Origin: Yersinia rochesterensis
GTDB taxonomy: Bacteria > Pseudomonadota > Gammaproteobacteria > Enterobacterales > Enterobacteriaceae
Reading direction: 5' to 3'
Length of the DNA: 64,000 nt
Assembly (NCBI RefSeq): GCF_003600645.1
Contig: NZ_CP032482.1
Span: 1,674,001-1,738,000, forward strand
Made by a program: the position numbers and the translations under genes. This document shows positions 1-64,000 of the stretch, one piece after another (position 1 is the first letter of the stretch; each line of letters begins with the position of its first letter). The notes below the pieces were generated by a model. It did no database searches. It saw nothing but the letters and a program-made list of their open reading frames with translations, and was not told where the DNA came from.

Positions 1-1
1 G

Positions 2-532
2 TTGGCGGAGCGGGATCGCTGTGACACGCGAGGGTTCGTGCCGGTTGACTCTTTGGATCAATTGCCCGCGCTGGATGCATTGGTGTGCATCACGCTGCGC
101 GATATTTTGCCGCTGCCCGCCGAGCAACTCGCCGCCTTACCGGTTTATAAGCTGGTGCCGCGCCGGGTGGTAGCAGGGATTGGTTGCCGCCGCGCGACCT
201 CGCTGCAAACACTGGTTGAATTACTGCAACAGCAAATGGCTGAAAATCACTTCGATATCATGGCATTGAGAGCCATCGGCAGTGTCACTATCAAAAAAGA
301 TGAGCCGGCGCTGCATCAGTTGGCGAAATGCTGGCGGGTGCCTTTCGAACTGTTCAGTGTCGGCGAACTGAGCCGCCACGAGCAACGTTTTCCTGCTTCT
401 GATTTTGTCCGCCAAACGGTGGGTGTCGGCAGCGTTTCACAACCGGTCGCCTGGCTGATGAGCGACGGTAAATTGGTTGGCAATACTCTGCGCCAGCAGG
501 GCGTCACCATCACTCTGGGAGTATCGCATTAA
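2..532 (+). CDS. cbiG: Cobalt-precorrin 5A hydrolase CbiG, C-terminal part (5' end outside window)
   Basis: The frame is open from the window edge, so the gene starts upstream; about 176 residues remain of a protein usually near 350 aa. CbiG opens the delta-lactone of cobalt-precorrin-5A and releases acetaldehyde in the oxygen-independent cobalamin pathway. What is visible is the C-terminal CbiG domain with the stretch VAGIGCRRATS and the later block PFELFSVGEL. Its TAA overlaps the ATG of cbiH by one base (TAATG), which implies translational coupling. Identification rests on these motifs and on the perfect cbi context. The TTG at the very edge is internal, not a start. Confidence 0.93.
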   Translation: MAERDRCDTRGFVPVDSLDQLPALDALVCITLRDILPLPAEQLAALPVYKLVPRRVVAGIGCRRATSLQTLVELLQQQMAENHFDIMALRAIGSVTIKKDEPALHQLAKCWRVPFELFSVGELSRHEQRFPASDFVRQTVGVGSVSQPVAWLMSDGKLVGNTLRQQGVTITLGVSH

Positions 533-1257
533 TGTTAACCGTGATTGGCATCGGGCCGGGCAGTGAATCAATGATGACGCCGGAGGCTATCGCCGCTATC
601 CGCGAGGCGGAAATTATTGTCGGCTACAAAACCTATACCCATCTGGTCAAGTCCATGACCCTGGATAAGCAAGTGATCAAAACGGGTATGTGTAAAGAAA
701 TTGAGCGCTGTCAGGCGGCGATTGATCTAGCACTGGCCGGTCATAAGGTGGCGCTGATCAGCAGCGGTGACGCCGGCATTTACGGTATGGCGGGCTTGGT
801 GTTGGAACTGGTCACCCAGCAACAGTTGGATTTGGAAGTGCGACTGGTCGCCGGTATCACCGCCAGTATTGCAGCCGCCTCTTTACTCGGCGCGCCGCTG
901 ATGCATGACTTTTGTCATATCAGTCTGAGTGATTTGATGACGCCGTGGGCCGTGATTGAAAAACGCATTATCGCGGCGGCGCAGGCGGATTTTGTTATTT
1001 GTTTCTATAACCCGCGCAGCCGTGGCCGCGAAGGGCATTTGGCGCGGGCGTTTGAGCTGATGCAGCCGTGGAAGAAAGCCGCAACACCGGTGGGTGTGGT
1101 GAAAGCGGCGGGGCGCAAAAAACAGGAAAAATGGCTCACTACATTAGGTGACATGGATTACGAGCCGGTGGACATGACCAGTTTGGTGATTGTTGGCAAT
1201 CAGGCCACTTATTGCCGTAACGGGCTAATGATTACCCCCCGGGGCTATTCATTATGA
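532..1257 (+). CDS. cbiH: Precorrin-3B / cobalt-factor III C17-methyltransferase CbiH
   Basis: CbiH transfers a methyl group from S-adenosylmethionine to C-17 and contracts the corrin ring in anaerobic B12 synthesis. The 241-aa protein has the tetrapyrrole-methylase signatures: IGIGPG near the N-terminus, the SSGDAGIYGMAG loop, and FVICFYNPRSRGR. Length is normal for the family. The ATG overlaps the cbiG stop by one base. Its own TGA (ATGA) lies inside a 17-bp tandem repeat that separates it from cbiJ. Confidence 0.95.
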   Translation: MLTVIGIGPGSESMMTPEAIAAIREAEIIVGYKTYTHLVKSMTLDKQVIKTGMCKEIERCQAAIDLALAGHKVALISSGDAGIYGMAGLVLELVTQQQLDLEVRLVAGITASIAAASLLGAPLMHDFCHISLSDLMTPWAVIEKRIIAAAQADFVICFYNPRSRGREGHLARAFELMQPWKKAATPVGVVKAAGRKKQEKWLTTLGDMDYEPVDMTSLVIVGNQATYCRNGLMITPRGYSL

Positions 1258-1292
1258 CGGATTATTCATTATGACGGATTATTCATTATGAC
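1246..1292 (+). repeat. 17-bp tandem repeat at the cbiH/cbiJ junction making two 6-codon mini-ORFs
   Basis: A 17-bp unit beginning TATTCATTATGACGG occurs about 2.7 times (period starts at 1246, 1263 and 1280). Each copy carries an ATGA. ATGA at 1254-1257 overlaps the cbiH stop and opens a 6-codon frame (MTDYSL) that stops at 1272-1274. ATGA at 1271-1274 opens a second identical frame that stops at 1289-1291. That stop in turn overlaps the cbiJ ATG at 1288. The result is an unbroken chain of stop/start overlaps. Slipped duplication of an ordinary ATGA junction is the simplest origin. Confidence 0.9.
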
Positions 1293-2115
1293 CAAGGGCT
1301 ATCCGCCTATTCATATTTTCGGTGGAACCAGTGATGCACGGCTGATTTGCCAATTGCTGGATGAAGCTGGCGAGCGCTACAGCCTGTCGGTCGCCACTGA
1401 TGCAGGTAAACAACTGGCGGGTGATATTGGTGGCGAGATATTAGTCGGGCGGATGGATGCGGCGGAAATGGCCGATTTTCTTATCAATCGGCAAGTGCGG
1501 TGGGTGGTCGATGCTTCACATCCCTACGCCGACCTGCTCAGTGACAATGTTGCCGCCGCCTGCGGGCAATCTAAAGTGGCGCTGACACGTTATCAGCGCC
1601 CGAGTGAAATTGCAGCGCTCAATCACCCACTGCTCTACAAAGTCGACAGTGCAGCGGCAGCTTGTGCCGTGGCGCAAGACTTGGGGCCTCGAGTGTTATT
1701 GACCACGGGCAGCAAACAGTTGGCGGAGTATCAACAGGGGCTGACCGGTAAAACCCTATTAGCGCGAGTGTTACCGACGGCGGCAGTGCTGAGTCAATGT
1801 GAGGCTCTGGGGCTGGGGGTGGACAATATTATTGCGCTGCGCGGGCCATTTAGCGCGCAATTCAATCACGCGCTGTATGAGTTTTGTCAGCCTGATGTGG
1901 TCATCACCAAGGAGTCTGGCGCGCAAGGTGGCTATCAAGAAAAAGTGGCTCCCTGTCTGGCCCTGAATATTCCCTGCATTGTGGTGCGCCGCCCGGCTGC
2001 CGTGGTGTTGGGCAGTTTTGGGCAACAAGTGACTTCATTGGATGAATTCACCCAACATCTGATGCACTGGCAGCAATCTGACCCACTGACAAGAACAACG
2101 AGGACAATAAAATGA
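1288..2115 (+). CDS. cbiJ: Cobalt-precorrin-6A reductase CbiJ
   Basis: CbiJ reduces a double bond of cobalt-precorrin-6A using NADH. The 275-aa protein starts with HIFGGTSDARLICQLL, a nucleotide-binding segment typical of CbiJ/CobK, and contains DASHPYADLLS and VITKESGAQGGYQEKV, both family hallmarks. The start at 1288 is the last of three ATGs in a 17-bp tandem repeat; the other two open only 6-codon frames. The stop overlaps cbiK as ATGA. Confidence 0.94.
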   Translation: MTKGYPPIHIFGGTSDARLICQLLDEAGERYSLSVATDAGKQLAGDIGGEILVGRMDAAEMADFLINRQVRWVVDASHPYADLLSDNVAAACGQSKVALTRYQRPSEIAALNHPLLYKVDSAAAACAVAQDLGPRVLLTTGSKQLAEYQQGLTGKTLLARVLPTAAVLSQCEALGLGVDNIIALRGPFSAQFNHALYEFCQPDVVITKESGAQGGYQEKVAPCLALNIPCIVVRRPAAVVLGSFGQQVTSLDEFTQHLMHWQQSDPLTRTTRTIK

Positions 2116-2906
2116 AAAAAGCACTGTTGGTGATCAGTTTCGGCACCAGTTATGAACACACCCGGCAAAAGAATATTGATGCTTGCGAGCAGCAATTAGC
2201 GGCGGCTTACAGCGATCGCGATGTGTTCCGCGCATTTACCTCAGAAATGATCATTCGCAAGCTACGCAAACGCGATGGCTTGCAGATCAATAATCCGCGA
2301 GAAGCGCTGAAACAACTGGCTGAGCAAGGTTATCAAGATGTCGCCATCCAATCATTGCATGTGATTAATGGTGATGAATACGAAAAAATCACCAATGAAG
2401 TGCGCAGTTTTAACGACTCTTTTCGTCATCTGGTGCTTGGTACGCCGCTGTTGAGCAGTTTTGCCGATTACCAGCAATTGCTGGTGGCGCTGCAAGCGCA
2501 AATGCCCCCACTGGCGGTGGATGAGCGGGTGGTATTTATGGGCCACGGAGCCAGTCACTATGCTTTCTCAGCTTATGCCTGTCTTGACCATTTAATGACC
2601 TCGCTGAACTTCCCTGCCTTGGTTGGTGCGGTCGAAAGTTACCCGGAAATCAGCCACATCATTACCCGCTTACAGCAGCAGGGGGTGCGCAAAGTGCACT
2701 TAATGCCATTGATGCTGGTGGCGGGCGATCACGCCATCAATGACATGGCTTCTGACGAGCCAGATTCATGGCGCACACAACTGGAGTCCGCCGGTATCAG
2801 TGCTCAGTCATGGTTGCAAGGATTGGGGGAAAACCCGTTGATTCGGCAGATGTTTGTCGGGCATTTGGGCCTCGCTTTACAGCAGAAACAGCAGGAGGCA
2901 GCGTAA
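2112..2906 (+). CDS. cbiK: Sirohydrochlorin cobaltochelatase CbiK (anaerobic)
   Basis: CbiK inserts Co2+ into sirohydrochlorin, the committed step of the early-cobalt pathway. The 264-aa protein has the N-terminal KKALLVISFGTSYEHTR motif and the metal-site histidines of the class: LHVINGDEYEK near residue 88, and FMGHGASHYA and PLMLVAGDHAINDM in the C-terminal half. No signal peptide is visible, so it is the cytoplasmic form. It overlaps cbiJ by ATGA and cbiL by TAATG. A class II chelatase here indicates the oxygen-independent route. Confidence 0.95.
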   Translation: MKKALLVISFGTSYEHTRQKNIDACEQQLAAAYSDRDVFRAFTSEMIIRKLRKRDGLQINNPREALKQLAEQGYQDVAIQSLHVINGDEYEKITNEVRSFNDSFRHLVLGTPLLSSFADYQQLLVALQAQMPPLAVDERVVFMGHGASHYAFSAYACLDHLMTSLNFPALVGAVESYPEISHIITRLQQQGVRKVHLMPLMLVAGDHAINDMASDEPDSWRTQLESAGISAQSWLQGLGENPLIRQMFVGHLGLALQQKQQEAA

Positions 2907-3616
2907 TGAGCGGCAGACTTTATGCATTGGGCGTCGGCCCCGGAGCCAGTGATTTAATCACGGTGCGGGCCTCCCGGTTGATAGCCAAACTGGATGTGCT
3001 GTATGCCCCGGCGGGGCGCAAAGGCGGCGATAGTCTGGCGCTGTCCATTGTGCGCGAATATTTATCGCCAAATACTGAAATTCGCACCTGCCATTTCCCG
3101 ATGAGTGCGGATAACAATGAAAAACAAGCGGTCTGGGATGAAGTGGCGCAGCAGTTACAGGCGGAAGTCGCCAAAGGCCGTCAGGTGGGCTTTATCACCC
3201 TCGGTGATGCCATGTTATTCAGCACCTGGGTATTTTTGCTAGAGCGTATTGGTCGGCCAGATTGGTTGGAAATTGTGCCGGGTGTAACTTCTTTTGCTGC
3301 CATTGCCGCCCGCGCTGCATTGCCATTGGCGATGGAGCAACAATCGCTGGCGATTATGTCTTGCACCGCCCCAGAAGCAGCGCTGGAGCGCGCGCTGCAA
3401 GACCACGACTGCGTGGTGCTGATGAAAGTCTATGGCCGCTTTGCGCAAATTCAGGCGCTATTGGGCCGGCTCAATCTGTTCCCACACGCGCTGTTGATGT
3501 CAGAAGCCTCATTGCCGGGAGAAGTGTGTTGGCGGCAGTTGGATAGTATTGCCGCTGATCAGCCATTGCCCTATTTCTCGACCATTTTAGTGAATAAGCA
3601 GCAGAGAGTTATTTAA
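2906..3616 (+). CDS. cbiL: Cobalt-factor II C20-methyltransferase CbiL
   Basis: CbiL methylates C-20 of cobalt-factor II with S-adenosylmethionine. The chosen ATG (MSGRLYALGVGPG) overlaps the cbiK stop as TAATG and gives 236 aa, the usual length. An in-frame upstream extension inside cbiK is rejected because it adds 46 residues unlike the family. Visible motifs are GVGPGASDLIT, the GFITLGDAMLFSTW loop and EIVPGVTSF, all of the tetrapyrrole methylase fold. It is followed by a 53-nt gap before the transporter genes. Confidence 0.95.
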   Translation: MSGRLYALGVGPGASDLITVRASRLIAKLDVLYAPAGRKGGDSLALSIVREYLSPNTEIRTCHFPMSADNNEKQAVWDEVAQQLQAEVAKGRQVGFITLGDAMLFSTWVFLLERIGRPDWLEIVPGVTSFAAIAARAALPLAMEQQSLAIMSCTAPEAALERALQDHDCVVLMKVYGRFAQIQALLGRLNLFPHALLMSEASLPGEVCWRQLDSIAADQPLPYFSTILVNKQQRVI

Positions 3617-3669
3617 AAACAAATGATTATCTGATTCTACTTAGATGCTCAACGTGATGGGAGTCACTC

Positions 3670-4407
3670 ATGGAAATGGAAAAAGAGTTAAAAAAACTTT
3701 CGTACACCGGGGTTGTTATGGCAATCCTGCTAACGATGGCCCCGAATGATGTTTTCGCCATGCACATCATGGAAGGTTTTTTACCGCCGATGTGGGCGCT
3801 GGCCTGGTGGGTGCTGTTCCTGCCGTGCTTGTTTATGGGGTTGGTGCGCTTAAAGCAGATTGTCTCCGAAGACAGCAATCAAAAAGTGCTGCTGGCGCTG
3901 TGCGGGGCGTTTATTTTCGTGTTATCGGCGCTGAAAATCCCATCAGTGACCGGCAGTTGTTCACATCCGACCGGTGTCGGGCTGGCGGTTATTCTGTTCG
4001 GGCCGGTGGTGGTGGCGGTACTGGGGGCCATTGTGCTGCTGTTCCAGGCGTTATTACTGGCGCACGGCGGCTTGACGACTTTAGGCGCTAACGGCATGTC
4101 AATGGCGGTTATTGGGCCGGTAGTGGGTTACATGGTATGGAAACTGGCCTGTAAAGCGGGGTTGCGCCGTGATGTCGGGGTGTTCCTTTGCGCCATGCTG
4201 GCGGATTTAACCACTTACTTTGTCACCTCGGTGCAGCTTGGTTTGGCCTTCCCTGACCCGCAATTTGGTGTCAGCGGTTCGATTATCAAATTTATGGGTG
4301 TGTTCTGCATTACCCAGATCCCGATTGCCATTGCTGAAGGTTTATTGACGGTGATGATTTATGACCAATTAACCAAACGGCAGTTAATTCCCGCAGGGAG
4401 TCACTAA
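3670..4407 (+). CDS. cbiM: Cobalt ECF transporter substrate-binding membrane protein CbiM
   Basis: CbiM is the cobalt-specific S component of the energy-coupling factor importer CbiMNQO. The 245-aa protein has an N-terminal hydrophobic segment, then [17 protein letters not shown]. In this family the cleaved N-terminus Met-His and the following His provide the Co2+ ligands. Several further membrane segments follow, with [11 protein letters not shown] and [12 protein letters not shown]. No cobalamin riboswitch is apparent in the 53 nt before it, so it is presumably transcribed with the upstream cbi genes. Confidence 0.95.
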
Positions 4408-4408
4408 C

Positions 4409-4690
4409 ATGAAAAAGACACTTATTTTGCTGGCGATGGTTATCGCGCTGGTCATATTGCCATTCTTTATTGACCACGGCGGCGAATTCGGCGGCTCAGA
4501 CGGTGAAGCTGAAGCCCTGATCCAGGTGACGGCTCCTGATTATCAGCCGTGGTTCACGCCGCTGTATGAACCGGCCAGTGGTGAAATCGAAAGTCTGCTG
4601 TTCACCTTACAAGGTTCCATTGGCGCGGCGGTGATCTTTTATATCTTGGGCTATTACCGGGGGAAACGCGGTGAGCATGCTGGGGATTGA
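4409..4690 (+). CDS. cbiN: Cobalt transport protein CbiN
   Basis: Small accessory component of the cobalt ECF importer that helps load CbiM. The 93-aa sequence has two membrane helices (residues about 4-20 and 68-86) around a periplasmic loop containing GGEFGGSDGEAE, the typical CbiN layout. It starts one base after the cbiM stop and its 3' end overlaps cbiQ by about 20 nt, as in the Salmonella cob operon. Confidence 0.94.
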   Translation: MKKTLILLAMVIALVILPFFIDHGGEFGGSDGEAEALIQVTAPDYQPWFTPLYEPASGEIESLLFTLQGSIGAAVIFYILGYYRGKRGEHAGD

Positions 4691-5354
4691 TAAACTAAGT
4701 TATCAAAGCCGCTGGCGACAGGCCGACCCAATGGGAAAACTGGTGCTATATGCCGTTTTCCTCTTGTTGGCAATGCTTAGCCCGCCGATGTATCAGGCGC
4801 TGTTATTGGTGTTTATCGCCGGGCTGACATGTTATCTGCTGCGAGTGGGGCCGCGCCGCTATTTGCGCTGGCTGGCAATACCACTTTCTTTCCTGTTGGT
4901 GGGATTGGTGACCATTGTGCTATCCCTCTCGCGCCAACCGGAGAGTTTGTGGTGGGGCGTGCAGATCGGTCATTGGTGGTTTGGGCTGGATAGAGTCGGT
5001 TTAACCACCGCCAATCAAACCCTGTGGCGCAGTTTGGCGGCATTGGCAGCCACCTTCTGGTTTGTGCTGAATACGCCTTTCCCGCAGCTTATTCAGATAC
5101 TTAAGCGCTGTCATGTGCCGCGTTTGTTGACCGAGCAAATTCTGCTGACCTGGCGTTTTATCTTTATTCTGATTGAAGAGGCGGCCGCGATTCAACAGGC
5201 GCAGTCTTTGCGATTTGGTTATATCTCATTGCGTACCGGCTACCACTCGCTGGCAATGTTGGTTGGTATGCTATTTACCCGCGTGATGATTCGCTATCAG
5301 CAGATGGTCATCTCGCTGGATATGAAACTCTATCAGGGCGATTTCCACCTGTAA
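4671..5354 (+). CDS. cbiQ: Cobalt ECF transporter transmembrane (T) component CbiQ
   Basis: CbiQ is the conserved scaffold that couples CbiO ATPase to CbiM/N. The 227-aa protein is largely membrane-embedded and has the C-terminal coupling motif region (TWRFIFILIEEAAAIQQAQSLR), with the A-x-x-x-R pattern used to contact the ATPase. The frame opens with GTG at 4671 (V-S-M-L); an ATG two codons later at 4677 is equally possible. It overlaps cbiN and is followed 11 nt later by cbiO. Confidence 0.93.
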   Translation: MSMLGIDKLSYQSRWRQADPMGKLVLYAVFLLLAMLSPPMYQALLLVFIAGLTCYLLRVGPRRYLRWLAIPLSFLLVGLVTIVLSLSRQPESLWWGVQIGHWWFGLDRVGLTTANQTLWRSLAALAATFWFVLNTPFPQLIQILKRCHVPRLLTEQILLTWRFIFILIEEAAAIQQAQSLRFGYISLRTGYHSLAMLVGMLFTRVMIRYQQMVISLDMKLYQGDFHL

Positions 5355-5365
5355 GGCAGAATGTA

Positions 5366-6181
5366 ATGTTAGCCACCCGGCAGCTAGGTTTCAGCTATCA
5401 AGATGAGCAGGTATTGCATGACCTGACACTGGATTTCAGTCAGCATGCGGTCACCGGTGTCTTGGGGGCCAATGGTTGTGGTAAATCCACGTTATTTATG
5501 AATCTGACCGGTATTCTGCAACCCCAGCAAGGTGCGGTATTGTGGCAAGGCGAGCCGCTTAATTATAAGAAAGCTAGCTTACGTGAATTGCGCCAGCGAG
5601 TGACGACGGTATTTCAAGACCCAGAGCAGCAGATTTTTTATACTGATATTGACAGCGACATCGCGTTCAGCCTGCGTAATTTGGGCATGCCAGAAGATAT
5701 TATTGCCCAGCGGGTTGACCGGGCATTGACCTTGGTTGATGCACAGGGATTTCGCCATAAATCTATCCAACATTTGAGCCATGGGCAGAAAAAACGGGTA
5801 GCCATTGCTGGTGCGTTGGTGATGGAGGCGGAGTATCTGTTGCTGGATGAACCCACCGCAGGGCTAGACCCGGCAGGGCGGCAGCACATGATTACTCTCA
5901 TTGAGCGTATTGTTGCAGAGGGAAAACGGGTTATTCTCTCCAGCCATGATATTGATTTGATTTATAAGGTTTGTGATTACCTTTATGTCTTATCCCATGG
6001 CCACCTGATGATTGCCGGTGAAACCACCGAGGTATTCCTGCAACAAGATAAACTGCAAGCCGCTGGGCTGGTTCAGCCGTGGTTGATCAAAATGCACACT
6101 GAGCTGGGTTTGCCGCTGTGTAAAACGGAAGAGCAACTTTTTGCGCTGATGCGTCAGCGGGAAACGGAGGAAGTGCGATGA
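5366..6181 (+). CDS. cbiO: Cobalt ECF transporter ATPase CbiO
   Basis: ATP-binding subunit powering CbiMNQO cobalt uptake. The 271-aa protein contains Walker A (GANGCGKST), a Q-loop (FQDPEQQIF), the ABC signature LSHGQKKR, Walker B ([10 protein letters not shown]) and the switch histidine (SSHDID). Length and order are standard. Its TGA overlaps the cbiP ATG as ATGA. Confidence 0.95.
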
Positions 6182-7731
6182 GTCGCCCAGTGATGAATTT
6201 ATCGATAATGGTGCAAGGCACCGCCTCTGACGTCGGTAAAAGTGTATTAGTGGCAGGGTTATGCCGCATTTTTATGCAAGATGGCTATCGCTGTGCGCCG
6301 TTTAAATCGCAGAATATGGCGCTCAATTCGGGCATTACACCGCAAGGTGAAGAGATGGGGCGGGCGCAGATTTTTCAGGCCGAAGCCGCTGGAATAGCGC
6401 CGGATGTCCGCATGAACCCAGTGTTGCTCAAGCCCACCAGTGACCGCAAGGCACAAGTGGTTTTAATGGGTAAAGTGGCCTGCAATATGGATGCGGTGGA
6501 ATATCATCAATACAAGCCGCAATTACAACAGCAAATCAGCGAGGTTTACCACAGTCTGGCGCGCGAATATGACGTCATGGTGCTGGAAGGGGCGGGCAGC
6601 CCGGCGGAAATTAATCTGCGCGACCGTGATATCGTCAATATGGGTATGGCTGAAATGGCCGATGCGCCAGTATTGCTGGTGGCCGATATTGATCGCGGCG
6701 GTGTTTTTGCGGCTATTTATGGCACTTTGGCCTTGCTGCATCCACATGAAAAAGCGCGAGTCAAAGGGGTGATAATCAATAAGTTTCGCGGTGATATCGC
6801 GCTGCTGACTTCCGGCCTGGAACAGATTGAAGCCCTGACAAATGTCCCGGTGTTGGGGGTGATGCCGTGGTTAGATATTGATTTGGAAGATGAAGATGGT
6901 GTCGCGCTACAAAAGGGTAAATATCAGGATACGGCAGAAAAGGCACTGGATATTGCGGTAATCCGCTTGCCACATATCGCCAACTTTACCGATTTTAATG
7001 CACTGGCCGCTCAGCCCGATGTGCGCCTGCGCTATGTTTCGCAGCCATCGGCGCTAGGCCAGCCAGACCTGATTATCCTGCCCGGCAGCAAGAATACTCT
7101 GGGGGATTTGCAATGGTTGCACCACAGCGGGCTAGCGGCGGCGTTACTGGCGCAACATCAGCATAATGTGCCAGTGATAGGGATTTGCGGCGGTTATCAA
7201 ATGCTCGGGAAACGCATTATTGACGGCGTGGAATCGGGTCTTGAGCAGATGGATGGCTTGGGGTTATTGGATGTAGAAACTGAGTTCGCGTCAGAGAAAG
7301 TGACCACGCGAGTGAGTGGCTATTGCCAAACTAACCTGCCGGGAATACTAGAAAATTGCGCTGATAACTCACTTGAAGGCTATGAAATCCACATGGGTGT
7401 TTCCTTGTTGGGCAGCGGCGCGATCCCTTTTGCGCGCTTAACCTTACGCAATGGGCAAGCCGAGCAGTGGGGGGATGGCGCGGTGAATTCTGAGGGCAGC
7501 GTCTTGGGCAGCTATATCCACGGGCTGTTTGACAGCCACCATTTTACCCGCGCGTTATTGGATAGCTTGCGCCAACGCAAAGGGCTGACCGCCTTCGACG
7601 GCGTAACAGTGAATTATGCTGAACATAAACAACAACAGTTCGATATTCTGGCATCAAGCATGCGGGAAAATATTGATATAGATAGAATTATTAAACTAAT
7701 GGCAGCACATCAACAGGAGCGCGTGCAGTGA
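6178..7731 (+). CDS. cbiP: Cobyric acid synthase CbiP (glutamine-hydrolysing)
   Basis: CbiP amidates four carboxyl side chains of adenosyl-cobyrinic acid a,c-diamide, using glutamine and ATP. The 517-aa protein has an N-terminal dethiobiotin-synthetase-like ATP domain ([17 protein letters not shown] and [15 protein letters not shown]). The C-terminal class I glutaminase domain has the nucleophile Cys in [10 protein letters not shown] and a downstream catalytic His in GSYIHGLFD. It overlaps cbiO by ATGA and cobU by GTGA. Confidence 0.96.
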
Positions 7732-8273
7732 TTTTAATTACCGGCGGAGCGCGCAGTGGCAAGAGTTCATTAGCCGAACGTTTGGCAGCGCAAGCTGCCG
7801 ATCGCGTGTTTTACATTGCCACCTCGGTGGTGACGGATGCGGAAATGGCCGAGCGGGTTGCATTACATCGCGCCAGCCGCCCAGCACACTGGCGAACTTG
7901 GGAAGGTTATCAGGATTTGGGTGCGGTACTGGAGCAGCAGGTCGAACCCGGCGAAGCTGTGATGTTGGAATGCATTACCACACTTATCACCAATTTATTG
8001 TTTGAGCTGGCGGGCGATACGCCGCCGGAGCAGATGGATTTTGCGGCGCTTGAAGTGAATATTCAGCAGCAAATGACTGAGTTGCTGGCCGCTTGCACCC
8101 GTAGCCATGCACCCATTTATTTGGTCACCAATGAATTGGGCATGGGGATAGTGCCGGAAAACCGGCTGGCGCGGCATTTCCGCGACATCGCTGGCAGAGT
8201 CAACCAGCGCCTGGCCGCCGCCGCTGATGAGGTGTATTTAGTGGTGTCGGGCATCGAGGTAAAGATTAAATGA
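7728..8273 (+). CDS. cobU: Adenosylcobinamide kinase / guanylyltransferase CobU
   Basis: Bifunctional enzyme that phosphorylates adenosylcobinamide and then attaches GMP in nucleotide-loop assembly. The P-loop GGARSGKSS is at residues 5-13, followed by [17 protein letters not shown] and the conserved [21 protein letters not shown] block. The protein is 181 aa, the normal size. It starts with GTG overlapping the cbiP stop and ends in an ATGA overlap with cobS. Confidence 0.95.
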
Positions 8274-9016
8274 GCCTGCGTTTATTTCTCGCAACATTGC
8301 AGTTTATGACCCGCATTCCAGTGCCAGAGCGCTGGACTCAAGGGCTGGCGATGGATAACTATGAGCGCGGAATTATTGGTTTCCCCCTCATTGGCCTGAT
8401 TGTCGGGGTGCTCGGCGCGATAGTTTTTAGCGTGCTGTCACCTTGGTGTGGCATACCACTGGCGGCTTTGGGGTATGTGTTGGCGCTGGCGCTCATTACC
8501 GGTGCTTTTCATCTCGACGGGCTGGCCGACACCTGTGATGGGGTGTTTTCTGCCCGCAAACGCGAACAAATGTTGGAGATCATGCGCGATAGCCGCCTCG
8601 GCACCAATGGCGGTTTGGCGCTGATATTTATCGTGGTGGCAAAAGTGCTGGTGGTCAGTGAGCTGGCCCTGCGCGATGCGCCTATGCTAATGATGCTCAC
8701 CGCGGCTTCAGTGGCCGGGCGCACGGTGATTGTGCTGCTGATGTATCGCCAGCGCTATGCCCGTGAAGGCAACGGGTTGGGCAATATTTATATCGGCAAA
8801 GTGACGGGGAAACAAACGGCCGTCACATTGGTGGCTGGCGCGATATTAACCCTGTTACTCGGCAAAGGTGCGGCGCTATTAGCGTTGGTGATCAGCATGA
8901 TGGTGGTGCTGTTATTGGCCGCTTATCTGCACCGCCGTTTAGGTGGGCAAACCGGTGACACGCTGGGCGCAGCGGCTGAAGTAGGCGAGTTGGTATTCTT
9001 ACTGGCGCTGCTATGA
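8270..9016 (+). CDS. cobS: Cobalamin-5'-phosphate synthase CobS
   Basis: Integral membrane enzyme that joins adenosylcobinamide-GDP to alpha-ribazole(-phosphate) as the last assembly step. The 248-aa protein is strongly hydrophobic and contains the signature [18 protein letters not shown] followed by [11 protein letters not shown], which carry the catalytic acidic residues of the family. It overlaps cobU by ATGA and is separated by 25 nt from cobC. Confidence 0.95.
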
Positions 9017-9041
9017 CATTGCCGATTTCTGGGAACTCTTA

Positions 9042-9719
9042 ATGAGCCATTCTATGCGACTTTTTCTAGTGCGCCATGGGCAAACTGAAGCTAATTTACG
9101 CGGTGTTTTTTGCGGGCTGACCGATGTGCCGTTAACCCCATTGGGGGTAGAGCAGGCCGGTAATGTCGCGGGTTGGTTGGCGGAGGTGGAGTTTGCCCAC
9201 GCTGCTAGCAGCCAATTGCTGCGCGCCCGCCATACCGCCGATATCGTGCTGGCGGGGCATTCACTCAATGCGGAAGTTGATAATAAATCAGTTGATAACA
9301 AATCAGTTGATAACAAATTAGTTGATGACCAATTAAATGAAATGAATTTCGGTGAATGGGAAATGCGCCATCATCATGATTTACAACATGAAGATCCTGA
9401 TGCGTGGGCGGCATGGGTAGCTGACTGGCAACAGGCCAGCCCCACCGGTGGGGAGTCTTTTCCACAATTTTCAACCCGAATAGAAAGTGTGGTTCAGTCA
9501 CTGCTTTCAACCAAAGATAACGAAAAAAATCAGTTAGTGGTGGCCCATCAAGGGGTCTTAAGCTTGATGCTGGCGCGCTTATTGGCTATGCCAGCGGTCG
9601 CCATGTGGCATTTTCATTTTGAGCAAGGGGCATACAGCGTGTTGGAAATCCATGATGGATTTGTCACTCTGCGTGCGTTCAACAGCCGGGCTGTTTGGCA
9701 GCCCGCAACACGAGGTTAA
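9042..9719 (+). CDS. cobC: Alpha-ribazole phosphatase CobC, with an internal 5-residue repeat
   Basis: Histidine phosphatase that removes the 5'-phosphate of alpha-ribazole(-phosphate). [12 protein letters not shown] at the N-terminus holds the catalytic His; [12 protein letters not shown] and [11 protein letters not shown] are the other active-site blocks. At 225 aa it is somewhat longer than I expect for the family. The excess comes from a 15-bp in-frame repeat (9276-9335) just before the NEMNFGEWE motif. It lies between cobS and cobT. Confidence 0.92.
9276..9335 (+). repeat. 15-bp in-frame tandem repeat inside cobC (four units)
   Basis: Four successive 15-bp units start at 9276, 9291, 9306 and 9321. 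The first two encode VDNKS, the third VDNKL and the fourth VDDQL. The fourth unit continues directly into the conserved NEMNFGEWE motif, so it is probably the ancestral segment from which the others were copied. The insertion would sit in a surface loop before a catalytic block. The copy number keeps the frame. Confidence 0.9.
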
Positions 9720-9723
9720 AGGC

Positions 9724-10785
9724 ATGCAAACACTTTCATCCATTCTGCGCAGGATTGGGCCGTTGGATAGTAGGGCGATGAGCCGAGCAAAAGTGCGGCT
9801 AGATGGCCTGCTCAAACCCTGCGGCAGCTTAGGCCGTTTGGAGCAATTGGCTATCCAATTGGCAGGAATGCGCGGTTTATACGGCCATCAAGTTGATCGC
9901 AAGCAAATCATTGTCATGGCGGCCGACCATGGGGTTTTCGATGAGGGAGTGGCTATCTCACCGCGGGCCGTGACGATGATTCAGGCATTGAATATGGTGA
10001 AAGGCGTAACCGGTGTTTGCGTGTTGGCGACTAACGCGGGTGCGGAAGTGAAAATAGTGGATGTGGGCATCGATAGCGATACACTCCCCGGCGTGATCGA
10101 TATGAAAGTGGCGCGTGGCAGTGGCAATATTGCACGTGAAGCGGCCATGACTCGCCAACAGGCCGAAGAGTTACTGGTTGCCAGCGCCACGTTAGCATTA
10201 CAGCAGGCGGCGGACGGAGTGAAAGTGTTTGGCGTCGGTGAGCTGGGTATAGCGAATACCACCCCCGCAGCGGCGATGGTTAGTGTGTTTACCGACAGCG
10301 ACCCACAATTAGTGGTAGGCATCGGCGCGAACTTCCCCAGCGAGCAATTACATCACAAAATCGCCGTAGTGCGGCGCGCGATTGAAACCAATCAACCGGA
10401 CGCCAATGATGGTATTGATGTACTGGCGAAAGTGGGGGGGTTTGATCTGGTGGGCATGGCCGGGGTGATGTTAGGCGCGGCGGCGGCGGGTTTGCCGGTA
10501 GTGCTGGATGGTTTTCTCTCTTATGCTTCCGCATTGGCAGCTTGCCGTATCGAACCCAAAGTGCGTGATTACCTGATTCCGTCTCATTTGTCGGCCGAAA
10601 AAGGCGCGGTTATTGCTCTAAATCATTTGCAATTGGAACCTTATTTACAAATGGACATGCGGTTAGGCGAGGGCAGCGGCGCAGCGCTTGCTATGCATTT
10701 AGTGGATGCGGCCTGTGCGATGTATAACAATATGGGTTCGTTGGCGGAGAGTAATATCGAATTGCCCGCGCCCCCGTCGCCCTAA
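9724..10785 (+). CDS. cobT: Nicotinate-nucleotide-dimethylbenzimidazole phosphoribosyltransferase CobT
   Basis: CobT makes alpha-ribazole-5'-phosphate from dimethylbenzimidazole and nicotinate mononucleotide. The chosen ATG at 9724 ([15 protein letters not shown]) lies 4 nt after the cobC stop and gives 353 aa, near the family norm; a longer frame overlapping cobC is discarded. Visible motifs are [41 protein letters not shown] and the C-terminal [11 protein letters not shown], which holds the catalytic glutamate. Last gene of the cobalamin cluster; no convincing terminator is seen after it. Confidence 0.95.
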
Positions 10786-10929
10786 ACATTGCAGGGGTGT
10801 TAGCTATATCTATCTGAAAATCCAATGGCTTTGAATCATTCGGGTGGTTTTTTAGTCATTGGGTAATCAGATAATGTTAGTATCAAAAACATAATGCAGG
10901 TTAAGCAGTAAAATAATTGGATATAATGC

Positions 10930-11823
10930 ATGCAGAAGCTTCTTTTTTCCGGCCGTATCAATTTAAAAATGATTCGCTATTTTTTAGTCGTTTCAGAAGA
11001 ATTGCACTTCGGAAAAGCCGCTGAACGCCTACATATCTCTCAGCCGCCACTCAGTTTACAAATTAAAGAATTAGAAGATGCCTTAGGATTCCCTTTGTTT
11101 ATACGGGATAGCCGCAATGTTGTATTAACCCTTGCTGGCGAAATGATGCAGGCTGAAATGAAAGAAGTTTTCGAGAATATTGAAAATTCATTAAGCCGTG
11201 TCTCTTATATTGCTCGCCATGAACAAAGCCACCTTAATATCGGTATCATTGGTTCAGCTCTTTGGCATCAGCTATTAGAGAAGTTTAATAACTTCAATAC
11301 ACTTAATCCTAATACCACGTGGTCTTTGCATGAATTCCCGCCGAGTAAGCAGTATGAAGCATTATTAAATAAGAAACTTGATATCGGATTTTGGCGCTGT
11401 GCTGATTTGGAACAGAATCCTGCGCTAGTCTATCAGCGGGTCGAAAAGCAACGCGTAGCGGTGGCGGTATCTCATGAGAGTGAACTGGCCGAGAGTGAAA
11501 TACTTTCTCTAAAAGACTTATCGGGTCAGAACTTAATCTTTCTCACCTTTACTAACTCCGGTTACTCAAAAAATATATATAATAGCTGCCTTAGTGCTGG
11601 CTGTAAGCCGCGGACTATTTACCAATTTGATGAGCCACAAACCCAATTGGCTTTTGTAAACAGCAATCTGGGTATCGCCTTAGTTCCTGAAAGCATGCAG
11701 GAAATTCCTTGGCCAAATATTAAATTTATCCCACTGAAAGAAAATCTCTCTGCCGATTTGTTTGCCGTTTATCATCCTGGCGCGATGACTCAGGCATTAG
11801 AGCAGCTGCTTGAGTTATTTTAA
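10930..11823 (+). CDS. xapR: LysR-family regulator of the xanthosine locus (XapR-like)
   Basis: The 297-aa protein has an N-terminal winged helix (FLVVSEELHFGKAAERLHISQPPLSLQIKELEDALG) and a C-terminal effector domain. The arrangement and conserved blocks (DLFAVYHPGAMT at the end, QLAFVNSNLGIALVPES before it) resemble E. coli XapR, the activator of xapAB that responds to xanthosine or deoxyinosine. xapA and xapB lie 1.1 kb downstream, which supports the name. It is convergent with the EamA transporter gene, with only 18 nt between stops. Confidence 0.78.
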   Translation: MQKLLFSGRINLKMIRYFLVVSEELHFGKAAERLHISQPPLSLQIKELEDALGFPLFIRDSRNVVLTLAGEMMQAEMKEVFENIENSLSRVSYIARHEQSHLNIGIIGSALWHQLLEKFNNFNTLNPNTTWSLHEFPPSKQYEALLNKKLDIGFWRCADLEQNPALVYQRVEKQRVAVAVSHESELAESEILSLKDLSGQNLIFLTFTNSGYSKNIYNSCLSAGCKPRTIYQFDEPQTQLAFVNSNLGIALVPESMQEIPWPNIKFIPLKENLSADLFAVYHPGAMTQALEQLLELF

Positions 11824-11841
11824 ATGCGGGCTGAGTCAATA

Positions 11842-12741
11842 TCACTTAGCCTTGACCAAAATAGCCATCGCGATAATGACTAAAACGGCTCCAACGGCTA
11901 TCTCCTGCCAATTTATTACCTGTCCTAACATCACATTTGTCGCAATAACTGACAGCGGAATCAGATACACATAACCGGAGACTTTGGCTGGAGACAGCAC
12001 AATACAGGCTTTTTGGAACAAAAAGAAACTTAATGCGGTAGCAAAAGTGGCAAGGTAAAAAACGCCACTCCAGGTTATTACGCTGATATTGCGCCATTCA
12101 ATCTTAGGAAGTTGATAAACAACGATCGCCGTCAATAATAACGTGGCGCAAATTAAGCTCCAGCCAGTCAAAACCAGTGCGGGTTCACCTCGATGTAATT
12201 TTTTCACCACGATAGGATTCAGTGCCATACCCAGGCAACCAAATAGAAATAGATAATCAGATGGAATTAATGACAATTGCAATAACTGGGACAAGTCGCC
12301 TTTAAAAATGATGAGTAATGCCCCCAAAATACCCATTAATAAAGCTGTAAATACTGACCATGTGGATCTTGCTTTCAGTAATACCCCGCTCATTATCATG
12401 CTCATTAAGGGCACCGTGGTGTATAACGCACTTGAATTTAATGCACTGGTCGTCTGAAGTGAAAATATCATACAAGCAAAATAGAGCAGCGGTGGCAGGC
12501 TAATGAGAGTATAGCGGCCTAAGTCGCGATAGTTAGGTCGCTTTAGTAAACCCTGGCTTACCAGCAAAACAATAAAAAGCAGGCTGGCGATGGCATATCT
12601 CAGCCAAGTAATAACCATGGGCGGTAATGCATTACTGATGGTTGCGCTGGCAATAAAGGAACCGCCGAGTAGCGCGGTAAATCCCAGCATTTGTAAATGT
12701 GCTTTAAGTATCCTGGTTGTCATGTCTATCCCTATTACCAT
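11842..12741 (-). CDS. EamA (DMT) family transporter
   Basis: A 299-aa protein with about ten hydrophobic segments arranged as two EamA repeats, typical of drug/metabolite transporters. The frame opens at MVIGID; an internal Met six codons later (MTTRILKAHLQ) is a plausible alternative start. It lies between xapR and xapA, divergent from xapA, so it may be a nucleoside, base or related exporter of the same regulon. That is inferred from position only. The substrate cannot be read from the sequence. Confidence 0.8.
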   Translation of the reverse strand: MVIGIDMTTRILKAHLQMLGFTALLGGSFIASATISNALPPMVITWLRYAIASLLFIVLLVSQGLLKRPNYRDLGRYTLISLPPLLYFACMIFSLQTTSALNSSALYTTVPLMSMIMSGVLLKARSTWSVFTALLMGILGALLIIFKGDLSQLLQLSLIPSDYLFLFGCLGMALNPIVVKKLHRGEPALVLTGWSLICATLLLTAIVVYQLPKIEWRNISVITWSGVFYLATFATALSFFLFQKACIVLSPAKVSGYVYLIPLSVIATNVMLGQVINWQEIAVGAVLVIIAMAILVKAK

Positions 12742-12927
12742 CTTGTGATCGACGATAATTACGTGGAAACAGACACTGAACCATTACCTTTTAAGTATCG
12801 ATAAGCAGGTTTTTAGTATTGGTTACGTCATAACCCACTACGATAGATTACCTATGTCTCTACAATATTTATTATTTAACATGCTTATTTGATAGACATT
12901 AAATGAAAATAATTAAGGGTTATTATT

Positions 12928-13785
12928 ATGACAACAGTAAATTCAAATATTGATGCTGATTTCAGTGAATTACCATTTCAAGCTGTCGATGTTATTCAGA
13001 AAATAAAACCCGGATTTAAGCCCCGAATTGCATTTATTTTAGGTTCAGGACTCGGTGATTTAGTCGCCCAAATTAGCAATGAAACCACCATTAGCTACGC
13101 TGATATCCCCGGTTTCCCCGTAAGCTCAGTTCACGGTCATGCCGGTGAATTAGTTTTAGGCACCCTATTTGGTGTTCCTGTGATGTGCATGAAAGGCCGT
13201 GGCCACTTTTACGAAGGTAAAGGCATGAGTATCATGATCAACCCAGTGCGCACATTTAAACTCATGGGTTGCGAATTCCTTTTCTGTACTAATGCTGCCG
13301 GTTCATTACGGCCAGAAGTATTACCAGGTTCAGTGGTGATGCTGAAAGATCATATTAATACCATGCCGGGCACGCCACTGGTTGGGCCTAATGACGATCG
13401 TTTTGGTCCACGTTTCTTTAGTCTGGCGAATGCCTATGATAAAGATTTGCGCGCCGATATGGCTAATATTGCCCAACAACTTGATATTCCTCTGACCGAG
13501 GGGGTGTTTGTCTCTTATCCTGGCCCCTGTTTTGAAACGCCAGCTGAAATTCGCATGATGCAAATTATTGGCGGTGACGTAGTGGGCATGTCTGTGGTGC
13601 CAGAGGTTTTGTCTGCAGCACACTGTGGTTTGAAAGTGATTGCATTGACCGCGATTACTAACTTGGCTGAAGGCCTTTCCGATGTGGTTCTATCCCATGA
13701 ACAAACCTTAAAATGTGCAAAATTAGCGTCAGTTAACTTCACCAAACTGATTGAAGCTTTCTTGAAAAGCAAAGCACAAAGCTGA
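12928..13785 (+). CDS. xapA: Xanthosine phosphorylase / purine nucleoside phosphorylase II XapA
   Basis: XapA cleaves xanthosine, inosine and guanosine with phosphate to give the base and ribose-1-phosphate. The 285-aa protein has the PNP family I motifs: FILGSGLGDL (phosphate site), VHGHAGELVLG, the TNAAGSLRPEVLPGSVV block and VGMSVVPE, with the base-binding Asn in ALTAITNLAEG. The 186-nt gap to the divergent EamA gene should hold its promoter and a XapR site, but I could not assign a box. A long hairpin follows before xapB. Confidence 0.93.
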   Translation: MTTVNSNIDADFSELPFQAVDVIQKIKPGFKPRIAFILGSGLGDLVAQISNETTISYADIPGFPVSSVHGHAGELVLGTLFGVPVMCMKGRGHFYEGKGMSIMINPVRTFKLMGCEFLFCTNAAGSLRPEVLPGSVVMLKDHINTMPGTPLVGPNDDRFGPRFFSLANAYDKDLRADMANIAQQLDIPLTEGVFVSYPGPCFETPAEIRMMQIIGGDVVGMSVVPEVLSAAHCGLKVIALTAITNLAEGLSDVVLSHEQTLKCAKLASVNFTKLIEAFLKSKAQS

Positions 13786-13800
13786 TCGACAAACTCTAAC

Positions 13801-13853
13801 CCTTTCGTATTTGGTGTTACCGCTCATAACCGCGCAATTTCAAGTACGAAAGG
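13801..13853 (+). other. Intercistronic stem-loop between xapA and xapB
   Basis: CCTTTCGTA at 13801-13809 is perfectly complementary to TACGAAAGG at 13845-13853. Pairing continues inward through a G-T wobble into TTTG/CAAG-like bases, giving a stem of about 13 bp around a loop of some 25 nt. No T-run follows, so it is not a standard terminator. It may stabilise the xapA message or reduce transcription into xapB. Confidence 0.5.
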
Positions 13854-14366
13854 ATATCTCTGAAGAGGGAAGTCCCCTACAAACTCAATAAGCAAAAATA
13901 ACTCCCTCGACACGTTAGTATCACGGAGAATAAAAATGATAATAAAAAAACGGCTTAAAGTTATGTTCTTTTTGCAGTTTTTCATCTGGGGAGCTTGGTT
14001 AGTGACACTGGGCGCTTACATGATGAATACGCTGAATTTTACCGGTTCACAAGTCGGTTTGGTCTATGGGGCCAAGGGAATTGCCTGTATTTTAATGCCG
14101 AGTATTATTGGTATCATTGCTGACCGTTGGATAAAAGCCAATATTCTCTATGCTTGTTGCCATCTATTGGGGGCAATTGCATTGCTGATTGCGGCGAATA
14201 TCACAGACCCTAATTTTATGTTCTTTGTTATGCTGTTCAATGCGATGGTTTATATGCCGACGATTGCATTAGCTAACACCATTTCTTATATTTGTTTAGA
14301 AAAAGCCGGGTTGGATACAATTAAAGATTTCCCGCCAGTGCGCTGGTGAATCCCCAGAAAAAAGGA

Positions 14367-14431
14367 CAGGCATAGAGAAAATATGATCTACTGATTGTGC
14401 AACCAATTCAGCGAGATCAACTCTATGCCTG
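14367..14431 (+). promoter_or_regulatory. Inverted repeat sequestering the transposase start codon
   Basis: CAGGCATAGAG at 14367-14377 is an exact reverse complement of CTCTATGCCTG at 14421-14431, which contains the transposase ATG. A transcript entering from the host gene xapB would carry both arms and could fold to hide the start. A transcript starting inside the element, after the left arm, would not. This mirrors the fold-back protection described for IS10 and IS50. The promoter position inside the element is not established here. Confidence 0.6.
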
Positions 14432-15618
14432 CCCGTAAAGTATGCCAGAACTTTTTCCGGGGCGCTTTAGCCCCGTTTCATCAATATCGTCAAAATGCCC
14501 TGATTGATGCAACCGTCGCATTGACGCGTGGCGCTTCTCTGACCCTGACCAGTATCGGACGCCATCTGCCGGGAACCGCTCAGGTAAAACACAAGATAAA
14601 ACGGGTTGACCGGCTGTTAGGTAATACGGCTCTTCACCATGACATCCCTCTGATATTTCGTAATATTACTTCGTTACTTACGCGCCGACTTCCCTGGTGT
14701 GTTATTGCTGTTGACTGGAGCGGTTATCCCTCACAGGCATTCCACGTCTTACGCGCCAGCCTGATTTGTGATGGTCGTTCCATCCCGTTAATGAGCCAAA
14801 TTGTTCCCTCGCATAACCAACAGAATGCATTGATACAAAAAGAGTTCCTGAATTCTATCGCCACCGCTATTGCGCCTGATAAAAAGGTGCTCATCGTCAC
14901 TGACGCCGGTTTTCAAAATGCCTGGTTTCACCATATTAAATCATTGGGTTGGGATTTTATCGGGCGAGTCAGAGGCAATATCCAGCTCCGGCTGGATAAA
15001 AAAGGTGAGCACTGGTTCAGACGGCAGGAATTATCGGCCAGTGGCCAACCTGAATATCTGGGGCCGGGGACACTCGCACGTGCAGAATATGCCCGCTGTG
15101 ATGGTCACTTTTACTTGCATAAAAAGGAACCCAAAGGGCGGCAGAATAAACGTGCCCGTTGCCGGATATCTCGCTATTCGCAAGAGCGGGACGGACGCGC
15201 CGCAGCAAAAGAACCGTGGCTTATCTTTAGCAGTACAGAGGAGTTTAAACCACGTGAAGTCATGAAGTTATACAGTCGCAGGATGCAGATAGAGCAGAAT
15301 TTTCGCGATGAGAAAAGTGAACGTTTTGGCTTTGGGCTTCGCGCCAGTCACAGCCGCACAGCGGGGCGTATACTGGTGTTAAGTCTTCTGGCAACGTTAA
15401 GCACGGCAGTATTATGGTTACTTGGCTATCATGCTGAAAATAAAGGGTTACATCTGAGGTATCAGGCTAACAGCCTTAAGTCACGACGGGTTATATCTTA
15501 TCTGACATTAGCGGAGAATATCTTGCGACACTCTCCGCTAATTTTAACGCGAACAGCACTGGATGCAGTTCTTAATCACCTCGCCAAAACCTACCGAAGT
15601 ATGGTGTTGGTTTATTAG
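14425..15618 (+). CDS. IS10-group DDE transposase
   Basis: About 397 aa, similar in blocks to the IS10R transposase: HKIKRVDRLLGN, VIAVDWSGYPSQ (first catalytic Asp), LIVTDAGFQNAWF (second Asp), and YSRRMQIEQNFRDEKSERFGFGLRASHS with the Y-(2)-R-(3)-E-(6)-K signature of IS4 elements. I prefer the ATG at 14425 (MPARKVCQNFF). An in-frame TTG at 14395 would add ten residues. The ATG at 14425 lies in the right arm of an 11-bp inverted repeat (14367-14377 / 14421-14431). Confidence 0.93.
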   Translation: MPARKVCQNFFRGALAPFHQYRQNALIDATVALTRGASLTLTSIGRHLPGTAQVKHKIKRVDRLLGNTALHHDIPLIFRNITSLLTRRLPWCVIAVDWSGYPSQAFHVLRASLICDGRSIPLMSQIVPSHNQQNALIQKEFLNSIATAIAPDKKVLIVTDAGFQNAWFHHIKSLGWDFIGRVRGNIQLRLDKKGEHWFRRQELSASGQPEYLGPGTLARAEYARCDGHFYLHKKEPKGRQNKRARCRISRYSQERDGRAAAKEPWLIFSSTEEFKPREVMKLYSRRMQIEQNFRDEKSERFGFGLRASHSRTAGRILVLSLLATLSTAVLWLLGYHAENKGLHLRYQANSLKSRRVISYLTLAENILRHSPLILTRTALDAVLNHLAKTYRSMVLVY

Positions 15619-16546
15619 CGCTGAATTAGTGGGGATCCCTCAGCGCCAGTGCGCGTTTTTGGCACCATTGGTTTTATTTTTGCCATGTGGGCGATCAGTT
15701 TGTCCGGGTTTGAATTGAGCAATATTCAGCTTTATATTGCTTCAGGTGCTGCATTGATATTAGCGATGTACGCTCTTTCGTTACCCAGCTGTCCAACCTC
15801 TAATATTAAAAAAGACCGCACGTGGGTTAATATTTTAGGGCTTGATGCTTTCGTATTATTTAAACAGAAGAAGATGGCCATTTTCTTCCTGTTTGCTATG
15901 TTGCTGGGTGCCTCATTACAAATTAGTCATACTTTCAGTAGTCCATTCCTGCATGATTTTGCAAAAAATCCGATTTATCACGACAGTCTGGTAGTTCAAT
16001 ACCCATCAATTTTATTATCGATGGCACAAATCGCCGAAGTATTTTTCATTCTCACCATTCCGTTCTTCTTATCTCGCTTTGGTATTAAGCGCGTGATGAT
16101 GATCAGTATGATTGCCTGGACTCTACGTTTCACCTTGTTTGCCTATGGTGACCCGTCTGCCACTGGCATCTTTTTATTACTGTTATCCATGGTGGTATAT
16201 GGTTGTGCCTTTGACTTCTTTAATATTTCTGGTGCAATTTATGTCGAGAAAGAAGTGGATCATAATATCAGAGGCAGCGCACAAGGCTTATTTATGACGA
16301 TGGTCAATGGCGTCGGAGCTTATGTCGGCGCGATAGCCAGTGGGCATGTGGTTGATTATTTTACTGTCAATGGTGTAAAGGATTGGAATAGTATTTGGTT
16401 ATCTTTTGCCGCGTATACTGTTGTTCTGGTGATTATTTTTGTTTTTGCTTTCCAATATAAGCATGACCCAGTTGAGTTTAAAGAACGGCAGTTATCACAT
16501 TGATTATTATGATTTTAAGTGGCGTTCTAAAGTGGAGCGCCATTGC

Positions 16547-16580
16547 AAAAAAAACCGGATCACTTAAAACTGATCCGGTT
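16547..16580 (-). terminator. Rho-independent terminator of argG
   Basis: AACCGGATCA (16553-16562) and TGATCCGGTT (16571-16580) form a perfect 10-bp stem with an 8-nt loop. On the minus strand it is followed by eight T residues (complement of A16547-16554). It lies 17 nt beyond the argG stop and points away from argG, in the gap between convergent xapB and argG. Confidence 0.92.
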
Positions 16581-16596
16581 GGTATTTAAAAAAGAG

Positions 16597-17964
<1,368 letters not shown>

Positions 17965-18168
17965 TTAAATCCTGTATAAATTAGGTCTGTCTGGCAAAGG
18001 TTTCAATGCCTACATTGATATCGCAAAACTAGGGGTAGAGTCAAAGAGATTTTGCATATTTATGTGTGTTTTATTGCATAACTATTTCATTGGTGTTTTT
18101 GTGAAATGATGTTTCATATAAATTAATTTACTGTTCTGTTATAATGTGTATATCGACTTTTATCGAGT

Positions 18169-18190
18169 ATATACCTTAAATAATTCGAGT
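18169..18190 (+). repeat. Solo ERIC-type end fragment upstream of the MATE gene
   Basis: The stretch ATACCTTAAATAATTCGAGT matches one end of the Yersinia ERIC palindrome, which elsewhere in this window reads (reverse) ATACCCTAAATAATTCG. Only this end is recognisable. It sits just before the MATE gene and may be a decayed copy. Confidence 0.4.
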
Positions 18191-18198
18191 ATATTAAG

Positions 18199-19596
18199 TT
18201 GAAAATCTTTTGCGAAAATGCATGGTATAAAAAGCGGAAATCCTATCGAGTGCTGTTTTGGCGAGAGATAACGCCGCTGGCGATCCCACTGTTTATTGAG
18301 GGTCTGTGTGTGCTGCTGATGGGGGTGTTTAGCACTCTGTTAGTCAGTTGGTTGGGCAAAGAAGCCATGGCCGCAGTCGGGTTAGCCGACAGCTTCAATA
18401 TGCTCATCGCCGCTTTTTTTGCCTCTGTAGCGCTTGGTACGTCGGTGGTGGTGTCATTCAGTTTGGGGCAACGTAAGCGCAAACAGGCACAAACCGCAGC
18501 GCGCGAATCCATCTCTCTGCTGGTCTTAATCTCGCTATTATTGGTGCTGCTGGTACATTTTGCCGGAGACACCATTATCAATCTGATGGCCAGTCAGGCT
18601 GATCCTGAAGTCAAAAAGATGGCGCTGACCTATCTGCATTTGACGGTGTGGAATTACCCGGCAATGGCGATAACTCTGGTGGGATGCGGCGCATTGCGCG
18701 GTGCCGGTAATACGCGGTTGCCGATGTTTATCAATATCGCCATGAATATTCTCAATATTGCTATCAGTAGCGTGCTGATTTATGGCGTGGGGCGTTGGCC
18801 GGGACTGGGCTTTGTCGGGGCGGGTATCGGCATCACGCTTTCCCGTTACTTAGGCGCTTTGGTGGTGGTGTTAGTGCTGATTTTCGGGGCAAATAATACG
18901 CTGCGGATCCCCTTTAAAGCCTATTTTATGCCCTTTACCTCAGCCATTATGTTTGAGGTTTTAAGTATTGGTATTCCTGCCAGTGTTGAGTCGGTGATGT
19001 TTAACATCGGCAAACTAATTACACAGCGTTTTGTCGCTGGAATGGGCACCGAAGTGATAGCGGGTAACTTTATCGCGTTTTCCATCGTCGGGCTGATTAA
19101 CTTACCGGGTAATGCGCTGGGATATACCTCGACGATCATTATCGGGACTCGCTTGGGGAAAGGGCAGATCTTGCAGCCTATTCGTCAACTCAAACATATC
19201 TTTTGGTTATCGACTCTTGGGGTGTGTTTTATTGCCCTGCTGTCGATCCCCAGTGCCGGATTTCTGGCGTCGTTATATACCCATGAACCGGGGGTTATCG
19301 CGGTCGTTAAGCACCTAATTTGGATTAATGCGCTATTTATGCCGATTTGGGCGGCGGCTTGGGTGCTGCCCTCAGGGCTGAAAGGGGCGAAAGATGCCAG
19401 TTACACCATGTGGGTGGCACTCGCCGGAATGTGGGGATGCCGTATTGTCGCTGGTTATATTCTGGGGGTGACATTAGGGTTTGGTGTTACCGGCGTTTGG
19501 ATGGGGATGTTCCTTGATTGGATAGTGCGCGGCGTGTTGTTTTATCGCCGCATGTCCACTGGCCGTTGGTTATGGCGTTATCGGCCAAAGGCTTGA
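18199..19596 (+). CDS. MATE family efflux transporter, YeeO-like
   Basis: A 465-aa inner-membrane protein with about twelve hydrophobic segments in two MATE halves. Stretches such as REITPLAIPLFIE, LLMGVFSTLLVSWLGKEAMAAVGLADSFN, GALRGAGNT and IWAAAWVLPSGLKGAKD correspond closely to E. coli YeeO, which exports flavins and dipeptides. The frame opens with TTG at 18199 and no ATG is suitably placed. A GTG at 18250 just before LFWREITPL is an alternative. No partner genes adjoin it. Substrate is unknown here. Confidence 0.85.
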   Translation: MKIFCENAWYKKRKSYRVLFWREITPLAIPLFIEGLCVLLMGVFSTLLVSWLGKEAMAAVGLADSFNMLIAAFFASVALGTSVVVSFSLGQRKRKQAQTAARESISLLVLISLLLVLLVHFAGDTIINLMASQADPEVKKMALTYLHLTVWNYPAMAITLVGCGALRGAGNTRLPMFINIAMNILNIAISSVLIYGVGRWPGLGFVGAGIGITLSRYLGALVVVLVLIFGANNTLRIPFKAYFMPFTSAIMFEVLSIGIPASVESVMFNIGKLITQRFVAGMGTEVIAGNFIAFSIVGLINLPGNALGYTSTIIIGTRLGKGQILQPIRQLKHIFWLSTLGVCFIALLSIPSAGFLASLYTHEPGVIAVVKHLIWINALFMPIWAAAWVLPSGLKGAKDASYTMWVALAGMWGCRIVAGYILGVTLGFGVTGVWMGMFLDWIVRGVLFYRRMSTGRWLWRYRPKA

Positions 19597-19979
19597 TTAT
19601 GATGGCAGTCATGGCGGCTTATTAGCCGCTATCGATTATGTCTGCAATAAACCACTCTGCATTCTTCTGTTTGATTTCCCTCTTTAAGTGACGATCGTCA
19701 CTAATATTTGAACTTCATCACGAAAACAACAAAACAAAATAAAACAACAAAAAGCAACTTTGTGGCTTTTAATGTTGACCTATCTTAATTTTAAAGAATA
19801 TTGGTTTAAATTGTTGAGAGTTTTACTTTCTTGATGAAGTTAATAGCTATTAGGTTAATGGGGCTAATAAGTGATGTTATGTTGTTTAATGTTGCTTTGA
19901 ATTGTTATTTCTGTGATTGTGAATTGCAGTTAAAAACATAATAACACTTTATAACATTTCTTATCTTTTGAGGCCCGAC
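19597..19979. other. 383-nt AT-rich gap, probable promoter region of the unknown-substrate operon
   Basis: No open frame of note. The gap is AT-rich and holds poly-A/CAA runs around 19725-19755 and several TTAAT/TAAT stretches. A GAGG Shine-Dalgarno (about 19969-19973) precedes the ATG at 19980. The DeoR protein encoded at the end of the operon probably binds here, but no clear operator repeat was recognised. Confidence 0.4.
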
Positions 19980-21584
19980 ATGAAAAATGTAGCAATACTC
20001 GGAAGCAGCGGGGGAAATCTGTTCAATCTCGGTGGTGCATACCCCGAAAGACTTCTACAAGAAATCTATACTCAACTTCACTCTGTGGGGTTAGGTGTCA
20101 GTGCGGTGCAATTTATTGCAGCGGAAGAATCAATGGATGTGGCAAAACCGACCACCGCCGCTGCTGTGTATTCAATTACCGCAGAGGACAGCGATAAACC
20201 TCAGATTAGCTTTCAGGGAAAATTGTCAGAGGTGAATGACGCGGTAAAATCCTCGGATGCAGCCATTGCGGCCCAAATCCGAGCTGGTGCTATCGACGGC
20301 ATCATCATTATGAGTGCTGATCCTGATCGCAGTAATAAAGAAGCTATTCTGGCGGCGATAGAAAAGAAAATCCCAATTGTCGGCACTGGCGGCACCTCAA
20401 TGGCGATTATCACTTCCAAAGGTGCCAATGTGATTGCCACCTCCGGCACCACTGGCACCAATAGCCGTACCCGGGCCATCTCTTTTACTGCCTCTTTGTG
20501 CAAATACTGGCAGATAAAATATACCCCAGTATTGGGCAGCGCCGATGCCAATATGCCGGGTAGCGATAAAAGTCTGTTAAAAAGAATCAATATTCGCAGC
20601 ATCATGATCCCGGCTTTACCCGGTTTTATCGCCATGGCTATTGTGTTGGCGCTCAGCCATATCCCAGGGCTGCAATCACTGAATGCTATCTTTGAATTGT
20701 TGCTCAAGGGACTGCCGGTGATTGTCGCGGTTATTGCGGCCAAACAGGTTTCCGAGCTAGATGAAGTGTCGATTGTGGCGGGTGTGGTTGCCGGTGTGCT
20801 ATCAGTTGAAGGCGGGTTAATTGGCGGTATTCTGGGCGGGATCGGCGCGGGTATTATGGTGCGCTATCTGTTCGGGCTGTGTCTGAAATGGCAATTCCCA
20901 ATGACCACTACCAACATTGTGGCGGGCGGTTTGTCCGGTTTATTCTCCGGTTTGGTGATGTATTACCTGCTTAGCCCACTGGCCTTAGCTGCGGGCGACT
21001 ATATTAAATTAGCTATCGAAGCCACCCTGGCTTTCAGCCCAATTTTAGCGGGATTACTGGCAGGTTTGGTTATTTGGCCGGCTATTCTGGGGGGAGTTTA
21101 TCACGCAGTAATATTGCCACTGGTCTTGCTGGAAATGGAAAAATCCGGTGTCAGTTTCCTTGGTGCCGTGGATATGGTCGGGCTGGTGATGGTTGCGGCC
21201 GGTATTAACCTGGCAAACGTCATTGCACCACGAGAAAAAAGTGAAGCTGCGGTTGCCGCCCCAGGATTATTAATTAACTTGGGTTTCGGGACGTTCGTCG
21301 AATCAGCTTATCCGTTTATGTTCTCTAATAAAGTCGTCTTCGCTGGCGCGATATTCTCAGCCGGTGTCGGCGGAATGTTACTGGGATTCTTAAATATTAA
21401 AGGTGTGGCTTATGTCCCTGCTTTCGCCTCACCATTCTTATCAAATAACGCTTTTTATATGGCGATAGTTATGACGGTAACACTGGTGTTGACCTGCGTT
21501 ATCACTCTGTTAGCTAATAAATTTGTAGCAATTAAAAAGGCTGTACCCGAATCACCAACACCAGGGATTTCGGCTAAAAGTTAA
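19980..21584 (+). CDS. PTS EIIC-like membrane permease with N-terminal cytoplasmic domain, substrate unknown
   Basis: 534 aa from the ATG at 19980, which has a GAGG ribosome site 7 nt upstream; a TTG-initiated extension is discarded. Residues 1-190 form a soluble alpha/beta domain starting KNVAILGSSGGNL, with GIIIMSADPDRSNKEA and VGTGGTSMAI. The rest has about ten hydrophobic segments including GLPVIVAVIAAKQVSELDEVSIVAGVVAG and NLGFGTFVESAYPFMFS, resembling the EIIC part of phosphotransferase permeases. No phosphorylation cysteine or EIIA/B domain is evident. It heads an operon with a TIM-barrel protein, a HAD phosphatase and a DeoR regulator. I do not recognise a characterised homologue. Confidence 0.7.
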   Translation: MKNVAILGSSGGNLFNLGGAYPERLLQEIYTQLHSVGLGVSAVQFIAAEESMDVAKPTTAAAVYSITAEDSDKPQISFQGKLSEVNDAVKSSDAAIAAQIRAGAIDGIIIMSADPDRSNKEAILAAIEKKIPIVGTGGTSMAIITSKGANVIATSGTTGTNSRTRAISFTASLCKYWQIKYTPVLGSADANMPGSDKSLLKRINIRSIMIPALPGFIAMAIVLALSHIPGLQSLNAIFELLLKGLPVIVAVIAAKQVSELDEVSIVAGVVAGVLSVEGGLIGGILGGIGAGIMVRYLFGLCLKWQFPMTTTNIVAGGLSGLFSGLVMYYLLSPLALAAGDYIKLAIEATLAFSPILAGLLAGLVIWPAILGGVYHAVILPLVLLEMEKSGVSFLGAVDMVGLVMVAAGINLANVIAPREKSEAAVAAPGLLINLGFGTFVESAYPFMFSNKVVFAGAIFSAGVGGMLLGFLNIKGVAYVPAFASPFLSNNAFYMAIVMTVTLVLTCVITLLANKFVAIKKAVPESPTPGISAKS

Positions 21585-21626
21585 CAATTAAAAAAGCAGT
21601 TTTATATAAATCAAGTAGAGGTAAAT

Positions 21627-22466
21627 ATGTTCAACGCTGATATGAGTAAAAAACGTTCCGTCGCTATGGATAAAGTACGCAACGCAATTGCGTTACATGG
21701 CGGTCAAACTATTCTGAGTACCGGAATAACCGGAGATGATGCTCGCTTAGCGAAAGCAGTATGCGATTCAGGTGTTAAATTATTAGAACCGAATCACCCG
21801 GCATTAGCATTGGCGCGTGGCCATAATGGTGTGACGAATATGCATGCTGCCGAGCGTATCCGCCATGAAATAACTATCGGGCAAATGGCGGAAGCGGTGC
21901 AGGGGGTGCGCAATGTGGTGGCGGACGATATTTTCATTACTGTCGGAATTGCCGGAGGCTTTACTGAAACAGTGCCCACTCCGGTGACTGAGCAGGATAT
22001 TTTATTGATAGCTCAATCTGGTGCTGATGGTTTACATACCCATAAATCCAGTTTTGAAGATTTAAAAGAATTGGTCGATTTAGCCCATAAATATGGCCTG
22101 ACAGTGGATGCTTATATTGGTCACCCGAGTGATTTGCATACCTTCGGTATTGCGGCTGAAACCCCGGCGGATGTTGCTGAAGTGGCGAAAAAGATGGAGG
22201 AATTAGGTGTTGATATGATTGGTTTAATGACCGGCATGAGCTATGAAGGTGTTGGCGCTGGCGATATTCCTGATGTTATCAAACAGCGCCTGTTGGCATT
22301 GGTCGGCGCGGTTTCTGTCCCGACGTTAGCCGAGGGCGGTATTAACTTGGAAAATGCCAAAGCATTTAAAGATACCGGCGTTAATATTCTGGTGGTGGGT
22401 ACCGCGATTGATAATGTGGTCTGCAATGCGGCCAAAAATGTGGTAACGCAGTTTATTACTCACTGA
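21627..22466 (+). CDS. TIM-barrel protein of unknown function
   Basis: 279 aa with the look of a phosphate-binding (beta/alpha)8 barrel: KLLEPNHPALALARGHNGV, ADDIFITVGIAGGFTETVP, GADGLHTHKSSFEDL, and a C-terminal phosphate-type loop SVPTLAEGGINLENAKAFKDTGVNILVVGTAI that recalls HisA/HisF or ribulose-phosphate epimerase folds. It follows the permease by 42 nt and precedes a HAD phosphatase, so it probably acts on the imported (perhaps phosphorylated) compound. The reaction is not known to me. Confidence 0.65.
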   Translation: MFNADMSKKRSVAMDKVRNAIALHGGQTILSTGITGDDARLAKAVCDSGVKLLEPNHPALALARGHNGVTNMHAAERIRHEITIGQMAEAVQGVRNVVADDIFITVGIAGGFTETVPTPVTEQDILLIAQSGADGLHTHKSSFEDLKELVDLAHKYGLTVDAYIGHPSDLHTFGIAAETPADVAEVAKKMEELGVDMIGLMTGMSYEGVGAGDIPDVIKQRLLALVGAVSVPTLAEGGINLENAKAFKDTGVNILVVGTAIDNVVCNAAKNVVTQFITH

Positions 22467-22537
22467 TGGTAGGATATTAGCCAGGTGGGAGAATGTATTA
22501 GCAATAATATTTTCTCCCTTTTTATTGGAGTTAAAAT

Positions 22538-23347
22538 ATGTATAGGTTATTGGCTCTTGATCTTGATGGCACTTTACTCAATCAGGAAAACCAAATATCA
22601 GCTGAGAATATCCGTGCAATAAAGCATGTTATTCATCATCAGGGCACGGTGGTTTTATGTTCAGCCCGGCCGGTTAAGGCTATCGCAGCTGTTATTCATA
22701 ATACTGAGTTAGAACCTCTGATTCGCTACTTTATTTCGTTTAATGGCGCATGGATATATGACGCAGTTGAGAGGAAAGATATTTGTTTTACACCGTTGAG
22801 CTGCGGGGCGGTGCAAAATGCAATAACCATGCTGGCAGAAAATGAATTCCCACATCATTTTTTTACCCGCGATAATATTATATCCAGCTCAGCGAATGTC
22901 AGTGATTACACGCGCTATGAATCTCAACTCTTTGCTATGAAATTGGTGTCTATTGAACCTAAGGATATTACTCAGCGAGATGATATTGTTAAAATCTCTA
23001 TTGTCGGTTCGGCTGATTTTATTAATAGTGTTGCCGATAAAATAGATGAAGATTTTCACCACCAATATTCACTCAGTAAAACCAGTCACCATTATTATGA
23101 AATAATGAAACAGGGCATCACTAAGGGTGAAGCATTGCATTACTTATCTCAGCACTTAAATATTAGCTCAAAATTTGTGGTCAGTATTGGCGATCAGGAG
23201 AATGATGTCAGTATGTTTCAGTTTTCTGCTGTCGGCGTGGCCATGGGCAATGCCAGTGATTTTGTCAAATCTTGCGCAGATAGAGTCAGTCAGGATAATA
23301 ACCAGCACGGGGTTGCTTTTGCCATTAATCAACTCTGGCCACTGTGA
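22538..23347 (+). CDS. Cof-type HAD-IIB phosphatase
   Basis: 269 aa with HAD motif I LALDLDGTLLN, motif II LCSARP, a cap domain in the middle, the Lys of motif III in KQGITKGEALHYL, and motif IV SIGDQENDVSMF. Such enzymes dephosphorylate sugar phosphates or related metabolites. A ribosome site (GGAG) precedes the ATG. Its place behind the TIM-barrel gene suggests it removes phosphate from an intermediate of the same pathway. Confidence 0.85.
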   Translation: MYRLLALDLDGTLLNQENQISAENIRAIKHVIHHQGTVVLCSARPVKAIAAVIHNTELEPLIRYFISFNGAWIYDAVERKDICFTPLSCGAVQNAITMLAENEFPHHFFTRDNIISSSANVSDYTRYESQLFAMKLVSIEPKDITQRDDIVKISIVGSADFINSVADKIDEDFHHQYSLSKTSHHYYEIMKQGITKGEALHYLSQHLNISSKFVVSIGDQENDVSMFQFSAVGVAMGNASDFVKSCADRVSQDNNQHGVAFAINQLWPL

Positions 23348-23425
23348 CTGAATCGCCTTTTTTTTCATGAAATTATTGCGTAGAATGACACGAAATATAT
23401 TGCACAGCTTCGGGCCTTTATTCTT

Positions 23426-24187
23426 ATGAATCAGATCAAACGTAAACAGTTTATTTTGGAAAAGCTGGATAGTCTTGGTGAGGTTTCTGTTATTGGTTTG
23501 TCCGAGGAATTGGGTGTGACGTCTGAAACGATCCGCAGAGATCTTTCCTATTTGGAAAAGAGTGGCGAAGTGACTAAAGTCCACGGCGGTGCGATAAAGG
23601 TTCAGAATATACAAGAGGGCAGTTTTGCCCAAAGAATGGATTTAAATCGCCAGGAAAAAATGTTAATTGGCCAATATGCCGCCTCACTGGTGACTGAAAA
23701 CGATAGCTTATTTATTGATTCGTGTACTACCACACTTATTTTCGCTTCATTCTTACCATTAGTAAAATTCACCGTTTTTACCAATTCATCCTTAATTGCC
23801 GATCAAATAAAAAGTAAAAATAATATGGCTGCCGTGCATGTCTTAGGCGGCGAATATAATCATACTTATAAAGCGAATTTAGGTATTCAGACAATTGAAC
23901 AAATGAATGACATTCATACTGATTTCACCTTTGTTGGGGTGGGCGGAATAGACAGTGACTTTGGTGTGATGGTGAAAAATCTGGATGAAGGGCGTATAGC
24001 TAAGAAAATGCTGGCAATGGGCCGACAGAAAGTGATTTTATGTGATACCAGTAAGTTTGGTCAAAGCGGGTTAATGAAAATAAGTGATATCAACGATATT
24101 GATATTATTGTCACCGACAAAAAGAAAAATATGCATAAGCAAGCAATTGAAGCACTTTATTCCGATAAAATTATCTACGCCAATTAA
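23426..24187 (+). CDS. DeoR-family transcriptional regulator
   Basis: 253 aa. The N-terminal helix-turn-helix KRKQFILEKLDSLGEVSVIGLSEELGVTSETIRRDLSYLEKSGEVTKVHGGA is the DeoR signature. The C-terminal sugar-phosphate sensing domain contains DSCTTT, VHVLGGEYN, and the late blocks FVGVGGIDSDFG and ILCDTSKFGQSG. It is the last gene of the operon and is most likely its repressor, responding to a phosphorylated substrate. That role is inferred from position. A strong terminator follows 8 nt after the stop. Confidence 0.9.
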   Translation: MNQIKRKQFILEKLDSLGEVSVIGLSEELGVTSETIRRDLSYLEKSGEVTKVHGGAIKVQNIQEGSFAQRMDLNRQEKMLIGQYAASLVTENDSLFIDSCTTTLIFASFLPLVKFTVFTNSSLIADQIKSKNNMAAVHVLGGEYNHTYKANLGIQTIEQMNDIHTDFTFVGVGGIDSDFGVMVKNLDEGRIAKKMLAMGRQKVILCDTSKFGQSGLMKISDINDIDIIVTDKKKNMHKQAIEALYSDKIIYAN

Positions 24188-24195
24188 TTCTATTT

Positions 24196-24223
24196 AAAAC
24201 ACCCACCGAATAGTGGGTGTTTT
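24196..24223 (+). terminator. Rho-independent terminator after the DeoR gene
   Basis: AAAACACCCAC (24196-24206) pairs perfectly with GTGGGTGTTTT (24213-24223) around a 6-nt loop. The T-run is part of the stem and continues TTTAT. It closes the operon and abuts an ERIC repeat. Confidence 0.9.
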
Positions 24224-24308
24224 ATACCCGTTATACTTCAAGCCGCATGTGTGTTAGCTGCTCCCATTCGCTTGCCGCCTTCCTGCAACGCGAATTATTT
24301 AGGGTATA
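24223..24308. repeat. ERIC-type palindromic repeat (internally shortened copy, about 86 bp)
   Basis: Begins TATACCCGTTATACTTCAAG and ends GCGAATTATTTAGGGTATA. The ends are the inverted termini known for Yersinia ERIC sequences, with the internal CTTGCCGCC...TTCCTGCAACGCG segment also typical. It is shorter than the full element of about 127 bp, as if the middle were deleted. It fills the gap between convergent DeoR and MFS genes. Confidence 0.8.
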
Positions 24309-24319
24309 GACTTATCACT

Positions 24320-25507
24320 TCAACATTTTGCAGCGCGCATTGCGCTACGAATGCCCGGCTTGAAGCCGTATTGCTGAGCTTGCCACACAATAATTAACCC
24401 CAGGAATAATAACCCTAGCACCGCCCATGGGAAACTGGCTGCACCGGCGCTTTGTAGCAGCAAGCCACCGACTATCCCACCGCCCGCAATCGCCAGATTC
24501 CACGCCACCACAATCATTGACTGCGCCACATCAGCATCTTGCCCTGCGGCGTCCGCCGACGCAGTTTGCAATAAGGTGGGTGCGCCGCCAAAACTCAGCC
24601 CCCACAACACCATGCTGCCGTAAATAGCGGCGGGCGTTCCTCCTTCAATAGCCAATATCAATGCCGCCAAAACAAAGGTGCCAATGCTCAGTAATACCGC
24701 GCCACGCAACCAGCGATCCACCACTAACCCGGTCAGCCAAATTCCCGCCAGCGCACTGATCCCAAAGACTAACAGCACTTTATCGACCTGATTTCCTAAC
24801 CCTGCGGGAGCGATAAAAGGCGCAATATAGGTATAAAGAATATTGTGAGCCAGCATCCACAGGACGATAACCGACAAAACGGGGCGCACGCCGGGGGTGA
24901 TGAAGACTTTGCGCACGGGTTGCTGCTGTTTGGCCGATTGCCCCGGATAATCAGGTACTTTCACGATAACCCAGGCAATCAGCAGCAAAGTTAATCCTGA
25001 CATAATGGCGAATGCGCTGCGCCAACTGAGGACTGTGCCCAACCAGGCTCCCAACGGCACACCCAGCGCCAATGCCAGCGGTGTGCCGGTCATGGCAACC
25101 GCCATTGCGCGCCCTTGTTGATGAGGTTGCACCATGCGGCGAGCGTAACCGGCAATCAGTCCCCAGGCCAGTCCTGCCGCGGCACCGGCCATAAACCGGG
25201 CCAGCAAGGTTAAGCTGAACCACGGCGAAATAGTCGTCAGTGTATTGAATAAGAAAAACCCGACAATAGCGCTGAGTAAGGCTTTACGCCGCCCCCAACT
25301 GCGGGTCAGCGCAATCAATGGGATGGCCGCCACTAACGAACCCAGAGCATAAAGAGTGACCCATTGGCCCGCCAATGCTTGTGAAACGCCCAATTCCTGG
25401 CTGATTTGTGGCAATAATCCGGCGGGCAATGTCTCGGTCATGATGGCAATAAAGCCGGTCATCGCCAGTGCCAATAAGGCCGCGAGAGGAAAGGGTGCTG
25501 TTTTCAT
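24320..25507 (-). CDS. MFS transporter, sugar-efflux/arabinose-efflux type
   Basis: 395 aa with twelve hydrophobic segments. The loop between helices 2 and 3 reads LTRSWGRRKAL, an MFS signature, and motif C-like glycine-rich stretches (GTPLALALGVPLGAWLG) suggest an exporter of the DHA1 type. Its start overlaps the stop of the upstream hydrolase gene as TAATG, so the two are co-translated. Substrate unknown. Confidence 0.87.
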   Translation of the reverse strand: MKTAPFPLAALLALAMTGFIAIMTETLPAGLLPQISQELGVSQALAGQWVTLYALGSLVAAIPLIALTRSWGRRKALLSAIVGFFLFNTLTTISPWFSLTLLARFMAGAAAGLAWGLIAGYARRMVQPHQQGRAMAVAMTGTPLALALGVPLGAWLGTVLSWRSAFAIMSGLTLLLIAWVIVKVPDYPGQSAKQQQPVRKVFITPGVRPVLSVIVLWMLAHNILYTYIAPFIAPAGLGNQVDKVLLVFGISALAGIWLTGLVVDRWLRGAVLLSIGTFVLAALILAIEGGTPAAIYGSMVLWGLSFGGAPTLLQTASADAAGQDADVAQSMIVVAWNLAIAGGGIVGGLLLQSAGAASFPWAVLGLLFLGLIIVWQAQQYGFKPGIRSAMRAAKC

Positions 25508-26700
25508 TATTGGCCTCCAACACCATGCTCTCCAACACCATAGACAGCATCACGCAGGTCGTTAACAAACTGTCCGGACATCCCTTCGTAGAGAGTATTG
25601 GTCAAAGCGACGACGCTTATTCCTTGAATCTTATCAACAAACCATGAGTGGCCATACGCGCCGCCCCAGCTCCATGTACCGACGGACTCGGGGGAGTTGG
25701 CCTCGAGTGGCGAGCGCAGGACGGAAAAACCTAAGCCAAAGCCCAATCCGGGGGAATCCGGTAAGGTCATACCGCGAGTTTGATCCTGGCCCATCTCATC
25801 AACCCATTCAGCCGGAAGTAAGGGCGAACCGCCCTGACGCAGGGTTTCCAACAGGCGCAATAGATCGCTGGCACTGCCCACCATCCCGGCACCGCCAGAA
25901 GGAAAAGCATCGCGATTGAGCGCGCGAGCAGGGGAAAATTCAATACCTACGGTATCTGGAAACACCACGGCAATTTCCCCTTCCTGCAAGGGGTGGGGCG
26001 CAGGAATGTCATTGACATAAGGTGTCGCTAACCAGCTGACATCATGGGCAAAAAAGTCAGTATCATCCATCTGTAGCGGCCCGGTGACCAACGCCCGCAC
26101 GGCTTTATCTAATGGCTGACCATAAACTTGCTCAATCACTGCGCCTAAAACATCAATTGCCAATGAATAAGCCCATGCGGTTCCCGGCGCATAATACAGC
26201 GGCACCTGCGCCAATCGACGTAAATTTTCACTCAGTGTGATGGTTGATTGGTCCATGCCATCGGAGATGCCCGCGCGCGCATAAGGCCCATTTTCATCCG
26301 CTTCAACAAAACGATAGCCCAAACCGGCGGTATGGCTGAGTAATTGGCGCACCGTAATTTGGGGTAATTCCCCGTCAGCCAGTCGTGGTTGAAAGTCAGG
26401 TAACCAGCGGCGAATATCGCCATCAAGGTCGAGTTTACCTTGTGCGACTAACACCATGGCGGCGGTGGAAACAATCGGTTTGCTGATGGACGCGAATCGA
26501 AACAGAGTGTTGGTCGCCATGGGATGTTCGTTTTCGCGGTTCGCCCAACCCGCTGCTCGGTTGAAATGGGTTTCGCCATTAAGCGCCACCATGACCACAG
26601 CACCGACCAAGCGCTGTTCGGCGAGCGCCTTGTCAATCACGGCATTAATTCTGATTGCCAGCAGTTCTGGCTGTGTTGGCGCTAACGAATTGGCAAACAT
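25507..26700 (-). CDS. Serine beta-lactamase-fold hydrolase (class C/EstB type)
   Basis: 397 aa without a signal peptide. The SxxK nucleophile motif is SISK in LFRFASISKPIVS, followed by the YxN-like element in WAYSLAIDVLG; GGAYGHSWFVDK may correspond to the third (KTG-like) motif. Cytoplasmic location and this pattern point to an esterase or amidase of the EstB family, not a true beta-lactamase. It is co-transcribed with the MFS gene and divergent from a LysR gene that probably controls it. Confidence 0.83.
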   Translation of the reverse strand: MFANSLAPTQPELLAIRINAVIDKALAEQRLVGAVVMVALNGETHFNRAAGWANRENEHPMATNTLFRFASISKPIVSTAAMVLVAQGKLDLDGDIRRWLPDFQPRLADGELPQITVRQLLSHTAGLGYRFVEADENGPYARAGISDGMDQSTITLSENLRRLAQVPLYYAPGTAWAYSLAIDVLGAVIEQVYGQPLDKAVRALVTGPLQMDDTDFFAHDVSWLATPYVNDIPAPHPLQEGEIAVVFPDTVGIEFSPARALNRDAFPSGGAGMVGSASDLLRLLETLRQGGSPLLPAEWVDEMGQDQTRGMTLPDSPGLGFGLGFSVLRSPLEANSPESVGTWSWGGAYGHSWFVDKIQGISVVALTNTLYEGMSGQFVNDLRDAVYGVGEHGVGGQ

Positions 26701-26833
26701 AGTAATTCCTTAATCTGAATGAATGATGACTTAACTCTGGATTGCAATCTAACAATAGATAGCTACGCAATCCGGATAAAGTGGGGTAGATTTCCAGTGT
26801 TAAAGGACAAGAATGTCCGCAATAGGAGATGTG

Positions 26834-27715
26834 ATGGATAACTTGAGCAGTCTGGCGGTGTTTGTCCAAGTGGCCGAGACCCGCAGCTTTGTGGTGGCAG
26901 GGCGTGTCTTGGGCGTTTCTGCTTCAGCGGTCGGTAAAAGTATTGCCCGGCTTGAAGCTCGGTTGGGGGTAAGGCTGTTTCACCGCAGCACTCGCAGTAT
27001 TGCACTGACTTCTGAAGGCGCACTTTTTCTTGAGCGCAGTCGGCGAATTTTAGCCGAGGTCGAGGCCGCTGAGCTGGAAATGTCGCAATTAGCTGATAAG
27101 CCACGCGGTAAATTGCGGGTCAGTTTTCCCTTGGTAAGCACCTTGCTGTTGCCGGTATTGGCTGATTTTATGTTGGCTTATCCCGATATTGCACTGGATC
27201 TGGATTTCAGTGACCGGATTGTTGATGTAGTCGAAGAGGGGTTTGATGCGGTGATCCGCACCGGTGAACTGACAGATTCCCGTCTATCTGCCCGTAAGTT
27301 GGGGCAGTCCAACGTGCTGCTAGTGGCTTCACCCGCCTATCTGGAACAGTATGGGGAGCCGATGCACCCGAGTGAGCTGGCTAACCATATCTGCCTGCAC
27401 TACCGCTATCCCAACAGTGGCAAATTGGAAACCTGGCCGTTGCCCAATGAGCCGGATTTGCAAATCCCCATTTCGATGGTGTGCAATAACATTGAAACCA
27501 GAATGTGTTTTGCTCTGCGCGGCTTGGGGATTGCTTGCCTGCCGGACTTTTCTATGGGAAATACACTGGCGGAAGGTAAGTTGCGCACCTTGCTGAACGG
27601 CTATATGAAACGCACCGTCAGCTTGCATGTCGTGTGGCCCTCCGGGCGTTATATCACGCCTAAGTTACGGGTATTTATCGATTTTCTTAGTGAAAGAGTG
27701 TTTGCGGGTCAGTAG
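26834..27715 (+). CDS. LysR-family transcriptional regulator
   Basis: 293 aa from the ATG at 26834 (MDNLSSLAVFVQVAETRSF). An extension from 26813 adds seven residues and is less likely. The winged helix SFVVAGRVLGVSASAVGKSIARLEARLGVRLFHRSTRSI and the effector domain are both normal, similar to the CrgA/DsdC-like group. It is divergent from the hydrolase-MFS pair over a 133-nt gap, the classical arrangement for a LysR activator of a neighbouring operon. Confidence 0.88.
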   Translation: MDNLSSLAVFVQVAETRSFVVAGRVLGVSASAVGKSIARLEARLGVRLFHRSTRSIALTSEGALFLERSRRILAEVEAAELEMSQLADKPRGKLRVSFPLVSTLLLPVLADFMLAYPDIALDLDFSDRIVDVVEEGFDAVIRTGELTDSRLSARKLGQSNVLLVASPAYLEQYGEPMHPSELANHICLHYRYPNSGKLETWPLPNEPDLQIPISMVCNNIETRMCFALRGLGIACLPDFSMGNTLAEGKLRTLLNGYMKRTVSLHVVWPSGRYITPKLRVFIDFLSERVFAGQ

Positions 27716-27766
27716 CAGTTTAGCGCGCGGATTGAAAAGTTTTCTCGGTTTCATCAGTCGAATGAT

Positions 27767-27793
27767 TAAGCATTTTCTACCCATTGCCGATAA
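27767..27793 (+). promoter_or_regulatory. Sigma-28 (FliA) flagellar promoter of cheV
   Basis: TAAG at 27767-27770, then exactly 15 nt, then GCCGATAA at 27786-27793. The enterobacterial FliA consensus is TAAA-N15-GCCGATAA, so the -10 is perfect and the -35 has one change. It sits 50 nt upstream of the cheV ATG, giving a short leader. Confidence 0.88.
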
Positions 27794-27843
27794 TAATAGA
27801 GAGACAAGTTTCTCTATCTTAGAAAAAAGGTACCGGGGAAAGT

Positions 27844-28818
27844 ATGGATAATTTTCAAAAAGAGATTGAAGAGAGAACGAATCTCACCTCCTCTAACAGA
27901 TTTGAGTTGTTACTGTTTCGTTTGGGGGAATCTCAGGAGGAACAACAGTCTGAACTGTACGGTATTAACGTATTCAAATTACGTGAAATAGTCCCGATGC
28001 CAAGCTTAACCAAAGCGGCGGGTATGGCTTCACCCATGATGGGCATGGCGAATATTCGTGGGGAAATCATTCCTGTGATTGACCTCCCGGCTATCGTCGG
28101 CTGTGTACCCAAAACTGGGTTGAACATTTTACTGGTGACGGAATATGCCCGCAGTACCCAGGCATTTGCGGTGGAATCTGTTGATGATATTGTCCGCTTG
28201 GAATGGAGCCAGGTGCTGGCGGCCGACGCGGGGGTCAACAGCCGCAATATCACCAGCATCGCGCGTCTCGACAATGATAAAGCCAGTAACCGGCTGGCGC
28301 TGGTATTAGATGTTGAACAGATTTTATATGACATTATTCCGGCCAACCGCAATGTTCAAATTGATAGCGAGAAGACCAAAACTTTCGATTTGAAACCGGG
28401 CGCGGTGGCCATAGTTGCTGAAGATTCTAAAGTCGCCCGCTCCATGCTGGAACAGGCGCTAAAAATGATGGATATTCCCGCAGAAATGCATATCACCGGC
28501 CTGGAAGCGTGGAATAAAATCAAGAAGATAGCGGAAGAGGCAAGGGCCGAAGGCCGCCCAATTTCGGATAAAATCTCATTTGTGCTAACCGATTTAGAAA
28601 TGCCGGAGATGGATGGCTTTACACTGACGTTGAATATCAAACGGGATGAGTTCCTGAAGAATATCCCGGTCATTATCCATTCTTCGTTATCGGGCAGCGC
28701 GAATGAAGACCATGTCCGCAAAGTAGGGGCCGATGCCTATGTAGCGAAATTCGAAGCTAACGAATTGGAAGCCGCTATCCACAAGGCGTTGGATGCCAAA
28801 AAAGCCTTGAATCAGTAA
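27844..28818 (+). CDS. cheV: Chemotaxis coupling/response-regulator protein CheV
   Basis: CheV links chemoreceptors to CheA and is phosphorylated to tune adaptation. The 324-aa protein has an N-terminal CheW-like domain (LYGINVFKLREIVPMP, GMANIRGEIIPVIDL) at about residues 20-165. A C-terminal receiver domain from about 180 holds AEDSKVARSML (acidic pocket), the phospho-acceptor Asp in FVLTDLEMPEMDG, and a Lys in YVAKFEANEL. It has a sigma-28 promoter and stands alone, as in other Enterobacterales. Confidence 0.94.
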   Translation: MDNFQKEIEERTNLTSSNRFELLLFRLGESQEEQQSELYGINVFKLREIVPMPSLTKAAGMASPMMGMANIRGEIIPVIDLPAIVGCVPKTGLNILLVTEYARSTQAFAVESVDDIVRLEWSQVLAADAGVNSRNITSIARLDNDKASNRLALVLDVEQILYDIIPANRNVQIDSEKTKTFDLKPGAVAIVAEDSKVARSMLEQALKMMDIPAEMHITGLEAWNKIKKIAEEARAEGRPISDKISFVLTDLEMPEMDGFTLTLNIKRDEFLKNIPVIIHSSLSGSANEDHVRKVGADAYVAKFEANELEAAIHKALDAKKALNQ

Positions 28819-28893
28819 TATGAGCATTATCCTCGATGGCCTTTCTCTGCTGGTGAGTTCAGTAGGGCGGGGCTGTTGAGCATTTATTGGTGG

Positions 28894-29019
28894 CTAACAT
28901 GCTATTTTTTCACCCCATAAAGCTTTTTTAGCCGCATCAAGAAATTCATCCCCAGCAGTCGCGCGTGCCAGCATGTTGGCAATTTGATCGTGCGGTGTTG
29001 TCGTGACGGTATTGAGCGC
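28894..29019 (-). pseudogene. Possible C-terminal gene remnant next to tRNA-Asn
   Basis: On the minus strand a 41-codon open stretch ends in TAG and reads ...PHDQIANMLARAT then AGDEFLDAAKKALWGEK. It is compositionally protein-like, but there is no start codon and ribosome site in front: it emerges from the tRNA terminator hairpin. I do not recognise the family. The remaining 28819-29031 sequence shows nothing else. Confidence 0.25.
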
Positions 29020-29031
29020 TGAAATAGAAAA

Positions 29032-29061
29032 CGCCCCGGAATTCAAAAGAATTCCAGGGCG
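29032..29061 (-). terminator. Terminator of tRNA-Asn
   Basis: On the minus strand CGCCCTGGAATTC pairs with GAATTCCGGGGCG (13 bp with one G-T) around TTTT and is followed by TTTTCT. It begins 8 nt after the CCA end of the tRNA. Confidence 0.9.
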
Positions 29062-29069
29062 CTAAAATT

Positions 29070-29145
29070 TGGCTCCTCTGACTGGACTCGAACCAGTGAC
29101 ATACGGATTAACAGTCCGCCGTTCTACCGACTGAACTACAGAGGA
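29070..29145 (-). tRNA. tRNA-Asn (anticodon GTT)
   Basis: 76 nt on the minus strand. The acceptor stem TCCTCTG pairs with CAGAGGA and the 3' GCCA is encoded. D-loop AGTTCAGTCGGTAGA, anticodon loop CTGTTAA with GTT, and TTCGAGTC in the T loop are all normal. The 3' end carries the sequence (CCAGTCAGAGGAGCCAA, including the next base) known as the integration core of the Yersinia HPI. This copy has the ordinary terminator directly downstream and is not occupied. Confidence 0.97.
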
Positions 29146-29163
29146 ATCGTGTGAACGAGGCGA

Positions 29164-29192
29164 ATAATAGCGGGGGTGGTGCCGTTTGTCAA
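29164..29192 (-). promoter_or_regulatory. Sigma-70 promoter of tRNA-Asn
   Basis: Read on the minus strand: TTGACA (29192-29187), a 17-nt spacer, then TATTAT (29169-29164), followed by a GC-rich stretch before the mature 5' end. Consensus boxes with optimal spacing, as expected for a stable RNA gene. Confidence 0.88.
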
Positions 29193-29312
29193 AGTAGAAA
29201 AACATTAAAAATGCGCGTTTGCTGAGAGAATGAGCTTATTGGCTTGTTTTTCAGCAAACTTGTGCATTTTCTAGTCTTTTATTGAATTTTGATTCAGATT
29301 CATTGGTCAGTG

Positions 29313-30053
29313 TTACGGTGTCACTTTTACTAACTGACTGTTTTTTACTTGGTTACCAGCATCATCAAAATATATATAGTCCAAGGTGAGTTCACCGCTG
29401 AGTGATGTGGGGGGATGCTCAAATTGATATTGCCGCAGGGTGAATGGAGTCATCATCATGTTCATCTCCTGCGCGATGATATGGCTTTTCTGGCGGTCTT
29501 TTAGCTGAATCTGACCGAATGAAACGTGATATGGCGTGGGGTTATGAGCAGTGAGAGCATATTTTTGATTTTGTTTTTGCAGGGTAAAACTGACCTTTTT
29601 CATTGCTTCATCGGGTTTAGGTGTTAATCCATTGGGACGATAGAAAATCTTCATCTGGGTGTTCATTGCTATCGCCACTTGAGCATAAGCCTCAGCATTG
29701 CGGTTTGATTTTGGTGGGATTTCATACAAATTAAGCCAGTACACGGATTCCCGATCCGTGGGCAGATTGTCACCTTTATTAATGATTCGCAGCCCTTGTG
29801 CGGCTCCGGGCTGCATTTTAAATACCGCAGGTAACACCATAAAGGGCGCTTTAGCTTGATCTGGTGTGCTGTCCACATCCCCATCATCTATCCAAGTTTG
29901 TACCACGACTGGGTAATCATTGGTATTCGCCAGCATCAGCGTGCGTTCGCGTGACTCTGGCTGATAAATGACTCGGGTTGAGGCTGCAACCAGGCCCGCG
30001 ATAGCCGGTTGATTAACACTGAATATAAGCAAAAATAGACAAAAGTATCTCAT
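29313..30053 (-). CDS. Second periplasmic fimbrial chaperone (PapD family)
   Basis: 246 aa with a signal peptide (YFCLFLLIFSVNQPAIA). The first Ig-like domain contains STRVIYQPESRERTLMLANTNDYPVVVQTWID; NKGDNLPTDRESVYWLNLYEIPP is the hallmark of PapD-type chaperones and is followed by a typical G1 strand (QVAIAMNTQMKIFYRP). It is the last gene of the fimbrial operon and overlaps the adhesin stop by 4 nt. A second chaperone placed after the adhesin may be dedicated to folding it. That is an inference. Confidence 0.9.
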   Translation of the reverse strand: MRYFCLFLLIFSVNQPAIAGLVAASTRVIYQPESRERTLMLANTNDYPVVVQTWIDDGDVDSTPDQAKAPFMVLPAVFKMQPGAAQGLRIINKGDNLPTDRESVYWLNLYEIPPKSNRNAEAYAQVAIAMNTQMKIFYRPNGLTPKPDEAMKKVSFTLQKQNQKYALTAHNPTPYHVSFGQIQLKDRQKSHIIAQEMNMMMTPFTLRQYQFEHPPTSLSGELTLDYIYFDDAGNQVKNSQLVKVTP

Positions 30054-31384
30054 TGTATTTTCACCAAAACATAGGCGGTGGCATCCACTTTACCGGCTGT
30101 CGGAGTGCCGTTAGGCAGTTTTTTTAATGTCGCGGTAAAGTGATGTAGATAATTGTTGAATCCCGCAGCGTTACTGCCATTGGCACTGGCTCCTGTGAGA
30201 ATCGGGTACCAACCGGCACTGGTCGTGGCGGCACAATTGCTGATACACCCGCCCCAGCCGACAAAATTCATGGCATTTCCGTTGCTGTCACTGAGACTGA
30301 TCCCAACGCCAGTGGCAATACGGCTATCAGTGCCATAATGATCGGAGAGTAAGTAACTGACCCCGCCAGCAGAATTGACCAACCCTAACCCTTGCGCTAT
30401 CAAATACCCCGGTAATGATGTTTGGATACCCAGCGCTGTTTGTCCACGATTAATACCCGATTCTGTGCCGGATTGGCATTCGATATCGACGGTGATTTCT
30501 GTGCTACGTGTTTGATTATCATTGAGTTCATTGACGGTGATAATGGGGAAAACCACATAAGGCGTAACATTGCGCACCACACAGGTATTTTTACGTGTCA
30601 GGATAGAAACCGGCGAGGTATTCATACCAAATGCCATATAGCGACCTGTTCCCCAAGTCTGATAATTAGTCGCTGAATCATATCCGGTTTCCGGCACTGG
30701 CATGCCGGGGCCTTTGAATACCACATAACCATTAGGCTGATTACAGGTGTAGCTGCCGGAATAGTTGTCTGCCGCAGGTCCAGGGCACCCCCAACTGGAA
30801 GGGCCTGGAGTGCGATCCACCGAACCCACCTTTTTCAACTCTGCACGTATTTGACTGAAATGCTTGCCTTTAATCTGAATTTTATTACCCACTACATCGT
30901 ATTTTTTTAGCGGGACTTGCTGCCAGATTCGGTTGAACTCGATGCCACTCTCGACGTGAATCAGTTTTAATGCGGTATAAGGGAAAAAGGTCTGAAAATA
31001 GTTGTCGCCCATATTGGTGTAGCCACCGACATTGCTGTCGCCATTAGTGGCAAACACTTCAAATAAACTGTCTTTATCGGCCACATCACACTCATAGATA
31101 ACAGCTTCAGGGTCTGACCAGAAGCGGGCAGGGACTAGGCTGATGATGCTGGAAGCCAAAATTGAATCAACGGGTTGAATGTAATTGCTGGTTATATTGA
31201 CGCTGCCGAGTTGCAATGAAGCGCCGTAGTTATCGCCGCCGATATTGGCACCTTTCCAGACGCATTGAGCATAGCCGGGCATCGCGAAACTCAATAAAAC
31301 GAGTGAGAAAAATAATCGCAAGCGACGAGAGAAAAGGGGCTTATCTCGGTAGAGATGAGTGCGGTGGCGTATCATAGGATTCAT
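30050..31384 (-). CDS. Two-domain fimbrial tip adhesin
   Basis: About 444 aa from the likely start MNPMIRHRTHLYR at 31384; a longer frame from 31420 would overlap the usher. A signal peptide (LFFSLVLLSFAMPGYAQ) is followed by an N-terminal receptor-type domain rich in Cys, Gly, Tyr and Asn, then a pilin-like C-terminal domain. The end (YLHHFTATLKKLPNGTPTAGKVDATAYVLVKIQ) is a typical donor-strand-accepting pilin C-terminus. Size and place between usher and second chaperone fit a tip adhesin. Receptor unknown. Confidence 0.82.
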   Translation of the reverse strand: MNPMIRHRTHLYRDKPLFSRRLRLFFSLVLLSFAMPGYAQCVWKGANIGGDNYGASLQLGSVNITSNYIQPVDSILASSIISLVPARFWSDPEAVIYECDVADKDSLFEVFATNGDSNVGGYTNMGDNYFQTFFPYTALKLIHVESGIEFNRIWQQVPLKKYDVVGNKIQIKGKHFSQIRAELKKVGSVDRTPGPSSWGCPGPAADNYSGSYTCNQPNGYVVFKGPGMPVPETGYDSATNYQTWGTGRYMAFGMNTSPVSILTRKNTCVVRNVTPYVVFPIITVNELNDNQTRSTEITVDIECQSGTESGINRGQTALGIQTSLPGYLIAQGLGLVNSAGGVSYLLSDHYGTDSRIATGVGISLSDSNGNAMNFVGWGGCISNCAATTSAGWYPILTGASANGSNAAGFNNYLHHFTATLKKLPNGTPTAGKVDATAYVLVKIQ

Positions 31385-31398
31385 ACTGTTTCTCTGCT

Positions 31399-34041
31399 TC
31401 AATGCTGGGTAACGACACACAAGGCATCGAGTTTATACAGCTGTTTATCATTGTTCGGCGTGCCTAAATCGTAATCTAACAGGCAACTTTCATTGACGGC
31501 ATCTCCCCATACCAATAACAGCGTCCCACTGGCATGTTCAGCGCGTAAATAGGCCTGACTGGCTTGGCCTACCATCCCGATCTCCACATGTTGAGGGGCA
31601 TCGCCGTCCTTGTTATCAGCGGTGCCTATGGTGCTGTAAACCACCGCCCCCATAGGCACTTGGCTACCATCAGACAATTTGACCGTCACTAAGAGGGGGT
31701 ATCCGCTGAGGGTACGGAACTTAACTTTCACCGCTGAACCCGCGTAGGGAGCAATTTGCCGCTCGCCATCCTGAAGTTCAGTATTGAAATCCATCCCATC
31801 GGGATCGAGGGTGATGGTATTGTAGCGATACGGCGTCAAGGTTGGGACCAAGGCATAACCGAAACGGTCAATTTTCGCCCCTTGTCCATACATCACTTTG
31901 GCCCCACTGGCACCTTTGGCCTCTATCAGCGCAAAAGTATCACTCAGATATGGCCCCAACGTGACACCGCCGCTGTGGAAGGCCACCGCACCTCGCGCAC
32001 TGGTGGAACCTTGCCAATAACCAGGGCTGCGTGATGCACTGCTGCTTAAGCTAGTACTTGGCAAACGTTTTTGTAAACTGCCACTAAAGGTGTTTTCTTT
32101 GGTTTGTTCACTGCGCGCGAAGTCCATACTGTAACTGGAAGACTGATCGTCACCCATCACGCCGGCGAGGGAGGTTTGATAACTCGCACCACTGACCCGG
32201 CTGTTAACCGCTCCAGCGGAGATATAAGGTGCTTGTGGGCTGCCCCCTAATGGGAATGAAATGGACATTTGCACCACAGTCTCATTAGTCGCGAGCTGAT
32301 TCGCTCCGTTGGCTGCTGGCATACCGCTGCCGGGGTCGACAAAGTAAATTTCATTGTTGCCGCCACCGGTTTTTTGCTGTGAAACCGCAAGGTTAAAGCT
32401 GGTATTGCGCCATAGGGTATTGGCATAACCCAGTTGCAACTGGGTATCCCGCTTGCGCGAATTACGATAATCCTGCGAAGAGGCGGTTAAATACAGCGAA
32501 CCGTAATTGTTGAGATTCTGGTTAAGTGATATCTCAGCCCGGCTGCGCTGTTGGTAAGTCCCTGAGCTCCATGCTTTGCCATGACTTGCCGCCCGTATGC
32601 CCAAAACATCACTTAAATCACGATAACCTTCAGTGGAATAGCGGTAGCCTGCGACGGATAATGTGGTGTTGGTCGCTTCAAAGGTACGGCTGAAAGAAGC
32701 ACGCGCCATCCAGCCATTCTGTTTTGTATTGCGGGATGAATCGCTATTATCGGGTGAATTGATATTACCGGGGAGGTTGGCATGTGAATAGGTCGCATCC
32801 AACCCCAAGGCCCCAATATAGTGAGTGAAAACGCCTCCCAGCATAACGGCCTGATATCCAGAGGCTATGCGCACCCCAGTATTGGCCGTAATAGCATTAC
32901 TGACCCCCTGTTGGTAAGTCAGTTCGCTGAATACCTCATGGCTACCAAGATCACGAACCTGGCCGACTGCAAAGTTGTAGCGGGAATATCCGGGGCGTAA
33001 TGATTCGGGTACAGAGGAGAAAGGCACTTGGAAGGTACTGATACTGCCATCGGCTTCCTGAATCTCAACAGTGAGGTCGCCACCAAAATTGGTGGCAGAT
33101 AAGTCATTGAATTCAAAAGGGCCGGGTGAAACGGTGCTTTGGTAAATTGACCGATTATTTTGATATACCGTGACTTTTGCATTAGTCCTGGCAATCCCTC
33201 TGACAACAGGAGCATAGCCCCGTTGCGACTCCGGCAACATGCGGTCATCCGTGCTTAGGGCTATGCCGCTAAACCCGAGACTGGAGAAAAATTGGCCTGA
33301 GCTGAATGTCTCACCCAAGGTTATTTCACTGCCAATAGTGGGCAGGGCGCGTTGGCTGTACAACCGGTTAGATGTCCAGCCTGCTCCACGAATATCGTCG
33401 TAGCGCAAAGAACCTTGCTGACGAAAGCGCCACATCCCAGCATTGATACCACTGTTCAAACTCAAATAGCTTGAATTGGTGCTGCGTTTAATTCCCTCTT
33501 TGTTATAGCTCACATGATATTGGTTTAAGTTGTAATTGCTGAAACCAATAGTTTCTCCCGCCGTAAGATTACGGGGGTCAACATAGCCGCGCGGGACATG
33601 CTTAACAAACAGTTGCGGAACCGATAAATCAAAACGCAATTTGGCATAATCGAAGTGATAGTCACTGGCTGGCAGCAGGGATTTAAAATCCAGGCAGTTA
33701 TCTTCCGGATTGGCATTTTCTAGCGCATTTTCATTAACGCCAGCTTGTAGCAGTTGTGACACTGATAAGCAGGGAACAACAGCATCACCTTTGGTGATAA
33801 ACATCAGCTCGATACGATCAACAAATTTGCTGTTCATATAGATATCAACCTGGTATTTGCCTGCTTCATAACTGTCTTTTTTATTAAAGCGGGAGATGGA
33901 ACCCAAGCCGAGGGTTGAGCCGCGCAATAGCGCATCTTCAAACACATATTCGTCTTGTTTGCTCTCATCTGCCGCTGACACGGAATGACTGACTAACAGA
34001 CTCTGTGTGAGCAAATAGGATAGCCAAGGAGCAAACCTCAC
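31399..34041 (-). CDS. Outer membrane fimbrial usher (FimD/PapC family)
   Basis: 880 aa with a signal peptide (MRFAPWLSYLLTQSLLVSHSVSA). The N-terminal domain has YVFEDALLRG and VDIYMNSKFVDR, then the barrel and plug region with RGIARTNAKVTVYQNNRSIYQSTVSPGPFEFNDL. The C-terminal domains end in two Cys-containing segments (SCLLDYDLG, LDALCVVTQH). Length is normal for ushers. It secretes and assembles the subunits presented by the chaperones. It lies 48 nt after the first chaperone gene. Confidence 0.95.
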   Translation of the reverse strand: MRFAPWLSYLLTQSLLVSHSVSAADESKQDEYVFEDALLRGSTLGLGSISRFNKKDSYEAGKYQVDIYMNSKFVDRIELMFITKGDAVVPCLSVSQLLQAGVNENALENANPEDNCLDFKSLLPASDYHFDYAKLRFDLSVPQLFVKHVPRGYVDPRNLTAGETIGFSNYNLNQYHVSYNKEGIKRSTNSSYLSLNSGINAGMWRFRQQGSLRYDDIRGAGWTSNRLYSQRALPTIGSEITLGETFSSGQFFSSLGFSGIALSTDDRMLPESQRGYAPVVRGIARTNAKVTVYQNNRSIYQSTVSPGPFEFNDLSATNFGGDLTVEIQEADGSISTFQVPFSSVPESLRPGYSRYNFAVGQVRDLGSHEVFSELTYQQGVSNAITANTGVRIASGYQAVMLGGVFTHYIGALGLDATYSHANLPGNINSPDNSDSSRNTKQNGWMARASFSRTFEATNTTLSVAGYRYSTEGYRDLSDVLGIRAASHGKAWSSGTYQQRSRAEISLNQNLNNYGSLYLTASSQDYRNSRKRDTQLQLGYANTLWRNTSFNLAVSQQKTGGGNNEIYFVDPGSGMPAANGANQLATNETVVQMSISFPLGGSPQAPYISAGAVNSRVSGASYQTSLAGVMGDDQSSSYSMDFARSEQTKENTFSGSLQKRLPSTSLSSSASRSPGYWQGSTSARGAVAFHSGGVTLGPYLSDTFALIEAKGASGAKVMYGQGAKIDRFGYALVPTLTPYRYNTITLDPDGMDFNTELQDGERQIAPYAGSAVKVKFRTLSGYPLLVTVKLSDGSQVPMGAVVYSTIGTADNKDGDAPQHVEIGMVGQASQAYLRAEHASGTLLLVWGDAVNESCLLDYDLGTPNNDKQLYKLDALCVVTQH

Positions 34042-34089
34042 GGGTTATCTCTGTCGTCAGGCGCGTTCAGGGTCATTATCACAGCAGCA

Positions 34090-34824
34090 TTACAAATGGT
34101 AGTCGTAGGAGATGCTGGTGCCATAATCATTAACCATGTTCAGCGTCAACAATTCGCCTTTTTTGGCTTTCACCCCAGAAGGAAAAGCCAGGTCAGTGGT
34201 TGAGTTAGGAGCAAACATCTCATTGGTAGCAAATGAAATAGTTTTCCCATCACTGACCAGTTTGGCATCGCGCAGGCTGATATAATAAGCTGTGGGATTA
34301 TCTATCTTGATTTTGTCGCTGCTGGTACTTTCCACACTGACACGAATCTTTTCACCTAAGGTGTCGACATTTTCTTTTAATGCTGCTGGGCGATAAAAGA
34401 CTTTCAACCGGTTATTAACGATCAAAACAAGCTTGTTCTCAGATTGTGTATTTTCTTTTTTTAAGGCGGGAATTTGTAAGAAATTCAGATAGAAAACCGA
34501 TTCGCGATCTTTAGGTAAATTATGCTCGATATATGACAAACGGACTACTTGCCCACTTTGTGCTTCCATACGGAATATTTGTGGCGTCAATGCAAAAGGG
34601 ACATCACTTTTTGATGGCGAAGACTGATTATTTCCGTCATCCATCCATAATTGGACCAAATTGGGGTGGTTATCTTTATTACTGAGCTGTAACACTTTCT
34701 CCCGTGTACCCTCAGGATAAATGATTCGTGTCCCTGTCATGACAACACTGGCTTGCGTCCATAAGGGTACGCCGCTAAGCAGCAACAACGAGCAGGCGAT
34801 AATTTTGTGGGCAATCAGTGTCAT
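34090..34824 (-). CDS. Periplasmic fimbrial chaperone (PapD family)
   Basis: 244 aa with a signal peptide (KIIACSLLLLSGVPLWTQASV). Family blocks are TRIIYPEGTREKVLQLSNKD, LWMDDGN, PPQ-like FRMEAQSGQVVRLSY, and LPKDRESVFYLNFLQIP. It delivers subunits to the usher by donor-strand complementation. It follows the major subunit gene after a 92-nt gap that contains a stem-loop, which probably lowers expression relative to the subunit. Confidence 0.93.
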   Translation of the reverse strand: MTLIAHKIIACSLLLLSGVPLWTQASVVMTGTRIIYPEGTREKVLQLSNKDNHPNLVQLWMDDGNNQSSPSKSDVPFALTPQIFRMEAQSGQVVRLSYIEHNLPKDRESVFYLNFLQIPALKKENTQSENKLVLIVNNRLKVFYRPAALKENVDTLGEKIRVSVESTSSDKIKIDNPTAYYISLRDAKLVSDGKTISFATNEMFAPNSTTDLAFPSGVKAKKGELLTLNMVNDYGTSISYDYHL

Positions 34825-34886
34825 AGTGCTTACTTATCCTTATTTTTTCTAGTTTGTATCGGCTCCGTTACCGGTTGGCCAACATA

Positions 34887-34913
34887 TTCATGAAGTCGTT
34901 CGGATTTCACGAA
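34887..34913 (-). other. Stem-loop between fimbrial subunit and chaperone genes
   Basis: On the minus strand TTCGTGAA pairs with TTCATGAA (8 bp with one G-T) around an 11-nt loop, 3 nt after the subunit stop codon. No T-run follows. Such intercistronic hairpins in fimbrial operons keep the major subunit transcript abundant by stabilising it or by partial termination. Confidence 0.5.
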
Positions 34914-34916
34914 TAG

Positions 34917-35447
34917 TCAGGGGTAGGTGATCGCATATTGAGCTGAAGCGATAACGCTCCCAGCAGTCGCGCGACCTTCTTCCGTAATATATTGAGCAGC
35001 TAAATCCTGTGATGCGGATGTCGCGCCAGTGACCAGCGTAATTCCAGGAACTGAAACACTGCCTCCAGACATACGGATTGGTGCGCCATTAGTGTCAAGT
35101 AACTGAATAGCGACGTTTTTTGCTGTCCCAACATTGCCCAAATTACCTGCGGGTGTGACATTCATCCCTTGAAAAACGGAACTAATTTTGGTGTCTTGTA
35201 TGGCGATGTTGCAGCCAGTAAGGTTGATAGTGAAATTAGTTTTACCGGCGATTGAGTTAACTTGATTCAAGTTACTGGTCGAGACGGTTGGTAACAGAAC
35301 AACGGGGGTGTTGGCTGTGCCATTGATATCAACCATACAAGTTTGTTCGGCAACTTCTCCCTGAAACTTGATAGTGTTATTTGAAGTCGCAGCTAACGCT
35401 ATGCTCGGTAGGGTGAGTAGCGCCAACGCTATTAGTGTTTTTCCCAT
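34917..35447 (-). CDS. Major fimbrial subunit (type 1 pilin family)
   Basis: 176 aa from the Met at 35447 (MGKTLIALALLTLPSIALA), which gives a clean 20-residue signal peptide. An in-frame Met at 35486 would add 13 residues. The mature protein has TIKFQGEVAEQTCMVD and a second Cys in INLTGCNIAI, the disulphide pair of pilins, and ends in SVIASAQYAITYP with the penultimate Tyr needed for chaperone binding. It is the first gene of the fimbrial operon. Confidence 0.9.
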   Translation of the reverse strand: MGKTLIALALLTLPSIALAATSNNTIKFQGEVAEQTCMVDINGTANTPVVLLPTVSTSNLNQVNSIAGKTNFTINLTGCNIAIQDTKISSVFQGMNVTPAGNLGNVGTAKNVAIQLLDTNGAPIRMSGGSVSVPGITLVTGATSASQDLAAQYITEEGRATAGSVIASAQYAITYP

Positions 35448-35481
35448 GAGATTCCCACTTAAATTTATGATGTTTCTCCCC

Positions 35482-35535
35482 ATCATTCTTCAAGCTGCAT
35501 GTGTGTTGACGGCAACTCGAATTATTTAGGGTATA
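35482..35535. repeat. ERIC remnant upstream of the fimbrial subunit gene
   Basis: CATTCTTCAAGCTGCATGTG ... AACTCGAATTATTTAGGGTATA joins both ends of the ERIC palindrome with most of the middle missing (about 54 bp left). Its transcription from the fimbrial promoter would place a hairpin in the leader. Confidence 0.65.
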
Positions 35536-35832
35536 TTTTTTTGTAAACGGCGATCTTTATCATTCAACAAAATAAGCGATTATTACGTTGAAGATGATCC
35601 TCCATTATGTGTATTCACTACCCGGTTTTGGGGCCGGTGGTAGTGTAAGGGGAAAGCCTGAGCGACAGAATGAGAGGCGTCCTTGTTTTATATGTGAAAT
35701 TTCCCACAAAACCTGTAGGAACTTGTCCTTTTAAAATGAGGTTGAATTATAATTTTCACTTATTACAATGAGTTATGATGGATTCTTATATAAAGTTATA
35801 TTTTCGTCATTAAATATAAATAATCAGAAATT
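35536..35832. promoter_or_regulatory. Upstream region of the fimbrial operon
   Basis: About 300 nt without a gene, AT-rich near 35740-35830. It contains an imperfect inverted repeat ACTACCCGG...CCGGTGGTAGT around 35617-35645 with the 9-mer TTGGGGCCG between the arms. It presumably holds the promoter and the binding site for the adjacent response regulator. No invertible element is seen: there is no second inverted copy of the 9-mer. Confidence 0.35.
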
Positions 35833-35863
35833 AAAAAAGCCCGTCAAAATTCTGACGAGCTTT
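35833..35863 (-). terminator. Terminator after the hybrid sensor kinase gene
   Basis: AAAGCCCGTCA (35836-35846) and TGACGAGCTTT (35853-35863) form an 11-bp stem with one mismatch. On the minus strand it is followed by TTTTTTAATTT. It separates the two-component genes from the fimbrial operon that is read in the same direction. Confidence 0.85.
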
Positions 35864-35891
35864 CAGTAATAACATCATTTTAATTTCTATT

Positions 35892-38800
35892 TTATGGCGA
35901 CGGGCTGTCTATCTCAGAGTATGAAGCTATCAAATTTACCAATAATTGGTTCATCTCAGCCAATAGCGCCAGATAGCCAGTACCATGAGCCAAAGCAGCA
36001 TGTCTATCTTGTTCGTGCAGTAAGGATTCGAATTTAATACAACTATCTACCAGTATCTGGGCATCAATTAATTGTACACCACCCTTAATCCGATGAACCA
36101 AACTCGCCATTTCTTTATAAATATCAGCAGAAACTGTGTTGTCATCATCAACAGTGAGGCGCGTATACAGTTGTGTCAGCACCCCGGTATCGTGCATATT
36201 GCTTTCCAGTAAAAATTGTAATAATTGCAACTCCACTTCAGCATTGCCTCCCGATAGGGATTTTAGTTTATCCTGCGCTGCTACTAGAGGAGATTGTTGT
36301 TTAGTAACAACAAGATATTCGCTCTCACCTGAATTTATCTCTTCCTGCTGACCGCGATTCTGCACTGTAACATCATTAATCACAGTGTGATGATGTCCCG
36401 TATCCACATAACTGCCAATAATCTCCTGACGCAGCAAAGTGGTGCGCAGCGTATCGATAGTCACGGGTTTAACCATGCAGTCATTCATCCCTGCATCATT
36501 GCAACGGGTGGCACTTTCTTCCCGCGCATCAGCGGTGCAACCAATGATGATCATATCTTTCATCGTCGCACTATTACGGATGTGGGTGGCCAGTTCGTAA
36601 CCATTCATCAGCGGCATATTGTAATCCGTGATGACAGCATCAAAACTATAATGCTGCAATATTTGCCAAGCTTCAGCGCCATTTTCGGCACTCATGACTT
36701 GCTCGATACCAATAAAGGCTAATTGTTGCTGTAGCAATTGGCGGTTAGCGGGTAAATCATCCACCACCAAAATACGCAAGTTTTTCAACTGATTAAGTTG
36801 ATTTTCATCTACGTCAATAATGATTGAATCTGGTGGCAAATCACTGATTGTGGCAATTTCCAGCGGCAATGCAATAAACAGACTGGTTCCTTTGCCAAGC
36901 TGACTTTCTAATGTTATTTCCCCACCCATTTTGTGAATCAATTGATGACAGATCCACAGCCCCAGACCGGAGCCACCGAAACGCGGTGATTTACCCTCGT
37001 TAGCTTGGCTGAATGGCTGGAATAATGTGGCCTGTGCCGCAGGGGAAATGCCAATACCGGTATCTGTAATATCGATATTCATTACGCCATGTTTCTCGTC
37101 AATGGCCTCCCAGGTGATATCCACTGACACACCGCCCTGTTCGGTAAACTTCAGGGCATTACCCAATAGATTGCCCATCACCTGCCGTACCCGCAGCATG
37201 TCAACCATCACCAAATCAGGGATATGGTCATCCAGCCAGCCAGAGAATCTTAGATTGCGTTCATCGGCGATAGGCTGATAAATCGTGAACATCCGCTCTA
37301 TTTCCTGACGGAAATCCACCACAGTAGGGTGAACACTCAACTGCCCGGCTTCGATTTTGGCGGAGTCGATGATGTCATCCAGCAGTAGCATCAGTGATTG
37401 AGCTGATTTGGAAACTGTCACCAGCGTGTTTTTATCCACCGGCTGGTCGCTGCGTATTTCCAGCTCCAATAACCCCATAATGGCGTACATTGGTGTGCGC
37501 AGTTCATGGCTAATCGTCGCCAGGAACGTACTCTTAGTGCGGTTAGCACTTTCGGCTTCGACACGGGCGGCTTCCAGTTCGCGCTCAACAGTTTTGCGTT
37601 GGCTGATATCCAGCCAGCCGCCCAGCAGACTGCGTTCCGCATTATCCAGTGGAATAATCCACAGGAAAATATCACGCAATTCCTTGTTGATCTCAAGAGA
37701 CAAATCCACCATTTGGGGCTGTCTGTCTCGTAAGACATAACGACAATATTTATCTATCTCACGATCAAGTGGGCTGGTCATTGGCCAGTGGGCTTGCTCA
37801 GTCTTCTGATTGAGCATGTCGTTCAGCTTATCTTGATGTGCAGCGGCAAAGTGACTGTTATAAACCGCTAATTCACCTTTTTTAGTGCGAATAAAAACAG
37901 CGAGTGGCAGGGCATTAATAATGGATTCTTGTTGCCGTAAACGAGCCTGTAACAACTTGGCCTGGCGGCGTTTATTGAACACCAGATAACAAAGATACAA
38001 GCCGAAGACCAACAGCAGACCGGAGCTTATTTTTAGCGCCAACATTAGCCATTCATTCTCCAATGAATGCTCATCAAAGGAGGTCGGTTTAGGTTTGAAT
38101 GTACTCCACTCACTGATCAGATTGTCTAACTCTTCCGGAGGAATTGACTCAATGACTTTATCAATGATGGCTTTTAATTCAGGTAATTTCGGGCTGATGG
38201 CAAATGCCATCATCAAAGGTTCTTCTCCGGTGACGGCCACCGTTTTAATATTGGGAGTGAAGTTCTGTGCCGACAGGTAGTTAGCGGTCATCATATTCTT
38301 GATAATCGCATCGACTTTTCCTTGTTGTAACCAACGCACTAATGTCATGGTATCAGGCGCGTCTACAAAGGTGATTTTTTGGGCTAAAAGAGGGTTGCTA
38401 ATAATTCCACCGGAAGTGCTGCCCGCTTGTATACCGACCCGTTTGCCCGCTAAATCCGCTACGTTGTTGATATCAATGCGATCTTCTCGCGTCAAGATGC
38501 CCCACAAAGATTGGGCGAAAGGCAAGGAGTAAAGGTTGTTGCCGTATTGCCCATTACGGACTGCCACAATGGGCAGCATATCTATTTTCCCAGCAATAAA
38601 ATCACGCATCGACTCACCGGTATCTTTGCTATAAACCGGTTTAAATTTAATCCCGGTTCGGCGTGAAATAATATCAATGAGATCTATAGAAAAACCGGCC
38701 ATTTCGCCTGTTTGGCGATCACGAAAAATCAGCGGAGCCAGATCCAATGGCGCCACATAACTCACCACCGGATGATGTTGAATCCAGGCAACTTCTTGTT

Positions 38801-39764
38801 CTGTCAAAAGTAATTTGGCATCAATATTGTAATGATGCTTACTGCCAAACCAGCGCTGTTGAATATCACCCGTGGCCCGGCTGGGCAGTAATTCCAGAAT
38901 CTGATTAATGTAATCGATCAGTTTTTGATTTTTTTCCAGCGCCAGAAAGGTGTAAGGGGCGGGGTGATAAGGGGCAAAATTACGAATTTGCAATGTCAGC
39001 AGTTGCAATTGGTCAATCAAATAGTTGGCTGATGTGGCGTTGGAGACAAACACATCGGCATTACCATAGGCTACAGCCAGTAATCCTTGCAATTGATTCG
39101 GATAAGCAACGATTTTATCGGCATGATAATTAAACAAAAACTCCGGTGAGAGTGGCTCATTATTCACGATGGCCACCGTTTCCGGATGGGTGCGTTTGGT
39201 GGGATCCCAATTTTTGCTGCGAACCTCCACATGCCGGTTAGTAAAGAAAGCATGGGAAGCAATCAGCCCTGGTTGAGCGGGCATCGGGGTGCCAGCCATT
39301 AAATCAACCTGACCATTTTCTAATGCATTCAATACCAAGCCATAATCACAATAACCAATCATCTGAAAAGAGAGTTGGCTGGCATCACTGATGATTTTTA
39401 GATAATCCGCAACAATACCTTCAATAGAAGTATCATCGCGATTCACGACAAAGGGTGTATTAGCATCAATAACCACCCCCACTTTCACAGTACGCCGGCT
39501 TGATTGGCGCGCGTCAGTGGACGGGGGCAGCAGTAAGTCTTCACTGTAACTGTTCGCGATACTGTGTATTGTCAATGGTTGACCAGTATCACATCCCTGA
39601 CGGCTTGTCATTGGGGCTGCATAAAGTTGCCCACTTAGTAATAGCAAACAGCACAGTAAAATGCGTAAAGAGAACAAACGATATAAAGATAACGCGGTAC
39701 GCGGTAAATTAGACCAGTCTGAGCTAGACCAAATTATGGGTATGCGCATAATCCGCCAGTTCAA
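35892..39764 (-). CDS. BvgS/EvgS-type hybrid sensor histidine kinase
   Basis: 1290 aa: an N-terminal hydrophobic segment (residues about 28-50), two tandem periplasmic solute-binding (VFT) domains, a membrane helix near 578-598 (LALKISSGLLLVFGLYLCYLVF) and a PAS-like region. The kinase has His753 in SHELRTP, N box GNLLGNALKFT, and GGSGLGLWICHQL. A receiver domain has Asp1047 in ITDYNMP and a C-terminal Hpt has His1224 in VHRIKGG. All phosphorelay residues are present. The start overlaps the response regulator gene by 41 nt; Met6 is an alternative. Probable role: sensing a small periplasmic ligand to control the fimbriae next to it. Confidence 0.93.
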   Translation of the reverse strand: MNWRIMRIPIIWSSSDWSNLPRTALSLYRLFSLRILLCCLLLLSGQLYAAPMTSRQGCDTGQPLTIHSIANSYSEDLLLPPSTDARQSSRRTVKVGVVIDANTPFVVNRDDTSIEGIVADYLKIISDASQLSFQMIGYCDYGLVLNALENGQVDLMAGTPMPAQPGLIASHAFFTNRHVEVRSKNWDPTKRTHPETVAIVNNEPLSPEFLFNYHADKIVAYPNQLQGLLAVAYGNADVFVSNATSANYLIDQLQLLTLQIRNFAPYHPAPYTFLALEKNQKLIDYINQILELLPSRATGDIQQRWFGSKHHYNIDAKLLLTEQEVAWIQHHPVVSYVAPLDLAPLIFRDRQTGEMAGFSIDLIDIISRRTGIKFKPVYSKDTGESMRDFIAGKIDMLPIVAVRNGQYGNNLYSLPFAQSLWGILTREDRIDINNVADLAGKRVGIQAGSTSGGIISNPLLAQKITFVDAPDTMTLVRWLQQGKVDAIIKNMMTANYLSAQNFTPNIKTVAVTGEEPLMMAFAISPKLPELKAIIDKVIESIPPEELDNLISEWSTFKPKPTSFDEHSLENEWLMLALKISSGLLLVFGLYLCYLVFNKRRQAKLLQARLRQQESIINALPLAVFIRTKKGELAVYNSHFAAAHQDKLNDMLNQKTEQAHWPMTSPLDREIDKYCRYVLRDRQPQMVDLSLEINKELRDIFLWIIPLDNAERSLLGGWLDISQRKTVERELEAARVEAESANRTKSTFLATISHELRTPMYAIMGLLELEIRSDQPVDKNTLVTVSKSAQSLMLLLDDIIDSAKIEAGQLSVHPTVVDFRQEIERMFTIYQPIADERNLRFSGWLDDHIPDLVMVDMLRVRQVMGNLLGNALKFTEQGGVSVDITWEAIDEKHGVMNIDITDTGIGISPAAQATLFQPFSQANEGKSPRFGGSGLGLWICHQLIHKMGGEITLESQLGKGTSLFIALPLEIATISDLPPDSIIIDVDENQLNQLKNLRILVVDDLPANRQLLQQQLAFIGIEQVMSAENGAEAWQILQHYSFDAVITDYNMPLMNGYELATHIRNSATMKDMIIIGCTADAREESATRCNDAGMNDCMVKPVTIDTLRTTLLRQEIIGSYVDTGHHHTVINDVTVQNRGQQEEINSGESEYLVVTKQQSPLVAAQDKLKSLSGGNAEVELQLLQFLLESNMHDTGVLTQLYTRLTVDDDNTVSADIYKEMASLVHRIKGGVQLIDAQILVDSCIKFESLLHEQDRHAALAHGTGYLALLAEMNQLLVNLIASYSEIDSPSP

Positions 39765-40356
39765 TTACAGAACTTAGTCCTAGTTTAGTTAGGATACGTG
39801 TTTTATAGGTACTGACAGTCTTGTTACTGATAAACATCTCATCGGCAATCTGTTTATTAGAGAGACCATTGACCAGGTAACGTAAAACATTAATCTCGCG
39901 TTCTGACAACAAGCGAGCCCGATTGACAGGATCATGACTTGAGGGTTGCCCAGCTAATTGGGTCAAAGTCTCAGATGGGAAGAAAGAATACCCACGTAAT
40001 ACGTTCTGTGCAGCAAAAAGAATTTCACTAATATCTTTATTTTTACTAATGAAGCCATTCGCGCCGGCTTGTAATGCTCGCACAGCAAAAACCTGCTCAT
40101 TTTTAGCGGACAAAAATAATGACTTACCGGTAAAACCACGTTGCTGTAGTTTTTTCAGCAATGAAAAACCATCAAAGTTCGGCAGTTCAATATCGATAAT
40201 AACCAGATCAACAGGATTATTTTTTAATGTTTCTAGGGCTTCACTGCCGTCAACTGACTCGTAAATAGTTGAAAACTCATTGCTTTGTGACAGTAAAGCA
40301 CGAATAGCGACACGAATTGCTGGGTGGTCATCAACTATCATTACTGATTTTGTCAT
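39724..40356 (-). CDS. NarL/LuxR-type response regulator, FimZ/EvgA/BvgA-like
   Basis: 210 aa. Receiver domain with DDHPAIRVAIRALL and phospho-acceptor Asp55 in LVIIDIELPNFDG; ANGFISKNKDI supplies the conserved Lys. The C-terminal helix-turn-helix is LLSEREINVLRYLVNGLSNKQIADEMFISNKTVSTYKTRILTKLGL. Blocks such as GYSFFPSETL and the HTH are closest in my memory to FimZ, a fimbrial regulator. It is translated just before its overlapping partner kinase gene. Confidence 0.92.
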   Translation of the reverse strand: MTKSVMIVDDHPAIRVAIRALLSQSNEFSTIYESVDGSEALETLKNNPVDLVIIDIELPNFDGFSLLKKLQQRGFTGKSLFLSAKNEQVFAVRALQAGANGFISKNKDISEILFAAQNVLRGYSFFPSETLTQLAGQPSSHDPVNRARLLSEREINVLRYLVNGLSNKQIADEMFISNKTVSTYKTRILTKLGLSSVIELADYAHTHNLV

Positions 40357-40490
40357 GTTATCTCCGTAAACCGTTATATCTTGGGATTCGCAGAGTTAAT
40401 TCACTGCTGCTCGTTAGCACCGATCGACTTTAAATGATTACCCAAGATGAGATAAACAAGAACTGCTACTGCCGATGCTCAAACTATTAT

Positions 40491-40607
40491 TATACCCGCC
40501 ATACTACAAACTGTATGTGCGTTAGCTACCTTTAATCACCCAAATCATTGACTCATCAGAGTTCTCTTGCTTGCCGCTTTCCTGCCACACGAATTATTTA
40601 GCGTATA
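40491..40607. repeat. ERIC-type palindromic repeat (nearly full length, 117 bp)
   Basis: Starts TATACCCGCCATACTACAAA and ends CACGAATTATTTAGCGTATA, with CTTGCTTGCCGCTTTCCTGC inside: the Yersinia ERIC structure with some divergence. It lies upstream of the response regulator gene in an 820-nt gene-free stretch. That stretch otherwise holds only AT-rich DNA, a terminator and the tRNA fragment. Confidence 0.75.
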
Positions 40608-41006
40608 TGTAAGGTACTATTTCGGTGATTTTAATCTCTAATTATAGATTATCAAGAAAAGATTCTTACTCATGTAGCGGCTGCTTAACCAAATTCATAC
40701 CATCAGCTTTATTCTGCTTAGTGAATTGATTATAAAAGAGTTGGGATTTTTTTTATTAAAATTCGAATTAATCATTCAAAAAAAGAGAAAAAATAGTCAA
40801 ATAATCATTCTAACTGTAAAAATATCCGATTTTTCATTACTGCATGTAGGAAACTTCCATGATATGTCGTTTATCCTATTCCAGTATAAATATCAGATAG
40901 ATAGCAAATTATTTTATAATGGATTAATCAGGGCGAGGGAATGAAAAATTCATAATGGTGCTTTAAGAATCTCGCTATTACGATAAATGGTGAGATCAAA
41001 ACCAAA

Positions 41007-41039
41007 GCAAAAAGCCCGCTTAGTTTCCTAAGCGGGCTT
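41007..41039 (-). terminator. Orphan tRNA-type terminator
   Basis: AAGCCCGCTTAG and CTAAGCGGGCTT (41012-41039) form a 12-bp perfect stem with a short loop. On the minus strand it is followed by TTTTTG. No protein gene feeds into it; 9 nt to its right is the 3' end of a tRNA-Asn. It is best read as the terminator of a tRNA-Asn whose body is now displaced. Confidence 0.85.
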
Positions 41040-41047
41040 CTCTAATA

Positions 41048-41063
41048 TGGCTCCTCTGACTGG
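41048..41063 (-). other. Probable attachment site: bare 16-bp 3' end of tRNA-Asn
   Basis: The 16 bases TGGCTCCTCTGACTGG are identical to 29070-29085, the 3' end (including CCA) of the intact tRNA-Asn, in the same orientation. Similarity stops abruptly at 41064. The reverse complement matches 16 of the 17 bases I recall for the HPI core (CCAGTCAGAGGAGCCAA). The tRNA terminator lies on its left, so the inserted DNA must lie on its right. The intact tRNA and integrase are then expected beyond the window. Confidence 0.8.
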
Positions 41064-41176
41064 GATCGCCTTTGCCAGTAACTGGCTAACAAATAAGCTA
41101 AACCTGCATTCATATACTGTCAAGACCACCATAATGACCACCAATCGACGCTGATGAGAGAATGGCTGGGATGTAG

Positions 41177-42097
41177 TTATTTATTGTTGGAATACGGGGC
41201 ATGCAGCGGCATCAGTTCAACGATCCAGTCAATAAAAACTCGCAGTTTGGCGTTGACATGGCGGTTCGGCGGAAACGCCAGGTGCAGGGGCATGGGGCTG
41301 ATACGCCATTGTTCAAATAGCGGAATTAAAGCGCCAGCAGCCTGATGCGCTGCCGCCATGTAGATTGGCAGCGCAATCACGCCTAAGCCGGCTAATCCGG
41401 CCTCGAGGTAAGCATTGCCATCATCCACGGCGAGTACATAGCTGCCCGTGATTTCAATACGTTCACTCTCACTGCGCAGTACCAGAGGATCAATCTTACC
41501 GGTGCGCGAAGACAAAAATCCCACGATGCGATGGCCGCTGTTTTCCAGCTCCCGCGGGTGCGCAGGGACACCAAGGCGTTCTACGTAGCTCGGCGCGACG
41601 TACACACCGATTGGCAAATCGCCGACGTGGCGTGCGATCAGGGACTGGACGTTGATTTCGCCCCCACGCAGGACGCAATCCACGTTGTCGCCAATCAAAT
41701 CCACCACCCGGTCGCTCACGCCCATGTCGAACTGGATATCGGGGTAGCGGGCGTGGAAAGCCGGTAGCGCCGGCACCAGGACAAGGCGGGCCAGCGGACT
41801 GGGCACATCCACCCGTAGCCGCCCCCTGGGCGTATTCGCCGCACTGGACAGGCTGTTTTCAGCATCCTCCATGTCCGCCAGCAGGCGGATGACGCGTTGG
41901 TAGTAAACCGCGCCATCGGGAGTGACGCCGAGCCTGCGGGTGGTGCGATGGAGCAACCTGACGCGCAGGCGCGCTTCCAGCTGCTGAATGAGCTGCGTCA
42001 CCGTGGTTTTACTCATATGCAGCGTTTGGGCAGCCTTTGTGAAGCTACCGGCCTCCACCACGCGAGCAAAGGCGCGCATCGCATCGAAACGATCCAT
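41177..42097 (-). CDS. LysR-family transcriptional regulator
   Basis: 306 aa with N-terminal winged helix (MDRFDAMRAFARVVEAGSFTKAA, HMSKTTVTQLIQQLEARLRVRLLHRTTRRLGVTPDG) and a full effector domain, CrgA-like group. Composition is richer in GC than the genes left of 41 kb. It is divergent from the RidA-like and oxidoreductase genes with a 141-nt gap and probably regulates them. First gene of the putative island. Confidence 0.88.
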   Translation of the reverse strand: MDRFDAMRAFARVVEAGSFTKAAQTLHMSKTTVTQLIQQLEARLRVRLLHRTTRRLGVTPDGAVYYQRVIRLLADMEDAENSLSSAANTPRGRLRVDVPSPLARLVLVPALPAFHARYPDIQFDMGVSDRVVDLIGDNVDCVLRGGEINVQSLIARHVGDLPIGVYVAPSYVERLGVPAHPRELENSGHRIVGFLSSRTGKIDPLVLRSESERIEITGSYVLAVDDGNAYLEAGLAGLGVIALPIYMAAAHQAAGALIPLFEQWRISPMPLHLAFPPNRHVNAKLRVFIDWIVELMPLHAPYSNNK

Positions 42098-42238
42098 TCC
42101 TTATCCTCTCTTTTCGGCGATTGTTTGGATTTTACAAACAATGATGGACAAAGTCGCTTGTTTATCCGCCCGATCTGGCTCCTGTAAAGTGTCTTTATGT
42201 TCAGCGGGCAGATTTCGCCCCATTGCAAAGGTACAAAC

Positions 42239-42628
42239 ATGACGGCACGCGAAGCAGTATTTCCCATCGGTAGGCAGGCACTCTATGAGCGCAATCGCTA
42301 TTCGCCGGCCATCAAATCCAACGGTTTCCTGTTCGTTTCGGGGCAGGTAGGTAGCCGTGAGGATGGTTCGCCCGAGCCCGATCGACAAGCGCAGGTCAGG
42401 CTGGCATTTGATAATCTTAATGCCGTTCTCTCGGCGGCGGGCTGCACGTTTGATGACGTGGTTGACGTCACCCTCTTCGTCGTCGATCCTGAGTCGAACC
42501 TCGACGCTATCTGGAGCGTCCTGCCAGAATATTGGGGGGAGGCGCCTTACCCCACGTTGACCGGGATCGGCGTGACGTGGCTTTACGGATTCCAGTTTGA
42601 GATTAAAGTGATTGCCAGGCTGCCGTAA
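42239..42628 (+). CDS. RidA (YjgF/YER057c/UK114) family protein
   Basis: 129 aa from the ATG at 42239. Conserved blocks are YSPAIKSNGFLFVSGQVG, QVRLAFDNLNAVLSAAGCTFDDVVDVTLFV and YPTLTGIGVTWL. RidA enzymes deaminate reactive enamines and imines. The usual RidA arginine (R105 in E. coli, in the sequence xARP) is not obvious: the C-terminal block reads GVTWLYGFQFEIKVIA, so this may be a non-deaminase subfamily. It is followed by an oxidoreductase gene and divergent from LysR. Confidence 0.8.
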   Translation: MTAREAVFPIGRQALYERNRYSPAIKSNGFLFVSGQVGSREDGSPEPDRQAQVRLAFDNLNAVLSAAGCTFDDVVDVTLFVVDPESNLDAIWSVLPEYWGEAPYPTLTGIGVTWLYGFQFEIKVIARLP

Positions 42629-42689
42629 GCATTACGCAGCCATGCGGCAGTGGTGACTGCCGAGCGGTCAGAGAGACGGAGGAGTACTT

Positions 42690-43649
42690 GTGAAAGCAGC
42701 GGTTTATGATGCGGAAGGCGCGCCCGGCGTCCTGAAATATGTCGATATCCCCGATCCGGTCGCAGGGCCTGACGACGTCCTGATTTCTGTCGAGGCCATC
42801 TCGATTGAAGGGGGGGATCTGATCAACCGCCGTTCAACGCCGCCGCCTCATCCTTCATGGATCGTCGGCTACGCGGCCGCGGGCGCGGTGATTGCGGTCG
42901 GAGCGAACGTCCGTAGCCGCAGGGTTGGGGACCGGGTCGCTGCTTTTAACATGCAGGGCTCGCATGCGGAGCTTTGGGCCGTGCCCGCGGAACGAACGTG
43001 GCTGATACCCGATGGCGTGGAGGCGGCAGAAGCGGCGGTGCTACCGATCTCTTTCGGCACCGCACATCACTGCCTTTTCACGCGGGGTATGCTTCGCCGC
43101 GGAGAAACCGTCCTTATTCAGGCGGCAGCGGGCGGCGTGGGTCTCGCCGCCGTGCAGCTTGCCTCACAGGCGGGCGCGACGGTCATCGCCGTGGCAAGCG
43201 GAACACAGCGCAGGAGCCGGCTGCTTGAACTGGGTGCCGACCATGTCGTGGATCGCGCCGCGGATAACGTGGTGGACAGCGTCCGACAGCTCACCCGCGG
43301 CGCCGACGTTGACCTCGTCATCGATCCCGTGGGGACAACGCTGCCTGCTTCACTTTCTGCGCTTGCTGCGGAAGGTCGTCTGGTCTTCGTCGGTAATGCG
43401 GGTGGCGGCAGCCTGACTGTCGACCTGTGGCCACCCATGCAGTCTAACCAGACGCTGATGGGGGTATTCATGGGACCTCTTTTTGCAAGGCCCGCAGTTC
43501 GCTCAAGCGTGGACGACATGCTGCAGGCCGTAGCGGCAGGGCGCATCAGGGTTGTCATCGACCGCGTATTCCCCCTGGCCAACGCTGCCGAGGCTCACGA
43601 ATTCGCCGAGACCGCAAAACCGCTGGGCCGCATCGTGATGAAGCCATGA
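42690..43649 (+). CDS. Zinc-type alcohol dehydrogenase-like quinone oxidoreductase (MDR family)
   Basis: 319 aa starting with GTG behind a GGAGGAG ribosome site. It has the MDR N-terminal domain, IQAAAGGVGLAAVQLASQAGATVIAVASG as the NADPH-binding Rossmann motif (AxxGGVG), and no catalytic zinc cysteines, so it is a QOR-like reductase. It is probably co-transcribed with the RidA-like gene. Whether this pair serves the adjoining NRPS pathway is unknown; nothing in the sequence requires it. Confidence 0.85.
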   Translation: MKAAVYDAEGAPGVLKYVDIPDPVAGPDDVLISVEAISIEGGDLINRRSTPPPHPSWIVGYAAAGAVIAVGANVRSRRVGDRVAAFNMQGSHAELWAVPAERTWLIPDGVEAAEAAVLPISFGTAHHCLFTRGMLRRGETVLIQAAAGGVGLAAVQLASQAGATVIAVASGTQRRSRLLELGADHVVDRAADNVVDSVRQLTRGADVDLVIDPVGTTLPASLSALAAEGRLVFVGNAGGGSLTVDLWPPMQSNQTLMGVFMGPLFARPAVRSSVDDMLQAVAAGRIRVVIDRVFPLANAAEAHEFAETAKPLGRIVMKP

Positions 43650-43697
43650 GGCGGGTTTGAGCTGCCTGACGTCAGGCAGGGAGGCTGTTAGCATCCC

Positions 43698-43723
43698 GCT
43701 AAAATGAACCATTCATTTTTAGC
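43698..43723. terminator. Terminator-like hairpin between oxidoreductase and PPTase genes
   Basis: GCTAAAATGAA and TTCATTTTTAGC form an 11-bp stem with one bulged T around CCA; CTTTTG follows. The position between converging genes fits a terminator, though the T-run is weak. The 43724-43824 stretch holds nothing else obvious. Confidence 0.5.
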
Positions 43724-43824
43724 GATCTTTTGTCATGGTCATCAGTTTTATTGCTGAAATAAGAGTTTTATTATCAACATCTCTCATCGGTATTAAATCG
43801 GTTGAGACGATAATAGTGACATGG

Positions 43825-44538
43825 TTAGTAAATAACGGTAATGACTTTGTCTGTATCGAGTTGATAATAACCGGTGCGCTGGAATCCCGCTGCAAGCGCG
43901 GGCGTCAGGGCGTACGTCAGCTGAATACAGAAGGTTTGATTGCGCGTGTTTATATCGGTAATTATAGCGCTGTCAAAACCGAAAACTTTCCTCACCTGAG
44001 GATATAGCGCCTTATAGAGACTCTCTTTTGCCGAAAACGCGATGTGTAATGCCGTGTTATAATCTATTTCACTTTCCCTCAGGCGTTTCCGCTCACTTTC
44101 TTGAACGATCGTTTCGGCTATTTCCTCCAGCGCTTCGGGGTTAAAATTCTCAATATCAATACCGAGCAGGTATACTTTATTTTGCGGGGCGATAACCGCT
44201 ATCGCACAGCGTTCTGTATGAGAAATAGAACCAAGCCATCCCTCTGGCCATATGGGCGCCCCTTCCGCTGATTGGGCGACCTGCGCATAGATTTGCCTTT
44301 CGTTTAATAGCGTTTGCGCGGCAAGACGCCCGCACAGATATTCGCAGCGACGCTTTACTACCGCGGCGAAGAGCTTTTCTGGAAACGGAATCGAATGCTC
44401 CGTGAATAGCTCATCGCGATAGTTGCTTGTTTGAAACGCTACCTCACAGACACCTATTGAGGGTTGACGAATTAGATGGCCGGTTTTATGTGAGCGCATG
44501 AATTTGCCATCAGGTAGCTTTTTTGTAAATACAAACAT
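43825..44538 (-). CDS. 4'-phosphopantetheinyl transferase (EntD/YbtD-like)
   Basis: 237 aa. The enzyme attaches the phosphopantetheine arm of CoA to carrier-domain serines. Motifs of the EntD type are GWLGSISHTERCAIAVI, LGIDIENFNPEAL (Mg2+ ligands) and IAFSAKESLYKALYP. It is divergent from the NRPS operon over a 407-nt gap and presumably activates the five carrier domains of the two synthetases. It is lower in GC than the NRPS genes beside it, so it may have a separate origin. Confidence 0.93.
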   Translation of the reverse strand: MFVFTKKLPDGKFMRSHKTGHLIRQPSIGVCEVAFQTSNYRDELFTEHSIPFPEKLFAAVVKRRCEYLCGRLAAQTLLNERQIYAQVAQSAEGAPIWPEGWLGSISHTERCAIAVIAPQNKVYLLGIDIENFNPEALEEIAETIVQESERKRLRESEIDYNTALHIAFSAKESLYKALYPQVRKVFGFDSAIITDINTRNQTFCIQLTYALTPALAAGFQRTGYYQLDTDKVITVIY

Positions 44539-44878
44539 GAGTGAAATGAGACCATGGTTGAAGCTGGGGATATATTCTATTTAGGCTATACGGAGCAGCA
44601 TGTTTTAGCAATTTTATTGTGGTTTAAGATGTCAGGCGTCGGCTGGGGAAAATTAGCCTCTGTGCCAGGCAGGGCATTTGTCGGGGATACGGCGAACACT
44701 TATCCACGTCATTGCAATGGATCTCCGGCGCCTGCAGCGCTGAGCGGAACGGTTTTGAGTTTCACAACTTTTCAGAGTGAAGAGCACATATTCGGTGCTG
44801 TTATTTGGCCCTTCGCATATTCAAATGTCTTAAGGCATAACTTATAACGCATGACGGCAGACAGTGATTAAAACCAAC
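44539..44878. promoter_or_regulatory. Divergent promoter region, PPTase / NRPS operon
   Basis: About 340 nt without a convincing gene (a 97-codon frame on the plus strand has no family resemblance or ribosome site). AT-rich stretches such as GGCATAACTTATAACGC near 44834-44850 could serve as a -10 region for the NRPS operon. I could not identify a Fur box or an AraC/YbtA-type repeat with confidence. Confidence 0.4.
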
Positions 44879-44938
44879 ATATCTCCTCATCGGCAAGGAA
44901 ATAGCCGAAACCTGTTTTCGGCTATTTACAGGAGATAT
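44879..44938 (+). promoter_or_regulatory. Leader RNA structure that pairs with the NRPS Shine-Dalgarno
   Basis: ATATCTCCT (44879-44887) is exactly complementary to AGGAGATAT (44930-44938), which contains the ribosome site of the 3192-aa synthetase. Inside it a second perfect 12-bp stem, AAATAGCCGAAA (44899-44910) with TTTCGGCTATTT (44916-44927), has a 5-nt loop. Together they make one long hairpin with an 11-nt/2-nt internal loop and the AGGAG buried in its base. The ATG at 44946 follows 7 nt after. This looks like a translational switch or thermosensor. Function is inferred. Confidence 0.65.
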
Positions 44939-44945
44939 CACCACC

Positions 44946-47900
44946 ATGAGTTCGCCAGAAGCGCTGTTAAAAAGTCTGTTAACCCGACTGTTAGGTGTGC
45001 CCTCAAAGCAGTTGCATGACGAAAGTGACTTAATCTGTCACGGCCTGGATTCGATGCGCACTATGCGTGCGGCCAGCGAACTGCGCCGCGCAGGTATATC
45101 CGTCAGGTTTACCGAGCTGATTGGAAAAAGAACGCTGGCGGAATGGATTGCCGTTGTGCGGGCGGCCAATAGCATTACCGAGCCTCCAGCCACGCACGTC
45201 AACGCGGGCGAAGCCCCTTTTGAACTGGCGGCGATGCAACATGCCTTCTGGATCGGTCGCCAGGAGCAACAGCAACTTGGCGGTGTCTGCGCCCATTTTT
45301 ATGCCGAGCTTGATGGGGCGGAGCTGGAACCTGAGCGTCTTAATCAGGCGTTTAAGCAGCTTATAGCCCGCCATCCGATGCTACGGATGCGTATCAATAG
45401 CGAAGGGTTACAGCACACCGTCGCGGTTTCAGATTGTCAGCTACAGGTGAATGACTTAACCGACCTCTGCGCGACGGAAGTGGCGCTACGGCTGGAAAAA
45501 TATCGTCGACGCTACACCCACCAGCGGCTGGATATCGAACAGGGCCAGACGATGATGCTGGCACTGACGCAACTGCCCGGACGGCGTAGCCGGCTGCATC
45601 TGGATCTCGATATGATCGCGGGTGACGCCGCCAGTCTGCGCATCCTGCTGCGCGAACTGGCCTCGCTCTATGCCCGGCCCGACGCATCCCTTCCTGAGCT
45701 AGATTTCAGCTACCAGAGCTATCTCCGGCAAAAGCGTGAAAACCAGCAGTCGCAGTGGCAGGAAGATCGCCGCTGGTGGCAGCAGCAATTAGCCGATTTA
45801 GCCGGTCCGCCGGCCTTACCGCTGCGCACCACCAGCGCTGTTCCCCGTACTGAACGCAAACACTTTTGTCTTAATGAAGCTCAAAGTCAGACGCTGTCGC
45901 AGCTGAGTCAACAGGCCGGGCTGACCGTTCCGGTCGTGTTGGCAACGTTGTTTTCTGAGGCAGTGGGTTTGTGGAGCGGAGCCGCTCCCTTCGTGCTTAA
46001 CCTACCTGTATTTTCCCGCCACTCCGACCATCCTCAGGTCGATCTGCTGGTCGGTGATTTCTCCAGCTCGGTGCTGGTGACGATTGAACCTGCCAGTCAG
46101 CCTGACTTTATTGCCCAGGCGCGAGGATTCCAGGGAAAGCTGCATCAGGCAATGGCGCATTCGACCTACGGCGGCGTGGAGGTGCTGCGCGATCTGGCCC
46201 GCCAGCAAAATGGCGAACAGGTACTGGCTCCGGTGGTTTTCACCAGCGCGCTGGCGCTGGGTGAATTGTATGAACCCCAGGTCAGGCAGACGCTGGGCGA
46301 CCCGGTTTGGTCAATCTCGCAGGGGCCGCAGGTGTGGCTGGATGCCCAGGCCACAGAGTATCAGGGAGGTATCCTGCTGAACTGGGATTTCCGCGCCGAT
46401 CTGTTCTTACCCCAGGCTATTGACGCGATGTTTGACTGGTTCCGTCAGTGTACGCTTGCGCTGCTGGACGATCCCGCCAGCTGGCGGAAACCGCTTGCCA
46501 CGCCGGTTCCGCTGGTCTCATTCCCTCAGCCCGAAGCGCCTGTCGCATCGGATATTCCGCTCCATCAGCGCTTTTTCGACCAGGCTCAACGGCGGCCCCA
46601 GGCGATTGCGCTGATGTGGGGGGACAAGCAGCAGCTGACCTATGGCGAGCTGGCGCATCAGGCGCTATGCGTTGCCGGATATCTGCAGCAGCAGGGCGTG
46701 AAGGCAGGCGACTACGTTGCCGTCAGCATGGGGAAGGGCATCGGCCAGGTTATCGCCGCGCTGGGTATTTTGGCCGCCGGCGCAGCCTATGTCCCCTGCG
46801 GGATAGATGTGCCGTTACAACGCCGCCGGCAGGTGTATCAGACGGCTGACGTGCAGTGGGTCCTGAGCGACGATCGGCCCGGTTGCCAGCCGTCATGGCC
46901 AGAAGGGGTCGCCGTGGTGCCGCTCAGCGCGGCGCTCGCCAGTCCGCCATTGCCATCGTGCCTGCCGGTTTCGCCTCAGCAGGCCATCTACGCGATCTTC
47001 ACATCCGGATCGACGGGGACGCCAAAAGGCGTGGCCGTTTCACATGGCGCGGTAGCCAATACCATTGATGCCGTCGACGGCCTGTTCCGGTTCACGTCGG
47101 CGGATCGCACCATCTCGCTTTCTGAGCTGGATTTTGACCTGTCGGCTTACGATATCTTCGCCAGCCTGAGCCGCGGGGCGGGCCTGGTGGTAGTCGATGA
47201 ATTCCAGCGCCGGGACGCCCACGCGTGGGTGGCGTTGTTACAGCGCTGGCAGGTCACGATCATCAGCTGCGTTCCGGCGCTATTGGATATGATCCTCACC
47301 GCCGCGGCCGACACCCCCCTGCCATCGCTGCGTCTGGTGATGATGGGGGGCGATCGCATTCCGGCGGAGATGGCCTCGCGCTGGTGGTCGCTGACCGGGC
47401 AGGCCGCATTTGTCGGGCTGGGCGGGATGACGGAAGCCGCTATCCACTCAACGGTGTTTGTCCTGCAACCGGATGATACGCGATGGTCAGCGGTGCCTTT
47501 CGGGCAGCCGCTGGCAAATATGCATTGCCGTATCGTCGATGACCGCGGTCGCGATTGCCCGGCCTGGGTCGGCGGCGAGCTGTGGGTTAGCGGACCCGGC
47601 CTGGCTCTGGGTTATCTGAAGGATCCCGTCCGTAGCGCGGAAAAGTTTGTTGAGGATGCTGGCCGCCGCTGGTATCGCAGCGGCGACCGAGTTCGCTACT
47701 GGCCTGAAGGCATCATTGAGTACATTGGGCGTACCGATCAGCAGATTAAAATACGCGGCCACCGTATTGAATTGGGTGAGATTGAAACCGCGTTACTCAG
47801 CCATCCCCAGGTGCTTCAGGCAAGCGTTGGCATCGTATCGCCGGCGGCCAGACAGCTGTGCGCCAGCCTGGTGACCTTGCAACCCCTGAGCCATGCCACG

Positions 47901-50900
47901 CTGCGCAGCTGGCTACAGGCGCAGCTGCCGGCCTATGCGGTGCCGGAACACTATCAGTTCCTCGCAGAAATGCCGCTGACGGCGAACGGTAAACTGGACC
48001 GTCGCGCGTTGCAGCAGCAGGCAGAGCGGCAGCTGGCGAGCGCTGAACGACAATTTCTGCCTCCCGAAGGGGAGATTGAGCAACGGGTCGCCGCCCTATG
48101 GCAGCAGTTGCTGCAGGTCGCGCAGGTGGGGCGCGAGGACAATTTCTTCGTGCTGGGTGGCGACAGTCTGATCGCCACGCGCTTAATCGCCAGAATGCAC
48201 GAGCAAAGCCTTACCGCCCCCCTGGCCGAACTCTTCGCCACGCCAACGCTGGCGGCATTTTGTGGCCATGTCCGACGCCAGCATCAGGTGCCTGACCAGC
48301 CGCTTAGCGCCGATGAAGCCAATCGTTATCAACCGTTCCCGCTCAGCGATATCCAGCGCGCCTTCTGGATCGGTCGCTCCGGGGAAATGACGCTGGGGGC
48401 GGTAGGGTCGCACTTCTACATTGAATTCGACGGCCAGGGCCTGGATGTCGTGCGGCTGGAACAGGCCTGGCGTCAGCTGATGCTGCGTCATGACATGTTG
48501 CGCGTTCGCGTAACGGAGGAGGGGCAGCAGCAGGTCGCGGAGCAGCTTCCGGCGTGGGAAATTGAGCAGCACTGGTTGAATGAAGATGCGCAGGCTGAAC
48601 TGGCAACCCTGCGCGAAACGCTGTCGCATCAGGTTTACGATCCCTGTCGGTGGCCGCTGTTCGCCATCCATGTCGCCCATTATGCGCAGCGCCAGCGTTT
48701 ATTCGTCAGCCTGGACAGTATGATGCTGGATGGCCGCAGCATCATGGTGCTGTTTACTGAATGGGATCGGCTGTATCGCGATCCCCGCTCCAGCCTGCCG
48801 GAACTGGCTATCCGCTACCGCGACTATGTCGTGCAAAATCAGCCCGCTGCGGAGCGCGAGCGGCAGGCACAGGCGTGGTGGCAGCAGCATCTCTCAACGT
48901 TACCGGAACGTCCCGCGCTGCCGCTGGCGATCGCGCCGGAAACCCTGCAACAGCCGCGTTTTCGCCGCTGGAGTCACGAGCTATCTCCCGACCGCTGGCA
49001 GCAGTTAAAGGCGGTGGCGAAAAGTTACGGCATTACGCCGAGCGTGGTGCTGGCCGCCGCCTATGGCGAAGTGCTGGCTCGCTGGAGCAACCAGTCCGCG
49101 CTGGCCATTAACCTGACGATGTTCGATCGTCAGCCGCGCCACCCGCAGATTAACCATGTGGTCGGTGATTTTGCCTCCATTCTGCTGCTGGGTTATCAAA
49201 GCAGCGCCGGAGGTGATTTCCTCGCCGCGGCCCGTCGCCTGCAGCAGCAGGAAGGGGCGGCTCTGGCGCAACGCGGCGTGTCCGGGATCTGGGTATTGCG
49301 CGAACTGGCCCGCCAGAAGGGTCAGACCATGGCCTCAATGCCGGTGGTGTTTACCAGCGTTATCGGGCTGGATAAAGACGCGTCTCTCGATCTTTCGGAT
49401 GCCTTCCCCCAACAAATCTATGCCATCACGCAAACGCCGCAGGTGTGGCTGGATGCAAAAATAAGCGAGTCGCGCGGGCGTCTGCTGCTGGAGTGGGATG
49501 CGCTGGAGGCGTTATTCCCGGCGGGCATGATCGAGGCGATGTTCAGCGGCTACTGCCAGCTGGTGGCGCAGTTAACCCAATCCGACTGGCGCCAGCCGGT
49601 GGCGCTCCCCTTACCGGAGAGCCAGCAGCAGGTGCGCCGGCTCATCAATCAGACCGCTTTCTCCTTCCCGGATTCGCGACCGCTGTACCTGCGCTTCTTT
49701 GCCGAGGCCCGTCAACGTCCGGACGCCGACGCGCTGCTCTGGGGCCAGGAAGGGCGGATGGATTACGGCACCCTGGCGCAGCAGGCGCTGGCGGTTGCGG
49801 GGTATCTGCAGCAACAGGGGGTGCAACCCGGCGACAGAGTCGCCATTACTCATGCCAAAGGCTCCCGGCAAATTGTCGCGGTGCTGGGCGTGCTTGCAGC
49901 GGGGGGCTGCTATGTTCCCTCCGGCATCGGTTTACCGCAAGCGCGCCGCGCGGTGGTCTATCGCGATGCCGGGGTAAAGCGGGTGCTGTGCGATGAAAAC
50001 AGCTTGCACCAGCTCAGCTGGCCGCAGGGCGTAGCGGTAACCAGCCTGAGTGAGGCATTGCGGGCGCCCCCCCTGGACGCGCCCCTTGTGCAGCCCGCGG
50101 AGGCCGCGAAGTACATTATCTTTACCTCCGGTTCAACCGGTACCCCCAAAGGGGTGGTGGTGAGTCATGGCGCGGTGGCGAACACCGTTGATGCCGTCGC
50201 GGCGCGGTTTGGCATCAGCGACAGCGATCGCTCCATCACCCTGTCGGCCCTCGATTTCGATCTCTCAGCCTACGACATTTTCACCTTCCTCGGGCGCGGC
50301 GCCTCGCTGGTGGTGGTGGACGAGGCGGAGCGCCGTGATGCCGCCGCCTGGGTAGAGTTAATTAACCGCTGGCAGGTCAGCGTCATCAGCGCCGTACCCG
50401 CATTGATCGAGATGATTACCGTTGCGGCTCAGGCGCATGGACTCACTCAGGCGCTGCGTCTGGTGATGGTCGGGGGCGATCGCGTGGTGCGCCAGCTGCC
50501 GCAGGATTTATGGCAGCTGTCGCCGCAGGCGCGTTTTGTCTCCCTCGGCGGGATGACCGAGGCGGCGATTCACTCGACGTATTATGAGATCCAGTCTGAC
50601 GATCCCTGGTGGGCATCGGCGCCGTACGGCGTCCCGCTGGCGAATATGCAGTGCCGGGTGGTGGACCAGCAGGGAGGTGACTGCCCGGACTGGGTCAAAG
50701 GCGAGCTGTGGGTCAGCGGGGCCGGCGTGGCGACGGGCTACCACGGTGATGAACAGCGCAGCGCAGAGAAGTTTGTCGCGTGGCAGCAACGCCGCTGGTA
50801 TCGCACCGGCGACGTCGCCAGCTATCGTCCCAACGGCGTGCTGGAGTTCTTTGGCCGGGCCGATAATCAGGTCAAGATCCGCGGCCACCGCATTGAATTG

Positions 50901-53900
50901 GGCGAGGTGGAAGGCGCGCTCAGTCGTCTGCCGCAGGTGGAGAGCGCCGTGGCGGTGGTGTTAACCGGCACAACGCGGCAGCTCGCGGCGGCGCTGGTCG
51001 CCTCCAGGCCGATCGACCTCGCAGCGGTCAAACACGCCGCGCGGGCCAGCCTGCCGGATTATGAGGTGCCTGAGCACCTGATTCAAATCAGCCAGATTCC
51101 GCTTACCGCCAATGGCAAAGTCGATCGTGAAGCTATCAGCCGACAGATTGCCGAGCGGCTGGAGCAGGCAGCACATGCCGGTGAGCCACTGCCCATCAGC
51201 GGCGAGGCGGAGATCCTGCTGGCGCAGCTGTGGCGTGAGCTGCTGGCGGTGCCGCAGGTTGCCGTGAGCGATAACTTCTTCAGCCTTGGCGGCGATAGTC
51301 TGGTGGCAACCCGCCTGATGAGCCGACTACAGCAGGCTGGTTTCCGTGGGGCGCTCTCGTCCCTGTTTAGCACCCCTGAGCTACGCCCGTTTGCTGCCAG
51401 CCTGAAACGTGAAGCAACGGCGCAGCAGCCGGTGCTAACGCATGATGCAACCTGCCGCTACCAGCCCTTCCCACTGACTGATGTGCAGCAGGCGTACTGG
51501 CTGGGCCGCCAGGAGGCGTTCACGCTCGGTGATATCGCGGCGCAGTGCTACAACGAATATGAACTGCCGGGTATGGACCTCGCGCGCATGGAGCAGGCAT
51601 GGCATCAGCTGGTGCTGCGTCATGACATGCTGCGTTGTCGCATCACCGCAGACGGCCAGCAGCAGATTATGCAGGAGGTCCCTTTCTACCACTTCCGCCA
51701 GCATCATCCGGGCGCCGCTTCTTTGGATGAACTGCGTCAACAGATGGCGCGACAGAAACTTGCCCCCGACAGCGGGCGTCTCTACGACGTCCAGGTCATC
51801 CATTACGGCGATCGCCAGCTGCGGCTGGCCGTGCTGCTCGACAACCTGATTGTCGATGGTCTCAGCATGCTGACGCTGTTCACCGAATTGTTCCATTACT
51901 ACCAGCACCCTGAGCAGCCTTTGCCGCCGCTCGGCGTAGGGTTCCGCGATTACCAGTGCCTGCGCCAGCAGCAGGGGACCGCCGCGGAATCCCGGCAATA
52001 CTGGCAGCAGCGGCTGGCTTCGTTGCCTGCCGCGCCGGCATTACCGACGCAGGTTGAACCGGAGACGCTGGCTCAGCCTCTATTCCATCGCCTGCAGGCC
52101 AGGCTGGCAACGCCGCAGTGGCAAAAGATCCTGCAGCGGGCGCGCCAGGCGCAAATCACCCCCTCGGTGCTGCTGTTGACCTGCTTCTCCGAGGTGTTGA
52201 GCCGCTGGAGCGGGCAGCGCTCGTTGGTGGTTAATATGACGCTGTTTGACCGCAAGCCGCTCCATCCTGATATCAACCGGGTTATCGGCGACTTTACCTC
52301 GCTGATACTGGCGGAGTACCACGCCCGGGCGGATGAGAGCTGGCTCAGTCATGCCCAGCGGATGCAGGCGCAAATCTGGCGCGATTTGGATCATCAGGAG
52401 GTCTCCGCTGTCAGCGTGATGCGGCAGCTGGCGCAGCATCATGGCGGGGAAACGCGCGCGGTTCCGGTGGTGTTCACCAGTATGCTCGGCGTGGCCGATG
52501 CGCTGGCGAAAGCCGCGCCCTGGCCCGATTTTACGCTGTCTCAGACGCCGCAGGTGTGGCTGGATCATCAGGTGATTGACCTCGAAGACGGCCTGCTGCT
52601 GAGCTGGGATTATCTGGAGGACCTGTTCCCGCCGCAGATGGTGGAGCAGATGTTTGCCAGCTATTGTGCGGCCCTGCAGCGGCTGGCCGACGACGACTGG
52701 CAGCTGCCGCCGCCGCGCCAGCTGCCGCTCGCTCAGCGGAGCGTTCGCCAGCGGATCAATGCCACCGACGCACCGCAGCAGGGCCCGGTACTGCTGCATC
52801 AGGGCTTCTTTGAGCAGGCGCGTCGTCACCCGCAGCGGATAGCGCTGTGGGACGGGCAGAGCGGCGCCATCAGCTACGGCGAGCTGCGGGAAAGCGCGCT
52901 TGCGGTGGCGGCGGGTCTTCAGCTGCAGGGGGTTAACGAAGGCGACTGCGTGGCGATAGGTCTGCCGCGCGGCGTCGGACAGATAGCGGCGGTGCTGGGC
53001 GTGCTGGCGGCGGGCGCCGCCTATCTGCCCGTCAATGGCAAACATCCGCCCGCCAGGCAGGCACTGCTATGCCGTAAAGCGCAGGCGAAGCGGGCGATTG
53101 GCTGCGTGGACGGCTCCATATCTCTTCCCCTGCAACAGCTACTCAACTGCGCGCCGCTGCCTGAACCGGTGCTGCCTGATGCGGCCAGCCTGGCCTACAT
53201 CATCTTTACCTCCGGATCGACCGGTGAACCCAAAGGCGTGGAAGTGGAACACCGCAGCGCCAGTAACACCGTTGACGACATTTGCCAGCGCTACGCCATC
53301 TGCAGCCAGGATGTGTTTTTGGGGGTGGCCGCGCTCGATTTTGACCTGTCGGTTTTCGATATCTTCGGCGCCTTGAGCCAGGGCGCGCAGCTGGTGCTCA
53401 GCGCGGAAGAGGAGCATCGTGATGCCGAGGGGTGGCTGGCGCTAATGCAGCAGCAGCGGGTCAGCGTCTGGAACAGCGTCCCCACGCTGATGGAGATGAC
53501 GCTCGAAATCGCGCAGCTGCGCGGGGCTGAACTACCGGACCTGCGTCTGGCATTGCTGTCAGGCGATTGGGTTAGTCCGGACATTGCCGCCAGGCTGGAA
53601 CCTATCGCGCCGCAGTGCCGGACCATTGCGCTGGGCGGTGCGACGGAAGCCGCAATCTGGTCCAACGCCTGGGCGGTTCCGGCCCGGCCGCCGCGCGACT
53701 GGACATCGGTCCCTTACGGTTTACCGCTGCGCAATCAACGCTTCAGGGTGGTGGATGAACTGGGCTGCGATCTGCCGGATTGGGTGGCCGGGGAGCTGTG
53801 GATTGGCGGGATGGGGGTGGCGCGCGGGTACTGTGGCGATCGGCATCTGACCCAGGCCAGTTTTAGCGGCGACTACCCGCAGCGCTGGTACCGCACGGGC

Positions 53901-54524
53901 GATATAGGACGTTACCGCCCCGACGGCGTCCTCGAATTCCTCGGGCGACGCGATGGTCAGGTGAAGTTACGTGGCCACCGCATTGAGCTGGGTGAAATTG
54001 AGCAGCAGCTGCAGCGTTGTCCGGGGGTACGCCGCGCTGTGGTGTTACTCAAGGGGAGCGGCGTCAGCGCCAGCCTGTACGCCTTCTATGAGGGCGAGGC
54101 AGCAATCGACGCGGTGCAGCGCGGGCTGCGTAGCCTGTTGCCTGGCTGGGCGATCCCTGCGGCCATCGCTTCTCTCAGCCACTGGCCGCTCACCGCTAAC
54201 GGCAAAATCGATCGCAAGGCGCTGGCACAGCTCAGCGCGCAGACCGCGGAAACCGCGTTGTCGCTGGACGACCCTCACCAGCAGGCGCTTGCGGACATCT
54301 GGCAGCAGGTGCTGGGCGCGCACCCGGGCCATGCCGGCGAAAGCTTCTTCAGCGCTGGCGGTAATTCGCTACTGGGCACCCGCCTGGTGGCGCAAATCTG
54401 CAAACACTTCGGTATCCGTCTGACACTACGAGATTTTTTTGCTGACGCTACCCTCTCGGGCCTTTGCGCATCCGTCGAAAGGCATTTGGCTGACAAAAAC
54501 AGTATGGAAGAAGGTTTATTGTGA
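44946..54524 (+). CDS. NRPS 1: ArCP-(Cy-A-PCP)x3, aryl-capped heterocyclizing synthetase
   Basis: 3192 aa. An N-terminal aryl carrier domain (Ser36 in HGLDSM) is followed by three modules. Cy motifs DxxxxDxxS start at residues 222, 1257 and 2299. A-domain core FDLS aspartates are at 731, 1772 and 2800. PCP serines are at 1074 and 2118 (GGDSL) and 3141 (GGNSL). Each Cy also has PVVFTS and PQVWLD. By manual alignment A3 has the cysteine pocket (DLFNLSLIW); A1 and A2 share DLYSMGLIH, not the Cys code. There is no epimerase or MT insert. It resembles HMWP2/PchE in design but has three complete modules. GTGA overlap with the next gene. Confidence 0.93.
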   Translation: MSSPEALLKSLLTRLLGVPSKQLHDESDLICHGLDSMRTMRAASELRRAGISVRFTELIGKRTLAEWIAVVRAANSITEPPATHVNAGEAPFELAAMQHAFWIGRQEQQQLGGVCAHFYAELDGAELEPERLNQAFKQLIARHPMLRMRINSEGLQHTVAVSDCQLQVNDLTDLCATEVALRLEKYRRRYTHQRLDIEQGQTMMLALTQLPGRRSRLHLDLDMIAGDAASLRILLRELASLYARPDASLPELDFSYQSYLRQKRENQQSQWQEDRRWWQQQLADLAGPPALPLRTTSAVPRTERKHFCLNEAQSQTLSQLSQQAGLTVPVVLATLFSEAVGLWSGAAPFVLNLPVFSRHSDHPQVDLLVGDFSSSVLVTIEPASQPDFIAQARGFQGKLHQAMAHSTYGGVEVLRDLARQQNGEQVLAPVVFTSALALGELYEPQVRQTLGDPVWSISQGPQVWLDAQATEYQGGILLNWDFRADLFLPQAIDAMFDWFRQCTLALLDDPASWRKPLATPVPLVSFPQPEAPVASDIPLHQRFFDQAQRRPQAIALMWGDKQQLTYGELAHQALCVAGYLQQQGVKAGDYVAVSMGKGIGQVIAALGILAAGAAYVPCGIDVPLQRRRQVYQTADVQWVLSDDRPGCQPSWPEGVAVVPLSAALASPPLPSCLPVSPQQAIYAIFTSGSTGTPKGVAVSHGAVANTIDAVDGLFRFTSADRTISLSELDFDLSAYDIFASLSRGAGLVVVDEFQRRDAHAWVALLQRWQVTIISCVPALLDMILTAAADTPLPSLRLVMMGGDRIPAEMASRWWSLTGQAAFVGLGGMTEAAIHSTVFVLQPDDTRWSAVPFGQPLANMHCRIVDDRGRDCPAWVGGELWVSGPGLALGYLKDPVRSAEKFVEDAGRRWYRSGDRVRYWPEGIIEYIGRTDQQIKIRGHRIELGEIETALLSHPQVLQASVGIVSPAARQLCASLVTLQPLSHATLRSWLQAQLPAYAVPEHYQFLAEMPLTANGKLDRRALQQQAERQLASAERQFLPPEGEIEQRVAALWQQLLQVAQVGREDNFFVLGGDSLIATRLIARMHEQSLTAPLAELFATPTLAAFCGHVRRQHQVPDQPLSADEANRYQPFPLSDIQRAFWIGRSGEMTLGAVGSHFYIEFDGQGLDVVRLEQAWRQLMLRHDMLRVRVTEEGQQQVAEQLPAWEIEQHWLNEDAQAELATLRETLSHQVYDPCRWPLFAIHVAHYAQRQRLFVSLDSMMLDGRSIMVLFTEWDRLYRDPRSSLPELAIRYRDYVVQNQPAAERERQAQAWWQQHLSTLPERPALPLAIAPETLQQPRFRRWSHELSPDRWQQLKAVAKSYGITPSVVLAAAYGEVLARWSNQSALAINLTMFDRQPRHPQINHVVGDFASILLLGYQSSAGGDFLAAARRLQQQEGAALAQRGVSGIWVLRELARQKGQTMASMPVVFTSVIGLDKDASLDLSDAFPQQIYAITQTPQVWLDAKISESRGRLLLEWDALEALFPAGMIEAMFSGYCQLVAQLTQSDWRQPVALPLPESQQQVRRLINQTAFSFPDSRPLYLRFFAEARQRPDADALLWGQEGRMDYGTLAQQALAVAGYLQQQGVQPGDRVAITHAKGSRQIVAVLGVLAAGGCYVPSGIGLPQARRAVVYRDAGVKRVLCDENSLHQLSWPQGVAVTSLSEALRAPPLDAPLVQPAEAAKYIIFTSGSTGTPKGVVVSHGAVANTVDAVAARFGISDSDRSITLSALDFDLSAYDIFTFLGRGASLVVVDEAERRDAAAWVELINRWQVSVISAVPALIEMITVAAQAHGLTQALRLVMVGGDRVVRQLPQDLWQLSPQARFVSLGGMTEAAIHSTYYEIQSDDPWWASAPYGVPLANMQCRVVDQQGGDCPDWVKGELWVSGAGVATGYHGDEQRSAEKFVAWQQRRWYRTGDVASYRPNGVLEFFGRADNQVKIRGHRIELGEVEGALSRLPQVESAVAVVLTGTTRQLAAALVASRPIDLAAVKHAARASLPDYEVPEHLIQISQIPLTANGKVDREAISRQIAERLEQAAHAGEPLPISGEAEILLAQLWRELLAVPQVAVSDNFFSLGGDSLVATRLMSRLQQAGFRGALSSLFSTPELRPFAASLKREATAQQPVLTHDATCRYQPFPLTDVQQAYWLGRQEAFTLGDIAAQCYNEYELPGMDLARMEQAWHQLVLRHDMLRCRITADGQQQIMQEVPFYHFRQHHPGAASLDELRQQMARQKLAPDSGRLYDVQVIHYGDRQLRLAVLLDNLIVDGLSMLTLFTELFHYYQHPEQPLPPLGVGFRDYQCLRQQQGTAAESRQYWQQRLASLPAAPALPTQVEPETLAQPLFHRLQARLATPQWQKILQRARQAQITPSVLLLTCFSEVLSRWSGQRSLVVNMTLFDRKPLHPDINRVIGDFTSLILAEYHARADESWLSHAQRMQAQIWRDLDHQEVSAVSVMRQLAQHHGGETRAVPVVFTSMLGVADALAKAAPWPDFTLSQTPQVWLDHQVIDLEDGLLLSWDYLEDLFPPQMVEQMFASYCAALQRLADDDWQLPPPRQLPLAQRSVRQRINATDAPQQGPVLLHQGFFEQARRHPQRIALWDGQSGAISYGELRESALAVAAGLQLQGVNEGDCVAIGLPRGVGQIAAVLGVLAAGAAYLPVNGKHPPARQALLCRKAQAKRAIGCVDGSISLPLQQLLNCAPLPEPVLPDAASLAYIIFTSGSTGEPKGVEVEHRSASNTVDDICQRYAICSQDVFLGVAALDFDLSVFDIFGALSQGAQLVLSAEEEHRDAEGWLALMQQQRVSVWNSVPTLMEMTLEIAQLRGAELPDLRLALLSGDWVSPDIAARLEPIAPQCRTIALGGATEAAIWSNAWAVPARPPRDWTSVPYGLPLRNQRFRVVDELGCDLPDWVAGELWIGGMGVARGYCGDRHLTQASFSGDYPQRWYRTGDIGRYRPDGVLEFLGRRDGQVKLRGHRIELGEIEQQLQRCPGVRRAVVLLKGSGVSASLYAFYEGEAAIDAVQRGLRSLLPGWAIPAAIASLSHWPLTANGKIDRKALAQLSAQTAETALSLDDPHQQALADIWQQVLGAHPGHAGESFFSAGGNSLLGTRLVAQICKHFGIRLTLRDFFADATLSGLCASVERHLADKNSMEEGLL

Positions 54525-57500
54525 AAATTTCTGACGTTATCGTACGACTGGAAACCCAGGGCATTGAGCTATGGCAGGAAGAGAACCAGCTGCGCTTTCG
54601 CGCCCCCGCGGGCGTGATGACCGAAGCCATTATGCAGGAGCTGCGCGACCATAAACCGGCCATCCTCGACTGGCTCAGGCAGCAGGAGAGCGGGGCAGCG
54701 CTGCAGGCCGATCCCGATGCGCGTTTTGCACCTTTCCCCTTAACGGAGGCGCAGCAGGCCTATTTTGTCGGGCGCCATAGCGCGTTCGCGTTCGGCGGCG
54801 TCGCCTGCCGGGGGTATCTGGAGATCTGTTTCGAGCGGCCCGTCACGCCTGCGCAGCTCAGCCGGGCGCTTAATCAGCTGATTGCTCGCCACGACATGCT
54901 GCGGGTGGTGATTGAGGAAGAGGGATTCCAGCGCGTTTTGCCGCAGGTGCCGCTATTCCAGCCGCAGCAACACGAATGGCCAGACCTGCCCACCACAGAG
55001 GTCGGGGCGCGTATCGCTGAGCTGCGCGAAGCGATGCTGGCTGCCCCGGCGGATTACCAGCGCTGGCCGCTTTTTGCCGGGGCCACTATCCTCGCGGCAG
55101 GACAAACCCGCCTGCTGTTGTCGATTGAGCTGATCCTGGTGGATTCCGCCAGCCTTTATCTGCTGGTGGATGAACTGGATCAGCTGCTGTTTGCCCCCGA
55201 GACGCTGCTGCCCGCGCCCTCGCTGGGGTTCCGTGACTACGTGATTGCCCGGCGCGCGGCGCGCCAGGGCGTACGCTATCGTAAGGCGCAGCAATACTGG
55301 CGGGAGCGGATCCCCGAGCTTCCCAATGCTCCGGCCTTGCCCGTTAGCGCCGCCGCTGAGAAAGCCACCTTTGTCCGTCGCCATCTGCGTTTGTCCCATC
55401 AACAGCGCCAGCGGCTGAACCAGCTGGCCGCGAAGGCGCAGGTGACGCTGAACGCGCTGCTGCTGGGGGCGTTCTCGCAGGTGATGGGGTTCTACAGCGA
55501 CAGCCGCCACTTCACGCTCAATCTGCCTATTTTCCGCCGCGAGGGGCAGCATCATGACCTTGAACGGGTGGTCGGGGATTTCACCTCCGTCACGCTGCTG
55601 GAGGTCGATCTGCGTGGGGATGAGGCGTTTGCTCAACAGCTGCTGACCCTCAATCAGCGCCTGTTTGCCGATCTCGACCATAGCGCGTTCTCAGGTCTGG
55701 AAACGTTGGGCGAACTGTCGCGCCATCATGGTGAGGCGGTGCTGATGCCGGTGGTGTTTACCAGCACGCTCGGCCAGGGGGAGCGGCAGGCGGCCCCGGC
55801 GCGCTATCGTATCGAGCAGGGTTTAACCCAAACCCCGCAGGTGTTGATTGACTGCCAGGTCACCGCCCAGCCCGATGGCATGATGCTGGCGTGGGACTCG
55901 CGCGAGGGGCTATTCCCCGCGCGGTTTATTGAGCACGCGTTTGATGCGTTCAGCGGTTTAATCCAGCGGCTGCTGGAGGAGGGGGAGTCTTGTCTTAACC
56001 AGCGTCAGCTGCTGACGCTGCCTGCGGCACAAGCCGCCGTTCGCCAACAGACTAACGCGGATAGCCAGCCAGATTTTGCCCGGCTGCTACAGCAGGGATT
56101 CCTGGATAAGGCGGAACGGCAGCCGGATGCCATTGCGCTGTGGGACGATGAAGGGAGCATGACTTACGGCGAGCTGGCCGCCCGGGCTTACGGACTGGCG
56201 GCGGATTTGCAGCGGGCGGGGCACTGTCCAGGCGAAGCCGTCGCGGTGATGTGCGGGAAAGGGCGGGCCCATGCGCTCGCCCCTCTTGCCGTCCTGCTCA
56301 ACGGCGGGTGCTACGTACCGGTTGATGCGCAACAGCCTGCCCGCCGTCGGGAGGCGATCTTGCGTAACGCCGGGGTGCGCCGGGCAATCTGTGACGATCC
56401 TGAACAACTGCCTGAGGACGTAGAACCGATCGCCTGGCGGACGGAGACGTCGGCGGGTGATTTCCAGCCACTCAGAATTGGTCTCCATCAGCCCGCCTAT
56501 ATTATCTATACCTCCGGGTCCACCGGTGAACCGAAGGGCGTGGTCATTAACCATCATGCCGCCTGGAATACGATTGCCGATATCAACCGTCGCTTTGCGG
56601 TGGGCGCCCGGGATCGGGTCCTGGCGGTGGCTAACCTGAGTTTCGATCTGTCAGTGTACGATCTGTTTGGCGTGCTGGCGGCGGGAGGCGCTCTGGTCTA
56701 TCCGCAGGAAGCGAGAAAGTCGGACCCTTCACACTGGGCTGAATGCATCGCTCAATATGGCGTCACCCTATGGAACAGCGTGCCGGCCCAGCTGCAGATG
56801 CTGGCCGATACGCAACAGCCCCTGCCGACGCTACGCCTGGCGCTGGTATCGGGAGACTGGGTTCCGCTCAATCTGCTGGAACAACTGCAGGCCATCTCAG
56901 CCGATGGTCAACTGATAGCGCTGGGCGGCGCGACTGAAGCGGCAATCTGGTCGGTATTCCATCCGGTCACGCACGTCGCGCCGTCCTGGCAGAGCATCCC
57001 GTATGGTAAGCCGCTGGCCAATCAGCAACTGCATATTGTTGATGAGCGCCTGCACGATCGCCCCGACTGGGTCAGCGGCGAGATCGCCATCAGCGGTGAC
57101 GGGCTGGCGGACTGTTACTGGATGGACAGAGAGAAGACCGCCGCGCGTTTTGTGACCCGCGATGACGGGCGGCGCCTGTACCTGACCGGCGATCGGGGAC
57201 GATACTGGCCGGATGGCAACATCGAGTTTCTGGGGCGGGTCGATAGCCAGGTCAAAATCCGCGGACACCGCGTTGAGCTGGGTGAAATCGCCGCGGCGAT
57301 GCGCCAACACCCGGCGGTCGCCGATGCGGCCGTATGCCTGACGGAAGGTCATGGCACCGCCAGCAACCTGCTGGGATTCGCGGAACTGGCGGCGGGCGAG
57401 CAGCCCAGCAGTCGGCCGGCGATGGAAAGCGCCCGGCAGCGTGCACGGCATATTGAACAGCAGATTGATGGTGCAGCTTTCGAGGCGTTAATGGCGGGAG

Positions 57501-59944
57501 CGGATCGCGTGGCGATTCTCGCGATGTCCGATCGCCTGCGCCAGGATGGCCTGTTCGCCGCGACCGATTCCCGTCACGCGCTGGAGGAGATCTATCAGGC
57601 GACCGGGGTGGCGGAGGTGCATCAGCGACTGTTGCGCCGCTGGCTGGCCGGATTGGTCAGCGCCGGTGCGCTCACCCAGGACCAGGACGCGCAGGGACGC
57701 TACGCAGAGCTGATCCCCTGCGATGCGGCCACCTTGCAGCAGGGCTGGCACGAGGTGGAACAGCTTGAGCAGCGTGCCGGATATGGCAGCCAGACGCTGC
57801 ACTATATCCGCGTTTGCAGCGATTGCCTGAGCGGGCTGCTGCGCGGCGAAACCGATGTCCGCGGTATTCTGTTCCCGGAAGGCGAGCTGTCGACCGCCCA
57901 CGCGGCCTACCGGGATAACCTGGTCAGCCAGAGCATGAACGCGATCGTGATTGCGGCGATCGCGGCGCTGGCGGCTTCCAGCCCCCGCCCGTTACGGGTG
58001 CTGGAAGTGGGGGCCGGCGTGGCGGGGACCGCCAGCGATTTGGTGCCTGCTCTGGCGCCCTGGCAGCCAGAATACTGGTTTACCGATCTGTCAGAGTTCT
58101 TCCTCGTTGAAGCGCGTAAGCTCTTCGCCCCTTATCCGTGGATGCACTACGGCATTTTTGACATGAACGAAGATGCCGGGCGGCAGGGGATGGCGGCGAA
58201 TAGCTTCGATGTGATCCTGTGCGCCAACGTGCTGCATAACGCCCGCAACGCGGGTGACGTGCTGGCGCAATTCTCCTCCTTGCTGGCGCCCGGCGGTACG
58301 CTGGTGTTTATCGAACCCTTCCGTCGTCATAACTACCCGCTGCTGGTTTCGATGGAGTTCTTCCCGGAGCTGACGGGCTTTACCGATCTGCGCGCCACCA
58401 CCGACCAAACGTTCTTTACCCGCGAGCAGTGGCTTGACCTGCTGGCGCAGGCGGGGGCGACGATATCCGATTGCGCCCCGCCGGCGGAAAGCGCGCTGTC
58501 CAGCTCCGGGCAAGGGGTATTTATCGCCCAGTTCAACACGGACCGCGCCAGCCTCCGCGGCGATGAGCTGCGGGATTTTCTGCGCGATCGGCTGCCGGGC
58601 TATATGGTGCCTGCGCATCTGCATCTGCTGGATCGTCTGCCGCGCACGGCTAACGGTAAAACCGATCGTCAGCGGCTGCTGAGCGCCGCGCCGCAGCAGC
58701 TGAGCAAGGCGGAGCAGGCAGGCGGCGGTAACGCCCCGCGCGACGCGCTGGAACAGCAGATTGCTGCCGTCTGGGCGGAAGTGTTGGGGCTGGCGGACGT
58801 GCAGCGCGATGCTGACTTCTATGCGCTGGGCGGCGACTCCCTGCTGTTATCTCGCATGATCGGACGTCTGCGCGCCCGGGTCGCGGCGGCCGCCCATTTC
58901 GAATGGGAAACCCTGCTGCGCCATCTGCTGCGGGAGTCCACGGTGATGGCGCTGGCGGATTTGCTACGCAGCAGCGCGACGCAGGGTGAGCAGCAACAGC
59001 AGGCTCGCGCCGTGCTGGTTCCACTCTGGGGCCAGCAGGATTATCACCGCCACTGCTGCGTGCTGCTTCACGCCGGTACCGGCAATCTCCAGCCGTATCA
59101 GCATCTGCTGGCGAGCCTGGACAAGTCGCTATTTGCCCGCGGTGTTGGTCTCGAACTGCCCAGCCAGCAGGCGTTTATGGCGCTGGCGCCGCATGAGGCG
59201 CTGGTTACGCTGGCCGGTCACTATGCCGATGCGTTGTCAGCGCAGGGGGAAAGCTTCACTTTGCTGGGATATTGCCTCGGTGGCTTGCTGGCGGCGGAAA
59301 TCGCCCGTCAGCTCAGCGAGCGCGGCAAAAACGTGCGCGAGCTGGTGGTCATCAGCGCGTATCAGCCGCCGCAGGTGGATGACGCGCGGCTGGTGGATTA
59401 CGTGTTTGCCCGCGCGATCGGGGCCGACCTCGAGAAGCTGGGGCTGCCGCAGGAGCCGGCGCTGGCCGCCGCCGTGAGCGCTATCCTGCAGCGGACCCCG
59501 CAGCGTATCGCCGAAGACGCATTTGATTGCCTCGACGGCCATCCGCAGGTCGCGCAGGCGCTGACGCGCTGGTTCCGGCAGCCGCAGGCCGTTCGCCTGC
59601 AGGCGCTGCAGACGGCCGGCATGGCCCAGGGGGCCTACCATCAGGAGGATGAAGCCAGCGCGTTGTTTGCGAGTCGTTACGCTTTGTTCGGACATAGCAT
59701 GGCGTCAGTGGGGCAATATCGCCCCGATCCCTGGTTTGGTAAAACCATTCTGCTGCGTAACAGCGAAAGCGATCCTCTCTTGCCCGGTACGCCCGGCGAC
59801 GTTCACGACTACTGGCGCCGACTGTGCCTGGGGGAACTCGTTGTTGAAGACACGCCCGGCGACCATTTTAGCTGCCTGGCTCGTCAGTATGCGCCGACCC
59901 TAGCTGCGCTGATCGCGCGCCACGCCGCGCCGGGAGAAGCCTGA
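54521..59944 (+). CDS. NRPS 2: docking-Cy-A(MT)-PCP-TE terminal synthetase
   Basis: 1807 aa. Residues 1-55 look like a TubC-type docking domain. Cy follows, with ELILVDSAS (Glu203, Asp208, Ser211) where DxxxxDxxS is usual. The A domain has Asp709 in FDLSVYD and pocket DLYNLSLIW, the cysteine code. A methyltransferase is inserted between A8 and A10 with SAM motif VGAGVAG near 1164, as in PchF. The PCP has Ser1440 (GGDSL). The TE has nucleophile Cys1585 in GYCLGG where Ser is normal, and His1782 in GDHFS. Expected job: add, cyclize and methylate the last cysteine and release the chain. Confidence 0.92.
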   Translation: MKISDVIVRLETQGIELWQEENQLRFRAPAGVMTEAIMQELRDHKPAILDWLRQQESGAALQADPDARFAPFPLTEAQQAYFVGRHSAFAFGGVACRGYLEICFERPVTPAQLSRALNQLIARHDMLRVVIEEEGFQRVLPQVPLFQPQQHEWPDLPTTEVGARIAELREAMLAAPADYQRWPLFAGATILAAGQTRLLLSIELILVDSASLYLLVDELDQLLFAPETLLPAPSLGFRDYVIARRAARQGVRYRKAQQYWRERIPELPNAPALPVSAAAEKATFVRRHLRLSHQQRQRLNQLAAKAQVTLNALLLGAFSQVMGFYSDSRHFTLNLPIFRREGQHHDLERVVGDFTSVTLLEVDLRGDEAFAQQLLTLNQRLFADLDHSAFSGLETLGELSRHHGEAVLMPVVFTSTLGQGERQAAPARYRIEQGLTQTPQVLIDCQVTAQPDGMMLAWDSREGLFPARFIEHAFDAFSGLIQRLLEEGESCLNQRQLLTLPAAQAAVRQQTNADSQPDFARLLQQGFLDKAERQPDAIALWDDEGSMTYGELAARAYGLAADLQRAGHCPGEAVAVMCGKGRAHALAPLAVLLNGGCYVPVDAQQPARRREAILRNAGVRRAICDDPEQLPEDVEPIAWRTETSAGDFQPLRIGLHQPAYIIYTSGSTGEPKGVVINHHAAWNTIADINRRFAVGARDRVLAVANLSFDLSVYDLFGVLAAGGALVYPQEARKSDPSHWAECIAQYGVTLWNSVPAQLQMLADTQQPLPTLRLALVSGDWVPLNLLEQLQAISADGQLIALGGATEAAIWSVFHPVTHVAPSWQSIPYGKPLANQQLHIVDERLHDRPDWVSGEIAISGDGLADCYWMDREKTAARFVTRDDGRRLYLTGDRGRYWPDGNIEFLGRVDSQVKIRGHRVELGEIAAAMRQHPAVADAAVCLTEGHGTASNLLGFAELAAGEQPSSRPAMESARQRARHIEQQIDGAAFEALMAGADRVAILAMSDRLRQDGLFAATDSRHALEEIYQATGVAEVHQRLLRRWLAGLVSAGALTQDQDAQGRYAELIPCDAATLQQGWHEVEQLEQRAGYGSQTLHYIRVCSDCLSGLLRGETDVRGILFPEGELSTAHAAYRDNLVSQSMNAIVIAAIAALAASSPRPLRVLEVGAGVAGTASDLVPALAPWQPEYWFTDLSEFFLVEARKLFAPYPWMHYGIFDMNEDAGRQGMAANSFDVILCANVLHNARNAGDVLAQFSSLLAPGGTLVFIEPFRRHNYPLLVSMEFFPELTGFTDLRATTDQTFFTREQWLDLLAQAGATISDCAPPAESALSSSGQGVFIAQFNTDRASLRGDELRDFLRDRLPGYMVPAHLHLLDRLPRTANGKTDRQRLLSAAPQQLSKAEQAGGGNAPRDALEQQIAAVWAEVLGLADVQRDADFYALGGDSLLLSRMIGRLRARVAAAAHFEWETLLRHLLRESTVMALADLLRSSATQGEQQQQARAVLVPLWGQQDYHRHCCVLLHAGTGNLQPYQHLLASLDKSLFARGVGLELPSQQAFMALAPHEALVTLAGHYADALSAQGESFTLLGYCLGGLLAAEIARQLSERGKNVRELVVISAYQPPQVDDARLVDYVFARAIGADLEKLGLPQEPALAAAVSAILQRTPQRIAEDAFDCLDGHPQVAQALTRWFRQPQAVRLQALQTAGMAQGAYHQEDEASALFASRYALFGHSMASVGQYRPDPWFGKTILLRNSESDPLLPGTPGDVHDYWRRLCLGELVVEDTPGDHFSCLARQYAPTLAALIARHAAPGEA

Positions 59945-61071
59945 TGAACGACAGCATCATCGCGGTACTCGGCGCCACCGGCGGCGCAGGGCGCTATGTC
60001 AGCCGCTGGCTGGCTGAGGCAGGATTTGCATTGCGGCTCGGCGGTCGCCGTCGCGATCCTTTGCGGCAGCTGGCAACGCGGCTGGATGCGGAGGCTCGGC
60101 CGGTGGATCTATGGCAGGAGGAGGCGCTTCGCGAGTTTTGCCGGGGCTGTGTCGCGGTGGTGAACTGCACTGGTCCCTCCTATCAGGTGCTCGATCGGGT
60201 GGCGCGTGCTGCTGCCTCGGCGCATGCGCATTATGTGGATGTCTCAGGCGATGGCCCGGCATGGCATCTGTTGCAGGAGCAACCTGCCGGCGATAAGCAC
60301 TGGACTGCGGTGCTCTCCGCCGGGATGCTGCCCGGGCTGGCGAATCTGGTGCCGGGCTGGATGAGCCAGCGTGCCGGCGGCGAGCTGACGGTCTACAGCG
60401 GCGGCATTGAGCGGGTGAGCGGCGCGGCCGCCGCCGATCTGGTGCTGTCGCTAAATGAACAATGCAATGCGTTGCAGGGCAGCGACTACTGGTACGGAGA
60501 AGCCGGTGCCGGCTGGCGGCTCGGCCGTCGCGCGCGCCACGTTCTGTCAACGCAGCAGACGGATACGCTGGCGCATTTCAGCGGTCACGTTACGTTACTG
60601 CCCTGGCTGAGCGCCGACGCCGAACGGCTGGCGCTGCGCCATCATCTCTCCGCTCTGAGCTGGTACAACGTTTTCAGCGGTCAATGCCTGCGGGAAACCC
60701 TGACCGGGCTGCGCGGCAAGGTGGATGGCACATCGCAGAGTCTCGCGCTGGCCCGCGCAGCGGTGGAGAAGGCCAGCGAAATCGATCTGGCGGGCTACGC
60801 CCCTTATTACCAGATGGTGTTTGACTGGCAGCAGGAGGGAGAGCCGCGTCGGCGCGTCGTGGTGCGCACGGACAGCAGCCTGGCGCTCACCGCCGCCACC
60901 GCCGTCAGTACCGTTCTGAGCCTGATGCGCGGCGAGATTGCGCCGGGCGTGCATTTTGCCGACCGCGTCCTGAGCCCGGCGACCGTGCTGGCTGATATCA
61001 CGCGGCTGCATGCGGGCACCCACATCAGCCAGTATCTGCCGGACAGGCAGCCAGAGCAGGGGGTGATATGA
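59944..61071 (+). CDS. Saccharopine-dehydrogenase-fold NAD(P)-binding protein
   Basis: 375 aa. N-terminal Rossmann motif AVLGATGGAGRYVSRWLAEAG, then VVNCTGPSYQVLDRVARAA and AHYVDVSGDGPAWHLL, as in saccharopine dehydrogenase-like oxidoreductases, and a larger unassigned C-terminal domain. TGATG overlap with NRPS 2 puts it firmly in the operon. It may reduce an imine or ring of the product, which would give the pathway two reductases. The substrate is not known. I do not recall this gene in the yersiniabactin or pyochelin clusters. Confidence 0.82.
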   Translation: MNDSIIAVLGATGGAGRYVSRWLAEAGFALRLGGRRRDPLRQLATRLDAEARPVDLWQEEALREFCRGCVAVVNCTGPSYQVLDRVARAAASAHAHYVDVSGDGPAWHLLQEQPAGDKHWTAVLSAGMLPGLANLVPGWMSQRAGGELTVYSGGIERVSGAAAADLVLSLNEQCNALQGSDYWYGEAGAGWRLGRRARHVLSTQQTDTLAHFSGHVTLLPWLSADAERLALRHHLSALSWYNVFSGQCLRETLTGLRGKVDGTSQSLALARAAVEKASEIDLAGYAPYYQMVFDWQQEGEPRRRVVVRTDSSLALTAATAVSTVLSLMRGEIAPGVHFADRVLSPATVLADITRLHAGTHISQYLPDRQPEQGVI

Positions 61072-62159
61072 CTCCAGCTTCGACACCCCGTCGCCGCGCG
61101 ATTGTCTGTGGTACCAGCTTTGGCCGCTTTTATCTGCGCGCGCTGGCCAACAATCCGGCGATTGAACTGGTCGGGATCCTTTCCAGCGGCTCTGCCGCGT
61201 CCGCGGGCTACGCCCGTGAGCTGAATATCGCGCACTACACCTCGGTAGCAAGCCTGCCGGCCGATATAGATCTCGCCTGCGTGGTGGTGAGAGCAGCAGT
61301 CTCGGGCGGCAAGGGCGCGGAAATCGCCTGTAAGCTGTTATCGCGGGGCATTCACGTATTGCAGGAGCATCCGCTCCATCCTGACGAGCTGGCCGATTGC
61401 CTGCGCACGGCGCACCAGCATCGCGTCCACTTTGGCATCAATGCCTTCTACCCCTTTGTGGCCCCCGTCCGCCGCTTTCTCGAGGCGGCCGAGATTCTGC
61501 GTCAGCGCCAGCCGGTGCAATATATTGAAGGCGTGTGCGGCGCACAGGTTCTCTACCCGCTGCTGGATGTGATTGCGCGCGCGCTGGGAAAACTGCGCCC
61601 GGCGCAGCTGGCGCTGATGGAGCCTCGCCAGGTGGGGCCCTACACCTGCCTGCACGGCAGTATCGGCGGCGTACCTCTAACGCTGCGCGTGCAGAACCAA
61701 ATCCATCCGGCGGACGCCGACAACCACGCGCTGTTGCTGCACCGCCTGACCATCACCGCCGAAAGCGGCGTACTGGCACTCGCGGATACCCACGGCCCGG
61801 CGATCTGGAGCCCCAGATTACATACCCATCGCGATGAAACCCATCGCCTGGTGCTGGAGGGCGAGGGGACAGAACGTTTATCGGCAGCCAGCAGCACCCT
61901 TTTGCCCGGCAGCGAAGCCGTCAGCTTCAGCGAGATTTTTGAACGGCTGTGGCCGCAGGCCGTTAACTGCGCGGTAGCGGATTTTCAGCGTTCCATCGAC
62001 GCCCCTGCGCTGGCGCAGCAGCAGGTGCAATGGGCGCTGGGCGTGACCGGATTCTGGCATCGGGTGTCATCGGTGCTGGGGCCGCCAGAACTGATTTATC
62101 CCGACACGCCGGCCATCCTGCCACTTATTGATCGGTTAACTGAGGAGACCCCGCGATGA
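61068..62159 (+). CDS. Thiazolinyl imide reductase (YbtU/Irp3/PchG family)
   Basis: 363 aa, the size of Irp3. These enzymes use NADPH to reduce one carrier-bound thiazoline to a thiazolidine. Recognisable blocks are RAIVCGTSFGRFYLRALANNP (nucleotide fold), LACVVVRAAVSGGKG, GIHVLQEHPLHPDEL and FGINAFYPFVAPVR, which align with Irp3 VIQEHPLHPDD and WINTFYPH. ATGA overlaps on both sides. Its presence implies a Cys-derived thiazoline in the product and, with the MT in NRPS 2, a possible N-methylthiazolidine. Confidence 0.93.
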   Translation: MTPASTPRRRAIVCGTSFGRFYLRALANNPAIELVGILSSGSAASAGYARELNIAHYTSVASLPADIDLACVVVRAAVSGGKGAEIACKLLSRGIHVLQEHPLHPDELADCLRTAHQHRVHFGINAFYPFVAPVRRFLEAAEILRQRQPVQYIEGVCGAQVLYPLLDVIARALGKLRPAQLALMEPRQVGPYTCLHGSIGGVPLTLRVQNQIHPADADNHALLLHRLTITAESGVLALADTHGPAIWSPRLHTHRDETHRLVLEGEGTERLSAASSTLLPGSEAVSFSEIFERLWPQAVNCAVADFQRSIDAPALAQQQVQWALGVTGFWHRVSSVLGPPELIYPDTPAILPLIDRLTEETPR

Positions 62160-62920
62160 GTCAGCATTTTTTACGTTTTTACCAGCCCGCACCCGCTGCG
62201 CCGCTGTTGCTGGTTTGCTTACCCCATGCCGGCGGAGCGGCCAGTACCTTTCGCCCGTGGCCTTACTTGTTCGATGCGTCCGAGGCGGAGCTGGCCGTGG
62301 TGCAGTATCCGGGACGCGAGGACCGCTTCGCTGAGCCCTTCATCGACAATATGCCCGAGCTGCTGACCGCCTTGCAGGAGGAGCTGTTGCCGCATCTGGC
62401 GGGGCGCCGTTTTGCCCTGCTGGGACACAGCATGGGCGGTGCCATCGCCCATGAGCTGGCGCAGTCGCTGGCCGCCCTCGGCCGGCATCCGGAACTGCTG
62501 ATCGTCTCAGGCCGCCAGCCGCCGGATTTTCATCCGCTGGATAGCGGCATTCATTTGGGGAGCGATCGGCAAATTATCGAGGAACTGCTGCGCCTCAGCG
62601 ACGATAACCAGACGCTGCGCGAACAGCCAGAGCTGGCGGAGCTGCTGCTACCGGCGATCCGCAATGATTACCGACTGATCGAGCGTTACCGCCCGCAGCC
62701 CGCGCGTTTGCTCACCTGCCCGATAGTGGTGCTGAGCGGCGAAGGCGACGGTGAACTGCCTCTGTCACAGGCCGAGGCCTGGGCGGCATATACCTCAGCT
62801 GAAAGTATCGTGCATCGTTTTCCTGGCGATCACTTTTTCATTGCCAGCCAGCGTGCCGCCGTGGTGGCCTGCGTGCGGCAGGCATTACGGCAGTTCTCAC
62901 CCTTGTTCAGTGAAGGATAA
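62156..62920 (+). CDS. Type II (editing) thioesterase, YbtT/Irp4-like
   Basis: 254 aa alpha/beta hydrolase. N-terminal LVCLPHAGGAASTFRPW, nucleophile Ser in LLGHSMGGAIAHELA, Asp in VVLSGEGDGELP region and His in FPGDHFFIAS. It removes wrongly loaded groups from carrier domains. Unlike the TE of NRPS 2, it keeps the normal Ser nucleophile. Overlaps the reductase gene by ATGA and is followed by a free methyltransferase after 3 nt. Confidence 0.93.
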   Translation: MSQHFLRFYQPAPAAPLLLVCLPHAGGAASTFRPWPYLFDASEAELAVVQYPGREDRFAEPFIDNMPELLTALQEELLPHLAGRRFALLGHSMGGAIAHELAQSLAALGRHPELLIVSGRQPPDFHPLDSGIHLGSDRQIIEELLRLSDDNQTLREQPELAELLLPAIRNDYRLIERYRPQPARLLTCPIVVLSGEGDGELPLSQAEAWAAYTSAESIVHRFPGDHFFIASQRAAVVACVRQALRQFSPLFSEG

Positions 62921-62923
62921 TCT

Positions 62924-63628
62924 ATGGAAGACTTCTACTCTCCGGTCGCTGAGTTTTACGATCTGGTTGGGCGCGCGCACTCCGCGGGTGAAACCGCGCT
63001 GCGCGAGCGGCTGTCGACATTCACCGATATTCGCGACCCGGTGCTGGATATCGGCGCTGGCACCGGACGAACGGTGCTGGCGGTAGCCGAAACCGTGCCG
63101 CTGGTGGATATTCTGGCGGTGGAGCCGGCCCCGGCCATGCGCGCGGTGCTGACCCATTGCGTGGCGCAAAGGCCGGAAATGCGGCGGCGCGTTACGATTA
63201 TCCCGGACACGGTGGACAAGCTGCAGCTACCCGAGCGCCTGGGCGCGGTCGTCGCCTTCGGGGTGCTGGGACATCTGACGACGCCGGCGCGTCAGGCTCT
63301 GTGGTCAATATTGCTGCCGCGGCTGGCACCCGGCGCGCCGGTATTCGTGGAGCTGCTGCCGGTCGAAAAGCCGATGGTATTGCCGACGATGACGTTGGCC
63401 AGTGAAACGATCGGCCAGCGTCACTATCACGCAACCCTCGAGGGTGAGCCGGGACCCGACGACACCATGCTGCTGACCTCATGCTGGACGGTAAGCGGCG
63501 GCCCCTGCGCCACGCAGGTAATCCGTAACCGGAGCGTCTGGCATACCTTTGGTCTGGACGATCTCGCCCGCGAAACCGGGCTGCATGCGGAACGTCTGAC
63601 CGCGCAGGCGGGGGTGCTGTATGTCTGA
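62924..63628 (+). CDS. Class I SAM-dependent methyltransferase
   Basis: 234 aa. Motif I VLDIGAGTGRTVLAVAE, motif II ILAVEPAPAMRAVL, and VVAFGVLGHLTTPAR define the fold. It is a free-standing enzyme in addition to the MT embedded in NRPS 2, so the product may carry a second methyl group on N, O or C. No close family can be named. Its stop lies inside the following gene (8-nt overlap). Confidence 0.85.
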   Translation: MEDFYSPVAEFYDLVGRAHSAGETALRERLSTFTDIRDPVLDIGAGTGRTVLAVAETVPLVDILAVEPAPAMRAVLTHCVAQRPEMRRRVTIIPDTVDKLQLPERLGAVVAFGVLGHLTTPARQALWSILLPRLAPGAPVFVELLPVEKPMVLPTMTLASETIGQRHYHATLEGEPGPDDTMLLTSCWTVSGGPCATQVIRNRSVWHTFGLDDLARETGLHAERLTAQAGVLYV

Positions 63629-64000
63629 ATCTATTGCTTCCCCCGATCGTCGTATCCTGCCGGAGGAGATGCGCTGGCCGGTGGCGCTGGCCGAGCGCTA
63701 TACGCAACGCGGCTACTGGCAGCCGGAAACGCTCGGCCAGTTGATTCTGCAATGGCGGCAGTATGGTGACCGCACCGCCCTGATCGAACCGGACCGCAGC
63801 TGGAGCTATCACCAGTTAATCAACCAGGCCTGTCGTTTCGCCGGTGAACTCCGGCAGCGAGGGATGCAAAGCGGGGAAACGGCCGTCATTCAGTTGCCCA
63901 ACGGGGCCGATTTCGTGGTGGCCTTGTTCGCGACGATCCTCAACGGGGCGGTGCCCGTGCTGATGCTACCGGCTCACCGCCAGCGTGAAATCCTGCACGT
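63621..64000 (+). CDS. Aryl-AMP ligase (salicylate or 2,3-dihydroxybenzoate), N-terminal part
   Basis: 127 codons run to the window edge. The start MSESIASPDRRILPEEM overlaps the methyltransferase gene. The sequence RWPVALAERYTQRGYWQPETLGQLI and the later VIQLPNGADFVVALFATILNGAVPVLMLPAHRQ matches the beginning of EntE/PchD/YbtE-type ligases. It should activate the aryl cap and load it on the ArCP of NRPS 1. The residue that tells salicylate from dihydroxybenzoate lies beyond the window. No salicylate or DHB synthesis gene is seen inside the window. Confidence 0.9.
   Translation, partial: MSESIASPDRRILPEEMRWPVALAERYTQRGYWQPETLGQLILQWRQYGDRTALIEPDRSWSYHQLINQACRFAGELRQRGMQSGETAVIQLPNGADFVVALFATILNGAVPVLMLPAHRQREILH

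What the first reader, a model, noticed from the sequence alone, without database searches (positions are those of the whole stretch)
43825..64000. A four-cyclization-domain, aryl-capped NRPS locus that does not match known thiazoline siderophores
Two synthetases give ArCP, then four successive Cy-A-PCP modules, with an embedded MT and a TE on the last. Pyochelin uses two such modules; yersiniabactin combines three cyclizations with a PKS module. Here no PKS is in view, two extra cyclizing modules are present, and there are two reductases and two methyltransferases. By collinearity the product would be an aryl cap followed by four consecutive five-membered rings (or ring precursors), the last from cysteine. 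I cannot name a characterised compound with this logic. Metal chelation is an inference from family.
Basis: partly seen in the sequence, partly recalled or inferred. Interest (0 to 1): 0.88.

Follow-up and report, generated by a model that had tools for sequence, protein, structure and literature searches.

The report
Four-ring siderophore island in Yersinia
A 39-kb stretch of DNA inserted at a tRNA gene of what is apparently a Yersinia bacterium carries an assembly line with four ring-forming modules that is predicted to make a new, longer relative of the iron-scavenging compounds coelibactin and sorangibactin, and the same gene set also sits in Enterobacter and on a Pantoea plasmid, so it has probably spread by gene transfer.

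Summary
NRPS1 is ArCP-(Cy-A-PCP)x3, NRPS2 is Cy-A(MT)-PCP-TE, and no PKS-sized gene lies in the next 39 kb. The operon runs on with salicyl-AMP ligase, salicylate synthase, AraC regulator, FyuA-like receptor, importer, exporters and a P450. New here is the order. A1 and A2 carry the code DLYSMGLIH (predicted Ser; Thr possible), A3 and A4 carry Cys codes, so the product should be Sal-Ser-Ser-Cys-Cys. Of the 121 NRPS1-type proteins compared (the best 120 of 2203 hits plus the window's), 16 share this pattern. A1 and A2 are sister groups in the A-domain tree; Nocardia apparently reached four modules separately, by doubling a Cys module. The cluster lies on a 38.9-kb insertion at tRNA-Asn with 16-bp ends and an empty site in two relatives. 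A Fur box precedes araC. Product and metal are unproven.

The parts
41048..41063 (.). left end repeat (16 bp, copy of the 3' end of tRNA-Asn); the other copy is the end of an intact tRNA-Asn at own contig C1:1753942-1754017 (L009:16942-17017)
   Evidence: 16-bp direct repeat; empty site in L077 and L079
41177..42097 (-). LysR-type regulator, inside the insertion (role unknown)
   Evidence: Pfam; also before the Enterobacter cluster; a 94% copy in one other genome of the genus, G404
42690..43649 (+). zinc-type alcohol dehydrogenase/quinone oxidoreductase, inside the insertion (role unknown)
43825..44538 (-). phosphopantetheinyl transferase, predicted to activate the carrier domains
   Evidence: the other genomes of the genus have only a 34-39% relative or (one) none at E 1e-15
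44804..44820 (+). putative AraC-regulator box TTTGGCnnnnYGCATAG, shared with the upstream region of the TonB receptor gene
   Evidence: at both places also in L011 and in Symbiopectobacterium (L055, L034)
44946..54524 (+). NRPS1: ArCP-Cy-A-PCP-Cy-A-PCP-Cy-A-PCP
46536..48035 (+). A1 domain, code DLYSMGLIH, predicted Ser (Thr possible)
49671..51155 (+). A2 domain, code DLYSMGLIH, predicted Ser; sister of the A1 domains of the same clade
52770..54239 (+). A3 domain, code DLFNLSLIW, the PchE cysteine code
54521..59944 (+). NRPS2: TubC_N-Cy-A(MT)-PCP-TE; A4 code DLYNLSLIW (Cys); TE motif GYCLGG (Cys nucleophile)
57947..58462 (+). methyltransferase domain inserted in A4, predicted to methylate the last ring nitrogen
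59063..59881 (+). terminal thioesterase domain with GYCLGG
59944..61071 (+). saccharopine-dehydrogenase-like oxidoreductase (PF03435, the Pfam family named for sorangibactin SrbE); step unknown
61068..62159 (+). thiazolinyl-imine reductase (Irp3/YbtU-like)
   Evidence: TIGR01761 302.5 bits against cut-off 188.8; YbtU/Irp3 structures
62156..62920 (+). type II thioesterase, predicted proofreading
62924..63628 (+). free-standing SAM methyltransferase, predicted to act on a ring nitrogen in trans
63621..64000 (+). start of salicyl-AMP ligase; goes on as L009:621-2225, followed by salicylate synthase, AraC, TonB receptor, importer, exporters and P450 to L009:16616

Best explanation
The locus is an aryl-capped NRPS gene cluster with its own salicylate genes, four Cy-A-PCP modules and no PKS, carried on a 38.9-kb insertion at a tRNA-Asn gene, and it likely makes an iron-chelating siderophore of the coelibactin/sorangibactin kind with two serine-derived and two cysteine-derived rings. 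Salicylate synthase would make salicylate and the AMP ligase load it on the ArCP of NRPS1 (predicted from families). Modules 1 and 2 would each add and cyclise Ser, giving two consecutive oxazolines (inferred from the code); modules 3 and 4 would add and cyclise Cys. The trans-acting Irp3-like reductase would turn thiazolines into thiazolidines, the methyltransferase in A4 and the free-standing one would methylate ring nitrogens, and the P450 may oxidise an oxazoline to an oxazole as is proposed for SrbH in sorangibactin. The Cys-type TE would release the chain, either as free acid or, as proposed for sorangibactin, onto a second nucleophile such as homocysteine (open). ABC exporters, an FyuA-like receptor and a Nik/Opp-type importer would handle export and uptake; Fur would repress araC, and AraC would switch on the NRPS operon and the receptor gene (predicted from sites).
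For: Architecture and motifs. Adjacent pathway genes: salicylate synthase TIGR03494 at 540 bits against cut-off 325; best PDB match of the ligase is a salicylate-AMP ligase, then PchD; reductase TIGR01761 302.5 against 188.8, YbtU/Irp3 structures; receptor nearest the pesticin receptor, that is FyuA. Codes: A3 equals PchE and A4 equals PchF/BacA over the eight positions of the published table (passages of PMC3672683). DLYSMGLIH is not one of these Cys codes; in the Pendulispora rubella NRPS (P0101, probably sorangibactin SrbC) A1 is DLYNLGLIH, and the SrbC A1 is assigned to Ser from labelled-serine feeding (PMC10127202). N. uniformis, maker of uniformides (four five-membered rings, N4S3, so by elimination one oxygen ring), has DLYSMGLIH in module 1, DLFNLSLIW in module 2 and DLWNLSLIW in the NRPS2 A domain. 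Regulation: Fur box with 1 mismatch 119 bases upstream of araC, as good in 0 of 500 Markov resamples of that region, at the same place in L011 and L033; no Zur-like site with 0-1 mismatches in the own cluster. Conservation of the operon: L011/L012 and L033, L081.
Against: No product, expression or metal-binding data. The Ser assignment rests on two related cases; mupirochelin's first residue was assigned Thr. That P0101 is SrbC is recalled, not confirmed (searches did not settle it). The two N. uniformis NRPS pieces lie on different contigs, so their belonging together is inferred. The P450 is not visibly of the coelibactin CYP105 kind: its best PDB matches are CYP125- and CYP126-named entries and none of the 60 listed (of 400) is named CYP105. 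The Fur box is not found upstream of araC in three Symbiopectobacterium loci or in Bradyrhizobium; in Symbiopectobacterium a 2-mismatch site lies near the receptor gene start instead. Family members can bind and respond to zinc (PMC10080011 passages), so iron is not the only candidate metal.
Confidence: 0.72

Rival explanations
1. The locus is a yersiniabactin/pyochelin variant: four cysteines giving four thiazolines, without the PKS step.
For: Irp3-like reductase, FyuA-like receptor, salicylate synthase, tRNA-Asn insertion.
Against: A1 and A2 differ from the Cys codes at positions 278, 301 and 331 in 16 of 16 proteins of the clade; no PKS, and no methyltransferase- or epimerase-like insert reported in NRPS1; the saccharopine-dehydrogenase-like gene and the P450 are not among the yersiniabactin genes as I recall them.
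Confidence: 0.1
2. The product is a zincophore or multi-metal chelator rather than mainly a siderophore, as proposed for coelibactin and seen as zinc complexes of transvalencin A and uniformide A.
For: Family precedents (PMC11364655, PMC10080011, PMC3707159 passages); importer of the Nik/Opp family, with matches below cut-off to staphylopine-metal CntA/CntD/CntF models.
Against: Fur box upstream of araC in three genomes, no 0-1-mismatch Zur-like site in the own cluster (Pantoea L011 has one 1-mismatch site 2.4 kb before NRPS1, outside the shared cluster); receptor nearest FyuA.
Confidence: 0.2
3. Modules 1 and 2 take Thr, or one module skips, so that the product has methyloxazolines or only three rings.
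For: Mupirochelin's first residue was predicted as Thr from MS/MS; Thr codes share Gly301 and His331 (recalled); E for D in Cy4.
Against: Serine feeding in sorangibactin; the Glu is in every NRPS2 homologue printed, and an Asp-to-Ala change at that place in PxbG Cy4 only halved one product (PMC9396620 passage).
Confidence: 0.2
4. The cluster is decayed or silent cargo and makes nothing.
For: In one Symbiopectobacterium relative (L035) only the last 90 residues of NRPS2 and no NRPS1 are found in the 10 kb upstream.
Against: No internal stops in the window genome's genes; NRPS frames open in Enterobacter, one Symbiopectobacterium and Bradyrhizobium and annotated as genes in Pantoea; catalytic motifs kept.
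Confidence: 0.08

Closest known systems
Sorangibactin BGC (Sorangiineae MSr11367), with the predicted coelibactin BGC of Streptomyces coelicolor
   Same: Salicylate synthase, AMP ligase, ArCP-Cy-A start with a non-Cys A1, terminal Cy-A-MT-PCP-TE with Cys nucleophile, Irp3-like reductase, PF03435 oxidoreductase, free methyltransferase, P450 (sorangibactin; here)
   Different: Three modules there, four here; two free methyltransferases and a VOC protein there, one methyltransferase and no VOC gene recognised here; the P450 has other PDB neighbours
Transvalencin A / uniformides A and B (Nocardia)
   Same: Aryl ring plus four consecutive five-membered rings; homologous synthetase with the identical A1 code
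   Different: Nocardia code order Ser-Cys-Cys plus a Cys-like NRPS2 domain; TE with Ser (GYSVGG); modules 2 and 3 are each other's nearest relatives
Mupirochelin (Pseudomonas sp. NCIMB 10586, mch)
   Same: Saccharopine dehydrogenase, P450, reductase, methyltransferases, AMP ligase; hypothetical Fur sites; binds Fe and Zn (passages)
   Different: Three modules; VOC protein; salicylate from a two-gene pathway
Yersiniabactin high-pathogenicity island (features recalled except where cited)
   Same: tRNA-Asn insertion, AraC regulator, FyuA-like receptor, Irp3-like reductase, salicylate synthase, paired ABC proteins
   Different: No PKS, own A domain in each module, two Ser-like A domains, no integrase gene in this insertion
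Piscibactin/photoxenobactin (irp-HPI, pxb)
   Same: Four Cy domains, salicylate start (passages)
   Different: PKS modules present; Cys-loading A domains only

Membership tests
coelibactin/sorangibactin-type cluster | salicylate synthesis and activation genes beside the NRPS | tested here: met
coelibactin/sorangibactin-type cluster | ArCP-Cy-A start with a non-Cys (Ser-like) A1 | tested here: met
   code DLYSMGLIH; P0101 DLYNLGLIH; substrate itself not tested
coelibactin/sorangibactin-type cluster | terminal Cy-A-MT-PCP-TE with Cys nucleophile | tested here: met
coelibactin/sorangibactin-type cluster | trans thiazolinyl-imine reductase and PF03435 oxidoreductase | tested here: met
   no direct comparison with SrbE itself was made
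coelibactin/sorangibactin-type cluster | P450 related to CYP105N1 | tested here: inconclusive
   a P450 is present, but its PDB neighbours are CYP125/126
coelibactin/sorangibactin-type cluster | three elongation modules | tested here: not met
   four; so it is a relative of this kind with one more module, not the same cluster
coelibactin/sorangibactin-type cluster | product aryl-oxazol(in)e-thiazolidines | not testable with these tools
   needs LC-MS/NMR
transvalencin/uniformide cluster | four modules with order Ser-Cys-Cys-Cys | tested here: not met
   A2 is Ser-like
yersiniabactin cluster | PKS portion and one shared Cys A domain | tested here: not met
   no PKS; four A domains
tRNA-Asn genomic island | direct repeats at a tRNA end and empty site in relatives | tested here: met
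   two of three relatives show the empty site, the third matched on the right side only
tRNA-Asn genomic island | integrase gene in the element | tested here: not met
   none of 13 PF00589 matches of the own genome lies in the insertion; other integrase types not sought

The most novel reading that the evidence does not exclude
A second kind of siderophore island has entered Yersinia through the tRNA-Asn door: one whose synthetase became four-modular by copying its serine A domain into an added module, so that it makes a salicyl-bis(oxazoline)-bis(N-methylthiazolidine) chelator released by a Cys thioesterase as a homocysteine thiolactone (predicted [M+H]+ 574.125, 576.140 or 578.156 with two, one or no oxazole), a chemotype without a member in the papers I saw, whose synthetase occurs from Bradyrhizobium to insect symbionts and enterobacteria.
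Probability: 0.3. Interest if true: 0.75.

Novelty: new variant of a known kind. Interest (0 to 1): 0.55.

Why it matters
Four-module assembly lines of this family appear to have arisen at least twice by different internal copying (Ser-type A domain here, Cys module in Nocardia), which is a natural experiment in NRPS extension: an A2 of A1 kinship sits beside a Cy2 that is nearer Cy3, which points to where nature cuts. It also shows that a tRNA-Asn slot, known to me for the yersiniabactin island, holds a chemically different, Fur-boxed siderophore cluster in Yersinia and Enterobacter. A 97% identical NRPS1 is labelled Salmonella enterica and a 94% identical accessory protein Klebsiella michiganensis in public databases. 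A predicted mass and substrate code make the product easy to look for.

Tried and rejected
Megablast of NRPS1 in 20,395 E. coli records gave nothing. The 19-base Fur consensus with up to 3 mismatches gave nothing in the window; the box lies to the right of the window. Four thiazolines: rejected by the A codes. Further PKS or NRPS to the right: no frame of that size in L009/L010. The idea that the left tRNA-Asn at 29070 is the insertion site was wrong: it is flanking DNA shared with relatives; the site is the second tRNA-Asn, in L009. I did not resolve the left end of the longer Enterobacter element. Kineochelin was checked as a possible relative; its described gene set and building blocks are different (one section read). 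PMC7413640 deals, in the passages seen, with nocobactins and did not help. The first A and Cy trees mislabel P0010 by one module because a strict motif missed its first A domain, and 4 of 52 Cy rows (P0037 and P0045, modules 2 and 3) were dropped; the careful A tree repairs the label but leaves out P0100 and P0117 (long rows) and P0045; the Cy tree was not repeated. The clade test was named after the quick tree had been seen. TE nucleophiles were read in 12 of the 21 genome-contig loci plus L011 and the window.
Full report
Check of the observation. Pfam finds in NRPS1 (44946-54524) three A, three condensation-type and four carrier stretches, and in NRPS2 (54521-59944) a TubC_N docking domain, one condensation-type domain, one A domain with an inserted methyltransferase, a carrier and a thioesterase. 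The Cy motifs are DMIAGDAAS, DSMMLDGRS, DNLIVDGLS and ELILVDSAS. The Glu in the fourth is found in every NRPS2 homologue printed, so it looks like a family trait and not decay. The two reductases, a type II thioesterase and the free methyltransferase follow without gaps.

What lies beyond the window. The own contig to the right (L009, where L009 position p is window position 63000+p) carries, in order, AMP ligase, salicylate synthase, AraC regulator, TonB receptor, peptide/nickel-type binding protein, two permeases, a double ATPase, two ABC exporters and a P450 (the permeases were named from gene order and translation only). The salicylate synthase passes its NCBIfam cut-off (540 against 325 bits); the ligase's best solved relative is a salicylate-AMP ligase, then PchD; the reductase matches YbtU/Irp3 and passes TIGR01761 (302.5 against 188.8); the receptor's best solved relative is the pesticin receptor, FyuA. 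The longest frames in L009 and L010 are 769 and 572 aa, so no PKS or further NRPS is there.

Substrates. The nine-residue codes are A1 DLYSMGLIH, A2 DLYSMGLIH, A3 DLFNLSLIW, A4 DLYNLSLIW. A3 and A4 equal the PchE and the PchF/BacA cysteine codes over the eight positions tabulated in PMC3672683 (passages). For DLYSMGLIH there are two anchors. In sorangibactin, labelled serine enters once and the first A domain is assigned to it (PMC10127202, parts 1-3 of 5 read); the Pendulispora rubella protein P0101, which I believe from memory to be SrbC, has DLYNLGLIH there. In Nocardia uniformis, the producer of uniformides (four five-membered rings, N4S3: passages of PMC11364655), module 1 has DLYSMGLIH, module 2 DLFNLSLIW and the NRPS2 A domain DLWNLSLIW (loci L057, L065, L048/L061; the pieces lie on two contigs and module 3 was not seen). 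The sulphur-free ring should therefore come from module 1. That makes Ser (or Thr) likely for both modules 1 and 2 here. Mupirochelin's first residue was assigned Thr (PMC10080011 passages), so Thr stays open.

Distribution. One search listed the best 120 of 2203 proteins. Of these 120 and the window's own NRPS1, 16 have the Ser-like code in both first modules (A2 with Phe for Tyr in P0009 and P0010): the window, P0003 (97%, labelled Salmonella enterica), P0004 (89%, unnamed), P0005 (75%, Serratia symbiotica), two Bradyrhizobium and ten further ones without organism name; 17, of which those with names are Nocardia, have DLYSMGL(I/V)H followed by two Cys-type codes. Among whole genomes, a close saccharopine-dehydrogenase-like gene (59% or more) is in 5 of 392 of the family, the next being 36%, although 56 of 392 have some match at E 0.001; it is in 1 of 394 of the order sample at E 1e-40 (the samples overlap). 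In the genus all 25 genomes have some NRPS2 match, but a whole-length match above 39% is only in the own genome. Named relatives are Enterobacter sp. 10-1 (96%), Candidatus Symbiopectobacterium, Bradyrhizobium cajani, Nocardia and Actinokineospora, 21 loci in all, and the conjugative plasmid pPAT9B02 of Pantoea sp. At-9b, with 86.7% identity over the two NRPS genes and the same order from NRPS1 to P450. The own genus is inferred as Yersinia: the nearest named CobQ proteins are Y. pekkanenii and Y. mollaretii at 89%, after an unnamed one at 95%.

Origin of the fourth module. A1 and A2 are 57% identical, while Cy2 is nearest Cy3 (43%) and not Cy1 (35%). In a careful tree of 47 A domains the A1 and A2 domains of the clade form one group (14 rows, 100/99), and forcing A2 among the Cys-type domains is rejected (p-AU 1.3e-12, with the group named after the quick tree was seen); in 5 of 5 Ser-Cys-Cys proteins A2 and A3 are each other's nearest relatives within the same protein. 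The Cy tree (quick, with the P0010 label shift and four missing rows) places Cy2 of this clade on a branch of its own among the downstream Cy domains. So this lineage and Nocardia apparently became four-modular by different events; gene conversion within the Nocardia proteins is not excluded.

Release and tailoring. The TE motif is GYCLGG in the window, Pantoea, Enterobacter, one Symbiopectobacterium (L034) and Bradyrhizobium, GYCVGG in Actinokineospora, and GYS(V/M)GG in the 8 Nocardia loci read, N. uniformis among them. A Cys nucleophile is essential in sorangibactin, where homocysteine thiolactone release is proposed. Whether this locus does the same is open. The P450 is nearest CYP125- and CYP126-named structures and none of the 60 listed is named CYP105, so its step may differ from SrbH's. 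Predicted masses are; the script reproduces the published sorangibactin value.

Mobility. Own DNA from 41064 to about C1:1753938 (38.9 kb, 61.4% G+C against 45.2% on the left and 48.7% on the right) is missing in two relatives (L077 at 92-96%, L079 at 72-89%), where the flanks abut; the third relative, L078, matched only on the right. The ends share TGGCTCCTCTGACTGG, the end of a tRNA-Asn at L009:16942-17017. None of 13 PF00589 integrase matches lies in it. In Enterobacter sp. 10-1 the same right end meets a tRNA-Asn and the same LysR, dehydrogenase and PPTase precede the NRPS, but other genes follow on the left. The LysR gene alone has a 94% copy in one other genome of the genus, G404, which lacks this NRPS2.

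Regulation. TGATAATGATTATTA, one mismatch from TGATAATnATTATCA, lies 118-119 bases before araC in the own genome (L009:3735), L011 and L033; none of 500 Markov resamples of that region did as well. A box TTTGGCnnnnYGCATAG precedes both NRPS1 and the receptor gene, also in Symbiopectobacterium. Three Symbiopectobacterium loci and Bradyrhizobium lack the Fur site before araC. No Zur-like site with fewer than two mismatches is in the own cluster; L011 has one with one mismatch 2.4 kb before NRPS1. The AraC box was drawn from these same sequences, so its occurrence there is descriptive. Fur and Zur consensus patterns are recalled.

Literature. In the titles and abstract starts listed by the searches (25 of 91 papers shown; 25 of 78; 12 of 1,046 shown), all in an open-access library, I saw no description of this four-module enterobacterial cluster or of its product. 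Transvalencin's cluster paper (Engelbrecht 2021) is known to me only as cited in PMC11364655. PMC12971057, PMC3707159, PMC3505739, PMC7413640, PMC3672683, PMC10080011, PMC11364655 and PMC9396620 were seen as passages only; PMC13238742 as outline and one section; PMC10127202 as parts 1-3 of 5.

Verdict. A real cluster with open NRPS frames on a mobile-looking insertion. It is a new variant of the coelibactin/sorangibactin kind, with a different predicted ring order from the known four-ring transvalencin/uniformide compounds; structure, metal and activity are predictions.

Noticed in passing
44870-44948: The leader just before NRPS1 folds strongly (-24.1 kcal/mol, z -4.8; L011 z -2.2, L054 z -5.3) with the Shine-Dalgarno stretch paired; possible translational control.
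   Followed up: partly
L035, L016, L051: Symbiopectobacterium-type copies seem to decay: in L035 only the last 90 residues of NRPS2 are found in the 10 kb upstream, L016 has a stop in the saccharopine-dehydrogenase-like match, and in L051 the best reductase match covers only residues 6-105.
   Followed up: no
29070-29145: A second tRNA-Asn lies 12 kb left of the island; two tRNA-Asn genes are also in relatives L077 and L079, so two equal insertion sites exist.
   Followed up: partly
35892-40356: A hybrid sensor kinase (two periplasmic-binding-type domains, BvgS-like) and a LuxR-type response regulator beside a chaperone-usher fimbrial operon (29313-35486), just left of the island and shared with relatives L077 and L079.
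   Followed up: no
L080:1-15600: In Enterobacter sp. 10-1 the left neighbour of the shared part is a hydantoinase/oxoprolinase, porin, molybdopterin-oxidoreductase and ABC-permease set; L080:1-15703 has no match of the listed length in the own genome's 103-kb stretch.
   Followed up: no
16597-17964, 18199-19596: An argininosuccinate-synthase-like gene next to a MATE transporter in lower-G+C DNA, possibly a small biosynthetic cassette.
   Followed up: no
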